Source: a virus. From it: a stretch of 43,258 bases of DNA. The first letter of the stretch is position 1; each line of letters opens with the position of its first letter. The position numbers were made by a program, and so were the translations under genes. The notes beneath the pieces were generated by a model. That model saw only the letters and a list, made by a program, of their open reading frames with translations, was not told the DNA's origin and did not search any database. Location of the stretch: IMG/VR virus record IMGVR_UViG_3300048837_000126, positions 1 through 43,258 of that record; one strand, written 5' to 3'. Shown here piece after piece: positions 1-43,258 of this stretch.

Positions 1-128
1 GCTGGAGCCCGATGTCGCCGCACCAGATGGACTGCACCATGGCGCGGGCTCACGTCATGTCGCTGCTCGGTTCGCTCGACGGCGTGACCACGCTGTTGCG
101 GCTGAAGAACCGGAAGAACCCCGCCGGC
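1..128. repeat. Contig terminal redundancy (left copy)
   Basis: Counterpart of 43131-43258. The single difference (position 2) is at the third base of a Gly codon and is synonymous, which is either an end error or a minor variant in the population. Confidence 0.85.
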
Positions 129-1880
129 CGCTCGCTCATCAACTTCTTCTCCGTCCCGCGCAAGCCGCGCAAGGACGAAGACCCGAACGGCATCTACTGG
201 AACGAGCCCGAGGATCACCCGGCCCGGTTCCAGGAGTTCGGCGACTACTGCGCCGACGACGTGCTGGCCGAGATCGACGCCGACGACGCGCTCCCCCAGT
301 TGTCGGACAGCGAGCGCGACATCTATCACTTCGACCTGGTCGTGAACCTGCGCGGCTTCAGGCTGGACACCGCGACGATGCGCCGGGCCGACGCCTTCCT
401 GGAGGAGGCGAAGCGGCGGGTGGATCGCGAGATCAACAAGCTCACCGAGGGCGCGGTGCCCAAGGCGACACAGGTGCAGAAGCTGAAGGACTGGCTCAAT
501 GGGCGGGGGATCGAAGTCACCAGCATCGGCAAGGGCGAAGTCGAAGACATCCTCGCCCACGCCAGGCTATTCGACGACAGTGTTGCTGAACAAGTCGTTC
601 AGGCGCGGCGTCTCGGCGCTAAGGCTACAAGCCTTGCGAAGTATGGGTCTGGACTTAGGTGCGCCGGGTTCGATGAGCGAGCAAGGGGCTTGCTTAGTTA
701 TCACAAAGCTTCGACCGGACGGTGGGCTGGAAGTCTGTATCAACCCCACAATCTGGAGCGGATCGACCCCGACGAAGACGGCCCCCTAGTCGAACAGATG
801 CTGACGATCCTGCGGGACGCCGGCAACCCGAAGGACGCGGTGGACTGGTGCGAGCTTGTCGGCATGGTCCCCATGCGAGCCATCGGCAAGTGCACCCGCG
901 CGATGATCGTGGCGAAGGACGGCCATGAACTGATCGGCTGTGACTACAGCAACGTCGAGGGACGTGGCTCGGCTTGGCTCGGCGACGAGCGCTGGAAGAT
1001 CGAAGCCTTCAAGGAATACGACGCCGGCACCGGCCCCGATCTCTACAAGCTGGCCTACAGCAAGTCATTCGGCGAGCCAGTCGAGAGCATCGGCAAAGGA
1101 CCGAAGCGCCAGATCGGCAAGGTCCAGGAGCTATCGCTGGGCTACCAGGGGGCGGTCGGCGCGTTCATGAACATGGGCGCGAACTACGGCGTGCGGCCGG
1201 ACGACCTGCTCGCGGCCGTCAAGCCAGCGGCCACGGTCGAAGGCTGGGACGCAGCGGCGGCAAAGTACGAACGCAGCTACAAGTACGGCCTGTCGCTCGA
1301 CCAGTGGACCGCGTTTCGCTACGTCGTCGATGGCTGGCGAGGCGGCCACCCCGGCATCGTCAACGGCTGGTGGGCCTTGCAGGACGCCGTGGTCGCGGCC
1401 GTCGCCGAGCCCGGCCAGAACGTCTTCCTGTTCGGCGGCCGGGTCCGCATCTACTGCGCGCGGAACCGCAGCTTCCTCTACATCTATCTGCCCTCGGGCC
1501 GCCCGCTCTCCTACTTCCGGCCACGGATCAAGGAGACCAAGGAGGACATGGGCGACTGGGAGCGCATCCGCCGCTCTGTCATCGTCGAGGGCTGGGACAG
1601 CCGGCGCAACAAGTGGGGCGACGTGTCGCTCTACGGCGGGCTGGAGTGGGAGAACATCATCCAGGCCCTGTGCCGCGATCTCCTGGCGCACGGCATGATG
1701 GCGTGCGAGCGCGCCGGCTATCCGGTGGTGCTGCACGTCCATGACGAAGGCGTATTCGAGGTGCCCATCGGTTCCGGTGACGTGGCCGAGGTGCAGCGCC
1801 TGATGGCCATCCTGCCGCCCTGGGCGCGCGGCTTCCCCCTGACCAGCAGCGCCTGGCGTGACCCGAGGTATGTCAAATGA
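1..1880 (+). CDS. Family A DNA polymerase, C-terminal part (continues from 42857)
   Basis: This is the polymerase part of a DNA polymerase I-type replicase whose start lies at 42857; joined across the circle the protein is 717 aa. The first complete in-frame codon here is at 3. The third exonuclease motif, YCADDV, is at 247-264. Motif A (CDYSNVEGR, catalytic Asp about residue 406), motif B (RQIGKVQELSLGYQG) and motif C (HVHDEGVF, Asp about residue 673) are all intact, so the enzyme should be active in synthesis and proofreading. Its stop overlaps the next gene by ATGA. Bases about 560-760, between the exonuclease and the fingers, are visibly less GC-rich than the rest, although the reading frame is unbroken. 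Family assignment is firm; that it is the replicase is inferred from the lack of any other polymerase. Confidence 0.96.
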   Translation, partial: WSPMSPHQMDCTMARAHVMSLLGSLDGVTTLLRLKNRKNPAGRSLINFFSVPRKPRKDEDPNGIYWNEPEDHPARFQEFGDYCADDVLAEIDADDALPQLSDSERDIYHFDLVVNLRGFRLDTATMRRADAFLEEAKRRVDREINKLTEGAVPKATQVQKLKDWLNGRGIEVTSIGKGEVEDILAHARLFDDSVAEQVVQARRLGAKATSLAKYGSGLRCAGFDERARGLLSYHKASTGRWAGSLYQPHNLERIDPDEDGPLVEQMLTILRDAGNPKDAVDWCELVGMVPMRAIGKCTRAMIVAKDGHELIGCDYSNVEGRGSAWLGDERWKIEAFKEYDAGTGPDLYKLAYSKSFGEPVESIGKGPKRQIGKVQELSLGYQGAVGAFMNMGANYGVRPDDLLAAVKPAATVEGWDAAAAKYERSYKYGLSLDQWTAFRYVVDGWRGGHPGIVNGWWALQDAVVAAVAEPGQNVFLFGGRVRIYCARNRSFLYIYLPSGRPLSYFRPRIKETKEDMGDWERIRRSVIVEGWDSRRNKWGDVSLYGGLEWENIIQALCRDLLAHGMMACERAGYPVVLHVHDEGVFEVPIGSGDVAEVQRLMAILPPWARGFPLTSSAWRDPRYVK

Positions 1881-2269
1881 TCGACGAACAGTTGCACAAG
1901 GCACTCGAAGCTTTCCGCTGCACTGTCAGCCCGTGCGGCTCCCGCGTCACCTGCGATCCGCAGCCCGCCTATTCAGACTGGGACTACCTCGTCCACGCGC
2001 CGGACCAGCGCGCGGTCAGCGCGGTCGTTATGGATGTCCTGCCCAAGGCGGGGTTCAACTGGGAAGGCAGCGAGCACTACCAAAACGTCGCGGCCGACAG
2101 CTTCATGTCCTGGCGCAAGGATGATGTGAACCTGATCGTCACCAGCAACGCCGACTTCGCCGCCAAGCACCGTGTCGCCACGGCGCTCTGCAAGCGGCTC
2201 AACCTGATGGATAAGCAGGACCGCATCGCCCTGTTCCAAGCGGTGCTCTACGGTGTGGAGTGGGAATGA
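1877..2269 (+). CDS. Nucleotidyltransferase-fold protein (putative)
   Basis: A 130-aa protein. Residues about 21-41 contain GSRVTC followed by SDWDYLV, which matches the G-S-x(n)-S-D-x-D active-site pattern of minimal (MNT-type) nucleotidyltransferases, and DDVNLIV near residue 83 would supply the third acidic strand of that fold. Such enzymes transfer AMP or another nucleotide to a protein, RNA or small molecule; nothing here identifies the substrate. The start ATG overlaps the polymerase stop (ATGA) and the gene ends in a TGA that overlaps the next start, so translation is probably coupled within the polymerase operon. Fold is an inference from the motif; activity is untested. It could also be a non-catalytic relative. 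Confidence 0.6.
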   Translation: MIDEQLHKALEAFRCTVSPCGSRVTCDPQPAYSDWDYLVHAPDQRAVSAVVMDVLPKAGFNWEGSEHYQNVAADSFMSWRKDDVNLIVTSNADFAAKHRVATALCKRLNLMDKQDRIALFQAVLYGVEWE

Positions 2270-2589
2270 TGAGCAACGTGCACCCGATCTCTCAGGAGAA
2301 GAAGCCGGCCTACGACAAGCTGTTCCACAAGGTCGAAGGGCTCCAAGCTATCCTGCTTCGCGGCGGCATCTACAAGCAGGTCGATCTTTACCGGAAGTAT
2401 ATCGCCGACGATGACGAGCACCGCCTGTTCGCCAAGCACGGCGGCGGGTTCATCTCGCTCGGGGCGATGGTCGGCAACGTCGGGGGCACAAGCCACTACG
2501 GCACGTCCTGGCTGGAGATCGAAGCCGACGACGGCGCTGTCCTGTGCAAGGGCAAGCTCGGGCGACCCTGCTTCGACCCGAAGGCTTGA
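2266..2589 (+). CDS. Hypothetical protein, 107 aa
   Basis: I do not recognise a family. The ATG at 2266 (a second ATG follows at 2269) overlaps the TGA of the preceding gene, with GGAG at 2257-2260 as ribosome site; an upstream GTG at 2260 is less likely. The protein is soluble, mixed charge, with a Gly-rich middle (HGGGFISLGAMVGNVGG) and no signal peptide or membrane segment. It is the last gene before the first operator-promoter (2572-2606), so the polymerase transcript probably runs through it. Confidence 0.65.
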   Translation: MMSNVHPISQEKKPAYDKLFHKVEGLQAILLRGGIYKQVDLYRKYIADDDEHRLFAKHGGGFISLGAMVGNVGGTSHYGTSWLEIEADDGAVLCKGKLGRPCFDPKA

Positions 2590-2614
2590 CGCATAGAAAG
2601 CTATGCAATAGGGT
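2572..2614 (+). promoter_or_regulatory. Early promoter with palindromic operator, copy 1
   Basis: TTCGAC (2572-2577), 16-bp spacer, TAGAAA (2594-2599). The palindrome GCATA-GAAAGC-TATGC occupies 2591-2606 and covers the -10 box. An alternative reading is TTGACG (2586-2591), 17 bp, TAGGGT (2609-2614). Same architecture as copies at 2920, 34689 and 39092. Confidence 0.6.
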
Positions 2615-2646
2615 CCGTCTAGTCGAACGTGCTAGGACGGACCCTA
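2609..2646 (+). promoter_or_regulatory. Leader hairpin over the ribosome site of the zinc-ribbon gene
   Basis: AGGGTCCGTC (2610-2619) pairs perfectly with GACGGACCCT (2636-2645), and TAG (2620-2622) pairs with CTA (2632-2634) across a one-base bulge. The loop is 2623-2631. The right arm contains the likely Shine-Dalgarno AGGACGG and abuts the ATG at 2646, so the folded leader would hide the start. There is no T-run, so a terminator is unlikely. Confidence 0.5.
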
Positions 2647-2936
2647 TGGCTCGCAAGTGCTGCAACTGCGGAACGCTCATCAACAAGACGGACTGGCGCG
2701 CCAGGTTCTGCGGAACCCGCTGCAAGCGCGAGTTCAACAACCGGCAAGCCACCCGAGGCGCAACCGCCTACCCGTTCATCATGGCCATGCGCTACGACCG
2801 CAGCGAGGCGGCGAAGCACAAGGCATGGGGCACGCTGTGCCAGCTTGCCGCGCAGTGGCGTGACGAGGACAAAGCCGAGCGCGAGGGCCGGCGATCCTGG
2901 CACAGGCTCCCGGTGGTCCTTGACCAGCTTCCGTGA
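2646..2936 (+). CDS. Zinc-ribbon small protein
   Basis: A 96-aa protein whose N-terminus carries CxxC (CCNCG, residues 5-9) and a second pair FCGTRCKREFNNR (about 23-35), the pattern of a small zinc ribbon found in many phage early proteins. The rest is basic and helical. It is the first gene after operator-promoter copy 1, and its ribosome site is inside a strong leader hairpin, so both transcription and translation may be controlled. A DNA- or RNA-binding regulatory role is plausible but not shown. The ATG at 2646 is preferred over upstream in-frame codons because those lie upstream of the promoter. Confidence 0.75.
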   Translation: MARKCCNCGTLINKTDWRARFCGTRCKREFNNRQATRGATAYPFIMAMRYDRSEAAKHKAWGTLCQLAAQWRDEDKAEREGRRSWHRLPVVLDQLP

Positions 2937-2955
2937 AACGCATAGAAATGTATGC
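2920..2955 (+). promoter_or_regulatory. Early promoter with palindromic operator, copy 2
   Basis: TTGACC (2920-2925), 17-bp spacer, TAGAAA (2943-2948); palindrome GCATA-GAAATG-TATGC at 2940-2955 overlies the -10. The -35 lies inside the end of the zinc-ribbon gene. It drives the winged-helix gene at 2972. Confidence 0.7.
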
Positions 2956-2971
2956 GGACAAGGAGAACCCT

Positions 2972-3217
2972 ATGCGTCACAAGACCTACATGGACCTGGC
3001 CGGCAAGATGAAGGCCGAGCCTCGCGACTTCCCCCTTGACGAGATTTACCGGATCGTGTGCCGCCCGCCGCACACGGACGGTCTGTCCACAGACCAGCTT
3101 CACAGCCGCTGCTCCCGTGCTATCGGTGAGGCGCGGGCGGCGCTGAAGAAGGAGGGCTACATCCTTGAGCTTGGCGGCATGCGCCACAGTTATCGGGCCT
3201 CCAAGCGCAAGCGGTGA
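2972..3217 (+). CDS. Winged-helix-like DNA-binding protein (putative)
   Basis: An 81-aa basic protein. Residues about 18-75 (DEIYRIVCRPP, then SRCSRAIGEARAALKKEGY, then GMRHSYR) look like a three-helix plus wing arrangement in which a basic helix is followed by a G-x-x-x-x-Y-R wing; this is a familiar layout of small phage DNA-binding proteins. The ATG at 2972 follows AAGGAG and lies downstream of the promoter at 2920; the in-frame upstream extension would overlap the promoter. Being directly under one of the four operator-promoters, it is a candidate for the protein that binds GCATA-N6-TATGC, but this is inference. Confidence 0.65.
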   Translation: MRHKTYMDLAGKMKAEPRDFPLDEIYRIVCRPPHTDGLSTDQLHSRCSRAIGEARAALKKEGYILELGGMRHSYRASKRKR

Positions 3218-3223
3218 TCGTTG

Positions 3224-5275
3224 ATGACTATCCTCGAAGCAGCGCTGGAGTGGGCGGCGCGCGGGTTCCGCGTGTTCCCGATCCTGCCCGGCGACAAGGT
3301 TCCTCCCAAGGACTTGCGCTGGAAGGAGGAGGCCACCACTGACCCGGCGAAGATCACCGCCTGGTGGACCTTCGAGCCCCGCTACAACTACGGCGTGGCG
3401 GCCGGCGAGGGCACGCTGATCCTCGACGTGGACGCCAGCAAGAACGGCTATGCCGCTCTGCTCGACATCGACCTGCCCCCGACGCTGACGGTCAAGACCC
3501 CCGGCGGTGGCGAGCACCAGTATTTCAGCGGCCCCGATGTCGCAAACTCGGTGGACCGCATCGCGCCAGGTTTGGACATCCGCTCGGCCGGCGGCTACGT
3601 CATCGGCCCCGGCTCGTTCTTCGCCGACCCCGGCGGCAAGAAGGGCTACACCGGCTCCTACCACATTACGAACGACATCCCGCCAGCGGCTGCGCCCGAG
3701 CACTTCGTCCTCGTCGCCGGCACGCCCAAGGAGCGCGAGACCGGCGCGGCCGTCAGCATCGACGATCCCGACGACATCGTGTTCGCGATCCACTACCTCC
3801 AGAAGGACGCGCCGCTCGCGGTCGAGGGCCGAGGCGGCGACAGCACCACCTACGCGGTCGCGGCGCGTGTCGTCGAGATCGGCGTCTCGGCCGAGCGCGC
3901 GGCCGACCTGATGGCCGAGCACTGGAACGAGCGATGCCTGCCGCCCTGGACCAAGGAAGAACTGCTGGTCAAGGCGACGAACGCGCAGAACTATCTCCAG
4001 ACCCGCCAGGGCTCGGGCGGCGTCGCTGCCGCTGCGGCCGACTGGCAAGGCGCGGTGGTGCTGCCGCCCGCCCCGCCGCCTTCCTCGGTCGGGAAGTTCG
4101 GCAAGGTCTTCGCGATCCGCACGCTGACACCGATCGAAGCGATCCCGCCGCGCGACTGGGTCATGCACCGCCTGCTCATGCGGGGCGAGGGCTCGCTGCT
4201 CGCCGGCCCCGGCGGCGTGGGCAAGTCCGGTATCTCGCTGGCACTGGCCGCTCACGGCGCGCTCGGCCGCAGCTTCGCCGGGTTCGCCGTGCCGAAGCCG
4301 TTCAAGACCATCGTGTATAACCTGGAGGACACGCGGCACGAGATGGAAGCCCGCCTCTACGCGGTGTGCGCGGTCTACGACCTGGACCCCCGCGAGGTGG
4401 AGAAGCACGTCCTGCTCTGGCCCGGCCGGGAGATGCGCTTCCGCCTGATGAACCGGGATCACACCTTCGCCATGGCCGACTGCCAAGAGGTGGCGCGCCT
4501 GATGCGGGGCGAGGGCTTCGACGCTATCGTGCTCGACCCGCTGATCTCGCTGCACCACGAGGAGGAGAACGACAACGCGGCGATGGGCGATGTGATGGAC
4601 GCCTTCAACGGGCTGTGCCGCCTCGCCAACGCCGCCGGGCTCGCGCTGCACCACACCCCCAAGGGCGTCCGCAGCGCCGGCTCCAGCGACGCCGTGCGCG
4701 GCGCAGGCAACATCGTCAACGCCGTCCGTATCGCCAGCACCATCTACGCGGCCGACGAGGCTGACGCCGCGCTCTACGGGTTCTCTGAAGGCTACAAGGC
4801 GCGCTACGTCCGCATCGACGACGCGAAGCAGAACCACGCCGCGCTGGAGACGAAGCCCCTGTGGCTGGAGAAGCAGGGCTTCCCGCTGCCCAACGGCGAC
4901 ACGAGCTACGCGATGCGGATGATGGAACCTTCGGCCACCATGGCAGGCGAGGCGAAGTTCATCGCGACGATCCTGGCGGATCACATGAACCGGGCCGGCT
5001 CGATCCATCTCGCGACTTACGACGCGGCGCGCGTGCTCACCTCGGCCGACAACTACTTCAGGGACAAGGTGCCGGCGTCCGGTGATCTGCGGCAGATCAA
5101 GGCGCTTATCGAACTGCGGCTGTCACAGGCGGTGCAGACCGATGCCGGCGAGATCATCCGCGTCGTGCCGAAGACCGAGCCCGGCGCGGCCACGTCGCGG
5201 ATGTTCGTCGAGCTATCCGACGCGCCAAGGCCACAGCCCGCAGAGCCGAGTGCCGTAGATGAGTGGGGCGGTTAA
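3224..5275 (+). CDS. Primase-polymerase / replicative helicase fusion
   Basis: A 683-aa two-domain replication protein. Residues 1-170 match the bifunctional primase-polymerase (Prim-Pol) fold: AARGFRVFP, the metal-binding LDVD (67-70), KTPGGGEHQYF (His about 98) and GLDIRSAGGYVIGPGS. Residues about 310-560 are a RepA/AAA_25 helicase: Walker A GPGGVGKS (about 328-335), Walker B IVLDPLISLH (Asp about 438), LALHHTPKG and a conserved RGAGNIVNAVR. It should prime and unwind DNA at the fork for the family A polymerase. The ATG at 3224 is preferred to a TTG at 3221. The gene is the last of the + strand unit, and its TAA shares bases with the stop of the converging late unit. Confidence 0.93.
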   Translation: MTILEAALEWAARGFRVFPILPGDKVPPKDLRWKEEATTDPAKITAWWTFEPRYNYGVAAGEGTLILDVDASKNGYAALLDIDLPPTLTVKTPGGGEHQYFSGPDVANSVDRIAPGLDIRSAGGYVIGPGSFFADPGGKKGYTGSYHITNDIPPAAAPEHFVLVAGTPKERETGAAVSIDDPDDIVFAIHYLQKDAPLAVEGRGGDSTTYAVAARVVEIGVSAERAADLMAEHWNERCLPPWTKEELLVKATNAQNYLQTRQGSGGVAAAAADWQGAVVLPPAPPPSSVGKFGKVFAIRTLTPIEAIPPRDWVMHRLLMRGEGSLLAGPGGVGKSGISLALAAHGALGRSFAGFAVPKPFKTIVYNLEDTRHEMEARLYAVCAVYDLDPREVEKHVLLWPGREMRFRLMNRDHTFAMADCQEVARLMRGEGFDAIVLDPLISLHHEEENDNAAMGDVMDAFNGLCRLANAAGLALHHTPKGVRSAGSSDAVRGAGNIVNAVRIASTIYAADEADAALYGFSEGYKARYVRIDDAKQNHAALETKPLWLEKQGFPLPNGDTSYAMRMMEPSATMAGEAKFIATILADHMNRAGSIHLATYDAARVLTSADNYFRDKVPASGDLRQIKALIELRLSQAVQTDAGEIIRVVPKTEPGAATSRMFVELSDAPRPQPAEPSAVDEWGG

Positions 5276-5595
5276 GCCTGCTTGACCCACACCTGCCCGC
5301 CCCGAGGGACGATAGCGTGGGCGATGGTGCCGACGATGTTGACCAATCGGCCACTGTGGGGCGGCGGGTTGTCGGCTTCGCCGGTCTGCTGCGCCGAGCG
5401 CGGGGGCATAATGGCGAACCGGAAAGCCGCCGCGTCGGACGAGATCGCGAGGCGAGCACCGCCGCTCGGGGCGAGACCGTTCAGCGCGGTCACGCGGGTC
5501 CAGGCTGCGGGCTCGGCCAAGGTGGTCGTGCCAAGCTGCGTGCCGGCGGCCGTGGCCGGGCCGTCAGACTTGTTGATCGTAGCGGTGATGGTCAT
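5272..5595 (-). CDS. Small virion-associated or tail-like protein (unknown)
   Basis: A 107-aa protein with Ala/Thr/Gly-rich beta-type sequence (SDGPATAAGTQLGTTTLAEP) and the ending GGQVWVKQA, resembling small structural proteins that form beta-sandwiches. No membrane segment or enzyme motif. It is the last gene of the late unit; its start overlaps the previous stop (ATGA at 5595-5592) and its TAA (5274-5272) overlaps the opposing primase-helicase TAA. A role in the virion is inferred from composition and operon only. Confidence 0.65.
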   Translation of the reverse strand: MTITATINKSDGPATAAGTQLGTTTLAEPAAWTRVTALNGLAPSGGARLAISSDAAAFRFAIMPPRSAQQTGEADNPPPHSGRLVNIVGTIAHAIVPRGGQVWVKQA

Positions 5596-6005
5596 GGTGC
5601 CCCCTGTTGGCGTGGCTGGCGCGACGCGCCGTTGTTCTCCAGCGTAGCACGGAACCAGGCCAAGGTCTCACGGATCGCGGATAGCTGTGCCAGCACCTCG
5701 CCGTTGGTCTTGGACTGGAGAAGCGCTTGCTCGTTGGCGACACGACGGACTTCCTGCAAGCCGTCAATCGTGTTGTTCAGCCGGACGCCGTAGTTGGCGT
5801 CGTTCAGGATAAGCTGGTTCCCGACCGCCTCGGCCTTTTCGAGCCGGTTCTCCAGCGCCGTGTCCTTCTTTTCCGTGGCGTCAACGCGATGGGACATGAC
5901 CGCATAGTTCATCGCCGTCGCGACGATGACGGTGATGATCGTATAAGCGTTGAAGTCCCAGCGGATCGTCGGCATCTGCACGGCACGGCCCTCCTTGTCG
6001 GTCAT
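5592..6005 (-). CDS. Membrane-anchored coiled-coil protein, candidate holin
   Basis: A 137-aa protein with one membrane helix near the N-terminus (YTIITVIVATAMNYAVM, about residues 19-35) followed by a charged heptad-like region (about 45-110). The ATG at 6005 overlaps the o-spanin stop (ATGA); a start at 6029 is possible but less well placed. Its position after endolysin and spanins makes a holin or a lysis regulator the best guess, since no other holin is seen nearby. Many holins are shorter, and the coiled coil could instead mark a virion-assembly factor. Confidence 0.6.
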   Translation of the reverse strand: MTDKEGRAVQMPTIRWDFNAYTIITVIVATAMNYAVMSHRVDATEKKDTALENRLEKAEAVGNQLILNDANYGVRLNNTIDGLQEVRRVANEQALLQSKTNGEVLAQLSAIRETLAWFRATLENNGASRQPRQQGAP

Positions 6006-6214
6006 GGCGCGATCCGTGGACGCCGCCATGCGCAGGCAGACACCCCGCGCTCAACCGTCTCATCCGCCCACTGCTGCGAGTAGCGGTCGGCCCCCTTTAC
6101 CTCGCGGCTAGGGGCTTGGAAGACGAGGCATGACGCATCGCCCTTCGGACTGCATCCACTTGCCCCCAACGCTGTAACAGTCAGCAACGTTCCGAGCAGC
6201 ACGACCCGCATCAT
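6002..6214 (-). CDS. Outer-membrane spanin lipoprotein (Rz1-like)
   Basis: A 70-aa protein starting MMRVVLLGTLLTVTAL and continuing into a lipobox LGASGC, the cleavage and lipidation signal (Cys about residue 21). The mature part is short and polar with two Cys. It overlaps the 3' end of the inner-membrane spanin in another frame (6108-6214 shared), the classic Rz/Rz1 arrangement. It should be anchored in the outer membrane, bind the inner-membrane partner and drive membrane fusion at the last step of lysis. The stop overlaps the next gene (ATGA). Confidence 0.82.
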   Translation of the reverse strand: MMRVVLLGTLLTVTALGASGCSPKGDASCLVFQAPSREVKGADRYSQQWADETVERGVSACAWRRPRIAP

Positions 6215-6374
6215 TTGCCCGCTCCTGGTTCTGCCGCTCGATCTGATCGCGGACGCGCTGTTCGACGTGGCTGGTATAGGCTGATAGCGCGAACCATACA
6301 CAAACCGCCCCGGCCACGGCAATAAGGATCGTGCGGCCGATGACGGTCGAAAACAGAAGGGCGATGAAGTTCAC
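6108..6374 (-). CDS. Inner-membrane spanin (Rz-like)
   Basis: An 88-aa protein with an N-terminal membrane anchor (GRTILIAVAGAVCVWFAL, about residues 13-30) and a periplasmic helical part (HVEQRVRDQIERQNQERAND). It begins with GTG whose GTGA overlaps the endolysin stop. Together with the embedded lipoprotein gene it forms a two-component spanin. It is shorter than lambda Rz, so the periplasmic arm is brief; the lipoprotein gene extends past its stop. Confidence 0.82.
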   Translation of the reverse strand: MNFIALLFSTVIGRTILIAVAGAVCVWFALSAYTSHVEQRVRDQIERQNQERANDAGRAARNVADCYSVGGKWMQSEGRCVMPRLPSP

Positions 6375-7171
6375 TGCTGCAACTCCACAGGCTTGGCGCG
6401 CTTCCAGAGCAGGAAGCCCGCCGCGACAGCGAGCAGCGCCAGGACGACGAGGAACGTGGGGTCAGTCAGCACGTCCTTGTAGTCCCGCCAGAACCCGGCG
6501 AGCGGACCGAGGACGGCAATGCCGCCGCCGACCGTGATAGCCCCGCCGACCTGCTGTTCGGTGCTCACCGTCTTCTCGACTGGCGGGGCCGGAACAGCCT
6601 TGGCCGTGCCACCCACCGGGATGTCATGCGCGGGAGGCGGCGGGGCCGGCTGGCGAGCAGCCATGGCGAGCGCCTTCTTGCGCACGTCATTGACGCGGTT
6701 CGTCCACCCCGTGCCGAACTCCTTCCACTGATCCGCGCCAAGACCCTTCAGGAAGGCCATGCGCCGGTCGTAGAGTTCGTTGATGATCTCACGCGGGTCG
6801 TGCGACACCAGGGCCTTAAGCGTCTCCTCGCCGATCCAGCCGTCCGCCTTGACCCCGAGGATCGCCTGAAGCGCCACGGCCGAGCGCTTCGGCCCGCTGT
6901 TCACGCCCCAGTCGTAGACCATGAGATCGACACCGTTGGGCAGCGCGTCACCGGACACACGATCCCAGTAGTTCTTCTTGTAGATCGCGAGCGCGGTTGC
7001 CTTGTCGAGGCTCCTGATCTCGTTGGCCGACGCGGGCCGACCAAGCCACGCGGATAGCGTAGCCTGCGTGATGCCCCACATGGTCTTGCCGCCGCGATCC
7101 TTGGCATTGTCGGACCAGCCACCCTCCCACGCTCCCGTGATCGCGTGGCACCTCTCGAAGTCGTTCAGCAC
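6371..7171 (-). CDS. Endolysin, GH108-type muramidase with C-terminal membrane anchor
   Basis: A 266-aa protein. Residues about 5-90 match the glycosyl hydrolase 108 N-acetylmuramidase family, with the catalytic E-G-G at 16-18 (AWEGGWSDN) and GGKTMWGIT. Residues about 95-175 resemble the peptidoglycan-binding domain usually fused to it (LGVKADGWIGEETL). A Pro/Ala-rich linker follows, then a hydrophobic helix FLVVLALLAVAAGFLLW near the C-terminus. The start is GTG at 7171, since GAGGAGG sits just upstream; an ATG at 7255 would overlap the preceding gene. The terminal membrane helix is unusual for this family and may tether the enzyme to the inner membrane until holin action. Confidence 0.88.
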   Translation of the reverse strand: MLNDFERCHAITGAWEGGWSDNAKDRGGKTMWGITQATLSAWLGRPASANEIRSLDKATALAIYKKNYWDRVSGDALPNGVDLMVYDWGVNSGPKRSAVALQAILGVKADGWIGEETLKALVSHDPREIINELYDRRMAFLKGLGADQWKEFGTGWTNRVNDVRKKALAMAARQPAPPPPAHDIPVGGTAKAVPAPPVEKTVSTEQQVGGAITVGGGIAVLGPLAGFWRDYKDVLTDPTFLVVLALLAVAAGFLLWKRAKPVELQQ

Positions 7172-7181
7172 GGCGGCCTCC

Positions 7182-7829
7182 TCAGTTGAGCTTGAACGCT
7201 TGGATGCCGCCCTGTCCAGGGCCGACGATGAGCGCTTGATTTCCAGAGCCGTCAATAGCGGGGTCGGACGAACGGCAGCGAAGATTGTTATAGAGCCGGA
7301 CGGCAGTGATGTTCGACCCGAAGGTTATCAGACTGGTCCGCGTCCAGTCAAAATAGTGTTCACGGGTCTGGCGCACGTTCCGGCCAACGGCATAAGGCCC
7401 GATGGACATATGTCCGGTGGCGTCGTGCGCCAGCGCGCCAAGCGACGTGGTGTAGGAGAGCCACGGCAAGCACTCGACATTGAAGTCCCAGTCGGACCTG
7501 ACCTGCCCCTGGCCGACCACGAGATACTTGTCGCCGGTTTTCACGTTCGCCAGGTCGATGTGGTGCACAGCCCGCCAGAACGACTGGAGCGGCTGGCCGA
7601 TGGGGACGTTCGTGAAGTTGTCCACGAAGTTGCTGAAGGGGGTCGGCCGCGCCGCCACGCCGTTCGCGGTGGTTTGAGCCGTTCCGGCCGCTGCGTTCGC
7701 GGCGGCAGCGGCTGCGGCTGCGGCGGCGACACCACCGTCCAGGACAAGGTCGTGAGCTTCGAGCGCGTCTACGCGCACAGTCAGCGTGCCGGCTGCGGCT
7801 GTCGCGGCAAGGTCTCGGGCGCGTCCCAT
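7182..7829 (-). CDS. Tail fibre-associated / receptor-binding protein (putative)
   Basis: A 215-aa protein. The N-terminus (residues 1-60) has an Ala-rich run and a trimer-like stretch typical of fibre attachment segments; the remainder is rich in aromatic residues (SFWRAVHHIDL, REHYFDWTRTSLI) as expected of a beta-structured tip. It starts one base after the fibre gene stop and precedes the endolysin. A role as a second fibre, a fibre tip or a chaperone is inferred from this position and composition; I do not recognise a specific family. Confidence 0.6.
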   Translation of the reverse strand: MGRARDLAATAAAGTLTVRVDALEAHDLVLDGGVAAAAAAAAAANAAAGTAQTTANGVAARPTPFSNFVDNFTNVPIGQPLQSFWRAVHHIDLANVKTGDKYLVVGQGQVRSDWDFNVECLPWLSYTTSLGALAHDATGHMSIGPYAVGRNVRQTREHYFDWTRTSLITFGSNITAVRLYNNLRCRSSDPAIDGSGNQALIVGPGQGGIQAFKLN

Positions 7830-9692
7830 TTAAGCCACCACCAGTTCTGTGATCTTGACGAAGCCCGGTGCGCCGTTGCCTCCGGTCTGATTTGCCGCGA
7901 CGAAATTCGCAACCGCGCCCGACCCGCCGGAACCCGGCCCGAGCCCAACGGCTCCGCCCGCCGCACTGCCTGTCGTTGCCGCGTTCTGCTGCGCCGCTCC
8001 GCCATACGGGCCGACGCCACCGGGGGCTCCGCTCCCGACCGAGCCTGTCCCGCTGGTATACGTCGCCCGCTGGCCGGGGCTCCCGTATACCTTCTGATCC
8101 CCGGTTCCGGTGGCAGGGTCTCCCCCCGCCCCGCCGTTTCCTTGGGACGCCGCCGTCCCCGCCGCCCCGCCTGTCCCGCCCTTGGCGACGCACAGCGTCC
8201 CGACGCTCGTGTCTCCGCCGTTCCCGCCATTCGCCCCCGACGCACCGACGCCGCCGGCCCCGATGGTAACGGCCTTGGAAGCGCCGATGTCCGCCGCCGT
8301 AACCAGCTTCACGGAGAGCGCGCCGGCCCCGCCGCCGCCGCCGCCTGTCACGACAGAGGCTCCCCCAACCACGCCGCCCGCCGCTCCGCCTGCGCCGACG
8401 CACTCGACCACGGCCGTAACCATGCCGACCGTAGGAGTGTACGTCCCGTTCGCCGAGAACGTCTGCACAACTTGCCGTGGGGTTGGTGCGGAGGCAGCCG
8501 ATACCCACTTGCTGACGCCGTCCGACACCAGGCGTATGCCAGAACGCGCGACAGACAAGACAGCCGAAGTGCCGCCGTTAATCGTGTCGGCCCCTGCGCG
8601 CTGGATCGTTAGCGTGTTTGTCGGTGTCACGCCCCCCGCCAGGTCGAAGATGTCTAGCGGCTCCCCCGGATTAACAGCATTAGCGGCGGGCAGTGTATAG
8701 ACGCGCGGGGCTGTCAGCGCAGTCGCTACGAGAACGACCCGGCTGTCCGCCGAAATAGACGCCGCTGCGTTTGGCCCGGTCATCACCTTCGTGATCTCCA
8801 GGTTTTGACGACTGTTCTTCTTGTCGCTCACATCCGACAGGTCGTTCGCCGCGATCAGTGCGTTCGTGACGTTGACCGCCTTGAACTCGACCACGTCGAT
8901 CTGCGCGCCGGCCGCAGCGCCGGCCGCCAGGGTGATCGTCGGCGACACCGCCGTGTACTCGCCGAGCGGGTCAAGCAGCACACCGTCGTAGTAGACGAAC
9001 AGGGCGTTGGTCGTGAACGGCCCGACCGCGATGACGGTCTGCCCGTCAGTCATGATGTACTTGCGGCGGATCGCGGAACTGACGCCATTCAGGAGAAGCG
9101 TGATATCAGACAGTGCTTCAGCCGCAGCTTGCGCGGAACTGTCGGCGCTGGCGGCAGCAGCCACACTGGTTGTCGCCGAAGCTATGGCGTCCTGCATCAA
9201 CTGCTCGAAGCCAGTCCGGTCGATCATCTCGACTGCGCCGTTCTCGTCGAACGCCAGGATTTTTGACAGCCGCGCTGTGACGACCGGCAACGACAGCAAG
9301 TTCGGGTCTTCTGTGGTGTAGGCCGCGTCGCCGATGCGGACGGATCGCCGGGCCGAGCGCAGCAGGTACTGCGCGATCATCGTCAGCTTGTCGAGCGCGT
9401 TGTCCAGCGTGCCTTCGAGCACGGTCTGCCCGTTCTCGAAGTCGATCAACTGGGAGGGCGACGGGTTGCGGACGATCATCACCCGCACCAGGTTCCCCGG
9501 CGGGACGGTGAACGTCACCTCGCCGCCGTTGTCGGTTCCCGCTCCGGTGATGACGAAGCCCGCGACCTGGAGCACCCCGTTCAGCGCGACGAACAGATCG
9601 GCGTTCGACAGGAAGCGGGAGGGGAACTCGAAGACCGTGCTGACCCCGTCGCCGAGGTAGGAGTATTCTACGGTTTGGGCTTCAACCGGCAT
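7830..9692 (-). CDS. Tail fibre protein, T7-fibre-like N-terminus and glycine-rich tip
   Basis: A 620-aa fibre. Residues 1-150 (SYLGDGVSTVFEFPSRFL, then LDNALDKLTMIAQYLLRSARRSVR) match the T7-type fibre head that docks to the tail tube. The middle has Ala-rich and beta-repeat segments. Residues about 430-605 are extremely Gly-rich (GGGGGGAGALSVKLV, GGNGGDT repeats), like the polyglycine adhesin tips of other phages, which bind the bacterial surface and diversify by recombination. It starts just after the large internal virion gene. Host receptor cannot be deduced. Confidence 0.87.
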   Translation of the reverse strand: MPVEAQTVEYSYLGDGVSTVFEFPSRFLSNADLFVALNGVLQVAGFVITGAGTDNGGEVTFTVPPGNLVRVMIVRNPSPSQLIDFENGQTVLEGTLDNALDKLTMIAQYLLRSARRSVRIGDAAYTTEDPNLLSLPVVTARLSKILAFDENGAVEMIDRTGFEQLMQDAIASATTSVAAAASADSSAQAAAEALSDITLLLNGVSSAIRRKYIMTDGQTVIAVGPFTTNALFVYYDGVLLDPLGEYTAVSPTITLAAGAAAGAQIDVVEFKAVNVTNALIAANDLSDVSDKKNSRQNLEITKVMTGPNAAASISADSRVVLVATALTAPRVYTLPAANAVNPGEPLDIFDLAGGVTPTNTLTIQRAGADTINGGTSAVLSVARSGIRLVSDGVSKWVSAASAPTPRQVVQTFSANGTYTPTVGMVTAVVECVGAGGAAGGVVGGASVVTGGGGGGAGALSVKLVTAADIGASKAVTIGAGGVGASGANGGNGGDTSVGTLCVAKGGTGGAAGTAASQGNGGAGGDPATGTGDQKVYGSPGQRATYTSGTGSVGSGAPGGVGPYGGAAQQNAATTGSAAGGAVGLGPGSGGSGAVANFVAANQTGGNGAPGFVKITELVVA

Positions 9693-9693
9693 G

Positions 9694-12600
9694 TCACCGC
9701 CTCGTGTAGTTGGAGTTGCCGGTCAGCACCTGCAACATTTCGCGCATGCCATAGTAGCTTTGGAACGGCAAGGCAGCAATCGCCTGATTTACGTCGTGTT
9801 TCGGCGGCGTCTTGCCCCGCGCCTTATCCGCCGATACGCGGCCTATGGCAACCGCGCTGTCGATCATGCCGGCCGTGGGGCCGAGCAAAGCGCCAAACGC
9901 GGCGGCGCTATCCGAAGCGCGGGTCGAGGTGATGCCGACGCCGCCCTGCCCGCCGAGCATGGCGATGGGCGACTTCACCGGGTTGAACCGATAGTCGTAG
10001 CCGACTGCGCCCGAGACGCGTTCGGCCCGGTTCGCGATGTCGAATAGCACCGGGAAGAAGCCCGAGCGGTCCAAGCCCTCACCGATCAGCAGCATCGGGT
10101 TCTTCGCCGTCTCCTCGGTATACTTCTTCCAGCGCTCCGCGCCGCCCCGCCAGGCGGCAAGATAGGATGTCATGGCACCCAAGGCCGTCAGCGCGGCCAG
10201 CCCGCCCACAAGCCGCGCGTGGCTCTCCTGGAGTCCACGGATCATGACGCGGCTGTGAGCGCCCATCGCGTAACCCGAGAACTGCGTGAGCATCTTGCCG
10301 ACCGGGTGGTTAGCGAACAGAGGCGCATCGCCGATGCCCCGTCGCGAGACGATGCTATTCACGTCGGTATTGATCGCTGCGCGATAGACCCGCACCGCGT
10401 TCTCGTTGCGCGCGATCTCCTCGGGCGTGCCGCGCTCGGTCAGCCAGCGCTCGGTGTTCGCCACGCGGATGTCGTCCACCGTCTCGCCGTACTTGCCGAA
10501 CAGCCGGGCGATGTCGCCCTGTGTCTGCTCGTCCACACCGAGCATGCGCAGCAGCCGCGTGCCGTCACCCTTGACGAAGGAGCCGTCCTTGCCGCCGTTC
10601 CCGAGGATCGCTTCGAGCACCCTGTGCTGCGACACGCTCGAAGCGATAGCCTGCTGCGCGTCGGTGAACAGGTTGATGAAGTTCCAGCGAGACGCCAGCC
10701 CGGTCGCCTTCTGCATGAAGCGCTCGACCTGCGTGGTGCGGGTCAGGAACGGATCGGCGATGTCGCCGTTCGCCGCCATGAGCGAATGCGTGACGCGCTC
10801 GCTCACGAGCCCAGCCAGCTTCGCCTCCTTCAGCGACGCCTTGAACCCGCCGCTGCCGGCGTCGAAGGCTTGGGCCAGCGCCTGCGGCATGGTGCGCAGA
10901 TACGGCCCGAGCCCGTGCACCATGGCCGGGCGATAGAAGTCCGTGATGTTGGCCAGCAAGACGCCGCCCATCTGGCGCAGATAGTTGAAGTGCATCAGCG
11001 AGCGGGAGATGCTGGCGAAGTTCGAATTGTTCACCCCCTGGCCATAGGTGCCACGGATCAGGTCGCGCCCGGCCTTCGTGTCGGTGATCGCCGAGCTTTC
11101 GTCCTGCGCCAGGGCCTGCTGCGCTTCGAGCTTCGCCTTCGCGAGATCAGCCTTGCTGCCGAACTTCTTCCGGCCGAGCACGGCGTTCAGGTCGTCAATG
11201 GTCGCGGCCTGGTCCACCGCTACGCGCAGATCGGAATACTCCTGCGCGATCTGCGCAAGCTGGTCCGACATATCCGCCTTGCCGAAGCGGCGGGTCAGTT
11301 CGATCTCGCCGGCCATCGACCGCGCGTAGCGGTTCGCCACTTCGCGCACGTCATCCTTCAGCCAGCCCTTGCCTTGAAGCAGTTCGTCGGGAACCATGAA
11401 GGTCCGGTCCTTCAGCGGGCCGCTGGTGATCTTCGTGATGAACGCCGGCAGGTCGTCGCGCTGCTGCACCTTGCCGGTGATCTTGTCGTAAATCTCCTTC
11501 GCCGTCGCACGGCCGGCGGCCTCGAAGTCGTAGGCTTCGCCCTTCTCCAGCCCGAGCGCACGGCGCGGCCCCCACTTCCCGTCGAAGCGGTTCTCGACCG
11601 CCTCCAGCACGCGGGCGAACTGGCCGCGCTGCGCCTCGGCCCGAGCCTTCACCTCATCCGGCGCGAGCTTCGCAGCCCGCTCCTTCATCTTGCCGACCGC
11701 TTCGCCACGGCGGATGCTGCGCTCACCCGCCTGCGCCGTTACATCGTCGAGCAACTTGGTCAGGGTTTGCACAAGCTGCTCGGCGTCGATCACGCCGAAC
11801 TCGCCCTGCGTCACCTTCTCGCCCTGCGCCAGCAACTGGCTTTCTCGCTGGCCCTTGCGCTTCGCCGCGCCGGCCGCCTGCTGCTCGGGCGTCTTGCTCG
11901 CAGCCGGGGCCAGCGCCGCGCGCAGGTCGTCGGCGTTGATGCCCTGAACCGACAGCTTCTCCAGTTCGTCGATCAGCGACTGCGCCGTGGCGCGGGCGGC
12001 CTCCTGCTCGGCGCGGCGCTGCTGCCAGAACTGCGCCAAGCCCTCGGGCTGGTCGCCTCCCTCGCTCGCCTTCTCCAGCGCGGCGAGCCGGCGGTCGGAC
12101 GCGGCAAGCGCCTTCTGGATGCGGTCGGCCTCCTTCAGCGCGTCGCCAAGGGCGCTCTCGGCCTGGCCCACGGGGTCCGTGGCCAGCCGGTTCATGATGT
12201 TCTTGATCCGCTTGCCCGACGACAGGACGGCCCGCTTGGCGGTCTCCTGCGCGTCGTCGATCCGCTGGCTGATCCGCTCGTAGCGGGCCGACTGCGCGTC
12301 GGGGTTCACGGCCGTCAGGTTCCGCATCCGGCCGCGCAGGTTCGCGCGCTCGGTCAGGTAGTTCTTCAGTTCGTCGCCGCCCTGATCCATCAGGCGCTTC
12401 ACCTCGGCGCGAGCCGTCGCCTTGGCCTGCTCGTCCACGGCGTCGCGAACGCGGCCCCGCGCTTCGGACAGGTCGTCGATCAGGTCTTCGAGGTGCGCGT
12501 GCCTGGCGTCGAGCGCCTTGCCCTCGGCCCCGATCTCGTCGATGCGCTTCGAACGCTCGGCACCGGACAAGCCAATGTCCTCGGAACGCTGGCGATACTT

Positions 12601-14040
12601 GGCGCGGGCGGCCACGATCTCGGCGCTCTCGCCCTCGTAGGCTCGCGCCATGCGCTCGGCGAAGTGCCGGCCGATGGTGTCCAGGAACTCGGGCTCGGAC
12701 GACAGCAGCCGGTCGCGATTGTAGACGCGGCTGAAGTAGCTGGCGGCCGTCTTCACGTCCAGGTCGCCTTCCTCCAGGAGCCCGAGCTTCAGGGCATCCT
12801 TCGTGAAGTCATCGAACAGCTTGCGGTAGCCCTGCGCGGCGCGGGCAACGAAGGGGTTTGCATCCTCGTCACCGTTACGCATAGCCCGGCCGACCGCGTT
12901 GTAAAAGTCGTCCTGGCTCATGCGCGTGCCGGCCGAGCGCATCTCCTTGTAGGACGCCTCGGCCGCGCTCATCGCCTCGGCCTGAAGCCCGGTCACGCGC
13001 GTTCGGATCGCGGCCTCGACAGACACGCCGGTCGTATCGCCAGCGGAGTGCATGGCCCGATAGATCGTGCTCTCGTAGAGATTGCCGGCTACCTGCCGAG
13101 CCGATGCCGCATAGCGCTGGGTTGCCCGCAGCACGGGGTTGAACCAGGACGTGGCTTTGGTAGCCGCGCTTGCCGCGACACCCTCCACTGCCAGTTCCTC
13201 GCGGGTGCGAGCCCGCTGAACCGGGTCAACATAGAACGCCCCTTCGGCGACATCCGCGCCGGCTCCAGCAGGAGAGCGATCAGCAAGAACCTGAGCAGGT
13301 ACGAACTCATTCGGCTTGGCCCCCGATTGAATGTCAGAGATGTTCTCCAGCGCGCGCTCGGCGGTGATCCGCGCGTTCTTCCCCAGCACGGCCGCGACGC
13401 CGCCCCCGAGCATGGACCCGAGCACGGCCGCCGCGCCGATGTTGACCAGGCTCTCGGCCCCGGTGCGCGTCTCCTGCGTGGCCTGCAAGAAGCCTTCGGT
13501 GGCGGCCTGCGTCGCTGCGGCCGAAGCGCCGGCCATCAGCATCGACTTGCCCACGGACCAGGTGCCCTTCGCCCCCCGCACCGCCACGGTGCCGGGGATC
13601 AGCGTCGGGGCGTCGAACACGCCGGCCGCGATCTGCGCGAACGTTCCGGTCCAGCCGGACGCCTCCAGCGTCTCTCGGTCACGCTGTTCCATCTGGATTT
13701 GCGAGCGGACGGCGTCGGCGCGCCGGCCGTTCAGCACGCCCATGAAGCTGTTCTCGTAGCCCTGGAGATTGTGCTCCTTGATGTAGGCAACCGGATCGAA
13801 GTTGCCGTCATCCGAGTTATCCACGCCCGTGTCCTTGCGCGACAGCAGGGAGCCAATGGTGTTGTCCTGCCGGAACGCCGCCGCGACCGTCGAACGCTGC
13901 GCGATCTCCTGCGCCTTCGCGATGGTCTCGGGCGTGTCGTAGCCGGCGAGCGTCGGGCTCGTCGGCTTCTTGGCGTAGTCCATGAACAGCCCGGCCGGGC
14001 CGGCTTCAGCGTCCAGTTCGTCGAAAGTCTTGAAGGTCAC
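9694..14040 (-). CDS. Large internal virion protein (gp16-like)
   Basis: A 1448-aa protein, the largest in the genome. The N-terminal 250 residues contain amphipathic segments (SMLMAGASAAATQAATEGF, SLVNIGAAAVLGSML) typical of ejected internal core proteins that insert in the envelope; residues about 430-870 are long charged helices and coiled coils. There is no transglycosylase motif here; that domain is in the upstream neighbour. Size, order (last of three internal proteins, before the fibre) and composition match T7 gp16, which builds the trans-envelope channel. The ATG overlaps the previous stop (ATGA). Confidence 0.82.
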   Translation of the reverse strand: MTFKTFDELDAEAGPAGLFMDYAKKPTSPTLAGYDTPETIAKAQEIAQRSTVAAAFRQDNTIGSLLSRKDTGVDNSDDGNFDPVAYIKEHNLQGYENSFMGVLNGRRADAVRSQIQMEQRDRETLEASGWTGTFAQIAAGVFDAPTLIPGTVAVRGAKGTWSVGKSMLMAGASAAATQAATEGFLQATQETRTGAESLVNIGAAAVLGSMLGGGVAAVLGKNARITAERALENISDIQSGAKPNEFVPAQVLADRSPAGAGADVAEGAFYVDPVQRARTREELAVEGVAASAATKATSWFNPVLRATQRYAASARQVAGNLYESTIYRAMHSAGDTTGVSVEAAIRTRVTGLQAEAMSAAEASYKEMRSAGTRMSQDDFYNAVGRAMRNGDEDANPFVARAAQGYRKLFDDFTKDALKLGLLEEGDLDVKTAASYFSRVYNRDRLLSSEPEFLDTIGRHFAERMARAYEGESAEIVAARAKYRQRSEDIGLSGAERSKRIDEIGAEGKALDARHAHLEDLIDDLSEARGRVRDAVDEQAKATARAEVKRLMDQGGDELKNYLTERANLRGRMRNLTAVNPDAQSARYERISQRIDDAQETAKRAVLSSGKRIKNIMNRLATDPVGQAESALGDALKEADRIQKALAASDRRLAALEKASEGGDQPEGLAQFWQQRRAEQEAARATAQSLIDELEKLSVQGINADDLRAALAPAASKTPEQQAAGAAKRKGQRESQLLAQGEKVTQGEFGVIDAEQLVQTLTKLLDDVTAQAGERSIRRGEAVGKMKERAAKLAPDEVKARAEAQRGQFARVLEAVENRFDGKWGPRRALGLEKGEAYDFEAAGRATAKEIYDKITGKVQQRDDLPAFITKITSGPLKDRTFMVPDELLQGKGWLKDDVREVANRYARSMAGEIELTRRFGKADMSDQLAQIAQEYSDLRVAVDQAATIDDLNAVLGRKKFGSKADLAKAKLEAQQALAQDESSAITDTKAGRDLIRGTYGQGVNNSNFASISRSLMHFNYLRQMGGVLLANITDFYRPAMVHGLGPYLRTMPQALAQAFDAGSGGFKASLKEAKLAGLVSERVTHSLMAANGDIADPFLTRTTQVERFMQKATGLASRWNFINLFTDAQQAIASSVSQHRVLEAILGNGGKDGSFVKGDGTRLLRMLGVDEQTQGDIARLFGKYGETVDDIRVANTERWLTERGTPEEIARNENAVRVYRAAINTDVNSIVSRRGIGDAPLFANHPVGKMLTQFSGYAMGAHSRVMIRGLQESHARLVGGLAALTALGAMTSYLAAWRGGAERWKKYTEETAKNPMLLIGEGLDRSGFFPVLFDIANRAERVSGAVGYDYRFNPVKSPIAMLGGQGGVGITSTRASDSAAAFGALLGPTAGMIDSAVAIGRVSADKARGKTPPKHDVNQAIAALPFQSYYGMREMLQVLTGNSNYTRR

Positions 14041-16799
14041 GGCACGATCCCGATGTCGCGGAGCCGGAACTGGCTCTCAATCTGCTTAAACAGCATAGCC
14101 TCATCCGCTGTGTTGATGTTAGGCGCGTCGGTCGGATTGACCTGCCGCTTACGCTCGGCCGCCTGCGCGTCGCGAAGCCGCTGGTTCGCCTTCTCCCTGG
14201 CCGCGCGCTCCTTCTGCGCCGGGGTGTCGAGCAGACTGCTCTGGTGGGCTGGCACCTCGAAGGGGATGCCGAACTGGTCATAGCCGGTGAAGGGCTGCGC
14301 GTTTTTGTCGGCGATGGCCTTGTTCTTCTCCCCGACATAGGTGTCCACGTCGGGGAAGAACGCGCCGTTCAGAATGTGCACGTCCTGCTCGGGCGTCTTC
14401 GGCACGACCATGATCTGGTAGGGCACGGACTGGTAGCTCGTCTCCTGGCCCGGCTTGCTATCCCGGCGCTTCACCGACATCGGCTGGCCGTCGAAGCCGG
14501 CGCGCGTGCTGACGCCGTCGCGCTCGACCGGGAGCAGCACGATCTGGTCGGGCTCGACCACGATGCCGAGGTTGTCCTTGACCGTCTTCGCCGCCTGCTC
14601 GTTGATCCAGCCGTAGCCGTCGCTGCCGACGCCCGCGATCTTGGGAAGCCCGGCCTTGCTCGGCGGATAGCGGGTGATGACGCCGTTCTGCGTGCCGAAC
14701 TGCTTCTGGAACTGCATGTCCGCATAGGCCAGGGCGGCGTCAGGATCGCGGTGCTTCTCGAAACCCTCGGTCGCGAAGGACGCATAGATCGACGAGATCG
14801 CCGTGCGCTGCTGGCCGGTCGGCAACTGCGCGCTGAAGGGCGCGTCGCTGAAGGGGTTCCAGGACGAGAAGTTCGACTGGAGCCGCTTGTCGATCTGCTC
14901 CTGCGTCAAGCTCTGCTTCTTGAACTGCTGAAGCTGCTCCTGCTTCACCGGGTTCAGCTTCTCGGGATCGCGGGCGTCCTTCATGATCCGGTCGGCCGCC
15001 TGCTCCGTCGAGAGCCCGAGCCCTTCGGTCAGCCGGCGATATTCGCCAGCGGACTTCTCCAGATCGGTGCCGCCTTCGACGCCGGCAAAGGCGTTCGGGT
15101 TCTGGCGCATCATGTTGGCCGCCGTGAGCAGCCCGGCCGCGACCTTGGCCCGATCTTCCGAGATCAGCGCGCCACGCATCGCCGTGGCAAACGACTGCGG
15201 AACCACGCCGGTCTTGTCGAACACGCTTGCCGCGAGCGCAGCCGGATCGCCGCCGGCCTTGACGCCACGGTCATAGTAGGCGCTGACGCCGTCGCGGTGA
15301 TCCTTGTTGTAGGGGTTCGCCACGGCGCGCCCGCCCTGCATCAGAGACAGGCCGGTCGCGTAGTCGCCCTCGTCCTTGAAGCGCTGCTTGATGATGTTCT
15401 CGGCCTTCGAGATTTGATCGAAGTCCGTCAGCAAGCCGTTGCGCCGCGCGTCCGCATAAGCGGCCTGCGGGGCGGTGCCCTCCTTCAGGTCGATGTAGAG
15501 CGCGTTCCGCTTGGCCTCCATGGCTTCCTGCGCCGCCTGCGTCGCCTGCGCCGCCTGCTGGATCAGCGAGCGCTGCGCCGTCTCGGTGACGGCCGCATTC
15601 TGCTGCGGCGTCAGGTTGCTCCCGGCGGCGCTCGGGGCGGCCGTCGTGCCGCTCCCGTTGAACTTGCGGGTCAGCAGCCCGTAGACTTCGGACACCGTGC
15701 GGGGCTCGTTGCGTGCGAAGAAGATGCTGCGGTTAGCCGCTGCCTCCTTCGGGAACAGCGTCGCGGCCGAAGCGCCAGCGTCAGATTGCAGGGCGCGCAA
15801 GAAGTTCGTGCCGCCGGTCTGCCCCATGAAGTGGAGCATGTAGAGATTGGCGTCCGTGACCGGAAGCTTCTCGGCCGTAAGCTTCGCCGTCGAGGCCGCG
15901 ATATACTGGTCCAGCACCTTCTCCTGAAGGTCTGGATTGTTGCGCGGGTCGCTCGGGGTGTTCTTGTTCTCCTCCGTTACAGGCGGCGCGCCCGCCTTGC
16001 CGGCGAAGGCGTTCCAGGTATCGGTCAGGAACTGGTAACGGCCGCGAGCGCTGCTGGAACTATTCTTCGCCGTGTCGTCGCCGCCGCTCTCCTTGCCGCG
16101 CAGCGCCGCGCGAAAGCCGCCGCCGACCTGTGACGCGATGACGCCGGCCGGGTCTTTCTGCGCCCGCGCGCTCTCCGCGACATAGGCGAGCGAGTTCTTC
16201 GCCTCGGCCTTCAGGCGCTCCTTCTCGACCGCCGGCAGCGTGGACTTGTCGATCAGGTCGATCTGCTGCTGCGCGAACTGCTCATAGGTCAACGGGTTGT
16301 TCTGAACCTGGAGCCCGGCCTTCCGCTGCTCCTCGGAAAGCACCTGCTTCGTGTTCGTGTCCTGCTGCGTATACTGGTCCTTGAACGCCGACGCGGTGCG
16401 GGCGGCCGTGAACCGGGCGGCCTTGGCTTGGTACTCGGCCCGAGCGCCTTCCGGCAGGTTCTTCAGCCATTCGTCGAAGCGCGTGGCGGTCGCGGTACGA
16501 GCGCCCTGCCACCAGCCTTCGCCGTTGCCGGCGAGCCCCGTGCGCTGGCGCTGCTCGTAGTCGGTGTTGTCGGCCTCCTGGAGCTTGACGAACTGCTCCT
16601 CGTAGCCGAACTCCTGGACCTTCTTGGCGTTGGCCTGGACCTTGGCCGCCAGCCCGCCGAGCGCGTCCCCGAGGCCGCTTATCGCGGTGGCTTCCTGCCC
16701 GCCGAACGACGCCGACGTAGCCTTCTCGACCTGATACTGACCGGACGGCAACTCGTTCCGGTTGCCCATGGACATGATATCGACGGGAAGACGGACCAT
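14037..16799 (-). CDS. Internal virion protein with lytic transglycosylase domain (gp15-like)
   Basis: A 920-aa internal core protein. Residues about 225-385 look like a soluble lytic transglycosylase/lysozyme-like fold: LRGKESGGDD (catalytic Glu about 237), GRYQFLTDTWNAFAG and LYMLHFMGQTGG. It would cut murein during DNA ejection. The rest is helical and Gln/Ala-rich. In T7 this activity sits in gp16, so here it has been assigned to the middle internal protein. The start at 16799 lies three bases after the preceding gene; a later in-frame ATG (residue 11) is possible. Confidence 0.82.
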   Translation of the reverse strand: MVRLPVDIMSMGNRNELPSGQYQVEKATSASFGGQEATAISGLGDALGGLAAKVQANAKKVQEFGYEEQFVKLQEADNTDYEQRQRTGLAGNGEGWWQGARTATATRFDEWLKNLPEGARAEYQAKAARFTAARTASAFKDQYTQQDTNTKQVLSEEQRKAGLQVQNNPLTYEQFAQQQIDLIDKSTLPAVEKERLKAEAKNSLAYVAESARAQKDPAGVIASQVGGGFRAALRGKESGGDDTAKNSSSSARGRYQFLTDTWNAFAGKAGAPPVTEENKNTPSDPRNNPDLQEKVLDQYIAASTAKLTAEKLPVTDANLYMLHFMGQTGGTNFLRALQSDAGASAATLFPKEAAANRSIFFARNEPRTVSEVYGLLTRKFNGSGTTAAPSAAGSNLTPQQNAAVTETAQRSLIQQAAQATQAAQEAMEAKRNALYIDLKEGTAPQAAYADARRNGLLTDFDQISKAENIIKQRFKDEGDYATGLSLMQGGRAVANPYNKDHRDGVSAYYDRGVKAGGDPAALAASVFDKTGVVPQSFATAMRGALISEDRAKVAAGLLTAANMMRQNPNAFAGVEGGTDLEKSAGEYRRLTEGLGLSTEQAADRIMKDARDPEKLNPVKQEQLQQFKKQSLTQEQIDKRLQSNFSSWNPFSDAPFSAQLPTGQQRTAISSIYASFATEGFEKHRDPDAALAYADMQFQKQFGTQNGVITRYPPSKAGLPKIAGVGSDGYGWINEQAAKTVKDNLGIVVEPDQIVLLPVERDGVSTRAGFDGQPMSVKRRDSKPGQETSYQSVPYQIMVVPKTPEQDVHILNGAFFPDVDTYVGEKNKAIADKNAQPFTGYDQFGIPFEVPAHQSSLLDTPAQKERAAREKANQRLRDAQAAERKRQVNPTDAPNINTADEAMLFKQIESQFRLRDIGIVP

Positions 16800-16802
16800 G
16801 GA

Positions 16803-17369
16803 TCACACCGTATAGAGTTTCGAGAAGCCGGTGAGCAGGGACGAACCCGCCCCGAGATAGCCGGCGGTGACGGCGCTCTTGCCTTTCGCCCGCTCCAGTT
16901 CCGCACTGGACCGCAGCCCCTGTGCTCGCGTCGAGCTATCCCACAGGGCGGTCATGCTATCGAGCGCGCCCTGCTGGTTCACCGTGTCGAGCACGTCGCT
17001 GACACTGCCGGACAATTCCAGCCCGCTCTCAATCGACGCCGCGCGCACGCCGGCCATCTTCTGCCGCGTGCGCTGCGAGATTTCCGTGGCGCGGGACGCG
17101 CCCTTCTGCTGCTCGATTTGCGCCTGCTGCTCCTGGACGGCCGCGTTGTAGTTGGCCGCCTTCTTCTGCGCCTGCGCTTGGGCGAGCGTCCCGGCGACGC
17201 CGAGGGCGGTCGAGCCGATGGTCAGGGCCGTGCCGAGCGAGAAGCCGGACCCGATTGCCGCAGCCGCGCCACCCGCAGCCGCTGCCGCACCGCCAGCCGC
17301 AGCCGCGCCGCCGAACAACGTGCCGACCGAAGAAGCGATGGCCGCGCCGATAGGAATGAGGAATGCCAT
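16803..17369 (-). CDS. Internal virion protein (gp14-like)
   Basis: A 188-aa protein with a strongly hydrophobic Ala/Gly-rich N-terminus (residues 1-75) followed by a Gln/Lys/Ala-rich helix (AQAQAQKKAANYNAAVQEQQ) and a polar C-terminus. This is the pattern of T7 gp14, the small internal core protein that enters the outer membrane during ejection. The ATG at 17369 overlaps the preceding TGA (TGATG); longer frames start inside that gene and are not needed. It is first of the three internal virion genes. Confidence 0.8.
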   Translation of the reverse strand: MAFLIPIGAAIASSVGTLFGGAAAAGGAAAAAGGAAAAIGSGFSLGTALTIGSTALGVAGTLAQAQAQKKAANYNAAVQEQQAQIEQQKGASRATEISQRTRQKMAGVRAASIESGLELSGSVSDVLDTVNQQGALDSMTALWDSSTRAQGLRSSAELERAKGKSAVTAGYLGAGSSLLTGFSKLYTV

Positions 17370-17797
17370 CACGTCACCTTCGCGTAGAGCACGTAGTCCC
17401 GGCCGTTGTAGAACTTGCGCATGAGCCCTTCCGATTTGAACCCGAGCATCTTGAGCCACTGATGCCCGTTGACGTGGTTCCGTTCAGCATAGGCTTCCAT
17501 GCGCGGGAACTCAACGGTCATCTCGGCCACCTCGCGCTTCACCTCTTTCGTCATCGCACGGAGCGCCGGGCCGCAGTCCGCGCCGAGGTAGCCCCACAAA
17601 ATCGTCCGGCCGGGCCAGACCGGCGTGTGACCGCCTATCGCGACCACACGTCCGTCTAGTCGGACAGCCCAGGCTGGCCCAGTTCTGATGAGCGCAAACA
17701 GGTTATCCGAAGATAGGGGAGCCTGCCCCGCCTGCCCCTGGTGCGGCTCCAGTTGAAGCGCCATCGACGGCCGGACATCGCGAGTGAACTCAATCAT
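17369..17797 (-). CDS. GNAT-like virion protein (gp13-like)
   Basis: A 142-aa protein. The C-terminal half (MEAYAERNHVNGHQWLKML followed by GFKSEGLMRKFYNGRDYVLY) is the acetyl-CoA-fold C-terminus of the GNAT family, and the mid region VRLDGRVVAIGGHTP is its beta4. Podoviruses of this type carry such a protein between tail tube B and the internal core proteins, where T7 has gp13. Whether it acetylates anything is unknown; it may be a structural relic of the fold. The ATG at 17797 overlaps the tail tube B gene by eight bases. Confidence 0.75.
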   Translation of the reverse strand: MIEFTRDVRPSMALQLEPHQGQAGQAPLSSDNLFALIRTGPAWAVRLDGRVVAIGGHTPVWPGRTILWGYLGADCGPALRAMTKEVKREVAEMTVEFPRMEAYAERNHVNGHQWLKMLGFKSEGLMRKFYNGRDYVLYAKVT

Positions 17798-20048
17798 TGA
17801 TCTGCACCCGCAGGATGATCGCAACGAGCGTCGCGGGAAGCGGCATGGCCTGCTCGTAGCAGACATAGCCGTCCGTATCGAAGCCGTTCGGGAACTGGAT
17901 TTGGTAGTCGCCGTTCGTGACGATGGGGGGCGATCCGACCGGCTTGGCCGGGTCGAGCGTCTTGATCGCGTCCATGCGCTCGAAGTTCGGGCCGACGCGC
18001 CCGCCGACCGTGGACTGGAGCCGCAGGTGCACTTCCGAGATGCCCTTGCGCGCGGTCTGAGACGTGCCGCCTCCGCCCTGCACTTCGAGCCGCATAGACT
18101 GCATGCGCGAAATGAACTGGTAGCCGACGTGCACCAGCGAGCCCGCCCGGTCCAGCGTGATCTGGCCGCCCGTCACGACTTCCGGCGGGTGGTTCGACCC
18201 ATCCACGCAGACATGGACCGTCTGGCCCTCCATGTGCCCGAGCCCGGTGATGACCGTGGCCGGCGCGCCGCGATAGGTCACGCTGCCGTCCACATGGACC
18301 GCCTCGGGCACGCCCTTCTTCACGAGCCGGTAGTCGGTCATGTATTCGACCGATCGAAGCCGCGCGCCGTTGACCGTGCGCGAGACGATGAACCAGGTAT
18401 CGTCCGTGCGGCCATCGGGAGACGGAATGCTCTGGACCGCCTCCACCTCGACATCCGTGCCGCCGATGTAGTGGGGCGTCCAGCCGATAACCCCGCGCTC
18501 GCGGTTGAAGACCATGCTCGCCAGCGTGCCGTCCGACAGGACGCACCAGACCAGGTTGTCGCGCTGCTGCTGATAGGTCCAGTCGATGATGTCGCGCTGC
18601 TCCTGCTCGACATCGCCGGCAATCTCTGACCCGTCGAAGATGTGTTCCGACAGGACCGTCACGTCCTCGGCCTTGTAGCGGTCAATCGAGAAGTCGTACT
18701 TCATGTCGCGGACGCGGTGGCCGGCGCGCTCGACGAATAGCACGCTCTCGCCCACGCGCAGCGGCCGGATCAGGCGGGCACCGTACTCGGTCTGTGGCGT
18801 GTTCTGGACGTTGGTGGCCGAGTAGACCGACTGTGTCGTCTGCTCGCCAAGGGCAAGTTCGGCCCGTGCCGACCCGATCAGCAGGGCCTTCGACTGCGCA
18901 AGCCAGCGGATGCCGTCGAGCTTGTCGGACGCCAGGGTCAAGGACATGGCTGTCTCGGCCGTGACGGAGCCGGCGTCGCGGCGGTTGAAGCTGCTGAAGT
19001 CGCCCGTAACCGAGTGGAACACCTGACGGCCGCGCGAGTAGGTCAGGCGCTCCTTGAAGAACGACACGCCCGTGGGCCAGCCGTAGACCGTGGAGAACTC
19101 GCTGAACGCCCAGCGGCGCGTGTTGGCGCTGACCACCTCGGCCGGCAGCGGGCGCTCGGTCGGCACGTCGATGACCGCCGTGGTGCCGCCACCGCCGATG
19201 GACACGATCTTGCCCCAGCCATAGCCAGAATGGAGATATCGCCAGGGGATAATGCCGTCGTTCGCGATGCCCTCGGTGTGGGTAGGGACGTAGCGCTGGA
19301 TCGAGTTGGCCGCCCAGGTGTAGCTGATCTGGCTCTCGTAGATGTTGCCGCCGTTGCGCGTCTGGCTCCCGACATTGTAGGAGCCCGAGGGGTTCCACGG
19401 TGGCACGAGGCCGGGGTTCATGCTGTTCAGGATCAGCAGCGATCCGACATGCCCCGGCAGGAACACGGCCGACGACGCCGTGACGGTCACGGACCCGTTC
19501 GTGCCGCTGGCCTGCATGGTCAAGGCGCTGTCGGTGTTCACGTCACGGAACGGACCGTCCTTGAACTCCTCGGGCAGCAGGGTCCAGTTCGTCGCCCCGA
19601 GCCGCGACAGCTTGTAAGGCGGGTACTTCCCTTCGGAATGGACAATCCACATCACGTCGCCGGACTGGAGCGTGCGCAGCGCGAAGGTGCCTTCGGTCGT
19701 GACCAGGTCGGCCTCGACATAAGGCGACGCGATCTCGTAGGGCGTCGGACCACTCAGAAGCTGCCCACGGTTCGTCCAGAACCGGACATACAGGTTGCCG
19801 AACTCCAGCACATAGGACTGGCCCAGCGAGAAGACGAAGTCCGCCAGCCAGGCCCGCTTCGTGCTGTCCTTCACCACGCCGACATGCCGCGTCCCGCCGC
19901 GCCGTCGCGCCGGCCCTTGGACAGTCGGGATGAAGTTCACGAGCGTCTTGCAGCCGGTGAAATACTTGTCCTGGTCCACGCGGCCGTCGAGCAACGGCGA
20001 CAGTTCGCCACCGTTGAACGAAGTCGTAATCGGGCGAGCGCGCGGCAT
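17790..20048 (-). CDS. Tail tubular protein B / nozzle
   Basis: A 752-aa protein whose N-terminus (TTSFNGGELSPLLDGRVD, then CKTLVNFIPTVQGPARRRGG) is the diagnostic signature of the podovirus nozzle family (T7 gp12-like; also annotated as stabilisation protein). It forms the distal tail tube. The C-terminal part has beta-propeller-like segments such as TWFIVSRTVNGARLRSVEYM. Its start overlaps the tail tube A stop (TGATG). Confidence 0.88.
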   Translation of the reverse strand: MPRARPITTSFNGGELSPLLDGRVDQDKYFTGCKTLVNFIPTVQGPARRRGGTRHVGVVKDSTKRAWLADFVFSLGQSYVLEFGNLYVRFWTNRGQLLSGPTPYEIASPYVEADLVTTEGTFALRTLQSGDVMWIVHSEGKYPPYKLSRLGATNWTLLPEEFKDGPFRDVNTDSALTMQASGTNGSVTVTASSAVFLPGHVGSLLILNSMNPGLVPPWNPSGSYNVGSQTRNGGNIYESQISYTWAANSIQRYVPTHTEGIANDGIIPWRYLHSGYGWGKIVSIGGGGTTAVIDVPTERPLPAEVVSANTRRWAFSEFSTVYGWPTGVSFFKERLTYSRGRQVFHSVTGDFSSFNRRDAGSVTAETAMSLTLASDKLDGIRWLAQSKALLIGSARAELALGEQTTQSVYSATNVQNTPQTEYGARLIRPLRVGESVLFVERAGHRVRDMKYDFSIDRYKAEDVTVLSEHIFDGSEIAGDVEQEQRDIIDWTYQQQRDNLVWCVLSDGTLASMVFNRERGVIGWTPHYIGGTDVEVEAVQSIPSPDGRTDDTWFIVSRTVNGARLRSVEYMTDYRLVKKGVPEAVHVDGSVTYRGAPATVITGLGHMEGQTVHVCVDGSNHPPEVVTGGQITLDRAGSLVHVGYQFISRMQSMRLEVQGGGGTSQTARKGISEVHLRLQSTVGGRVGPNFERMDAIKTLDPAKPVGSPPIVTNGDYQIQFPNGFDTDGYVCYEQAMPLPATLVAIILRVQIND

Positions 20049-20656
20049 CAGTATACCCTCGCCGTGATCCAGGAGCCATCGGGGATTTGAGCGGGCGGCA
20101 TCTGGATCGCGTTAGACCTTTTCGCCCGCGTCAGTTCGCTTCCGTAAATCTTGGACGCCAAGCTGACCATGCCTTCCGACTTTGTCAACGGCATCGCGAG
20201 ACGGATCGCGAGCGCGGCCGAGACACAGTTCGCGAACAGCGGGGTCCAGATCGTCGGGTCGTTGGTCACGTCCCGCAGGTAGGTGATCCGCAGCGGGGCC
20301 GCGAGATCGGTCAGGATCGCTCGGCCGTGCATCTCGTAGGGCGGGATCGGGTTCACGTCGATCCAGCGGATTGTGGTGAAGACCCACTTGTCGTCAAGCT
20401 CGACGAGCCGGACGAAGTCGGACGGCAGGTTGAAGGCCCGCTGGAACCGGAACAAGGGCGGCTCGGCGTTCTGCGGCAGCGAGCCCTGCTTCTTGGCAAA
20501 GAACCAGGCGTGCGCCTCAAGCTCGGATCGGACGACCTGGTCGTAGACGCCCTTCGCCTGGCGGGCGCTCTCGGTGTCCTCGTCGGGATCGCCGATCAGG
20601 TTTGCCGAGATGTGCCGAAGTCCGTCGTTGATGACCTGCGTGCGCGAGAGTGGCAT
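20048..20656 (-). CDS. Tail tubular protein A / adaptor
   Basis: A 202-aa protein with the family-typical N-terminus SRTQVINDGLRHISANLI, then ARQAKGVYDQVVRSELEAH and FRFQRAFNLPSDFVRL. It is the gatekeeper ring (T7 gp11-like) joining portal to nozzle. It follows a terminator at 20678-20701 without an obvious new promoter, so its level is probably set by read-through. Confidence 0.87.
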   Translation of the reverse strand: MPLSRTQVINDGLRHISANLIGDPDEDTESARQAKGVYDQVVRSELEAHAWFFAKKQGSLPQNAEPPLFRFQRAFNLPSDFVRLVELDDKWVFTTIRWIDVNPIPPYEMHGRAILTDLAAPLRITYLRDVTNDPTIWTPLFANCVSAALAIRLAMPLTKSEGMVSLASKIYGSELTRAKRSNAIQMPPAQIPDGSWITARVY

Positions 20657-20673
20657 GTCGAGCCTCTGATATG

Positions 20674-20701
20674 AAAAGGGCCGGGGCGCTAACCCCGGCC
20701 C
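20674..20701 (-). terminator. Rho-independent terminator before the tail genes
   Basis: GGGCCGGGG (20678-20686) and CCCCGGCCC (20693-20701) form a 9-bp all-GC stem with a 6-base loop. Read on the - strand it is followed by TTTT (20677-20674). It lies between the decoration gene and tail tube A. Confidence 0.75.
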
Positions 20702-20736
20702 CGAGCCGCGTCGTAGGTATCCCTGGTTCGCCGATC

Positions 20737-21201
20737 TTAGGGAGCGGCGAACTCCAGGTCAATGACCAGCAGGTTGCCGGCGGCGTTCGGCAGGTTCGCC
20801 GTGGCGACGGTGAGGATCACATCCTCGTCCGCGCCGGACGCCGCGAGGGCCATCGCCGACGCCTTGCCGAACGGGGTCGGGGTATCGACGGCGGTGTGAA
20901 CCGCAGCCGCACGATACTTCGCCGCGTCGGTCGCGTTGCCGATGGAGATGGTCGAGGTGCCGAGCGACACCGACGAGGTGATGCGGCCACCGACGAAGCG
21001 CATGCCGGCCGGGATGCGGCCGAGCAGGACGGTGTCGGCCGTGGTGATGACCGTGCCGTTCTGCGAGGACGACAGCTTCGGCGCGTCGAGCGCAATCGTC
21101 GCGCGCCAGAGACGCTTGCGGCCACCGTAGGCTTCGTTGCCGGGAGCGCGCGGCGGGACATCGCCGAGCAACTGGTCTTCGATGGTGTAAAAACGGGCCA
21201 T
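20737..21201 (-). CDS. Head decoration-like structural protein (putative)
   Basis: A 154-aa protein, mostly beta-type with small residues (GRITSSVSLGTSTISIGNATD) and ending VIDLEFAAP. It resembles accessory head proteins found just after the capsid gene in this phage type. GGAGGAG precedes the ATG. It is bracketed by a hairpin (21238-21253) after the capsid gene and a strong terminator after itself, which suggests that it is co-expressed with the capsid protein at high level. Function assigned from position and composition. Confidence 0.65.
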   Translation of the reverse strand: MARFYTIEDQLLGDVPPRAPGNEAYGGRKRLWRATIALDAPKLSSSQNGTVITTADTVLLGRIPAGMRFVGGRITSSVSLGTSTISIGNATDAAKYRAAAVHTAVDTPTPFGKASAMALAASGADEDVILTVATANLPNAAGNLLVIDLEFAAP

Positions 21202-21237
21202 AACGGCTCCTCCAAGATTGATGCTTCAGGGGAAGGT

Positions 21238-21253
21238 GGGGGCCGAAGCCCCC
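21238..21253 (-). terminator. GC hairpin after the capsid gene
   Basis: GGGGGC (21238-21243) and GCCCCC (21248-21253) flank CGAA; on the - strand this is a 6-bp stem with a stable TTCG loop five bases after the capsid stop. The following sequence is only moderately T-rich, so it may be a weak terminator or a 3'-end stabiliser for the capsid mRNA. Confidence 0.5.
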
Positions 21254-21257
21254 GCCA

Positions 21258-22199
21258 TCAGGCGCTGTTGACGGCGATCTGGACGATCTTCTTCTCCTGG
21301 GTCCGCGTCGCACCGACGTTTTCCTCGGACCAGATTTGCCAGTTGTAGTTCTTGTCGGGCCGCTGATCGACACGGTTCTCCAGGCCGCCCCAGCGGCCGA
21401 AGTGCATGCCGCTCTGGACCCACACCGGGAGGTAGCGGGTCGTCGAGGCGAGGCCGCCCGGCGCGATGTAGGGCAGCGACAGCGGGTAGGTCGGCGTGAC
21501 GCCGTCCGTCTCCGTCGCCTGCCATTCGACGTGCACGAAGTTGAAGCCCATGAACGTCGTGACACGGCCGTCCACGAGGGTCGGCTTGTCGTTGTAGTCC
21601 ATGTTCGTGACCTGAAGCTCGCCGAGCAGGTTGTCGTGCTCGGTGGCCGTGATCGCGATGTAAGCCTGCTCGCGCGCCAGGTCGAGACCGGACGCCATCA
21701 GCAGGCGCTTCGCGGTGCGGAGCTTGGGCACGTTCAGGCCCGAGTTCGCGCCGCCGACGTTCACGCCGACCTGCTGGCCGGCGGGGAAGTTGATCGTGGA
21801 CAGGCCCTGCTCGCCGACCGCAGCCGGGGCGAAGAACGCCTGGCCGATTTCGTCGTCCTCGCCGCGCCCGATGGAGTTGGCGATGGCGGTGGCGTAGGCC
21901 GACTTCAGGTCGATCAGGACGCGGACCACGTCGAGGTTGTCGATCAGGGTCGAGGACGTGATCGAGTTCGGGTAGACCCAGCGCCGGTCGCCGGGCACCG
22001 AGAGGTGCGGCGTGTCGGTGTGACGGGCACGGTTGCGGATACGACCGATGGTGCCGACCTGATCGACCGGCGAACCGGCCTTGCCGGTGTAGGAGCCGCT
22101 TTCGACGAACATCGGCAGCTTGCGCGCGCCCTGCTGAAGCAGGTGCTCGACGTTGCGCGAAAACTGCAACACATGGTGCTGCTGAACGGTGAAGGACAT
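21258..22199 (-). CDS. Major capsid protein
   Basis: A 313-aa protein. The N-terminus SFTVQQHHVLQFSRNVEHLL and the internal PDKNYNWQIWSEENVGATR near the C-terminus match the HK97-fold capsid family common in podoviruses of this kind. It forms the icosahedral shell. GGGAG precedes the ATG. It is the only late gene with its own terminator upstream and a near-consensus promoter (22335-22364), as expected for the most abundant virion protein. Confidence 0.88.
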   Translation of the reverse strand: MSFTVQQHHVLQFSRNVEHLLQQGARKLPMFVESGSYTGKAGSPVDQVGTIGRIRNRARHTDTPHLSVPGDRRWVYPNSITSSTLIDNLDVVRVLIDLKSAYATAIANSIGRGEDDEIGQAFFAPAAVGEQGLSTINFPAGQQVGVNVGGANSGLNVPKLRTAKRLLMASGLDLAREQAYIAITATEHDNLLGELQVTNMDYNDKPTLVDGRVTTFMGFNFVHVEWQATETDGVTPTYPLSLPYIAPGGLASTTRYLPVWVQSGMHFGRWGGLENRVDQRPDKNYNWQIWSEENVGATRTQEKKIVQIAVNSA

Positions 22200-22334
22200 C
22201 GTGAACTCCCGCGAAGGGTTATGGTTTTCCAGGTATCGCGGTTGTCCAGCGGAATGCCGGGCCGACGTAATGTCGGGGCTGTCGGGTCTGGAGCTTGTGC
22301 CTGTGGCGGCCCGTCAACCCCGACGCTTATTGCA

Positions 22335-22364
22335 TGTATAAGTCTGAGTTTGCAGTCTTGTCAA
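22335..22364 (-). promoter_or_regulatory. Sigma70-type promoter for the capsid gene
   Basis: On the - strand: TTGACA at 22364-22359, 18-bp spacer, TATACA at 22340-22335 (or TTATAC with 17 bp). It lies directly after the scaffold-gene terminator and about 135 bases before the capsid ATG, leaving a long leader. Confidence 0.7.
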
Positions 22365-22371
22365 ACGAAGA

Positions 22372-22395
22372 AGCCCCGCCTTGTGGGGCGGGGCT
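22372..22395 (-). terminator. Rho-independent terminator after the scaffold gene
   Basis: AGCCCCGCC (22372-22380) pairs with GGCGGGGCT (22387-22395) around a 6-base loop; on the - strand it is followed by TCTTCGTTT. It ends the transcript coming from terminase to scaffold just before the capsid promoter. Confidence 0.72.
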
Positions 22396-22432
22396 AGTTT
22401 GGGAGGAAACGCCCAAGGAGGGCAAACAGAAG

Positions 22433-23290
22433 TTAGCCTGCCTTTGCGTTGACCGCAAGCTTCGACAGGGCCTCCATCTCCTCCATAGCCGAGGCACGAA
22501 CCTTCGGGTCGTGGTTGTTGTAGCGAGCCATGAAGTTCTGGTCCTGGTAAAGCTGGTCGATCTTGGCCGCCGCCTGCGCCGGGTTCATGTTCGCGAAGCT
22601 CGGGGTCGTGCGCTGCTCGTTGCCGGGCGGGCCGGCTTCGACGTAGTTGCGGCCGAAGAACTCAAACATCTTCGCGGCGCTCGCCGGGCCAAGGGCCTTC
22701 TCGATTGCCAGCGTGTGCTGCTTGGTCAGCCCGGCCGCCTTCACCGCCGCCTTGCCCGTTTCCACCTTCTTGTCGAAGTCTTGGCCCCACTCGGTCTGAA
22801 GCCCTTCGACTTCGGCGGCATGGCGCTCGGTCTGCGCGGTGACGGCGTCGAGTTCGGCCGCCTTGTAGAGATCGGTGATCCCCTTCGCCTGGCTCTTGGT
22901 CAGGTTGTTCTTGTGGAACCAATCCTTCGCGGTGTTGGCGAAGGTCGGGTCCGCGCCCTGCGGGACTTCGATCTCGTAGTCCTTGGCCTCCTTCGGACGG
23001 CCGAGCTTGTCGTAGACCGCGTCGAGCGCCGCCTTGTCGGTGTCATCCTTGGGGAGCAGGAGCGTGCGCCCGGCCTTGTCCGCGCCGAACAGCTTCTCCA
23101 GGTTGCGATAGCTGTCCGCGACGATGCCGGTGTCAGTGTCCTTGGTCCAGCCCTTGCTCTCGGCCCACGCTTTGCCCTCGGGATCGGCCGTCAACTTGTC
23201 GAACCACCCGCCGGCCGGGGTCGCTTGTGTCGTGGTGTCGGCCGGCTTGGTTTCTGCCGGCGGGGTCGTGGTCTGTGACGTGTCGGTCAT
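22433..23290 (-). CDS. Capsid scaffolding protein
   Basis: A 285-aa acidic, helix-rich protein with a Thr/Pro-rich low-complexity start (about residues 1-27), a central KEAKDYEIEVPQGADP segment, long helices (TAQTERHAAEVEGLQTEWG) and no enzyme motif. This, with its position immediately upstream of the capsid gene, is typical of podovirus scaffolds, which guide procapsid assembly and then leave. Its ATG overlaps the preceding stop (ATGA). A strong terminator follows at 22372-22395. Confidence 0.82.
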   Translation of the reverse strand: MTDTSQTTTPPAETKPADTTTQATPAGGWFDKLTADPEGKAWAESKGWTKDTDTGIVADSYRNLEKLFGADKAGRTLLLPKDDTDKAALDAVYDKLGRPKEAKDYEIEVPQGADPTFANTAKDWFHKNNLTKSQAKGITDLYKAAELDAVTAQTERHAAEVEGLQTEWGQDFDKKVETGKAAVKAAGLTKQHTLAIEKALGPASAAKMFEFFGRNYVEAGPPGNEQRTTPSFANMNPAQAAAKIDQLYQDQNFMARYNNHDPKVRASAMEEMEALSKLAVNAKAG

Positions 23291-23574
23291 AGGTCTTCCT
23301 TCAGGTTGTGGATGGTTTCGAGATCAAGGTTCAGCATGCGAGCCAGGATGTCGAAGACCTGCCGCCTTCCGAGTTGGACCCCCATCGCGACCGGGTCGAT
23401 CTGCCCAGTCTCACGGACGAGCGGGGGGCCTTCGCGCCCGTCGCCGTTGCACTCCTTCCGCAGGTACGCTGCGATCAGGCGAGCATTCTTGGTCAGGCCG
23501 CCATCCGGCCCGTAGCACATCTGGCGCAGCGCCTGCTGGCGCACGAGCCCTTTCTGTTTTGGATTAAGCGCCAC
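23287..23574 (-). CDS. Conserved phage protein of the head module, 95 aa
   Basis: A basic N-terminal helix (ALNPKQKGLVRQQALRQM), a central YGPDGGLTKNARLIAAYLR and a C-terminal GRRQVFDILARMLNLDLETI. I recall similar small proteins upstream of scaffold genes in related podoviruses, but no function. The GTG at 23574 is chosen because AAGGAA lies six bases before it; a TTG at 23589 is the alternative. Its stop overlaps the scaffold start. The C-terminal helical part could bind the scaffold or portal, which is speculation. Confidence 0.7.
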   Translation of the reverse strand: MALNPKQKGLVRQQALRQMCYGPDGGLTKNARLIAAYLRKECNGDGREGPPLVRETGQIDPVAMGVQLGRRQVFDILARMLNLDLETIHNLKEDL

Positions 23575-23601
23575 TGTGCTTCCTTGCAAAGGGTGATGGG
23601 C

Positions 23602-23679
23602 TCACTCGCCCTGCTGCGCCTGCTCCATCTCGCACAGGAACAGGGCGTAGAAGGCGAGACAGAGGATGACGGCGATCAC
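23602..23679 (-). CDS. Possible 25-aa membrane peptide
   Basis: A tiny frame starting with GTG whose GTGA overlaps the preceding stop, with AGGTG six bases upstream. The product is one hydrophobic helix (IAVILCLAFYALFLC) plus an acidic tail. The overlap and ribosome site are in its favour; its size and lack of a known relative are against it. Confidence 0.4.
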   Translation of the reverse strand: MIAVILCLAFYALFLCEMEQAQQGE

Positions 23680-24047
23680 GCTTTCACCTGATCCGCCGCG
23701 ATGAACAGCGCGTCGATCTGCTCGCTGCTCAAATCGAACTCAGAGCCGAGGCTGCGGACCAGTTCGCTATCGCGGTAGCAGTGGTTGGCGTACTCCCACG
23801 CCTGGAAGACGATGCCTCCGGCCACCTTGCAGTGGGCGTCCACCGCCTCGAACAAGCCGGCCTGCATGAGGGCCGCGCGGGCCTGGAACATCGTGACCGC
23901 TTCGGGGACGGGCAACGACGCCGGCTTAACTTCCGCAGCAAACTGCGCGACTTTCTCTGCGGTTTGCTTGTCCCCTGCCGCGATTGTGGTTTGACGCTCT
24001 CCGTCAGAGAGATGCGTGACACCATCCTTGTCTAGAAAAATCTGCAT
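23676..24047 (-). CDS. Hypothetical virion-module protein, 123 aa
   Basis: The start MQIFLDKDGVTHL and the central VTMFQARAALMQAGLFEAVDAH resemble a family of small proteins that accompany tail-fibre or decoration genes in many phages, sometimes annotated as fibre assembly factors. No catalytic motif or membrane segment. It lies three bases after the 306-aa adhesin-like gene and shares its transcript, which fits a chaperone or attachment partner for that protein. This is inference. Confidence 0.62.
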   Translation of the reverse strand: MQIFLDKDGVTHLSDGERQTTIAAGDKQTAEKVAQFAAEVKPASLPVPEAVTMFQARAALMQAGLFEAVDAHCKVAGGIVFQAWEYANHCYRDSELVRSLGSEFDLSSEQIDALFIAADQVKA

Positions 24048-24050
24048 GGT

Positions 24051-24971
24051 TCATCCCACCCTGTAAGCAATGCACGGCATAGTCGAGCCGCTGTTATCCG
24101 CGCCTGTACCAAATGACGACGGCATGGTGCCAAAGGTGTGCGATGATGTGCGTCTAAAATGATTTGCTGCCCACGATGCTGGAGAGACCGCGTCAGTTAG
24201 CGTACCTCCGACAAGAATGTTATTCTCAGGAGCTGTGTTTTGCAAAGGGATCATCATGAGGGCAGCGTCAGCAACCATAGCGAACCAATAAATGCCGGGA
24301 GATACACTAAGTGGGCTGCCGAGTGCTCCGGCGATATCAGCCACTGTAGTCGCCGCAACAGCGATAGACCCGGTTTCAGCCAGCAGTGTGTCAGGGCGTT
24401 TAGTCGTAGATCCCTGAGAATAGATGCCGAAGCGAATATTCCCGGCAGGCGTAGTGCTACCGCTCCTTCCGCCCAGCGCATCGATAGTAATCGCTTCTCT
24501 AATCTCAACAGGAGAAGCCCACAAAACGTTAGCGCTCGCCGCCTGAGCGCCGCCGGAGGGAACGCGAGAAGCACTTCCAAGATAATACTTTCCCGTTACA
24601 TGAAAACTGAGAGACGACCCACCGCCGCCGCCCGTCGCGCCGATGGTAATCTTATCGCCAGCGTCATCAACTGTGATGCTGATGCCGGTCCCCGCGACGA
24701 GCGCAGTTCCCAGCGCATCGCGAGCCCGCTCATCGATAGCCGCGTCCGAAAGACCCGCGATGGCGATCGTATCGCCCGCATCGTCGACGGTGACCGTGAT
24801 GTTCGTCCCCGCCACCAGCGCCGCGCCGATGGTATCGCGGATCAGCTCCTTGATGGCGGCGACCTGATAGACCTTCGGGGCGGCGTCGCCCTGGCTTTCG
24901 GCCCCGAACAGGAAACCCGTGTCGGAGATGGAGGCGGCAGGTGTTGCTGCTTTGAGATCGATATTGGCCAT
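24051..24971 (-). CDS. Adhesin-like / head-fibre structural protein (putative)
   Basis: A 306-aa protein. Residues about 52-75 and 93-115 are two near-identical repeats (ALVAGTNITVTVDDAGDTI and ALVAGTGISITVDDAGDKI), a beta repeat often found in tail or head fibres, followed by a Gly run and a C-terminal domain (about 125-306) with the look of a carbohydrate-binding or adhesin tip. That C-terminal part (24051 to about 24600) is visibly less GC-rich than its neighbours, suggesting that the tip was acquired separately. It lies in the head module, not with the main fibre. Start ATG 24971 follows the previous TAG by two bases. Confidence 0.65.
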   Translation of the reverse strand: MANIDLKAATPAASISDTGFLFGAESQGDAAPKVYQVAAIKELIRDTIGAALVAGTNITVTVDDAGDTIAIAGLSDAAIDERARDALGTALVAGTGISITVDDAGDKITIGATGGGGGSSLSFHVTGKYYLGSASRVPSGGAQAASANVLWASPVEIREAITIDALGGRSGSTTPAGNIRFGIYSQGSTTKRPDTLLAETGSIAVAATTVADIAGALGSPLSVSPGIYWFAMVADAALMMIPLQNTAPENNILVGGTLTDAVSPASWAANHFRRTSSHTFGTMPSSFGTGADNSGSTMPCIAYRVG

Positions 24972-24973
24972 GG

Positions 24974-25381
24974 CTAGCCCCAAGCAAGGTTGTCGGAACC
25001 CCAGGCGAGCGCGTCTGACGCCCAGGCGAGGAAGTTCGCCGCGCTAAGCACGGACAAGGAAAACGGACCGAGGACAGCACTGCCGGAACTGTCCGTGACC
25101 GTGATGGAGAGGCCGGACGTGGTGCCGGCGGATGAGGGCGTGCCGGTGATCGCCCCCGTGCCGGTGTCGAAGCTCAATCCGCCCGGCAGCGTGCCGGTCA
25201 GCGCGAAGGATCGTGCGCCTTCCCCGCCGAAGACGGACGGGGTGAAGCTGTAAGGCTGGCCCACAGTTCCGTCTGGCGGCGTGCCCCAGATCGACAGCGC
25301 AGCGGACCCACCACCCGTGCTAAGGCCGCCGCCCGTGACGACAGCGCCCGCCCCGATACCGATTGCCGTTCCGCTAATCAC
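24974..25381 (-). CDS. Ig-like domain structural protein
   Basis: A 135-aa protein with a Gly/Ser-rich start and a bacterial Ig-like module at about residues 34-110, marked by TLPGGLSFDTGTGAITGTP and GLSITVTDSSG. The C-terminus repeats the motif AWASDALAWGSDNLAWG. Such domains decorate capsids or fibres and bind surface sugars weakly. The GTG start overlaps the preceding stop (GTGA). Related Ig-like fusions are common in phage virion proteins. Confidence 0.72.
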   Translation of the reverse strand: MISGTAIGIGAGAVVTGGGLSTGGGSAALSIWGTPPDGTVGQPYSFTPSVFGGEGARSFALTGTLPGGLSFDTGTGAITGTPSSAGTTSGLSITVTDSSGSAVLGPFSLSVLSAANFLAWASDALAWGSDNLAWG

Positions 25382-25629
25382 ACGACACCCGTAAGCCCGG
25401 TCGCAGTCGTGCCCGTCGCGAGCACGCGCTTGATGACGAGCGCGAAGCGCCCAGCCGGGAGCGTCAGTGTGACAGCGTCACCACTGCGCTTCTGTACCGC
25501 AAGCGTTCCGCCGGTCGCCACGATGATCTCGCGGGTCTCGTAAGGCAGGTCCGCGCTGTCGTTCGGCGTGATGGCGAAGTAGTCGGTTGCCGGCCCGGTG
25601 TCATACGCACCGCGTCCCATTCCAGCCAT
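25378..25629 (-). CDS. Small structural protein, 83 aa
   Basis: The motif DYFAITPNDSADLPYETREIIVATGG is characteristic of a family of short phage proteins encoded next to portal or tail genes (here residues 16-41); the remainder is beta-type (GRFALVIKRVLATGTT). I read it as a minor virion or spike-associated protein; the precise place is unknown. It starts one base after the portal stop. Confidence 0.65.
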   Translation of the reverse strand: MAGMGRGAYDTGPATDYFAITPNDSADLPYETREIIVATGGTLAVQKRSGDAVTLTLPAGRFALVIKRVLATGTTATGLTGVV

Positions 25630-25630
25630 G

Positions 25631-27280
25631 TCAGATCACTCCCGGTGTTGGTCCGGCATCTTGCCCGATCTTTCGAGCTTCCGCAAAGTCCTTCGTCGCC
25701 TTGGCGATGCCGGGCAACGCTTCGGCGATCTGCGCGGCCTGCGCCTGCGCCTGATCGGCCTGGTCCTGCTCGGCGACTTCCTCGGCCGTGAACAGGATGT
25801 CCGGCGGCGCACCGTTGATGTCGGTCAGGCGCTCCAGCACGCGGCCCGAGTTCACCCGGCGCGCGATCTTCTGGTCGAACTGTGCAAGCTGCACCGCGCT
25901 CTCCAGCGTGCGCAGGATGCCGACGCCCTCCTCGGCCTTGATCGCGCGGGTGAGCGGGCTGTCGAACTCGACATCCAAGCCGCCGTCCTCGATAAGCTCG
26001 GGCGGCACCGTCTCGGCCGGGACCGCCCCGGCGTGGAACAGGATGTCCAGTTCGCGCTCGATGATCGCTCCCAGGAACTCGGTGCGCAGGCGGCCACCGA
26101 CAGGACCGAGCAGCGCGCCCTTCTCCTGGACAAGCTGCATCACTTCGGTCGCGGTCTTGCGGTCGCCCTGCTGGTCGATCAGCACCTGGAACAGGTTGAT
26201 GAGGAACGCGCCGTTGATCGCCTGCCGGCGCTGGTTCATCAGTTCCAACGTGAAGCCGGTCTCGCCCTGCGGACGCAGCGGCTTGATCCGGTCCTGGCCG
26301 TCCGGCGACAGGTAGCCGTAGTTGATCGCGCCCGGCCGCACGGCGAACGGGTCGAGGCTATCCGCATCGACGGCCATCCAGGTCGGGTCGGTCACAAGCT
26401 GGCCGTAGCGCAGGCTGGTCTTCGCCATCTCCTGGAGCGTCAGGATGTCCGACAAGGCGTCCTGCGCCGGGCCACGGGCGTAGATTTCCCGAGGCGCGGT
26501 GACATAGCGGGCCACGGCGAAGGGGAAGGTCCGGTAGCCGCTCTCCTCGACCACGCAGTCCTCGCCGACGATGAACGTCACCGAGGCGAACGGCATGTGC
26601 TTGTTCTCGCGGCTGCGCGGATCACGCTCGGTGCGCGGATAGACGGCCTTGCAGAACTTCACCTTCCGGTCGGGCGCGGTCTCGGCGTCCTTCTTCAGCT
26701 TCTCGGGGAGCTTGTCGCCGAAGCGCTGGACCGCCTGGCGCAAGGTGTATTCGTGCACCCAGTAGGCGGTGTCGATGATGCCGTTGTGATCCTCGTCGAA
26801 CCAGATTTCCGACAGGTGGATCGAGACGTAGCGGATGCCCGGCCGCGCGTCGTGGATGTAGAGCGCGCCGTTGCCGAAGGCCCCGAGCCCCATGTAGGTC
26901 TCGTAGGCACGGCTGGCGAAGTTGGCCCGTGGCGCATAGCGCACGCTGAACAGCAGGTCGGTCAGACCCATGCAGAACCGCTGGACGTTCGGGTTGCGGA
27001 CGTTCGATCGGTTCTTCGGCACGAGGCTGTGCCATTTGCTGGTCTGCGGCGTGACGAGCGTGTCGATGGCAGCAGCGAAGCGCGGCAGCGCCATCTGCGC
27101 CGTGCTGTCGAAAATCTCCTGGTTCAGGTTCGTGCCCGGCGCATAGGTCGTCGTGAACCCGATGCTCGTCGGGAGCACGACGCGGGCGATGCGCTCCCAG
27201 GTCGAGTTGAAGTTCACGCGATCCGACTGGAGCCGCTTGAGCCGGTCGTTCAGCGTCTTTGCAAGCTCCTCGCCGGCCAT
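25631..27280 (-). CDS. Portal protein (head-to-tail connector)
   Basis: A 549-aa protein with the podovirus portal signature: LNDRLKRLQSDRVNFNSTW near the N-terminus, FDSTAQMALPRFAAAIDTLV, then PQTSKWHSLV and GFTLELMNQRRQAINGAFL. It makes the dodecameric ring at the packaging vertex that binds terminase and later the tail adaptor. The C-terminal 50 residues are Ala/Gln-rich helices, the usual barrel. Immediately downstream of terminase, as expected. Confidence 0.92.
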   Translation of the reverse strand: MAGEELAKTLNDRLKRLQSDRVNFNSTWERIARVVLPTSIGFTTTYAPGTNLNQEIFDSTAQMALPRFAAAIDTLVTPQTSKWHSLVPKNRSNVRNPNVQRFCMGLTDLLFSVRYAPRANFASRAYETYMGLGAFGNGALYIHDARPGIRYVSIHLSEIWFDEDHNGIIDTAYWVHEYTLRQAVQRFGDKLPEKLKKDAETAPDRKVKFCKAVYPRTERDPRSRENKHMPFASVTFIVGEDCVVEESGYRTFPFAVARYVTAPREIYARGPAQDALSDILTLQEMAKTSLRYGQLVTDPTWMAVDADSLDPFAVRPGAINYGYLSPDGQDRIKPLRPQGETGFTLELMNQRRQAINGAFLINLFQVLIDQQGDRKTATEVMQLVQEKGALLGPVGGRLRTEFLGAIIERELDILFHAGAVPAETVPPELIEDGGLDVEFDSPLTRAIKAEEGVGILRTLESAVQLAQFDQKIARRVNSGRVLERLTDINGAPPDILFTAEEVAEQDQADQAQAQAAQIAEALPGIAKATKDFAEARKIGQDAGPTPGVI

Positions 27281-27281
27281 G

Positions 27282-27470
27282 TCACTGTCCAGTCTTGGTC
27301 GTCGTGCCGAGGTTCGGAAGGCCGGTGTCGCTCGTCAGGATCGTGGTGCGCCGACCCTGCTTGCGGGCGGCCTGGTCCTCGGCGTTGATCTTCGACGTGG
27401 CGTCGTCGATCTGCGGCGGCGGTGCGACGGGGGGCGGGGCCTTGGGTCCGCCGCCAAACAATCCACCCAT
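27282..27470 (-). CDS. Small proline-rich protein between terminase and portal
   Basis: A 62-aa protein: MGGLFGGGPKAPPPVAPPPQ, then a short charged helix, then a Thr-rich tail ending TSDTGLPNLGTTTKTGQ. Short Gly/Pro-rich proteins of this type sit next to the portal in many podoviruses and are annotated as hypothetical or minor virion proteins. GGAGAA precedes the ATG. Role unknown. Confidence 0.68.
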   Translation of the reverse strand: MGGLFGGGPKAPPPVAPPPQIDDATSKINAEDQAARKQGRRTTILTSDTGLPNLGTTTKTGQ

Positions 27471-27482
27471 GGTCGTTCTCCT

Positions 27483-28940
27483 CTAGAGCTTCACTTCGCC
27501 TGTTCCGGCAGCTACCACAATGGGGGGCCTGTAGTCACCTCCCCACGAGACACGACGGTTCATGGTTCGCCCAAATCTGCGCCCCATCATCGCGTAGCGG
27601 CTCGCCGATATCAAGTCGTCCGCCAGTTTGACGAGCACGCCGTCCTTGCGATGGTAGATGTTGAACTCCTCAAACCACATCGTGCAGGTGCTGAAGACTT
27701 TCCAGCGGCCCTCGTTCATTCGGGTCAGCATGTCCATGATGCCGGCTTCGACACCGACCGAGCCGTCCTCGAATGTGACGTGGCTCTCGTGCATGCTCAG
27801 GCCCGCTGCCCGGTACTGCTTCGCCAACTGGAGCCCCGAGCCCTTGTCGGTCTGGTTGCCGTCGTGAGGCCAGACCCACGGCAGGCGAGCGCCCCACTGC
27901 TTCAGGGTCGCGCCGTGCACCAGCGGGGTCTGCTTGCGCTCGCGGTACTCGCGGGTCAGGTAAAGCGTGTCGGTGTCGCGGTCCCAGGCGAGTTCGACGG
28001 CGGCGAAGGGATGATCCCAGCCAAAGTCCATGCCGCCAATACGCGCCCAGTGATCGGGTATGTGGATCGGGTCGATCTTGATCCGGTCCTCCCCAATGTT
28101 AAAGACACGTCCAGAGCCGAGAACGGGTATGCCTTTGGTTCGCGCATCGCGAGTAGCGTCATCGTATGACGCAATAATTCGGGCTTTCTGTGCATCGCTA
28201 TAGTGCCCCACGTCTTCGATGGTCATCTGAACCACGACGCGGTCGTTGCCGGGGTTCTGGAAGAACTTCATCACGACTTGCGACATGCCCTTCAGCGGCG
28301 TGAAGGTGATGTAGACCATGCCATCGGTCGCGTTGGTTCGGGTGACGGCTTCCTCGTAAACGTCGTAGGGCGGCTCCTCGTCGAGCCAGACGCCGTCCAC
28401 GGTGCTCGCCTGCCACTTCGCACGGCCCTGGTCGAAACTCTTGAACTGGAGCACCGACTGGCCGCCTTGGACGTGGTTGACCACGACCGCGTCGATGGCG
28501 TCCTTCACGCCGGCCCGGCGCTTCGGCTGCTGCGCGATGCACTCGCGCGGGATCAGCCCCGTTCCCCATAGCTCCTCAATCGACGGCGGCCCGACGAGCA
28601 GGCGCTGCATGCCGTCGCGGGTTAGCTCGCCGGACTCAGAGCCCGCCAGCCAGGCGGTCGGCCGCGACCACATCCGGCCTTTCCAGCCGGGCGGATACCG
28701 GCCGGTCAGGTGGAAGGCGAGCTCGGCCGCGCCCGAGTAGGTCTTGCCCAACTGGTTGCCGGCCGAGAACAGTCGCTCGCGGTAGCGGGAGCCTAGCTCG
28801 TGGAAGTACGCCTGCTTCGGATAGGGCCGATAGTCGGACAGCTTCGCGAACTTGGTCTGCTCCTGCTTCGCGGCATTGACCCGCTGCACGAGCGCCTGAA
28901 GCTCGTCGTCCGACAGGCTCTTGAGTTGGTCGATGTTCAT
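27483..28940 (-). CDS. Terminase large subunit
   Basis: A 485-aa packaging motor. ATPase: Walker A AGNQLGKT (about 60-67), Walker B VWLDEEP (Asp187, Glu188), then TFTPLKGMS as coupling motif. Nuclease: GGMDFGWDHP (Asp about 305), WPHDG and DDLISASRYAM near the C-terminus supply the RNase H-like acidic residues. It cuts and pumps DNA into the procapsid through the portal. The ATG at 28940 overlaps the preceding TGA; longer upstream frames are shadows. Stretches at about 28085-28210 and 27483-27600 are noticeably lower in GC than the rest of the gene. Confidence 0.94.
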   Translation of the reverse strand: MNIDQLKSLSDDELQALVQRVNAAKQEQTKFAKLSDYRPYPKQAYFHELGSRYRERLFSAGNQLGKTYSGAAELAFHLTGRYPPGWKGRMWSRPTAWLAGSESGELTRDGMQRLLVGPPSIEELWGTGLIPRECIAQQPKRRAGVKDAIDAVVVNHVQGGQSVLQFKSFDQGRAKWQASTVDGVWLDEEPPYDVYEEAVTRTNATDGMVYITFTPLKGMSQVVMKFFQNPGNDRVVVQMTIEDVGHYSDAQKARIIASYDDATRDARTKGIPVLGSGRVFNIGEDRIKIDPIHIPDHWARIGGMDFGWDHPFAAVELAWDRDTDTLYLTREYRERKQTPLVHGATLKQWGARLPWVWPHDGNQTDKGSGLQLAKQYRAAGLSMHESHVTFEDGSVGVEAGIMDMLTRMNEGRWKVFSTCTMWFEEFNIYHRKDGVLVKLADDLISASRYAMMGRRFGRTMNRRVSWGGDYRPPIVVAAGTGEVKL

Positions 28941-29377
28941 CAGCCGTTCGCGATCTTGGCGTAGCCGCCGATGTCGTCCCAGTGGTCGGGGAAGCTCGCG
29001 TCGCCGGCCATGATCCGTCCCATCTTGTGGCAGATCATCTCCAGGCTTTCCTTCTGCCTCTCCGTCAGGTCGGGCTGGCCGCGCTCGCGGCGTGCGTGGG
29101 CGGCTCGCTGGAGCACGCCCTTCAGTTCCTGTGCCACCCCGGCGTTGTCCACCCAGGCCCCGTGCGTCTTGCCGCGAGCGGCCACGAGCGCAGCGGTCTC
29201 GTCCTGATGCGCCGCCTCCATCGTGGCGAGCGCTTCCCGCGCCAACTGTTCGGCGTGTGCCTGGTTCTTCGGCAGAACAATGCGCTCTACCTGCCCCCCG
29301 CGCCCGAGCCACAGGACTTCGGAAGCCCCTTCGGTCTCCTGCGTTGCGTAGTTTATTGCTCCTGGTCGAAGGTCCAT
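28940..29377 (-). CDS. Protein with DUF6378-like C-terminal domain, 145 aa
   Basis: The C-terminal 40 residues (ESLEMICHKMGRIMAGD, then HWDDIGGYAKIANG) match a short domain seen in many phage proteins that I know as DUF6378; its function is unknown. The N-terminal two thirds are helical with a basic patch (RAAHARRERGQPD). Directly upstream of terminase and overlapping its start (TGATG). Being in the terminase operon it could influence packaging, but nothing in the sequence proves it. Confidence 0.68.
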   Translation of the reverse strand: MDLRPGAINYATQETEGASEVLWLGRGGQVERIVLPKNQAHAEQLAREALATMEAAHQDETAALVAARGKTHGAWVDNAGVAQELKGVLQRAAHARRERGQPDLTERQKESLEMICHKMGRIMAGDASFPDHWDDIGGYAKIANG

Positions 29378-29380
29378 GGC

Positions 29381-29896
29381 TCAGTTCCACTCGATATGTT
29401 CGGGGGTGATGATCCGAGGCGTGTTGTCGGGCACCTCCAGATCGGCCATGAGCATAATCGGATGCTCGCGGTGCGGCTTATGGATGCCGACCTTCGTGGC
29501 CTCGTTGACGGCCCCGAGCATAGCGTTCCAAGCGGCAGCGAACTCGACCTTATAGGCCGGCGAGCCCTCGGGCAGTTCGGGCATGCGGCCATGGCCGACC
29601 CCCATCCAGCCGACGATCCGGTTCACGTCCTGGCCTTCCTCGCGCATGTAGGCGATGTTCGCGGCCATGAAGCGCTCCAGCGCCTCCTCCAGCCCATGCT
29701 TGACCTTCAGGTCGGACGTGACGCTGGCGATCAGCGCGGTCAACTCGTGCAGGTTTCCGGTGCGCAGGCGACGCACGATCTCGCGCGCCTTGGCGGCGTC
29801 GGCCGAGAAAGTCGCTTCCTTGCGGTCGGCCGCGTCGAGCTTGCGCCCCTCGGGCCGGCGGTTCGCCGCCTGGTTCTGCTTCAGGACATCACTCAT
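29381..29896 (-). CDS. Hypothetical protein upstream of terminase, 171 aa
   Basis: A mainly helical protein with a charged N-terminus (LDAADRKEATFSADAAKAREIVRRL cannot be cut into known domains) and a C-terminal PHREHPIMLMADLEVPDNTP. No small terminase subunit is otherwise identified; this gene and its upstream neighbours are the positional candidates, but I see no clear HTH and leave the function open. It overlaps the preceding gene by eight bases. Confidence 0.6.
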   Translation of the reverse strand: MSDVLKQNQAANRRPEGRKLDAADRKEATFSADAAKAREIVRRLRTGNLHELTALIASVTSDLKVKHGLEEALERFMAANIAYMREEGQDVNRIVGWMGVGHGRMPELPEGSPAYKVEFAAAWNAMLGAVNEATKVGIHKPHREHPIMLMADLEVPDNTPRIITPEHIEWN

Positions 29897-30116
29897 CGGT
29901 CTTCACCTCGGCCTTCAGGATTTCCTCGATACGGCGATCCAGCAGGAACGCCACGTCCTCGCTGTAGCCCTGCCCCTGCTGCGGGAGCAGGCGCAGCACG
30001 GCCGACAGGTTGTCGTAGGCATGCGCCTTCGGGGCGAGCCGGTCGATCTGCCGGCGCAGGTCTTTGATCTCGGCGCTCGCGCGCTTCATCATCTCAACGG
30101 CTTCTTTGTCGTTCAT
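29889..30116 (-). CDS. Small coiled-coil protein, 75 aa
   Basis: The N-terminal half is a charged helix (EAVEMMKRASAEIKDLRRQI) likely to form a coiled coil; the C-terminal half contains YSEDVAFLLDRRIEEIL. Similar short proteins occur in other phage early or late operons; no function is known. ATG overlaps the previous stop (ATGA), and its own end overlaps the next gene. Confidence 0.66.
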   Translation of the reverse strand: MNDKEAVEMMKRASAEIKDLRRQIDRLAPKAHAYDNLSAVLRLLPQQGQGYSEDVAFLLDRRIEEILKAEVKTDE

Positions 30117-30235
30117 CGGGTGCTCCTTGCGATCTCGGGCGAGGAACTGATCGTCCTCCCGCCCATGGTGGTCATGCCGATCAGGGTCCAGGCCGCGAGC
30201 CCGTAGATCACGGCGTACTTGCGAAGATGGCCCAT
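30113..30235 (-). CDS. Small membrane protein, 40 aa
   Basis: A short frame with one weakly hydrophobic helix (YAVIYGLAAWTLIGMTTM) after a basic start MGHLRKY. GGGGAA lies seven bases before the ATG and its TGA overlaps the next ATG (ATGA), which supports translation. Overlaps the previous small membrane gene by 28 bases. The topology (basic N-terminus, one helix, polar tail) would suit a pinholin-like or lysis-accessory peptide, but it is far from the lysis cassette. Confidence 0.5.
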   Translation of the reverse strand: MGHLRKYAVIYGLAAWTLIGMTTMGGRTISSSPEIARSTR

Positions 30236-30333
30236 GCCCAGTTCCCCAGCTTCCAGATGGCGATGTAGATCATCCCCGAGATCGCGATAGCGAGAAAGCA
30301 GCCATCGGCCGGGGAACCTTCGTCCTCGTCCAT
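30208..30333 (-). CDS. Small acidic membrane protein, 41 aa
   Basis: Sequence begins MDEDEGSPADG and continues into one hydrophobic helix (CFLAIAISGMIYIAIWKLG) with a Trp-rich end. The ATG overlaps the TGA of the upstream gene (TGATG). The longer frame that extends upstream is a shadow of that gene. Function unknown; a membrane-targeted host-interaction peptide is one option. Confidence 0.5.
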   Translation of the reverse strand: MDEDEGSPADGCFLAIAISGMIYIAIWKLGNWAWAIFASTP

Positions 30334-31196
30334 CAGTCCCACTCCGTCTCGGAAGGCACGTCGGCTTCCAGGTCCACGACCTTGTTCAGGTGCTGCGTCA
30401 GCGCCCGGTGTGCCGGGTCGCGCATCGCACCGACGCGCTCCAGCGAGCCCACTTCGGTCGCGGCGGCGAAGGTGCCAGCGGTATCCGCGACCATGTCCAC
30501 GACATCGGCCGGCGCATCGTAATCCAGCACGTCGGTCGTCGCGACCAGCTTGGCCTCGTCGGCGCGGCGCTGAAGCTCCTCGTTCAGGGCCGCCAGGATT
30601 TGATCGGCCGCTTCGGGGTCGAGCACTTCGCCCGGCCGCACGGTCACGTCGCTCTCGATCTTCTTGGGGATGAAGGTCGCCCCGACGAACTTCACGAACT
30701 GGCCGGGGGCCTTGCTCGCGAAGCTCTCCAGCGCTTCCTTGCCGGACTTCACGAAGACTTCGCGGGTCGCCTTGGTCAGCCGGAACGCCAGGTCGGCCTG
30801 CTGCTGCTTGACCGTCATCCGCGCCGGCACCCAGTCGGGGTATTCTGGCTTGCCGGCGTGCAGCCGGGCCAGCATGTGCACCTCGCTCACGATGTGCGAG
30901 TTGTGCATCCGCGCCCTGATGTTGTTCCCCTTCAGCACGACCCAGCGCGGGTGATCGGGGTATTCCCGGCAGATCACGACCTTCCGGTCCCGGTCGTCGA
31001 ACCAGTCGCGCGTATCGTCCTGGATGAAGCTCTCGCCCTGCTGCACCGAGCGCGGCACGAACAGCCACATCCGGCTATCGTCCGGCGGCAGGATGCCGGC
31101 CGCCAGCGGCGCGGGCAGCTTCAGCTTGCCGGCCTTCGTGCCTTCGAAAGCGCGCGGGCCGGGGATCGCGTTGGTCAGGCGGCCGTCATTCGGCAT
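30333..31196 (-). CDS. Hypothetical protein, 287 aa
   Basis: I do not recognise a family. Residues about 40-180 are mixed alpha/beta with conserved-looking RMWLFVPRSVQQGESF, PRWVVLKGNNIRARMHNSH and DLAFRLTKATREVFV; residues 190-287 are acidic and disordered-looking. No transmembrane or signal sequence. It is the largest protein in the first segment of the late unit, translated after two very small genes with overlapping ends. It could be a DNA-packaging or head-associated factor, only by position. Confidence 0.65.
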   Translation of the reverse strand: MPNDGRLTNAIPGPRAFEGTKAGKLKLPAPLAAGILPPDDSRMWLFVPRSVQQGESFIQDDTRDWFDDRDRKVVICREYPDHPRWVVLKGNNIRARMHNSHIVSEVHMLARLHAGKPEYPDWVPARMTVKQQQADLAFRLTKATREVFVKSGKEALESFASKAPGQFVKFVGATFIPKKIESDVTVRPGEVLDPEAADQILAALNEELQRRADEAKLVATTDVLDYDAPADVVDMVADTAGTFAAATEVGSLERVGAMRDPAHRALTQHLNKVVDLEADVPSETEWD

Positions 31197-31437
31197 TCTT
31201 CGGCCCCTCTGCCCACACCATGACCGGCGGGTGCGCCGTCCCGAGGATGCGCAGATAGACTGCGCCCCCGGCGTTCAGCGCGGCGAGTTCTTCGGGGGTC
31301 GGCTCCCAAGCCGTGACCATCGACGGGACGACCCCGCCGACCGAGCAGTTCGTCAGTTCGTCCCGCAGCGGGAGCCCGAGATAGCCCTGCGCCTTGCCGA
31401 TGACCCGCGTGACGCCGTCGATCATCTTGATAATCAC
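31186..31437 (-). CDS. Conserved small phage protein, 83 aa
   Basis: The core TAWEPTPEELAALNAGGAVY and LRILGTAHPPVMVWAEG is a motif I associate with short conserved proteins in many phages of Gram-negative hosts; no function is assigned. GTG at 31437 overlaps the preceding stop (GTGA) and has GGAGGG eight bases upstream, so it is preferred to an ATG twelve bases further in and to upstream codons. Confidence 0.65.
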   Translation of the reverse strand: MIIKMIDGVTRVIGKAQGYLGLPLRDELTNCSVGGVVPSMVTAWEPTPEELAALNAGGAVYLRILGTAHPPVMVWAEGPKNAE

Positions 31438-31676
31438 GACTTCGGCCCTCCGCCGACCACGAGCCACGGGCCGCCAGCGATCACCTCGCCGTCGAACTCG
31501 GCCCCGAGATAGGTCGCGCCGGCCGGGACCGACAGCATCTCGCCGATGGCCGTCCAGTCCGTGAACTGCTCGGGGCCGCCGTTGACGCTGAACTTCGCGC
31601 GCCAGACCGAGCGCAGCGGGACACTCGACCGCATGTCGTGCGTCACCTGCTCTGAAGCCTTCGGATCACCGGGCAT
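31434..31676 (-). CDS. First gene of the late unit, hypothetical, 80 aa
   Basis: A small protein with beta-type sequence (LRSVWRAKFSVNGGPEQFTDW, then VPAGATYLGAEFDGEVIAGG). I do not recognise it. Its ribosome site GGAGG is the 3' side of an anticodon-like stem of tRNA-like segment C, so the tRNA remnant supplies the translation signal. It is the first gene after the divergent control region. Confidence 0.62.
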   Translation of the reverse strand: MPGDPKASEQVTHDMRSSVPLRSVWRAKFSVNGGPEQFTDWTAIGEMLSVPAGATYLGAEFDGEVIAGGPWLVVGGGPKS

Positions 31677-31723
31677 GACTACCTCCACAATAGGCGGGCG
31701 CTCTAACCGCTGAGCTACCGGAA
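31677..31723 (-). pseudogene. tRNA-like segment C (5' half of a tRNA)
   Basis: On the - strand: TA, D-stem GCTC, loop AGCGGTTA, GAGC, then an anticodon-like arm with CGCCT and AGGTA around ATTGTGG. Everything after the anticodon arm is missing; the gene at 31676 starts three bases on. The D-arm is perfect. No T-arm or acceptor. Confidence 0.55.
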
Positions 31724-31732
31724 GGCGTTACC

Positions 31733-31799
31733 CTACCAGGCGGGATTTGAACCCGCGTCTCCCGTTCGGTGCGCTCTACCAGACTGAGCTACCCGCGGC
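31733..31799 (-). pseudogene. tRNA-like segment B (D-arm and T-arm, shortened anticodon arm)
   Basis: On the - strand: D-arm GCTC-AGTCTGGTA-GAGC (31789-31773), then only 15 bases, then T-arm GCGGG-TTCAAAT-CCCGC (31756-31740). A normal tRNA has about 22 bases there, and the acceptor arms (CCGCGGG and CTGGTAG) do not pair. Degenerate rather than functional in translation. Confidence 0.6.
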
Positions 31800-31807
31800 C
31801 GCTGACG

Positions 31808-31870
31808 GTCACAGGGTCGGATTTGAACCGACGACCTTCACCCGATGCGCAAATGGCCATGGGCGCTCGG
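31808..31870 (-). pseudogene. tRNA-like segment A (3' half of a tRNA)
   Basis: On the - strand a perfect T-arm GTCGG-TTCAAAT-CCGAC (31832-31816) preceded by GGTGAAGGTC and followed by CCTGTGACC; no matching 5' acceptor or D-arm upstream. It follows the CTTGACA box at 31880. Confidence 0.55.
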
Positions 31871-31880
31871 CCTTGTCAAG
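31851..31880 (-). promoter_or_regulatory. Candidate late-unit promoter
   Basis: CTTGACA on the - strand (31880-31874) with a poor -10 (CCATTT, 31856-31851) after 17 bp. The -35 is perfect, the -10 is weak, so a phage activator or an extended context may be needed. It would start the late transcript within tRNA-like segment A. Confidence 0.4.
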
Positions 31881-31938
31881 AGGCAGGCGTCGCGACGTAT
31901 CACCGGCCGGGCTGGACACTGGATCACCGACGCACGCT

Positions 31939-32297
31939 GAACAGAAGTTTACAGGTTGCGGCAGTATCGCCGGAACAAAAGTTCGCTGTACCGTGCTGGA
32001 ACAGAAGTTTGCTGGTTCGCCGGTTAAAGGGGTCGATCTCTGAAAGCGTATGTTCGCTAGGTCGGCAGTCCGACCGAATAGCTGAAAACAAAAGTTAGCA
32101 GGGTCAGATGTCCCGGAAAATTGCGTGTGTCGCCCCGCGCCGCGCGATGCAAACGAGTTGGGGGCTCCCCCGGCCTCGAAGTTGGCAGGCTGCAAACTTC
32201 AGTTTTCGCATCAAATCGGCAATGCGCGCGGTTCGGCCAAGCCGCTAAGTCATTGATATGGTTAGGCAATTGCCTGCTAACAATAGTTCGCTAGGTC
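31939..32297 (+). repeat. Iteron/operator array, six copies of GAACARAAGTT-type repeat
   Basis: Direct repeats of about 20 bp at 31939, 31973, 31999, 32044, 32086 and 32278. Cores: GAACAGAAGTTT, GAACAAAAGTTC, GAACAGAAGTTT, AAGCGTATGTTC, AAACAAAAGTTA, TAACAATAGTTC, most followed by GCTGGTTC-, GCTAGGTC- or GCAGGGTC-like sequence. The core is a dyad GAAC-N4-GTTC, perfect in the second copy. Spacing is 34, 26, 45, 42 and 192 bp. An inverted copy occurs at 33199-33209. Confidence 0.65.
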
Positions 32298-32320
32298 GCG
32301 GTTAGGTGGCTCGCTGAAGT

Positions 32321-32345
32321 GCTGACTTAGGCCCGGCAAGTCAGC
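32321..32345. repeat. Perfect 8-bp inverted repeat
   Basis: GCTGACTT (32321-32328) and AAGTCAGC (32338-32345) separated by nine bases. No T-run on either side, so a binding site or structured origin element is more likely than a terminator. Confidence 0.55.
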
Positions 32346-32537
32346 AACTCGACCGCTGCGCTTGTGCACGTCACAACGACCCTGCCTTAACCTAAGACTA
32401 GGCGCTTCAGCGCTCCAGCCTAAGCAGCGAACCGCCAACGGATCGGCTGTAACACTCGACCCACAGCGACACCGTAGCGCAAGGCGAGCGCTGGCAACGC
32501 CTAGCGCTTATCCCTAGACGCTAGGATGTCGCATAAC

Positions 32538-32561
32538 CCGGCAAATAGCCGGATTTGCCGG
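32538..32561. repeat. Perfect 9-bp inverted repeat near the early promoter
   Basis: CCGGCAAAT (32538-32546) and ATTTGCCGG (32553-32561) with a 6-base loop AGCCGG, ending one base before the candidate -35 box at 32563. Suited to be an operator. Confidence 0.55.
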
Positions 32562-32562
32562 C

Positions 32563-32591
32563 TTGCCTTATACGGGAATTGGATGCTAAAC
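32563..32591 (+). promoter_or_regulatory. Candidate promoter of the early unit
   Basis: TTGCCT (32563-32568), 17-bp spacer, CTAAAC (32586-32591), 55 bases before the first early gene. Match to consensus is moderate only. Confidence 0.4.
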
Positions 32592-32625
32592 CGACCTACC
32601 ATAACGGCTACGTCTAATACCTAGG

Positions 32626-32637
32626 GAAACAGGAGTT
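32626..32637 (+). promoter_or_regulatory. Leader box with ribosome site, copy 1
   Basis: GAAACAGGAGTT, followed by AGCAGCAC and the ATG at 32646. The AGGAG is the Shine-Dalgarno. The same box precedes the genes at 33282 and 33661, and it resembles the iteron core with continuing GTTAGCAG. Confidence 0.6.
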
Positions 32638-32645
32638 AGCAGCAC

Positions 32646-33197
32646 ATGCCCGCATTCAAGCCCGCTCATGAGTTAGCAGACATCCCCGCTCGCGTGCTCG
32701 ACCTATTCACAGTCGAGAATGGCGAATTGCATTGGTCTCCGGTTTGTCCCGCGTCATGGCGCGGCATGGTGCGTGCGCCATGGGGCTCGCGAGCCGGCGG
32801 CAAGCCAGTGTATGGGCGCGGCCGTCTTATCAACGCCAAGCGGATGAACCTGCTAACTGTCGATGTCGCCTACGCGCTGGAGCACGGTGGCGAATGGCCA
32901 TGGCAAATCAACGCCGGGCTTATCCCCGCCGATGCGCGCGACCTGGACAACGCGAACCACTGGCGCGACCTGATCCGCGCGCGGTTCGCTTTGGACGGCG
33001 AAGCGCTGACCTGGCGCGTTGATCGCGGGTTCAATGCCGATAGGACCGTGCGCTATCCGGCCGGCTCGCGCGTCGGCGGCTTGGCCATGTCAGGCTTTCG
33101 CGAGCCAATCGTCGCGACTGGCGGCATGACGTTTCTCGCATCGGACGTGCGCGCCGTGCTGCAAACCGGCTGCTTCCCGTGGAATGAGTGGAATTGA
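32646..33197 (+). CDS. HNH-related DNA-binding protein with duplicated domain, probably non-catalytic
   Basis: A 183-aa protein. Residues about 15-80 (LDLFTVENGELHWSP up to ALEHGGEWPW) look like the DNA-recognition segment that precedes HNH motifs in phage endonucleases, which has L-x-Y-x-x-x-x-G-x-L-x-W and ends in G-x-W-P. DARDLDNANHWRDL (about 96-109) resembles the D-x-x-x-D-N-R-x-x-N-L part of an HNH but the leading D-H is missing. Residues 110-180 repeat the first pattern (FALDGEALTWRVDRG up to TGCFPW). So it is a duplication with the nuclease lost. First gene of the early unit; it could bind DNA as a regulator. Family assignment is by eye. Confidence 0.6.
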   Translation: MPAFKPAHELADIPARVLDLFTVENGELHWSPVCPASWRGMVRAPWGSRAGGKPVYGRGRLINAKRMNLLTVDVAYALEHGGEWPWQINAGLIPADARDLDNANHWRDLIRARFALDGEALTWRVDRGFNADRTVRYPAGSRVGGLAMSGFREPIVATGGMTFLASDVRAVLQTGCFPWNEWN

Positions 33198-33198
33198 A

Positions 33199-33209
33199 AA
33201 CTTTTGTTC
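33199..33209 (-). repeat. Inverted copy of the GAACAAAAGTT box
   Basis: The + strand reads AACTTTTGTTC, the exact reverse complement of the core at 31973. It lies ten bases before the TTGACA promoter of the next gene. Confidence 0.6.
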
Positions 33210-33218
33210 GCAACCCGC

Positions 33219-33247
33219 TTGACACGCGGTTCGCCTAGGCTTAGGTA
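33219..33247 (+). promoter_or_regulatory. Early promoter before the 102-aa gene
   Basis: TTGACA (33219-33224; CTTGACA), 17-bp spacer, TAGGTA (33242-33247), 35 bases before the ATG at 33282. Confidence 0.6.
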
Positions 33248-33263
33248 TAGGACATCAACCACG

Positions 33264-33275
33264 CAAACAGGAGTT
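33264..33275 (+). promoter_or_regulatory. Leader box with ribosome site, copy 2
   Basis: CAAACAGGAGTT before the ATG at 33282; see the copies at 32626 and 33643. Confidence 0.55.
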
Positions 33276-33281
33276 CACGAC

Positions 33282-33590
33282 ATGCCCGGCCACAGCTACC
33301 ACGTCGAATGGACTGACACTTTCGCGGGCGAAGCCAACTATTCATGGGTTCGCCGCGCTGACATCACCGTGCCTGAGCTTGTGCATTACGGTTACACGGG
33401 CTCGACCGATGGCTCTTATCGCGCCGCGTGCAAGCGGCAACAGCGCGAGATCATGCGCAAAGCCAAGGCGGCCATTGGCATCACGGGCCTTCGCGGCGTC
33501 ACTGAAGACACGGGCGAAGGCTTCACGTTCCGGCCGTATCGCATGTGCTGCATTCTGTTTGTCACATGGCAGGATCAGCCGGAAGCCTGA
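33282..33590 (+). CDS. Small early protein, 102 aa, conserved type
   Basis: Begins with YHVEWTDTFAGEANYSWVRR, a sequence type I recall from small proteins on alphaproteobacterial plasmids and phages, followed by a basic helix (RAACKRQQREIMRKAKAAIG) and a beta end (GFTFRPYRMCCILFVTW). Function unknown. It has its own TTGACA promoter and the leader box CAAACAGGAGTT. The ATG at 33282 is downstream of the promoter, so in-frame codons further upstream are excluded. The stop is followed by a trailer shared with two other early genes. Confidence 0.7.
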   Translation: MPGHSYHVEWTDTFAGEANYSWVRRADITVPELVHYGYTGSTDGSYRAACKRQQREIMRKAKAAIGITGLRGVTEDTGEGFTFRPYRMCCILFVTWQDQPEA

Positions 33591-33640
33591 CGTTTCGACC
33601 TTGCCGCCCTTTGGGGCGGTAATCCGAAGCGCCACGCTTC
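33588..33640 (+). repeat. Shared intergenic trailer, copy 1
   Basis: TGACGTTTCGACCTTGCCG, hairpin CCGCCC/GGGCGG (33604-33619), then AGCGCCACGCTTCAGC. Homologous modules lie at about 34108-34170 and 34648-34692. Confidence 0.55.
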
Positions 33641-33642
33641 AG

Positions 33643-33654
33643 CAAACAGGAGTT
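33643..33654 (+). promoter_or_regulatory. Leader box with ribosome site, copy 3
   Basis: CAAACAGGAGTT, then GGCACC and the ATG at 33661. Confidence 0.55.
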
Positions 33655-33660
33655 GGCACC

Positions 33661-34104
33661 ATGTCGAAAACCTTTGACGCGCACCTAGCCGCCATCCGGT
33701 CAGGCGAGATCACGAAAACAAATGTTATCGGGCTGCGGAAGGCCCTGACCGCGCTGAACAAGCGCGAAGCGGGCTGGAGTGTCAGCCGCACGCAAGTCAA
33801 GGTCACGGCGCGCGATCTCGACACCGCATGCGATGAACTCGACCGGGTCAAGCCGCGCGTGGTCGGCGAGCTTCACGACACAGGGCTAGCGCAGCTTCAG
33901 GCGAAGCGCTACCGCCGGCAGCTTGCGAGCGTTGCCGAGATCGTCGCGGGCATCGCATCATTCCACCTTGTCGGCTTTGAGCTAGTCGGAAGCCGGCAGC
34001 TATACGCCACGCCGCTTTACGAGGCCCGCGACGCGGAAGGCCGCGCGTTCCGGTTCATCAACATCCCGTGGCAGAACGGCGGCAACGGCCCTGAGATCGT
34101 CTAG
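33661..34104 (+). CDS. Hypothetical early protein, 147 aa
   Basis: No family recognised. N-terminal helical part (LAAIRSGEITKTNVIGLRKAL) and a central SRTQVKVTARDLDTACDELD, C-terminal YATPLYEARDAEGRAF then RFINIPWQNGG. The ATG at 33661 has AGGAG at 33648-33652 in the shared leader box; the frame is open further upstream but that part would overlap the previous gene. Soluble, slightly basic. The short repeated-helix N-terminus may bind nucleic acid; no direct support. Confidence 0.65.
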   Translation: MSKTFDAHLAAIRSGEITKTNVIGLRKALTALNKREAGWSVSRTQVKVTARDLDTACDELDRVKPRVVGELHDTGLAQLQAKRYRRQLASVAEIVAGIASFHLVGFELVGSRQLYATPLYEARDAEGRAFRFINIPWQNGGNGPEIV

Positions 34105-34107
34105 GCG

Positions 34108-34170
34108 TGACGTTCCCGCCTTGCCGGTCCAGATCGGGCCGGCAATGGGGAGCGCCTTGCTCCAGCACAT
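34108..34170 (+). repeat. Shared intergenic trailer, copy 2
   Basis: TGACGTTCCCGCC, then a 7-bp perfect stem TTGCCGG (34121-34127) with CCGGCAA (34139-34145), then GGGGAGCGCCTTGCTCCAGC. Aligns with the modules at 33588 and 34648. Confidence 0.55.
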
Positions 34171-34194
34171 CAACCGGAAAAGGGAAAGCGGCTC

Positions 34195-34356
34195 ATGTTG
34201 ATCGGACCCGCCAGATTTATCGAATGCGTCATCCTCGCGGCGCTCGTGGCTTGCATCACGCTTGTCGCGGCGCGGATCGACATGCGCGACCAGGCCATGA
34301 CGACCTGCCTGGAGCGCCACAGCTTCGACACCTGCCATTCTGCACTCAACCGTTAA
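34195..34356 (+). CDS. Small membrane protein with Cys-containing tail, 53 aa
   Basis: One N-terminal hydrophobic helix (ECVILAALVACITLVAA) followed by a polar tail with TCLERHSFDTCHSALNR. The pattern C-x-x-x-x-S-x-D-T-C-x-x-x-L-N-R is one I recall from short proteins of plasmids and phages in alphaproteobacteria. AGGGAAAG lies ahead of the ATG. Probably an inner-membrane peptide with the paired Cys in the periplasm; role unknown. Confidence 0.6.
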   Translation: MLIGPARFIECVILAALVACITLVAARIDMRDQAMTTCLERHSFDTCHSALNR

Positions 34357-34366
34357 GGAGCCCGAC

Positions 34367-34648
34367 ATGGACTTTCGCACTCACACCGGCGAGATTGTAA
34401 CGGGAGATCGGCTGCAAGCCGCGCTGTCAAAAGTCGCTGACGACTGGCGTAACTTGGCTCGCGCGATCCGCAAAGAGGACCGTTACGCTCCGCACGTTAC
34501 GGACGCCACAAAAGAGCAGGCGATGCTGGACATGCTCTCCCGCGCTGACGAAATCGAAGCCGGTGATGTCCGCAGTTTAACCATATGGCAGCGCGTCGAC
34601 ACGGAGCTAACCGGCGAGTGCGTAGCCTTGCTACCTGCACGACGCTGA
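34367..34648 (+). CDS. Hypothetical early protein, 93 aa
   Basis: A soluble helical protein (RLQAALSKVADDWRNLARAI, then TKEQAMLDMLSRADEIEAGD). AAGGAG precedes the ATG ten bases after the previous stop. No recognisable motif. It is the last gene of the small-cassette block before operator-promoter copy 3, and is followed by a third copy of the trailer. Confidence 0.6.
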   Translation: MDFRTHTGEIVTGDRLQAALSKVADDWRNLARAIRKEDRYAPHVTDATKEQAMLDMLSRADEIEAGDVRSLTIWQRVDTELTGECVALLPARR

Positions 34649-34688
34649 CACCCTGCCGCTCTCGGGCGGCAGTAGTGAGCGCCAGTGC
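34648..34688 (+). repeat. Shared intergenic trailer, copy 3
   Basis: TGACACCCTGCCGC with a 7-bp perfect stem CTGCCGC (34653-34659)/GCGGCAG (34666-34672), then TAGTGAGCGCCAGTGCTT, which runs into the CTTGACC of the next promoter. Confidence 0.5.
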
Positions 34689-34724
34689 TTGACCCGGCCC
34701 GATAAAACGCATAACAATCTATGC
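34689..34724 (+). promoter_or_regulatory. Early promoter with palindromic operator, copy 3
   Basis: TTGACC (34689-34694), 17-bp spacer, TAACAA (34712-34717); palindrome GCATA-ACAATC-TATGC at 34709-34724. Drives the 360-aa HTH protein and probably the RusA-helicase block. Confidence 0.7.
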
Positions 34725-34745
34725 GAGATCAACCGGAGACAATCC

Positions 34746-35828
34746 ATGTTCAGCTTCAAGGAAACCGCCGAGAAGGCCGCAGCCGAGTTCGGGCTGTCGA
34801 TGAAGGACGACCCGACCTTGTGGCCCGAGGGCTCGACCCCGACGCTCGCGGTCGTGACGAAGGCGTGCAACGACACCGCCATCGAATGCGCCCGGTCGGC
34901 CATGTCGCGCGGGCTCGGCAAGATCGCCGAGACGGTCGCGACCGAGTTCGATGTCGCAATCGCCGAGGACGGCCCGCTGGCCGACTTGGAGACCGTCCTG
35001 AACGAGCACCTATACGACGGGCCGGACATCGACCTGTCGGCCGTCCTGGCGGCTCCTGACTGGCAGGCCCGCGTCGAGGCGACCCGTGAAGCCTTCGGCG
35101 TCGCGGTCCAGAGCTACGACGTGCCGGCGCGCTCGGCCGAGGAAGTGGCCCTCTATGTCGAACTCGACCCGCGCCTGTCGAAGCTCGGGATCGTGTCCGG
35201 CAGCAAGCCCGACGTGCCGCAGTCGCTGCTCGTGAACCAGGGCGGCGACGAATGGGACGAGCCGGACGCCGAGGTGAAAGACGAGCCCGACGCGGTCGAT
35301 CCGTGGGCCGACGAACAGGCTGACAAACTGGACCGCATCGTCAACCCCGGCGGTGTCCTGCCCCCGGCTCGCGAGCGCGGCAAGCCGTCGCCGGGCAAGG
35401 CCCGCCGGACCAAGGCCGAGATCGCCGAGGACGAGGCGGCTGACCGCGCTGACCAGGCTGCGGCGTTCAAGGACGCCGTCGAAGGTCCGGCCGAGGCCGA
35501 GACTACCGCCTGGGATGACGAGCCCGCCAGCGAGGCCCCTGCGCCTGCCCTGGACGCCGGCTGGGATGATGCCGAGCCGGCCGCGACCGCTGCAAACCTG
35601 CCGGGGCTCGCGAGCGCGGCCGGGATCGCTGATGGCGAGATGGCGGCCCTGCTCGGCATGTCCAAGGGCTACTACTCGCAGGTCCGCAACGGCAAGCGCC
35701 CGTGGCCCGGCCTGAAGCCCGATCAGGTGCAGCGCCTGCGTGCTGAACTCGCGGGCCGCCGGGAAGCCATCGACGCCGTCGAGGCCGCCCTGTCCACCGC
35801 CGATGTCCTGAAGCCCGAAGGCGCGTAA
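34746..35828 (+). CDS. Acidic protein with C-terminal helix-turn-helix, 360 aa
   Basis: N-terminal 150 residues are helical and acidic with no known domain (FKETAEKAAAEFGLSMKDDP). Residues 170-290 are a low-complexity acidic/Ala linker with repeated W-D-D-E patches. The C-terminal 70 residues carry an XRE-like HTH: GEMAALLGMSKGYYSQVRNG, then KRPWPGLKPDQVQRL. It can therefore be a DNA-binding regulator or a replication-related organiser. It is the first gene under operator-promoter copy 3, hence a candidate autoregulator of the GCATA-N6-TATGC sites. ATG 34746 follows CGGAG; the earlier in-frame codons overlap the promoter. Its stop overlaps the RusA start (TAATG). Confidence 0.7.
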   Translation: MFSFKETAEKAAAEFGLSMKDDPTLWPEGSTPTLAVVTKACNDTAIECARSAMSRGLGKIAETVATEFDVAIAEDGPLADLETVLNEHLYDGPDIDLSAVLAAPDWQARVEATREAFGVAVQSYDVPARSAEEVALYVELDPRLSKLGIVSGSKPDVPQSLLVNQGGDEWDEPDAEVKDEPDAVDPWADEQADKLDRIVNPGGVLPPARERGKPSPGKARRTKAEIAEDEAADRADQAAAFKDAVEGPAEAETTAWDDEPASEAPAPALDAGWDDAEPAATAANLPGLASAAGIADGEMAALLGMSKGYYSQVRNGKRPWPGLKPDQVQRLRAELAGRREAIDAVEAALSTADVLKPEGA

Positions 35829-36259
35829 TGCGTGAGCGGGCGAGCCTCGTCTCGGTGAACCTGCCTCTCCCGCCGTCCGTGAACGATGCGTTCGCGGCTC
35901 GGCGGGGGAGCCACCTGACCATGAAGACAGCGAAGTACCGCTTTTGGGAGCGGGAAGTGCTGGAGGAACACGGATACGGCCAATACCTGCCGGTGCTCGA
36001 AGCCGGTAGCTATGGGCTGTGGCTCGACCTGAACCCCAAGATGCGCGGCGACATCGACAATCGGATCAAGCTCGTCTCTGACGTGCTGAAGGGTCCGACC
36101 AAGACGAGCCCCAACGCGCTCGGGATCGTGGTCGATGATGGGCACATGAAGGGGCTCCACGTCGAGTTTCTACCGGGCCTCGCGGAACAGAGGTGCAGTG
36201 TCACCGTCGTGAGTCTGGCGATCTGGCCGAGCTACGTTTGCATGAGGATGGAACCGTGA
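35828..36259 (+). CDS. rusA: RusA-type Holliday junction resolvase
   Basis: A 143-aa protein matching the RusA family: N-terminal VNLPLPPSVNDAF, then the catalytic acidic cluster RGDIDNRIKLVSDVLKG and a second pair GIVVDDGHMKGLHVEF. RusA cuts four-way junctions symmetrically as a dimer; it would resolve intermediates of phage recombination or branched replication before packaging. The C-terminus is slightly extended (SLAIWPSYVCMRMEP). ATG overlaps the preceding TAA. Part of the recombination set with DUF2800 nuclease and SNF2 helicase. Confidence 0.9.
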   Translation: MRERASLVSVNLPLPPSVNDAFAARRGSHLTMKTAKYRFWEREVLEEHGYGQYLPVLEAGSYGLWLDLNPKMRGDIDNRIKLVSDVLKGPTKTSPNALGIVVDDGHMKGLHVEFLPGLAEQRCSVTVVSLAIWPSYVCMRMEP

Positions 36260-36477
36260 TTACGAAGCAGGAAATCAAGAACCTGCTGGGGCGCGTGCAG
36301 ACCATGGCGCAGCGCCGGGGCTTGACCAGCGTGCACGCCTACCGCACCTGCACACGACACCTGGAGACGGCCCTGTGGTGCAGGCAGGAAGCCCGGCTGG
36401 CCGGTGTCCGGCACGCCCACACTCACTTCCAGTTCCTGAAGGCGGCTGCGGCCGAGAAAGCTGCCCGTCGTGGTTAA
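36256..36477 (+). CDS. Small basic helical protein, 73 aa
   Basis: Starts at GTG 36256 (GTGA overlap with RusA stop; GAGGATGGA upstream). Sequence MITKQEIKNLLGRVQTMAQR followed by a basic helical stretch (RTCTRHLETALWCRQEARLAG). No family recognised; charge and size suggest a nucleic-acid-binding accessory protein, or a regulator of the following helicase or resolvase. Longer starts overlap RusA heavily. Confidence 0.6.
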   Translation: MITKQEIKNLLGRVQTMAQRRGLTSVHAYRTCTRHLETALWCRQEARLAGVRHAHTHFQFLKAAAAEKAARRG

Positions 36478-36976
36478 GGTCAGGCGGATCAGGATCGAAG
36501 GCGACACGGCCTTCGTGCCTCTGACAATGGGCAAAGAAGCGGTAATAGACGCCGCTGATGTGCCTCTTGTGGCGGGGCGAAACTGGTGTGCCGAGAAGGC
36601 TACGGACACGTTTTACGCAGTTAGGACACAGAAGGTCGGCGGCAAAGACCGACACTTCAGGCTGCACCGCGTCCTAACGGGCGCTACGGGCAGAGATCAC
36701 GTTGACCACATCGATGGAGACGGCCTGAATTGCCGAAGGTCCAACATGCGCCTGGCTACGCACACCGAGAACATGCGGAACTCTCGACGCCGCAGAGATA
36801 ACTCCAGCGGCGTAAAGGGCGTTACCTTCGACAAGTGGACCGGCCGCTGGCAGGCCAAGATAAGCGTAGACGGCCGGACTGTTCATCTCGGGCGGTTTAG
36901 TAGCATCGAAGCCGCCGCAGAGGCGTATCGCAAAGGCTCAGAAAAGTACCATGGCGAATTTGGACGGTTCGGCTGA
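36470..36976 (+). CDS. HNH homing endonuclease with AP2 domain
   Basis: A 168-aa protein. HNH core: HRVLTGATGRDHVDHIDGDG (D-H about residues 79-80) followed by NCRRSNMRLATHTENMRNS, and C-terminal AP2-type DNA-binding domain SSGVKGVTFDKWTGRWQAKI, then GRTVHLGRFSSIEAAAEAYR. It starts with GTG inside the end of the previous gene. The base composition is visibly lower in GC than the neighbours, as expected for a mobile insertion. It probably spreads as a freestanding homing gene between RusA block and helicase. No intron is visible. Confidence 0.9.
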   Translation: MVKVRRIRIEGDTAFVPLTMGKEAVIDAADVPLVAGRNWCAEKATDTFYAVRTQKVGGKDRHFRLHRVLTGATGRDHVDHIDGDGLNCRRSNMRLATHTENMRNSRRRRDNSSGVKGVTFDKWTGRWQAKISVDGRTVHLGRFSSIEAAAEAYRKGSEKYHGEFGRFG

Positions 36977-36977
36977 C

Positions 36978-38348
36978 ATGCAACTTGAACAGTACCAACT
37001 AGAGGGAGCGGCTTTCCTGGCTGCCAGCTACAGGGCGTCTATTTTTGACGAGCCGGGTCTCGGAAAAACGGGACAAGCTATCCGCGCATGCGAACTGGTC
37101 AACGCCGAGCGCACCATCGTCATCTGTCCGGCCGGCGTCCGACAGGTCTGGCCCTACCAGTTCAAGCTGTGGGGCCGCAAGAACCCGCGCGTCGTGAAGG
37201 CCGACAGCATCTTCGATCTCGTGGCCTGGCAAAAGGGCCGGGTTGATGTCCTGGTGATGAGCTTCGAGCAGGCGACCCAGTGGTGGCGCGACATCGCGAG
37301 CGACTTCTTCGACTGCCTCATCATCGACGAGAGCCACTATCTGAAGAACCCCGACGCCAAGCGGACCAAGGCCATCGTCGGGGATCGCGGCGACGGGATC
37401 GGGGCCATCGCTGGCATGGCGAGCTATGTCTGGTGCCTGACCGGGACGCCGATCAAGAACGACCCCGCTGACCTGTGGGTTCCGCTCCGTCTCGCGGGTC
37501 AGACCAAGCTCGACTTCACCGCGTTCCAGAAGCGGTTCTTCAAGCAGCGCATCGGCACCTTCTCCGTGGCCAATTCCGTGCGCAAGGAAGCCCTGCCCGA
37601 GCTACAGGCCATGCTCCGCGACATGTCGCTGATGCGGACCTTCGCCGACGTTGGCAGCACGCTCCCGCCAATCCGACTAGACGTACTTCCGGTCGAGGGC
37701 GACAGCCGCGAGGTGGTCGAGTACCTGAAACAGTACCCCGGCCTGTCCGACCGCATTCTCCAGAGCATCGAAGCGGGAGGTGGCGCGCTGTCCTTCGACG
37801 ACAGCACGCACATCGCCACGCTGCGGGCTATGATCGCCGAGGCCAAGGCCCCCGGCTACGCCAGGCTCATCACCGAGGAATTGAAGTCGGGCACCATCGA
37901 CAAGCTCGTGGTCATGGGCCACCACCGCCGGGGCTTGCAGATCGTCACCGAGCACCTGAACAGCCACGGCATCCGCGCCGAGATGATCGTCGGCGGGACA
38001 TCCGAGCGCCAGCGCGAGGACACCGTGCGATCGTTCCAGGACGATCCGAAAGGCGTCCGCGTGATCTGCGGCAACATCACCGCCGCCGGCACGGGTCTCA
38101 CCATGACGGCCGCCTGCCGGCTCGACATGCTGGAGAGTTCGTGGACCCCGGCCGACAACGTCCAGGCCGTGCGCCGCATCCGCCGTAAGGGTCAGAACCG
38201 GCCGACCTTCGCCCGCTTCGTGATGCTGTCGAACAGCTTCGACGACGCGGTGGCGAACATCGTGACCCGCAAGGCCAACACCATCGTCTCGATCACCGAC
38301 AAGGACAACCTGCAAGAGGCCATGGCCCGAAAGGAGAACCACGCATGA
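36978..38348 (+). CDS. SNF2/DEAD-type helicase (annealing helicase-like)
   Basis: A 456-aa superfamily 2 ATPase. Walker A DEPGLGKT (about 24-31), Walker B DESH (117-120), GTPIKN (motif III), AAGTGLTMT (motif V) and RRIRRKGQ (motif VI) are present. The N-terminus QYQLEGAAFLAASYRASIFD is typical of small phage SNF2 proteins related to SMARCAL1-type annealing helicases; it would remodel forks or recombination intermediates. The ATG at 36978 lies one base after the HNH stop and is preferred to an ATG at 36951 inside it, because the HNH gene was probably inserted next to an existing start. The stop overlaps the next gene (ATGA). Confidence 0.9.
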   Translation: MQLEQYQLEGAAFLAASYRASIFDEPGLGKTGQAIRACELVNAERTIVICPAGVRQVWPYQFKLWGRKNPRVVKADSIFDLVAWQKGRVDVLVMSFEQATQWWRDIASDFFDCLIIDESHYLKNPDAKRTKAIVGDRGDGIGAIAGMASYVWCLTGTPIKNDPADLWVPLRLAGQTKLDFTAFQKRFFKQRIGTFSVANSVRKEALPELQAMLRDMSLMRTFADVGSTLPPIRLDVLPVEGDSREVVEYLKQYPGLSDRILQSIEAGGGALSFDDSTHIATLRAMIAEAKAPGYARLITEELKSGTIDKLVVMGHHRRGLQIVTEHLNSHGIRAEMIVGGTSERQREDTVRSFQDDPKGVRVICGNITAAGTGLTMTAACRLDMLESSWTPADNVQAVRRIRRKGQNRPTFARFVMLSNSFDDAVANIVTRKANTIVSITDKDNLQEAMARKENHA

Positions 38349-38806
38349 CCCCGATCCAGCCGTTCAACACTGCGCAGCTAGTGCTGCGGTACCGCATCGT
38401 GCCCAAGTTCCTGCCCCCGATAACGCAGGCGCTGCCGCCGACGACCTGGCTCCAGCGCCTCCTCTGGCGTCTCGCCGACCGGGCCGGGCTCCTGGTCCAC
38501 AACTACGTCCCGAAGACCGAGGTGGTTCAGACCAAGACCGTCGTGCTCGAAGGCACGGCGCAGGCGATTATCGCGAACGCAATCGTCGCCTTCATGAACG
38601 ACGACCAGCGGCTGAACCCACAGCGCGATCTCATCATCCTTTGGGGCGAGGAGAGCTTCGCGAATTTCGCCCGCGACGCCGTCGATCTGAAGTCCGACCT
38701 GGTCTTCGCCCGTGGCGGCGACGGCCACCGCGAGTATCGCGGGATCGTGGTGCGCGTCGTGAGCTACATCAACGGCCCCCTGGTCATCCGCCGTCGGGAT
38801 TTGTGA
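38345..38806 (+). CDS. Hypothetical early protein, 153 aa
   Basis: No family identified. N-terminal region is Pro-rich (VPKFLPPITQALPPTTW), the central TKTVVLEGTAQAIIANAIVA and the C-terminal EYRGIVVRVVSYINGPLVI look like an alpha/beta fold. It overlaps the helicase stop. It has no membrane segment. Co-expression with the helicase suggests a partner role in replication or recombination. Confidence 0.6.
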   Translation: MTPIQPFNTAQLVLRYRIVPKFLPPITQALPPTTWLQRLLWRLADRAGLLVHNYVPKTEVVQTKTVVLEGTAQAIIANAIVAFMNDDQRLNPQRDLIILWGEESFANFARDAVDLKSDLVFARGGDGHREYRGIVVRVVSYINGPLVIRRRDL

Positions 38807-38807
38807 C

Positions 38808-39077
38808 ATGCAGAAGGTCCAGAACTCGAAGCTGAAGGTCGAGCGCGACGAGGCCAAGCACGCTACCGTTCTGACCATCACGCTCGACGACCGCGATCTA
38901 AGCCGGCATCACCTGGTGCCGCCCGACACGGCCGCTCCCGTTGACGCGCTGGCGCAGTATGCGCTGCACTGCCTGCACGTCATGCACAGCCAGACCGTCG
39001 AGGAGAAGTACCGGCTCCTGCTGGCGGATCGGAACAACGGCTACCCCGAGGACTACAAGCCGGGGCGTTGGGGCTGA
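38808..39077 (+). CDS. Hypothetical early protein, 89 aa
   Basis: Starts one base after the preceding stop. Basic N-terminus (QKVQNSKLKVERDEAKHATV), a central YALHCLHVMHSQTVEEKYRL helix and a short Tyr/Pro-rich tail. No motif recognised. The last gene before operator-promoter copy 4. Confidence 0.6.
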   Translation: MQKVQNSKLKVERDEAKHATVLTITLDDRDLSRHHLVPPDTAAPVDALAQYALHCLHVMHSQTVEEKYRLLLADRNNGYPEDYKPGRWG

Positions 39078-39091
39078 TCGAACATTCCGGC

Positions 39092-39127
39092 TTGACGCGC
39101 CACGCCGGATTGCATAACTTCCTATGC
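39092..39127 (+). promoter_or_regulatory. Early promoter with palindromic operator, copy 4
   Basis: TTGACG (39092-39097), 17-bp spacer, TAACTT (39115-39120); palindrome GCATA-ACTTCC-TATGC at 39112-39127. Leads into the nuclease/SSB/polymerase block. Confidence 0.7.
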
Positions 39128-39162
39128 GCGAACAAACCTAGCTCGCAACCCAAGAGGACGAC

Positions 39163-39606
39163 ATGAAGATCACGCTGAACATTGAGACGAACGACCCGGC
39201 CGACCTGGAGCGCATCGCCGCTGCACTCGCGGGCAAGGAAGTCGCTGTCACCACGGGAAAGCCGGCGGCGACGACCACGAAGAAGACCGAGACTGCCCCT
39301 TCGGGGGGCGCTGCTCAGGCGAGCCAGTCTGCCCAGGCCGGCTCGGGCCAGGGCGCTTCGACTGCGGCGTCCGGTTCTGACGCGGGCGGCGCGGCCGTGC
39401 CGAGCGATGCCGATCTGATTGCCGCCGCGAACACCGCGACCGGCAAGGTCGGCAACGGCGGGCCGGACAAGGTCAAGACCTACATCGCCAACAACTTCAA
39501 GAAGGCCGATGGCTCGCCCGGCACGCTGAAGACGACGGCCGAGGGCGACCGCGCTCGCCTGCTTTCCGATCTCCAGAAGATCGGCCGTGGCGAAATCACG
39601 CTCTGA
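39163..39606 (+). CDS. Low-complexity protein with conserved C-terminal domain, 147 aa
   Basis: N-terminal 25 residues form a short alpha/beta start (KITLNIETNDPADLERIAAA). Residues 30-85 are Thr/Ala/Ser/Gly low complexity. The C-terminal 60 residues (SDADLIAAANTATGKVGNGG, then VKTYIANNFKKADGSPG) look folded and helical. I recall similar C-termini in phage early proteins near DUF2800 nucleases, with no known function. First gene under operator-promoter copy 4; GAGGACGAC precedes the ATG. Confidence 0.65.
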   Translation: MKITLNIETNDPADLERIAAALAGKEVAVTTGKPAATTTKKTETAPSGGAAQASQSAQAGSGQGASTAASGSDAGGAAVPSDADLIAAANTATGKVGNGGPDKVKTYIANNFKKADGSPGTLKTTAEGDRARLLSDLQKIGRGEITL

Positions 39607-39619
39607 TGCGTTAAGCTAG

Positions 39620-39645
39620 GCACGGGGGCGCTCCTGCCCCTGTGC
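39620..39645 (+). promoter_or_regulatory. Intergenic hairpin
   Basis: GCACGGGGGC (39620-39629) pairs with GCCCCTGTGC (39636-39645) with one G-T pair, six-base loop. There is no T-run, so an mRNA stabilising or attenuating structure is likelier than a terminator. Confidence 0.45.
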
Positions 39646-39660
39646 AACTGGAGTGATCCG

Positions 39661-40152
39661 ATGACCAAGCAGAGCAACAAGGGCGCGCCCGCCGCGTCCA
39701 AGGAAGCGGCCGAGAACTGGGACGACGCCCCGGCTCCCGGCTCGCAGAACCCCGAGCCCAAGCAGGAGCCCGGCCCGAAGCCGGACCCCGCGCCGGCCGA
39801 ACCGACCGACAAGGTCAGCCAAGACGCCGCTGCCTCGACGCTGAAAGACGCGGCTGCGAACCTGCCGGCCGACCCCAAGTCGGACGAGGTGGCGCAGCGC
39901 CTGCGCGACATCGCCGAGAAGCTTCCGAAGCGCCCGCGGCCGGCGGGAGCTACGGATGTCACGACGATCCGTGAACTGAAGCAGCTTCTCGCCGGCTTGC
40001 CCGACGACACGAAGCTATACCTCGCTGACGCGGACACCGATTGGCGGGTCCGCTGGCTCGGGGCCACCCTGCAAGACGGCAAGCTGCTTCTCTCCACGGG
40101 CTATTCGTGGATCGACGGAGACTGCCACGACGAGTTCAAGGCGGGCACATGA
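39661..40152 (+). CDS. Hypothetical protein with disordered N-terminus, 163 aa
   Basis: Residues 1-60 are Pro/Glu/Ala-rich and disordered (GSQNPEPKQEPGPKPDPAPA). The C-terminal 65 residues (TTIRELKQLLAGLPDDTKLYLADADTDWR, shown in part as LKQLLAGLPDDTKLYLAD) resemble a short domain common in phage and bacterial early proteins. No catalytic motif. Its stop overlaps the DUF2800 nuclease start (ATGA), so it is likely part of the same functional set. Confidence 0.65.
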   Translation: MTKQSNKGAPAASKEAAENWDDAPAPGSQNPEPKQEPGPKPDPAPAEPTDKVSQDAAASTLKDAAANLPADPKSDEVAQRLRDIAEKLPKRPRPAGATDVTTIRELKQLLAGLPDDTKLYLADADTDWRVRWLGATLQDGKLLLSTGYSWIDGDCHDEFKAGT

Positions 40153-41432
40153 CCGAGAAACAGCACCTCACCTTCGGCGGCTCCAGTGCTCACCGCTGGC
40201 TCGCCTGCCCCGGCAGCGCCAAGCTGTGCGCCACCCTGCCCCCGCAGGTCGAGAACGAGCACATGGCCGCCGGGACGCGGGCTCACGCCCTCTTGGAACT
40301 GGCCGTTCGTGAGCGCCGCGAGAGCGTGCTGGAGTTCGACGGCGTCTCGCTGCAAGCGGGCTGGCCCGAGTTCGAACTGGACGATGTCGAGGCCGTGCAG
40401 AAGGCGGTCGATCACATCAACGAAATTCTGGAGCGCTACCCCGACGCGATCATGTGGGTCGAGCGGCAGTTCACCCTGCCCATGCCGACCCCCACGCCGG
40501 TCTACGACGAGGACGGACTGATCGTCGGCTACGCCCCTACCGAGATCGGCGGCACGGCCGACGTGGTGATCTACATCCCGTCGCTGAAGCTCCTGATTGT
40601 GATCGACTACAAGCATGGGCGCGGCAAGTACGTCCCCGAGACCACGCCGCAGATGAAGCTCTATGCGTCCTGCGTCCTGTTTGGCCTGCCGGACTTGCCT
40701 GTCGAGCGGGTCGATGCGACGATCATCCAGCCACGCTGCCAGGTCGGCACGCCGATCCGCACCGCCATCTACAGCCCCGGCGATCTGATCGCCTTCAGCG
40801 ACGACGTGGACGCGGCTGTGGCCCTGGCCCGCAGCGAGGAGCCGCCCTTCGTTCCCGGCGGCGAGCAGTGCCACTGGTGCCCCGCAGCCGAGGCTGGAGC
40901 CTGCGCCGCCCTGTTCAATGGAGCCGTTGCCGTGCCGAACCAAGTCACCGAGTGGATGGACCAGCGCGATCTCGACCCGGTGTTCGTCACACTCCCCTCG
41001 GCCGAGGCGATGCGCAGCAACCCGGCCAAGCTGTTCGACACGCTGAAGGTGCTGCCGATCCTGCAAGCCTGGATCGACGGCGTCGAGCGCGCGGCCGAGG
41101 CGCACGCCGCCGGCACCGGCTACTCGCCGGGCTTCAAGTTCGTCGATAAGCAGGCGCGCCGGAAGTGGCTGGACGAGGAGGCCGTGCGCCGCTGGTTCGC
41201 CGAGAACACGATGCTCGACGAGGACGAGTACGCCCCGCGCAAGACGCTCTCGGTCGCGCAGGCCGAGAAGCTGGTGAAGCTCAACGCGGGCAAGGATGGC
41301 GTAAAGGCGATGGCCGAGCACGTCATCAAGCAGAGTTCGGGCCTGAAGCTTGTGCCCGAAGACGCGAAGGGGGACGCGGTCAATCCCCTTGCCGTAGACG
41401 AGGCCGGCTTTGCCTCGGCAGTGACGATCTGA
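40149..41432 (+). CDS. DUF2800 PD-(D/E)XK nuclease
   Basis: A 427-aa protein of the DUF2800 family. The start GGSSAHRWLACPGSAKLC is diagnostic. The nuclease core has GTADVVI (Asp138) and IVIDYKHG (Asp153, Lys155) then QMKLYA, as in RecB-type nucleases. Cys20, Cys241, Cys244 and Cys252 (CHWC-x7-C) have the spacing of an iron-sulphur cluster in Cas4/AddB-type nucleases. It probably resects DNA ends for single-strand annealing recombination together with the DUF2815 protein just downstream. The ATG overlaps the preceding stop; a longer upstream frame is a shadow. Confidence 0.88.
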   Translation: MTEKQHLTFGGSSAHRWLACPGSAKLCATLPPQVENEHMAAGTRAHALLELAVRERRESVLEFDGVSLQAGWPEFELDDVEAVQKAVDHINEILERYPDAIMWVERQFTLPMPTPTPVYDEDGLIVGYAPTEIGGTADVVIYIPSLKLLIVIDYKHGRGKYVPETTPQMKLYASCVLFGLPDLPVERVDATIIQPRCQVGTPIRTAIYSPGDLIAFSDDVDAAVALARSEEPPFVPGGEQCHWCPAAEAGACAALFNGAVAVPNQVTEWMDQRDLDPVFVTLPSAEAMRSNPAKLFDTLKVLPILQAWIDGVERAAEAHAAGTGYSPGFKFVDKQARRKWLDEEAVRRWFAENTMLDEDEYAPRKTLSVAQAEKLVKLNAGKDGVKAMAEHVIKQSSGLKLVPEDAKGDAVNPLAVDEAGFASAVTI

Positions 41433-41450
41433 TCCTAACGGAGAGACCTG

Positions 41451-42239
41451 ATGACGACCATTGACCAGCGGTTCCAGTCGAACCTTGCCCCCGATCTCCT
41501 GACGCGCTTGCTTCAGGGGAACCAGCCCCGCATCGCCGAGGGCGGCCTGCTCTACACGGGGGCCGTGCGCCTCTCGTGGCCGAGCCTGTCGAAGCCCCAG
41601 TTGCCGAAGACCAGCAAGCCCGGCGACAAGCCGAAGTACCAGGCTTCCGGCATCTTCGTGCACAAGAACATCGGCGTCATCATGGAGGCGCTGAAGGCGG
41701 CCGTGCGCCGCGACTACCCGAACGTCACCGACCCGATGGTGCTGCTCGATCCGAAGAACAAGAACTCGGCGGTCAAGGACCAGGCGCTGAAGGTGTCCGT
41801 CAATGACGGGGGGCTCGACCCGATCAACGCCACGACCGCCGGCTATGTGCCGAGCTTCCCGTTCGTCTCGGGCAAGTCCGAGAAGGCGGTGCCTTGCTTC
41901 CACAGGAAGGACGGCCGTGTCGTCGCGCTCCTGCCCGAGGAGATCGAAAAGCTCCTCTACGCTGGCGCGTGGGTGGACATCAAATACAAGATCATCAAGT
42001 CCACCTCGACCGGCAACCCCGGCGAGTTCTTCGGCCTCCAGTCCGTCATGAAGCTCGGGGACGACACCTCGTTCGGCAGCGGCGGGGGCGGTGGCGGCTC
42101 GCCCGAGGACTGGGGCGACAGCGTCGCCATCGAAGACCCGAACGCGAACCAGATCATGCAGAACTCGGGCGTCGCGCAGAACGACTGGGACAGCCCGTCG
42201 TCCACGACCACCGCCTCGGCGACGAGCGAGTGGGAGTGA
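41451..42239 (+). CDS. DUF2815 single-stranded DNA-binding protein
   Basis: A 262-aa protein of the DUF2815 family, the SSB-like partner that accompanies DUF2800 nucleases. The N-terminal 200 residues (YTGAVRLSWPSLSKPQLPKT, then FVHKNIGVIMEALKAAVRRDY) carry the OB-type core, followed by a Gly linker (SGGGGGGSPEDWG) and an acidic C-terminal tail ending SATSEWE, the typical arrangement for binding ssDNA and recruiting replication partners. It would coat ssDNA during replication and strand annealing. A terminator follows at once. Confidence 0.88.
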   Translation: MTTIDQRFQSNLAPDLLTRLLQGNQPRIAEGGLLYTGAVRLSWPSLSKPQLPKTSKPGDKPKYQASGIFVHKNIGVIMEALKAAVRRDYPNVTDPMVLLDPKNKNSAVKDQALKVSVNDGGLDPINATTAGYVPSFPFVSGKSEKAVPCFHRKDGRVVALLPEEIEKLLYAGAWVDIKYKIIKSTSTGNPGEFFGLQSVMKLGDDTSFGSGGGGGGSPEDWGDSVAIEDPNANQIMQNSGVAQNDWDSPSSTTTASATSEWE

Positions 42240-42247
42240 TCCACCCT

Positions 42248-42272
42248 GCCGGGGCTTCGGCCCCGGCTCTTT
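42248..42272 (+). terminator. Rho-independent terminator after the SSB gene
   Basis: GCCGGGGC (42248-42255), TTCG loop, GCCCCGGC (42260-42267) and TCTTT. Eight-bp GC stem. No new promoter is obvious before the next gene, so it probably lowers rather than stops transcription of the polymerase genes. Confidence 0.68.
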
Positions 42273-42301
42273 CCTGAAGCAGCGAGACAGAGGAGCGCGC
42301 G

Positions 42302-42598
42302 ATGAAACACGCCCGCAAGGACTACAACGAGATCACCACGAACGGCCGCACCCGCAAAATCCCGAAAGACGAGCCGGTGTTCCTGCTTCGCGCGCAGGAC
42401 GCGGTGGCCGCCAACACCGTCCGCTTTTGGGCGGCTGCTGCCGCGACCGCTGGCGCTGCGCCTGACATCGTCGAGGCGGCCCGCAAGCATGCCGACCTGA
42501 TGGAGGCATGGCCGACGAAGAAGATACCGGACATGCCCGAGGGCGCGGCCGAGGAAGCCGAGACCGACACCCACGACGGCAAAGGTCCGGTGGCCTGA
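42302..42598 (+). CDS. Conserved phage protein near DNA polymerase, 98 aa
   Basis: The start KHARKDYNEITTNGRTRKIP followed by DEPVFLLRAQDAVAANTVRF is a pattern I associate with short conserved proteins in tailed phage replication regions; the function is unknown. The tail is acidic. It lies between the SSB terminator and the Acb2-like gene, in a small group with the polymerase. ATG follows GAGGAGCGCG. Confidence 0.7.
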   Translation: MKHARKDYNEITTNGRTRKIPKDEPVFLLRAQDAVAANTVRFWAAAAATAGAAPDIVEAARKHADLMEAWPTKKIPDMPEGAAEEAETDTHDGKGPVA

Positions 42599-42626
42599 CC
42601 GCCCCAGCAACAGGAGACCGACTGAC

Positions 42627-42857
42627 ATGACGAATAAAGGCTTGCCCGTCGCGGGCTATCGCGACCAGAGCAACGACGCGGTAGCGCTCGTGAACGGCAA
42701 CAAGATTATCGAGGAGCAGGCGCTGCGCATCCTCGACGACTTGGCGGCTCGTGACGATGTTGATAAGCGCTGGCTCGCCATCGGCCGCACTGCAATCGAG
42801 CAGGGGTTCATGGCGGTCAACCGCTCGATCTTCAAGCCCGAGCGCGTGAAGCTCTGA
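42627..42857 (+). CDS. acb2: Acb2/Tad1-family cyclic-nucleotide sponge (anti-CBASS)
   Basis: A 76-aa protein with the hallmarks of the Acb2 family: VAGYRDQSNDAVALVN near the N-terminus, a helical middle, and the C-terminal signature DKRWLAIGRTAIEQGFMAV (residues about 47-65). Tyr11 and Lys26 fall at the positions that I recall as ligand contacts in Acb2 of Pseudomonas phage PaMx33. Proteins of this family form hexamers that bind cyclic di- and trinucleotides and so block CBASS, and some related ones block Thoeris. CAACAGGAG precedes the ATG; its stop overlaps the polymerase start (TGATG). Family membership is by sequence recognition; binding is inferred. Confidence 0.82.
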   Translation: MTNKGLPVAGYRDQSNDAVALVNGNKIIEEQALRILDDLAARDDVDKRWLAIGRTAIEQGFMAVNRSIFKPERVKL

Positions 42858-43258
42858 TGCCTAAGCTCCATTTGGATTTTGAAACGCGGTCGGCCGTCAA
42901 CCTGAAGACCTGCGGGGCCATGCGATACGCCATGGACCCGACGACAGCGGTGTTGTGGGCCTGCTGGTGCATCGAAGACGAGTGGGGCGGAGGCACCGTG
43001 AAGCGCTGGCGACGGGGCGACCCGCCGCCGCGCGAACTGATCGACGCGATTGCCTCGGGTATGACCGTCGTGGCCCACAACGCGATGTTCGAACTCGCCA
43101 TCTGGCACTTCGTGTGCGCCGCCCGCATGGGGTGGAGCCCGATGTCGCCGCACCAGATGGACTGCACCATGGCGCGGGCTCACGTCATGTCGCTGCTCGG
43201 TTCGCTCGACGGCGTGACCACGCTGTTGCGGCTGAAGAACCGGAAGAACCCCGCCGGC
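42857..43258 (+). CDS. Family A DNA polymerase, N-terminal part (continues at 1)
   Basis: The start of the polymerase whose remainder is at 1-1880. It encodes the 3'-5' exonuclease domain: Exo I is LDFETRS (Asp and Glu about residues 6-8) and Exo II is AHNAMFELAIW, in which the usual Asp is a Glu, as in several phage polymerases with this domain. The ATG overlaps the acb2 stop (TGATG). Codons from 43133 to the end are duplicated at 3-128 by the contig overlap. Confidence 0.95.
   Translation, partial: MPKLHLDFETRSAVNLKTCGAMRYAMDPTTAVLWACWCIEDEWGGGTVKRWRRGDPPPRELIDAIASGMTVVAHNAMFELAIWHFVCAARMGWSPMSPHQMDCTMARAHVMSLLGSLDGVTTLLRLKNRKNPAG
43131..43258. repeat. Contig terminal redundancy (right copy)
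   Basis: Identical to 1-128 except at the second base (G here, C at position 2). It lies inside the polymerase gene and keeps the frame, so it is an assembly overlap of a circular or circularly permuted genome rather than a biological direct repeat. Confidence 0.85.

Follow-up and report, generated by a model that had tools for sequence, protein, structure and literature searches.

In lambdoid phages of the 434 and P22 type, short palindromic operators overlap sigma-70 early promoters and are clustered between divergent promoters beside the repressor gene; the 434 operators have the form ACAA-N6-TTGT. In cluster A mycobacteriophages, a single type of site, the stoperator, is dispersed genome-wide and is read by one repressor (gp71 in L5). 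Cluster K mycobacteriophages carry the SAS/ESAS elements, repeats that lie before early genes and have an inverted-repeat companion.

Here we describe a palindrome, GCATA-N6-TATGC, in the early region of an uncultured phage (the window: the whole 43,258-nt stretch that was analyzed). Like the lambdoid operators it is short and overlaps sigma-70 early promoters (at one site, 2591, it lies in the spacer), its 5-6-5 geometry is near that of the 434 operator, and its reader is probably also a small helix-turn-helix (HTH) dimer with autoregulation. The arrangement differs, however, in that single sites lie over four early operons, and neither an integrase nor a CI-like S24 repressor was seen among the scanned genes. 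The scattering of one site type over a phage genome recalls the stoperators, but stoperators lack symmetry, occur in large numbers and mostly sit inside genes, aligned with transcription, whereas the four sites in the window are symmetric and all on early promoters. SAS/ESAS are likewise repeated elements preceding early genes; they are tied to translation starts, while the window element keeps to the -35/-10 spacing and stands at varying distances from the start codon. The mechanism class is classical; in the material searched there is no description of the operator, the regulon or the winged-helix family, and searches of a literature library found no report of such a regulon.

Palindromic sites and promoters of the early block

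The window begins and ends with a 128-bp direct repeat (1-128 and 43131-43258; one mismatch, at the second base), and the contig probably represents the whole genome, with a circular map of about 43.1 kb. The early block runs unbroken from 32.6 kb across the junction, which the PolA gene probably spans, to 5.3 kb. Replication genes encode PolA, PrimPol, an SNF2 helicase, an exonuclease and SSB, and the virion and lysis genes include T7-like internal virion and tail proteins, a terminase and an endolysin. Among the genes scanned, which include part of the small ORFs, we saw no phage RNA polymerase, sigma factor or integrase; the early promoters are probably read by the host polymerase. The nearest named terminases are those of the Rhizobium phages RHph_N2, RHEph18 and RHph_Y25 (59% identity over 69% of the protein), which together with the CTTGAC form of the -35 suggests an alphaproteobacterial host. 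The RHph_N2 record differs from the window in holding no exact GCATA-N6-TATGC, in having an integrase and in the annotation of its early region. An HNH-AP2 homing endonuclease-like gene (36470-36976) lies within the early replication block of the window.

Scanning the window gives four exact copies of the palindrome, starting at 2591, 2940, 34709 and 39112, against 0.013 expected per genome from base composition (65.5% G+C), and GCATA-N6-TATGC is the top over-represented palindrome with arms of 4-6 nt. All four are intergenic and within the plus-strand early block, in a window whose non-coding share is about 9% by rough gene calls. The first-pass annotation of this DNA had reported these four copies with identical 5-6-5 geometry, and each is exact at its coordinate. 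It had also seen none on the late strand; there is indeed no exact copy there, only a one-mismatch copy at 17487, which is inside late-gene sequence shared with the relative G002 and was not counted as a regulon site. Many copies inside genes had been named as the outcome that would speak against a regulon, and the genome scan places exact copies only at early-gene promoters. When up to two mismatches are allowed, the window holds 11 copies versus a shuffle mean of 6.6, which is not unusual, so the information lies in the exact form only. The extended motif is YGCATA-N6-TATGCR, the palindrome stands 16-39 nt from the ATG, and within a single genome the flanks differ among sites and the arms are invariant. 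The four promoters and the genes that they head, which are those named in the first-pass annotation, are as follows.

2586..2614 (+), zinc-ribbon promoter: -35 TTGACG at 2586-2591, 17-bp spacer, -10 TAGGGT at 2609-2614; operator 2591-2606 in the spacer; inferred start site
2646..2936 (+), zinc-ribbon protein, 96 aa: phrog_20494 (PHROG E 8e-24), weak DUF2116 treble clef; headed by the 2591 site
2920..2955 (+), winged-helix promoter: -35 TTGACC at 2920-2925, -10 TAGAAA at 2943-2948; operator 2940-2955
2972..3217 (+), orphan winged-helix protein, 81 aa: favored candidate regulator
34689..34724 (+), promoter of the XRE-HTH gene/RusA operon: -35 TTGACC at 34689-34694, -10 TAACAA at 34712-34717; operator 34709-34724
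34746..35828 (+), protein with a C-terminal XRE-type HTH, 360 aa: alternative candidate regulator
39092..39127 (+), 39163/exonuclease/SSB promoter: -35 TTGACG at 39092-39097, -10 TAACTT at 39115-39120; operator 39112-39127
39163..39606 (+), 39163 protein, 147 aa: first gene of an operon with a DUF2800/PD-(D/E)XK exonuclease and SSB

At 2940, 34709 and 39112, TTGAC begins exactly 20 nt 5' of the palindrome, the spacer is 17 bp and a TAnnnn -10 lies inside the palindrome. The predicted start coincides with the palindrome's right edge, and a bound protein would cover both the -10 and +1. These three sites bear out the earlier claims that the palindrome lies over the -10 box and that its distance from the -35 is fixed. 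Neither claim carries over to 2591, where the likely promoter puts the palindrome in the spacer and the TTCGAC 19 nt upstream had been misread as the -35; TTGACG(2586)-N17-TAGGGT(2609) fits better. The alphaproteobacterial sigma-70 consensus promoter is CTTGAC-N17-CTATAT (PMC2873474). Three window sites share its CTTGAC -35 and 17-bp spacing, but of its -10 the window promoters retain only TA, since this box forms part of the palindrome.

At 2608-2647 lies another inverted repeat, stronger than the first (ATAGGGTCCGTC...GACGGACCCTAT), with a folding energy of -29 kcal/mol (z -4). The proposed -10 and start codon of the zinc-ribbon gene fall within it, its arms are identical in the relatives G001 and G002, and it may serve either as an additional operator or as a hairpin acting on translation.

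Conservation and drift in related phages

Relatives were found in two independent ways, by protein search with PrimPol and by a promoter-operator DNA pattern, and both reach the same IMG/VR contigs. We catalogued 32 sites, four in the window and 28 in related contigs, some of which are closely related to one another, so the sites represent fewer independent events. In the 32-site alignment every arm position is invariant or altered in one site, the flanks are Y/R and the middle six positions vary, as for an operator bound by a dimer; TTGAC lies 20-21 nt upstream of the palindrome in 27 of the 32. The sites in relatives precede orthologs of 2972, 34746 and 39163 and a few accessory genes. For instance, the 2972 ortholog is preceded by a site in every genome that holds it (11/11, window included), and sites before the 34746 ortholog occur in G001, G002, G004, G005, G014 and G010. 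The most widely conserved target is 39163, whose homologs have sites across the close group and drifted sites in wider relatives. The operator-in-spacer layout of the zinc-ribbon promoter is common to G001 and G002, and the winged-helix (wHTH) promoter of G006 has the same layout (TTGACG-N17-TACGGT). In the wHTH promoter of G007, TTGAC is 17 nt upstream of the palindrome and a plausible -10 is TAACGT. G007 also has two operator-bearing promoters (14773 and 17954; L095) that head paralogs built of 11-residue repeats (ATGPAWKAYDE-like), genes found in G007 only among the relatives read.

The pattern has 67 matches in IMG/VR, where a rough estimate at an assumed collection size of about 40 Gb gives tens by chance. 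We did not take all 67 as regulon sites, since matches beyond the PrimPol group occur singly, are intragenic in most cases and come near the chance estimate in number. A lone site at 24286 in the PrimPol relative G020 lacks early-gene context and was left out of the count. These outside matches look random, as they would if the palindromes were chance repeats or small mobile-element copies without regulatory role. For the regulon sites themselves that explanation is hardly credible, given four copies observed versus 0.013 expected, flanks that differ within a genome around invariant arms, and retention before the same genes across diverged phages.

A PrimPol profile search recovered wider phages with about 27-46% identity. 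In distant relatives (about 31-37% PrimPol identity) the layout is kept and the operator has drifted, to GCATAAC-N2-GTTANNC or GTTTA-N6-TAAAC. The first form precedes the 39163-like gene in G058, G060 and G063, 20 nt after TTGAC, and in G059, 11 nt after it; a drifted copy also lies 5' of the wHTH gene in G059, G060 and G063 (weaker in G058), without TTGAC at the usual distance. In G012 and G013 the second form precedes the 39163-like gene, with TTGAC 21 nt upstream, and a near copy precedes the RusA gene. The sites 5' of the 39163-like gene in G045 and G047 are GCTTAACCCGTTACGC and GTATAACTTGTTATAC, respectively. Scanning with the drifted form gave two more contigs, L240 and L249, with a site before a 39163-like gene, one of which has a wHTH gene. 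The operators of the wider relatives are small samples and were recognized with the first motif already known; counting palindromes de novo did not by itself reveal an operator in G012, in G013 or in three named phages, and the G012 site was located via its promoter. The first-pass annotation had proposed an undescribed early regulon with a repressor operator, and both the orthologous sites and the drifted operators in distant phages back that proposal.

At G012:20166-20182 (L108) and G013:4553 an operator-like site abuts the RusA ATG, and the RusA transcript in these phages may be leaderless. Extra operator-like palindromes, with no TTGAC at the usual distance, occur at G063:18701 (L225), G059:3955 (L232) and G012:16941 (L107). 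They seem to lie close to where the early region begins on its upstream side, and no exact equivalent occurs in the window.

Candidate readers and alternative explanations

The 2972 product has no Pfam or PHROG family match and so falls outside the named wHTH families. No bacterial or prophage homolog was found in a scan of genome contigs, and neither 2972 nor 34746 has a tblastn match in the named phages at E 0.01. The AlphaFold2 model of 2972 (pLDDT 85) has the order H-b-H-H-b-b, a predicted winged-helix fold; a Foldseek search against the PDB gave no significant match, so DNA binding is predicted from fold topology. Helix 3 is nearly invariant in the 2972 family. In many wider relatives a short wHTH gene separates PolA from PrimPol, and hhalign aligns the profile of these genes to the 2972 family (probability 94.4%, E 8.9e-8); four of these remote homologs beside PrimPol keep a preceding site. 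In G012 no site lies directly 5' of either candidate regulator gene, and co-occurrence and covariation do not separate 2972 from 34746, because diverged counterparts of both are kept in most relatives. We put the case for the 81-aa winged-helix product as the repressor near even, and prefer it modestly over the 34746 product.

The chief competitor is the XRE-HTH product of 34746, a real if lesser possibility. Six of seven members of its family match HTH_3 (the window member weakly, E 0.04), and its C-terminal profile weakly matches C.BclI (0.008) and the 434 repressor (E 0.16-0.5). The fuller reading, in which 34746 reads the same operator as a 434-like dimer and 2972 is a mere target, such as a replication accessory protein, strikes us as rather unlikely. 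It draws on the C-terminal XRE/434-type HTH, on half-sites 11 bp apart with an unspecified center that resemble 434 operators, on the site before 34746 in close relatives and on XRE-bearing counterparts that persist in wider relatives, some at weak E-values. However, HTH positions aligned with the 434 contacts vary (SKG/SKP/SKS; Q/M/L) among phages that share the operator, and wider relatives have no site directly before the XRE gene.

The palindrome is always inside a promoter and at most sites its distance from the -35 is fixed, as might be expected of an activator site or of a promoter part for a phage-modified polymerase that turns early genes on. We consider this improbable. The overlap with the -10 and start is what repressor sites typically show, and the promoter phase relative to the palindrome shifts at 2591, G006 and G007, which favors occlusion, that is steric repression, over activation. 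Furthermore, MerR-type operators need a spacer of 19-20 bp, whereas the spacer here is 17 bp, with the operator inside it at 2591 and over the -10 at the other three sites, and the scanned genes showed neither a sigma factor nor an RNA polymerase. A host regulator could also read the sites, such that phage early genes obey a host signal, and the promoters are indeed host-type (CTTGAC-N17). That is very improbable, as the operator drifts with phage lineage while keeping its position and the regulated genes encode two predicted phage DNA-binding proteins. The best explanation is probably that the palindrome is the operator of a phage repressor that closes early promoters.

A proposed early-gene circuit

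The circuit that we propose builds on what the sequence shows, namely the sites and how enriched they are, their spacing from promoter elements, their conservation before orthologous genes and the drift of the operator; from these we infer binding, repression as the sign of regulation, timing and the identity of the regulator. On entry, the host RNA polymerase would transcribe the replication and regulator genes. YGCATA-N6-TATGCR would be the operator of a phage-encoded dimeric DNA-binding repressor, which would cover the -10 box and start site (the spacer at 2591) and shut the early promoters to the host polymerase. As the repressor builds up, the early operons would be turned down together. 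Two predicted DNA-binding proteins are among the products of the operon-heading genes, so the circuit is probably self-limiting, and given that no integrase was seen among the scanned genes, negative feedback on early genes is likelier than immunity. Most likely the regulon limits early expression through negative feedback.

More broadly, and only tentatively, we propose that one dispersed operator controls the host-transcribed early operons across a wide group of podophages, whose examined genes include no phage RNA polymerase. Its reader would be a new family of ~80-aa winged-helix proteins encoded beside PrimPol. The two would form a switch that holds the replication module under negative feedback, operator and reader having diverged together by lineage.

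These findings provide a testable circuit for uncultured phages, in which operator and promoters are defined and the repressor is narrowed to two candidates. The promoter-operator signature itself recovered further related contigs from metagenomes. Lastly, the drifted operators (GCATA-N6-TATGC, GCATAAC-N2-GTTANNC and GTTTA-N6-TAAAC) and their matching regulator homologs offer a natural experiment in the coevolution of a repressor and its operator.

Follow-up and report, generated by a model that had tools for sequence, protein, structure and literature searches.

Control regions in which related protein-binding sites lie between divergent transcription units are well known in phages. In the Cro/C1 switches, of which lambda OL/OR is an example, such operators lie between divergent promoters and are accompanied by a phage protein of the HTH_3 type. 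Iteron origins that use IHF, such as those of iteron plasmids and of the P1/P4 type, combine same-strand repeats with AT-rich DNA and an IHF site. An endonuclease of a phage can also serve as a regulator, as is the case with the I-TevI autorepressor of phage T4 (PMC2988022). The literature that we searched holds nothing on the control regions of HTVC010P-type phages, and a region of this kind is undescribed there for the group of podoviruses considered here. We describe such a region in an uncultivated virus (IMG/VR record IMGVR_UViG_3300048837_000126), the whole 43,258-nucleotide stretch of which is called the window below.

Results

The genome and its relatives

The recurrence of bases 3-128 at 43133-43258 marks the window as the complete circular genome of a podovirus. 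Its minus strand carries the late genes (TerL at 27483-29390, portal, capsid, tail, internal virion proteins and endolysin) and its plus strand the early and replication genes, which encode RusA-like and HNH proteins, an SNF2-type helicase, a PD-DEXK exonuclease, a gp2.5-like SSB, PolA and a Prim-Pol/AAA_25 primase-helicase (3221-5275). The nearest relatives at the protein level are phages of Rhizobium and Pelagibacter, with a Caulobacter phage for the DNA of gene 2, and an alphaproteobacterial host is therefore likely. The major capsid protein is 33-40% identical to those of the HTVC010P-type podoviruses HTVC010P and MW202898, and TerL, which resembles the P22-like terminases, is up to 59% identical to that of Rhizobium phages; however, these records show no match at the DNA level and no counterpart of the control region was found in them. 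The 30-43 kb stretch likewise has no DNA-level relatives among deposited phages. Relatives were gathered by searches with the helicase and gene 1 and by scanning for the pattern of the GC-rich block described below, and those with the same region are L001, L003, L005, L007, L107, L027, L030 and L006, with L004 contributing P2 only.

Two side observations were made elsewhere in these genomes. The product of a small gene at 42627-42857 (+) contains the Acb2/Tad1 hairpin domain (PF24729, 2.2e-16), whose family is known to sequester cyclic-nucleotide defence signals. Early reading frames in L005 (7524-8120) and L027 (reverse strand, about 13965-14551) consist of alanine-rich tandem repeats that read AYDEAMATARR... 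and AEYEKACAPAL....

A conserved array of asymmetric sites

Between the leftward late and rightward early units lie six copies of a repeat, all on the plus strand, which in 24-bp frames span 31938-32300 (Table 1). A reading made from the sequence alone had described six copies of GAAC-N4-GTT(C/T), five of them spaced at 26-45 bp with a sixth further on, in AT-rich DNA between divergent units. The repeats are real and their setting is as described: the copies start 34, 26, 45, 42 and then 192 bp apart, and 31939-32297 has a GC content of 54.0%, the genome one of 65.5%, with 0.6% of segments of equal length being as AT-rich. However, the strict core fits only three array copies (at 31939, 31973 and 31999), together with an inverted site at 33198; copies 4-6 read AGCGTATGTTC, AAACAAAAGTTA and TAACAATAGTTC. 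The inverted copy before 33219, which had been called exact, does fit the pattern (GAACAAAAGTTT at 33198-33209, minus strand) but differs at one base from the nearest array copy, and a further inverted copy is present at 32183-32206 (-).

Table 1. Positions in the window of the array, its associated sites, the proposed promoters and the genes of the candidate binding proteins.
Feature	Coordinates	Strand	Sequence	Remarks
Proposed -35 of leftward late promoter P_left	31874-31879	-	TTGACA	conserved in relatives
Array copy 1	31938-31961	+	TGAACAGAAGTTTACAGGTTGCGG	19.6 bits, relatives-only matrix
Array copy 2	31972-31995	+	GGAACAAAAGTTCGCTGTACCGTG	23.4 bits, relatives-only matrix
Array copy 3	31998-32021	+	GGAACAGAAGTTTGCTGGTTCGCC	23.8 bits, relatives-only matrix
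Array copy 4	32043-32066	+	AAAGCGTATGTTCGCTAGGTCGGC	degenerate left half; 10.0 bits, alone within chance range
Array copy 5	32085-32108	+	AAAACAAAAGTTAGCAGGGTCAGA	28.7 bits; fixed distance from conserved block
Near-invariant block	32111-32175	.	CCCGGAAAA...CCCGCGC...GTTGGGGGCTCCCCC	pattern scan and alignment
Inverted copy	32183-32206	-	AAAACTGAAGTTTGCAGCCTGCCA	15.5 bits; kept in L001 and L003
IHF consensus site	32246-32258	-	TATCAATGACTTA	exact match to consensus WATCAANNNNTTR
Array copy 6	32277-32300	+	CTAACAATAGTTCGCTAGGTCGCG	25.1 bits
Gene 1 (first early gene)	32646-33197	+		duplicated beta-hairpin/helix protein; rival candidate binder; syntenic in nine genomes
P2 operator	33187-33210	-	CGAACAAAAGTTTTCAATTCCACT	25.1 bits; overlaps gene 1 stop codon
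Proposed promoter P2	33219-33247	+	TTGACA, 17 bp, TAGGTA	conserved -35
HTH protein (360 aa)	34746-35828	+		C-terminal Cro/C1-type HTH (match 35634-35699); preferred candidate binder

The strict pattern is a poor guide to these sites. It has six matches in the window, which is barely above chance (4 of 100 shuffles reach six), and the six include one palindrome counted on both strands and one match (33265-33276, minus strand) that is the complement of a Shine-Dalgarno leader. The looser AAC-N4-GTT greatly exceeds chance: it occurs 12 times, and 11 of these matches fall within 31940-33717, with up to six in 400 bp; the best clusters in 200 simulated genomes averaged 1.1 and reached 3 at most, and a local-composition control gave a mean of 0.35 and a maximum of 3 where 11 were observed. 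Three of the 11 clustered matches lie in Shine-Dalgarno leaders (AACAGGAGTT at 32628, 33266 and 33645) and need not be operators; the presence of the motif in three early leaders may be a coincidence of the leader that they share.

Pooled frequencies yield a better consensus, about RAACAN-WAGTTYRCWRGTTCG, in which the core RAAC-N4-GTTY is symmetric and a conserved 3' extension, about RCWRGTTCG, makes the whole asymmetric. The scan matrix was built from 21 copies in L001, L003, L005, L007, L107 and L027 only, the window being excluded to guard against circularity. Its seven best sites in the window (32085+, 33187-, 32277+, 31998+, 31972+, 31938+ and 32183-; 15.5-28.7 bits) include none outside the control region and P2; the best sites in 60 simulated genomes averaged 12.7 bits, the largest being 19.5. 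Copy 4 is assigned to the array by its position and its right half.

The sequence-only reading had named absence of the repeats from close relatives as one possible refutation; copies do occur at the matching place in six of them (L001, L003, L005, L007, L107 and L027). In leave-one-out scans of L001, L003, L005, L007 and L107, nearly all matches that exceeded 15 bits lay either in the control region or at P2. Copy 5 can be aligned in the window, L003, L005, L007, L107 and L027. Copy number and spacing drift (26-45 bp in the first five copies of the window, about 33 bp in L005 and 41 bp in L107) and the DNA between the copies cannot be aligned among relatives; thus, the sites themselves are what is kept. 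The left half of the motif differs in L027, and in L006, which retains part of the conserved block, no copies can be recognised in the control region. The array is a genuine, evolutionarily conserved set of putative protein-binding sites. Individual genomes show features of their own in this region: an inserted HNH-type reading frame (about 3070-3540) splits the array of L001 and contains a strong operator-like copy (3274-3297, minus strand, 28 bits), and the equivalent regions of L030 and L006 have their own repeats, TGTTAC-N6-CTAACA in the former and 12-bp repeats in the latter.

The resemblance of the core to the LexA box of Gram-positive bacteria had suggested that host LexA might read these sites and so link the phage to DNA damage. 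One of the six copies does contain an exact GAAC-N4-GTTC (31973-31984). The Bacillus LexA box, CGAAC-N4-GTTCG, is symmetric and occurs nowhere in the window; the array motif is longer and asymmetric, its conserved 3' extension has no place in a LexA box, and its left half varies among relatives. In alphaproteobacteria the LexA box is GTTC-N7-GTTC (PMC3091678). A search of the window for GTTC-N7-GTTC/GAAC-N7-GAAC returned a single match at 28935, inside the TerL gene, and none at the array. With the alphaproteobacterial box absent from the region and the exact GAAC-N4-GTTC present once only, we rejected the LexA reading as extremely unlikely, which also removes what had been a speculative tie between the phage and the SOS response of its host. 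Other known motifs were also set aside. CtrA boxes (TTAA-N7-TTAA) gave no match in the scan, even with one mismatch allowed, and promoters for a T7-type RNA polymerase were dropped, the motif not being found upstream of other genes. The search for RNA_pol matches found none in this podovirus group and was also silent in control genomes, which makes it uninformative.

A near-invariant block and an IHF consensus site

A GC-rich block, CCCGAAAA...CCCGCGC...GTTTGGGGGCTCCCC, anchors the last array copy; its near-invariant element is GGGGGCTCCCC, with G5-CT-C5 at 32160-32171. The block is near-invariant in the window, L001, L003, L005, L007, L107 and L030 and is recognisable in L027 and L006. A structured RNA in the block received no support, the covariation term of the consensus fold being +0.22 with pairs that are mostly unvarying, and the Rfam scan detected only tRNA-like elements, all outside the block. 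The IHF site is the only exact match to its consensus in the 43 kb window, where 0.12 would be expected, and its 14-mer TAAGTCATTGATWT is conserved in L001, L003, L005, L007 and L107. It adjoins copy 6, preceding it in the window, L001 and L003 and following the corresponding copy in L005, L007 and L107; therefore the pair is kept and its order is not.

Repeats, an IHF site and a near-invariant GC-rich block together also recall a packaging site (pac/cos), at which the terminase would recognise the repeats and G5-CT-C5 with the help of IHF, as in lambda cosB. In L109, a low-GC, distant podovirus, the 17-mer GTTTGGGGGCTCCCC is found at 1242-1258 (-), just upstream of a small-terminase-like gene, but by our estimate this could be chance for a collection of this size. 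Similarity places the terminase with the P22-like, headful type, for which pac lies inside the small-terminase gene, and packaging would give the P2 copy no role. We regard this explanation as very unlikely.

An origin of replication, which the sequence-only reading had offered beside a master operator, has more in its favour. The repeats would be initiator iterons, IHF and the AT-rich stretch would aid melting and the Prim-Pol/AAA_25 protein would be loaded there. Six same-strand repeats in DNA that is AT-rich for this genome, the IHF site and the conserved block adjoining the anchored copy are consistent with this, and genes for a primase-helicase, a PolA-type polymerase and an SSB are present in the phage itself. 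A dimeric repressor would not require all six copies to lie on the same strand, an orientation more typical of iterons. Against this, the cumulative GC skew that had been proposed as a check has no minimum at the array (raw minimum at 42497, detrended minimum at 18668) and the window contains no DnaA box (TTWTNCACA), although phage origins require neither. The spacing in the window is irregular, there is no recognisable initiator gene, and the P2 site, 1 kb away and adjacent to coding sequence, suits an operator better. Thus, of the two functions first proposed, the operator is the better supported, by the divergent units and the P2 site; an origin is unlikely, and a dual role as operator and origin is possible.

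Proposed promoters and the putative operator at P2

Conservation of their -35 elements leads us to propose two promoters, neither of which passes a sigma-70 consensus scan of the window. The TTGACA of P_left is found at the matching place in L001, L003, L005, L007 and L107, its -10 being weak in the window (CCATTT). This -35 is about 58 bp from the nearest array copy (copy 1) and simple occlusion of P_left by the copies is therefore unlikely. The -35 of P2 is conserved in the window, L001, L003, L004, L005, L007, L030 and L006. In leave-one-out scans, counterparts of the P2 operator scored 15.6 bits in L001, 24.6 in L003 and 23.9 in L027, and a weak one was found in L030. The site lies upstream of the -35 in the window, L001 and L003, over it in L005, in the spacer in L027 and at the -10 in L030, where the score is weak. 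Because the site shifts in this way relative to the promoter, its placement would be easier to reconcile with repression than with activation.

A short way downstream of the proposed P_left, 31697-31836 (-) contains degenerate tandem tRNA-like elements. Rfam places a tRNA at 31732-31798 (33.5 bits) and, below its threshold, two YrlA-like matches; ARAGORN detects no tRNA, and the corresponding stretch of L001 and of L003 showed no such elements.

Candidate binding proteins

The genome has a single HTH_3 match (E 5.7e-4, which is below the Pfam cut-off), and it lies in the HTH protein encoded in the early unit. Transcriptional-regulator PHROGs were matched by six of seven homologues of this protein; its profile and model resemble C.BclI, HipB and SinR weakly, with structural matches at E >1, and its N-terminal domain is helical. 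Its HTH is 64-79% identical to that of the window in L001, L003, L004, L005 and L007 and 30% identical in L006. The array is present in L001, L003, L005 and L007, the L004 record covers the P2 end only, and L006 is without the array, so that this co-variation of motif and HTH has one negative genome, L006, the L027 record ending before the HTH gene.

The product of gene 1 is the other candidate. Its AlphaFold2 model (pLDDT 88, pTM 0.85) consists of two beta-hairpin/helix repeats, for which the best viral matches are phage HNH and homing endonucleases, with TM-scores that are low over the full length (0.3). A fold search of solved structures gave no useful match, no histidine or nuclease residue is invariant across the homologues, and no relatives were found in bacterial genomes. 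The protein might descend from an HNH homing endonuclease, of which it would keep a duplicated accessory domain without the nuclease, and act as an autoregulator that reads the same operator array. Sites flank its gene on both sides, the gene is syntenic in all nine genomes, a two-domain monomer would account for an asymmetric site, and I-TevI provides a precedent. However, DNA binding by this protein is conjectural, and it has diverged as much in the motif-bearing L005 and L007 (28-29% identity to the window) as in the motif-less L006 (35%). We therefore prefer the HTH protein, whose similarity tracks the presence of the motif better than does that of gene 1, given one negative genome, and we judge gene 1 rather unlikely to be the binder. 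The fuller proposal, in which this nuclease-free domain is the master regulator of the podovirus family and reads a family-specific asymmetric array with IHF so as to coordinate early and late transcription with the start of replication, is distinctly unlikely.

Discussion

Our analysis points to the divergent region as the probable site of transcriptional control in a family of uncultivated podoviruses, with repeated sites between divergent units, a site at a proposed regulated promoter and a phage-encoded HTH_3 regulator, the match for which is below the Pfam cut-off. Our favoured explanation, which we hold tentatively, is that a phage-encoded DNA-binding protein acting at an operator array controls divergent transcription, the HTH protein being the likeliest binder and IHF bending the DNA. 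The targets of this protein would be the same-strand array close to the leftward late promoter, solitary sites towards the early side and a site at P2, and a host IHF-type protein may bend the DNA by copy 6 so that the sites act together. As the HTH protein accumulated (its gene belongs to the early unit and lies about 2.6 kb further downstream), it would shut off P2 and its own expression and in this way might set the timing of early versus late transcription.

With this region, the site consensus and two named candidates for the binder, the timing of early and late genes becomes testable in this podovirus group, and the motif offers a signature by which control regions may be located in uncultivated relatives.

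Comparison with known systems places the locus among several of them. It has the same-strand repeats, AT-richness and IHF site of iteron origins and differs from them in its irregular spacing, in lacking a DnaA box or skew signal and in having one promoter site 1 kb away. As with I-TevI (PMC2988022), a first early product that resembles an accessory domain of HNH endonucleases is flanked by sites, but here there are many sites as opposed to one, gene 1 has no conserved nuclease residues and its binding is only proposed. From the Cro/C1 switches the window differs in that its sites are same-strand and asymmetric and its candidate regulator is large (360 aa), has an uncharacterised helical N-terminal domain and is encoded 2.6 kb away in the replication cluster; no integrase was found in the genome, so this is not evidently a lysogeny switch. 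What it shares with lambda OL/OR is a set of related operator-like sites between proposed divergent promoters and a phage protein of the HTH_3 type that may read them.

Follow-up and report, generated by a model that had tools for sequence, protein, structure and literature searches.

A compact Acb2-type protein gene in the variable interval from SSB to DNA polymerase in a T7-like podovirus

Published work on the phage proteins Acb2 and Vs.4 (including PMC12043709 and PMC10097602) has shown that their hexamers hold three cyclic dinucleotides, and that Acb2 also holds cyclic trinucleotides. According to the same body of work, this sequestration starves effectors such as CapV and NucC. In phage T4 Vs.4, cGAMP is stacked between Y8 and F82, and is contacted by Y8, H11, K23 and R79; the authors who showed that Vs.4 is a cGAMP sponge drew its homologues from PHROG 717 (PMC10097602). 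Tad1 has an N-terminal beta sheet ahead of the hairpin (PMC12043709). Published work also indicates that a sponge becomes a liability in hosts that carry Panoptes.

Here we analysed a 43,258-base stretch of viral DNA (hereafter, the window) that contains a short gene, acb2, upstream of the DNA polymerase gene. The features of this region are given below; L041, L042, L043, L045 and L049 are contigs of sister phages.

41451..42239, + strand: gene for a ssDNA-binding protein (SSB), Enc34 / Gp2.5-like (PF10991, 1.2e-7; phrog_112, 2.1e-13)
42248..42267, + strand: terminator-like GC hairpin with a TTCG loop, just 3' of the SSB gene; also in L042
42302..42598, + strand: upstream gene for a 98-aa protein (orf42302), without a family match; in L041 and L042, missing at this place in L043, L045 and L049
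42599..42856, + strand: cassette-like stretch of 258 nt from the orf42302 stop to the polymerase ATG; 3 nt at this place in L041 and L042 (empty-site alignment, gene order)
42612..42617, + strand: Shine-Dalgarno-like AGGAGA, read from the sequence, about 10 nt 5' of the acb2 ATG and within the inserted stretch
42627..42857, + strand: acb2-like gene, 76 aa, ATG to TGA (matches to PF24729, phrog_717 and, by profile, PDB Acb2 and Vs.4)
42857..43258, + strand: DNA polymerase, N-terminal part (PHROG 17)
12..1880, + strand: DNA polymerase, remainder; 717 aa once joined over the terminal repeat

Family and fold of the 76-aa protein

Translation of 42627-42857 (+) yielded the 76-aa product of the original prediction, including Y11, K26 and the C-terminal DKRWLAIGRTAIEQGFM. 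The prediction that this product is of the Acb2 type held up in the profile search: the protein matched the whole of PF24729 (Acb2_Tad1_hairpin; profile positions 1-58 of 58) at E 2.2e-16 and 60.2 bits, where the cut-off is 27 bits. It also matched PHROG 717 (4.5e-13). When solved structures were searched with the single sequence, Acb2 p26 (8h2j) was the sole match (1.3e-6). A profile of 33 relatives recovered p26 at 2.2e-14 and T4 Vs.4 (7uq2) at 9.8e-8, and nothing else among the solved structures scored below 0.3. PADLOC and NCBIfam contained no model that matched the 76-aa protein.

Comparison with p26 of Pseudomonas phage PaP2 (8h2j, 8h2x) revealed the same hairpin domain, beginning with GYRD...K and ending with RWLAIGxTxI...M...R...P, and the residues Y11 and K26 at identical numbers. 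In contrast, p26 is 93 aa long, its hairpin has ~19 extra residues in the segment from K26 to the RW motif, and it has an alanine at the position of F69. The T4 protein Vs.4 likewise belongs to PHROG 717, and its Y8, K23, R79 and F82 correspond to Y11, K26, R66 and F69; however, Vs.4 is 88 aa long, has H11 in place of Q14, and lacks the RW motif. The hairpin of the 76-aa protein is thus 19 residues shorter than that of p26 and 16 shorter than that of Vs.4. Comparably short forms occur in jumbo phages GAP32 and Munch and in Aeromonas phage MQM1. Short hairpins together with an LPVxGY motif are also found in RcapMu44, RcWaterboi 42, Polewnik and RHph_X2_26, which are 57–65% identical to the 76-aa protein, whereas these alphaproteobacterial-phage proteins lie in other contexts (e.g., a Mu-like head operon) and are annotated as hypothetical, and some relatives carry extensions.

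The AlphaFold2 model (25 sequences) was a helical hairpin with helices at residues 16–40 and 47–68 and a mean pLDDT of 86. This single chain has the fold of the Acb2 protomer, in which a short N-terminal part precedes two long antiparallel helices. All of the best nine Foldseek matches were Acb2 or Vs.4 chains (probability 0.94–1.00), with E values (0.015–0.27) that were weak, as is to be expected of so small a hairpin. At the level of the monomer, the model and the Foldseek matches agreed with the original prediction of an Acb2-type protein. The VIA-align Z was 7.5 for both Vs.4 and Acb2, versus 6.9 for CsoR and 5.3 for Rop; because the CsoR value is so close, the fold by itself is not decisive, and it is the sequence that decides. 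Tad1 has the C-terminal helical hairpin in common with this protein, according to the Pfam family definition, but we rejected membership in Tad1: the N-terminal antiparallel beta sheet is missing from the model, and the ~15 residues ahead of helix 1 leave no room for one. That is, because the sheet is absent, the protein is Acb2-type rather than Tad1. We concluded that the 76-aa protein belongs to the Acb2 family, and that it is an ordinary further member, in compact form, of an already known counter-defence family.

Ligand-contact residues and proposed function

In the profile alignment, residues Y8/H11/K23/R79/F82 of Vs.4 corresponded to Y11/Q14/K26/R66/F69 of the 76-aa protein. Four of these cGAMP-contact residues were therefore kept (Y11, K26, R66, F69), and H11 was replaced by Q14 both here and in nearly all of the short clade. 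Tyr 11 and Lys 26, which the original prediction had singled out, proved to be the pocket positions that align with Vs.4 Y8 and K23. Among 87 distinct short relatives, K26, M62, A63, N65, R66 and P71 were invariant; F69 was present in 86/87, and Y11 and Q14 were each present in 85/86. The wider set, to which p26, Vs.4, and the jumbo-phage and Aeromonas-phage copies were added, had invariant G10, Y11, N23, K26, M62, R66 and P71. Residue R48 of the 76-aa protein was near-invariant; R67 of p26 presumably has a role in binding cyclic trinucleotides. The Vs.4 hexamer-interface residues L29, A66, A73 and A77 aligned with A32, G53, G60 and V64, which are small but not identical. Pairwise estimates for acb2 against 14 relatives (66–75% DNA identity) gave dN of 0.20–0.30 and dS of 0.7–1.6. 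Changes were thus mostly synonymous (dN < dS), indicating that acb2 is a maintained coding gene under purifying selection.

By analogy with the characterized members of the family, the protein very probably acts as a compact Acb2-type sponge. Its helical hairpins would assemble as a hexamer, and 3',3'-cGAMP and related dinucleotides would be held between two protomers via Y11, K26, R66 and F69. Cyclic trinucleotides might occupy another site of the Acb2-type hexamer. With the signal sequestered, CBASS or other cyclic-nucleotide effectors of the host would stay off while the phage replicates.

SMODS nucleotidyltransferases, a CBASS enzyme family, were present in 1/7 alphaproteobacterial genomes that carry a relative (Rhodobacter capsulatus SP108, with two enzymes), which points weakly to CBASS as the target. 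The small number of carriers with a SMODS enzyme could also be read in favor of a sponge for some other signal, mainly that of Thoeris, type III CRISPR or another nucleotide, instead of CBASS dinucleotides. Such a shift in ligand would be brought about by the hairpin, which is 16–19 residues shorter; moreover, the hairpin domain is common to Tad1, as its Pfam name states, and ligand range varies among published Acb2 homologues (PMC12043709). We consider this improbable, given that Y11, K26, R66 and F69, which would contact the dinucleotide, hardly vary within the short clade and that the N-terminal sheet of Tad1 is lacking. A sponge that acts on CBASS or other cyclic-nucleotide signalling remains our favored interpretation.

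The variable region from SSB to polymerase

The first 128 bases of the window are the same as its last 128, with one mismatch, and this 128-bp terminal repeat implies that the polymerase gene spans the record ends. A leftward block at ~7.8–31.5 kb contains the genes for terminase, head-tail adaptor, major head protein, tubular tail, internal virion proteins and tail fibre. The rightward block comprises SNF2-like helicase, exonuclease, SSB, the 98-aa gene, acb2, polymerase and primase/helicase. The features of a T7-like podovirus were found (phrog_332, phrog_394, phrog_376, phrog_342, phrog_418 and the terminase phrog_2), and the PHROG matches to head-tail adaptor, tubular tail, internal virion proteins and terminase agree with the earlier assignment to the podoviruses. 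A DNA-level search of window positions 1-25000 and 30000-43258 against public phages gave no match, leaving no named phage as a close relative.

Three other features of the window deserve mention. An HNH_3 and AP2-domain gene that is homing-endonuclease-like (36470-36976, +) lies directly before the SNF2-like helicase gene. A tandem tRNA-like stretch (31697-31836, −) contains one Rfam tRNA match of 33.5 bits, with a short anticodon arm, that ARAGORN did not call; two sub-threshold matches to YrlA (bacterial Y RNA-like) overlap it. The motif RAACTTYTGTTY occurs in eight copies with at most one mismatch, versus 0.2 expected, at 31939-32205 and also at 33198, 33265 and 22424. Most copies fall in the non-coding DNA that separates the two gene blocks, and they are possible operator or origin repeats.

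The acb2 stop and the polymerase ATG (42857) are joined as TGATG and have one base in common. The reported overlap of acb2 with the polymerase start is thus real, but it amounts to a single base and not to a long overlap. Through this joint, translation of the downstream gene would be coupled to that of acb2. That acb2 is made early and together with the replisome, as originally proposed, is conjectural: because the hairpin at 42248-42267 follows the SSB gene, transcription may be lower for acb2 and polymerase than for SSB, judging from the sequence. A promoter scan found 1 site versus 1.2 expected.

We collected 10 sister contigs via their polymerases (68–89% identity). The closest of these, L041 and L042, have polymerases 88–89% identical to that of the window and the gene order SSB, 98-aa gene, polymerase, with the last two genes 3 nt apart. 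In L043, L045 and L049 the polymerase gene directly follows SSB, and in L046 and L050 a longer gap separates the two, without a match to acb2 or to the 98-aa gene. The PF24729 family was detected in 0/10 sister records when searched anywhere in each, some of the records being fragments; the same search was positive in 8/8 carriers. These differing gaps, and the sisters that lack acb2, indicate that the slot is variable and that acb2 is cargo. We concluded that acb2 is an accessory cassette occupying the variable interval from SSB to polymerase. It does adjoin the polymerase gene, as first described, but this characterization is better than that of a gene hidden among polymerase genes. On the same grounds, and because just 1/114 loci with a relative (L142) adjoins a related polymerase, we discarded the possibility of acb2 being a fixed companion of the polymerase.

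Locus L142 bears on the history of the slot. It is divergent, with a polymerase 38–45% identical and an Enc34-type SSB upstream, and has acb2 in the same slot with a 20-nt overlap with the polymerase start. This arrangement would be consistent with acb2 being ancestral in the phage lineage and lost by the sisters, with no recent cassette gain, and an AU test did not reject the window and L142 copies as one clade (p 0.169). However, the two copies were joined in 0% of 200 bootstrap trees, the window copy grouped (92/75) with copies of other contigs, and all ten sisters lack the gene. An ancestral acb2 therefore seems the less likely history, though a credible one, and we prefer a recent gain of acb2 in the lineage of the window. 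As speculation, the liability of a sponge in Panoptes hosts fits acb2 coming and going among sister phages.

Relatives, host and significance

Relatives of acb2 were found in 37 public phage records, chiefly from phages of Rhizobium, Rhodobacter, Brevundimonas and Caulobacter and from enterobacterial jumbo phages, and at least 244 IMG/VR loci encode one. Those named host genomes that were found to carry a relative are all Alphaproteobacteria. Several relatives had unusual arrangements. Five loci (L039, L025, L026, L028, L029) have the Acb2 hairpin as the C-terminal part of longer ORFs (~170–190 aa), whose N-terminal part ends in a motif like YADGxxSxSPxxAFxEGY. In one virus record (G031, 49977 bases; L117), PF24729 matched twice, at 63.1 and 33.4 bits. 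In Aeromonas phage MQM1 (L063:2394-3225), a weak PolyA_pol-like nucleotidyltransferase gene comes immediately before the Acb2-like gene, and an intron-split DNA polymerase lies nearby. The gene beside the RHph_X2_26 copy (L038:5435-5974) is annotated as TIR-domain, a label that was not upheld: Pfam assigned the gene to DUF1937/DUF4406.

At 22357-22430 (−), in the interval that separates the major head protein gene from a scaffold-like gene, the window has an Rfam match to RF00519 (mmgR/suhB sRNA) of 44.5 bits (cut-off 41), with one RAACTTYTGTTY copy at its 5' end; the match in sister phages reached up to 59.9 bits. The mmgR/suhB sRNA is a small RNA of alphaproteobacteria, and a phage-borne match is thus a hint at the host. 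Together with the Rhodobacter, Brevundimonas, Caulobacter and Rhizobium phages among the relatives, it makes the alphaproteobacterial host that had been proposed likely.

The neighbours of the relatives differ: Mu-like phages have capsid genes there, Brevundimonas phages have helicase genes, and elsewhere the genes are uncharacterised. One could imagine that the hairpin was recruited to replication or virion assembly and that its position reflects such a role, since polymerase and SSB genes adjoin acb2 here, divergent L142 uses the same slot, and the relative is placed after a capsid gene in RcapMu and RcWaterboi. Yet sister phages dispense with the gene, and neighbours change between phages while ligand residues stay, making such recruitment highly improbable in comparison with a sponge.

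A broader proposal, which we regard as unlikely, concerns the short-hairpin clade of alphaproteobacterial phages as a whole. This clade might be a functionally distinct sponge with a ligand range unlike that of long Acb2/Vs.4, moving as a cassette among unrelated phages; here a single variable slot would have received it, possibly on more than one occasion, with the stop-start joint coupling polymerase translation.

With our analysis, a known counter-defence family gains a member from a T7-like podovirus lineage whose hosts are probably alphaproteobacterial; what the analysis adds is the comparison with empty sites and the variability of the slot. The shortest forms reveal the minimal Acb2 core that is retained. 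The phage of the window and its sisters L041 and L042 constitute a clean natural pair with and without acb2, and the gap between SSB and polymerase is a candidate place for more counter-defence genes in these phages.
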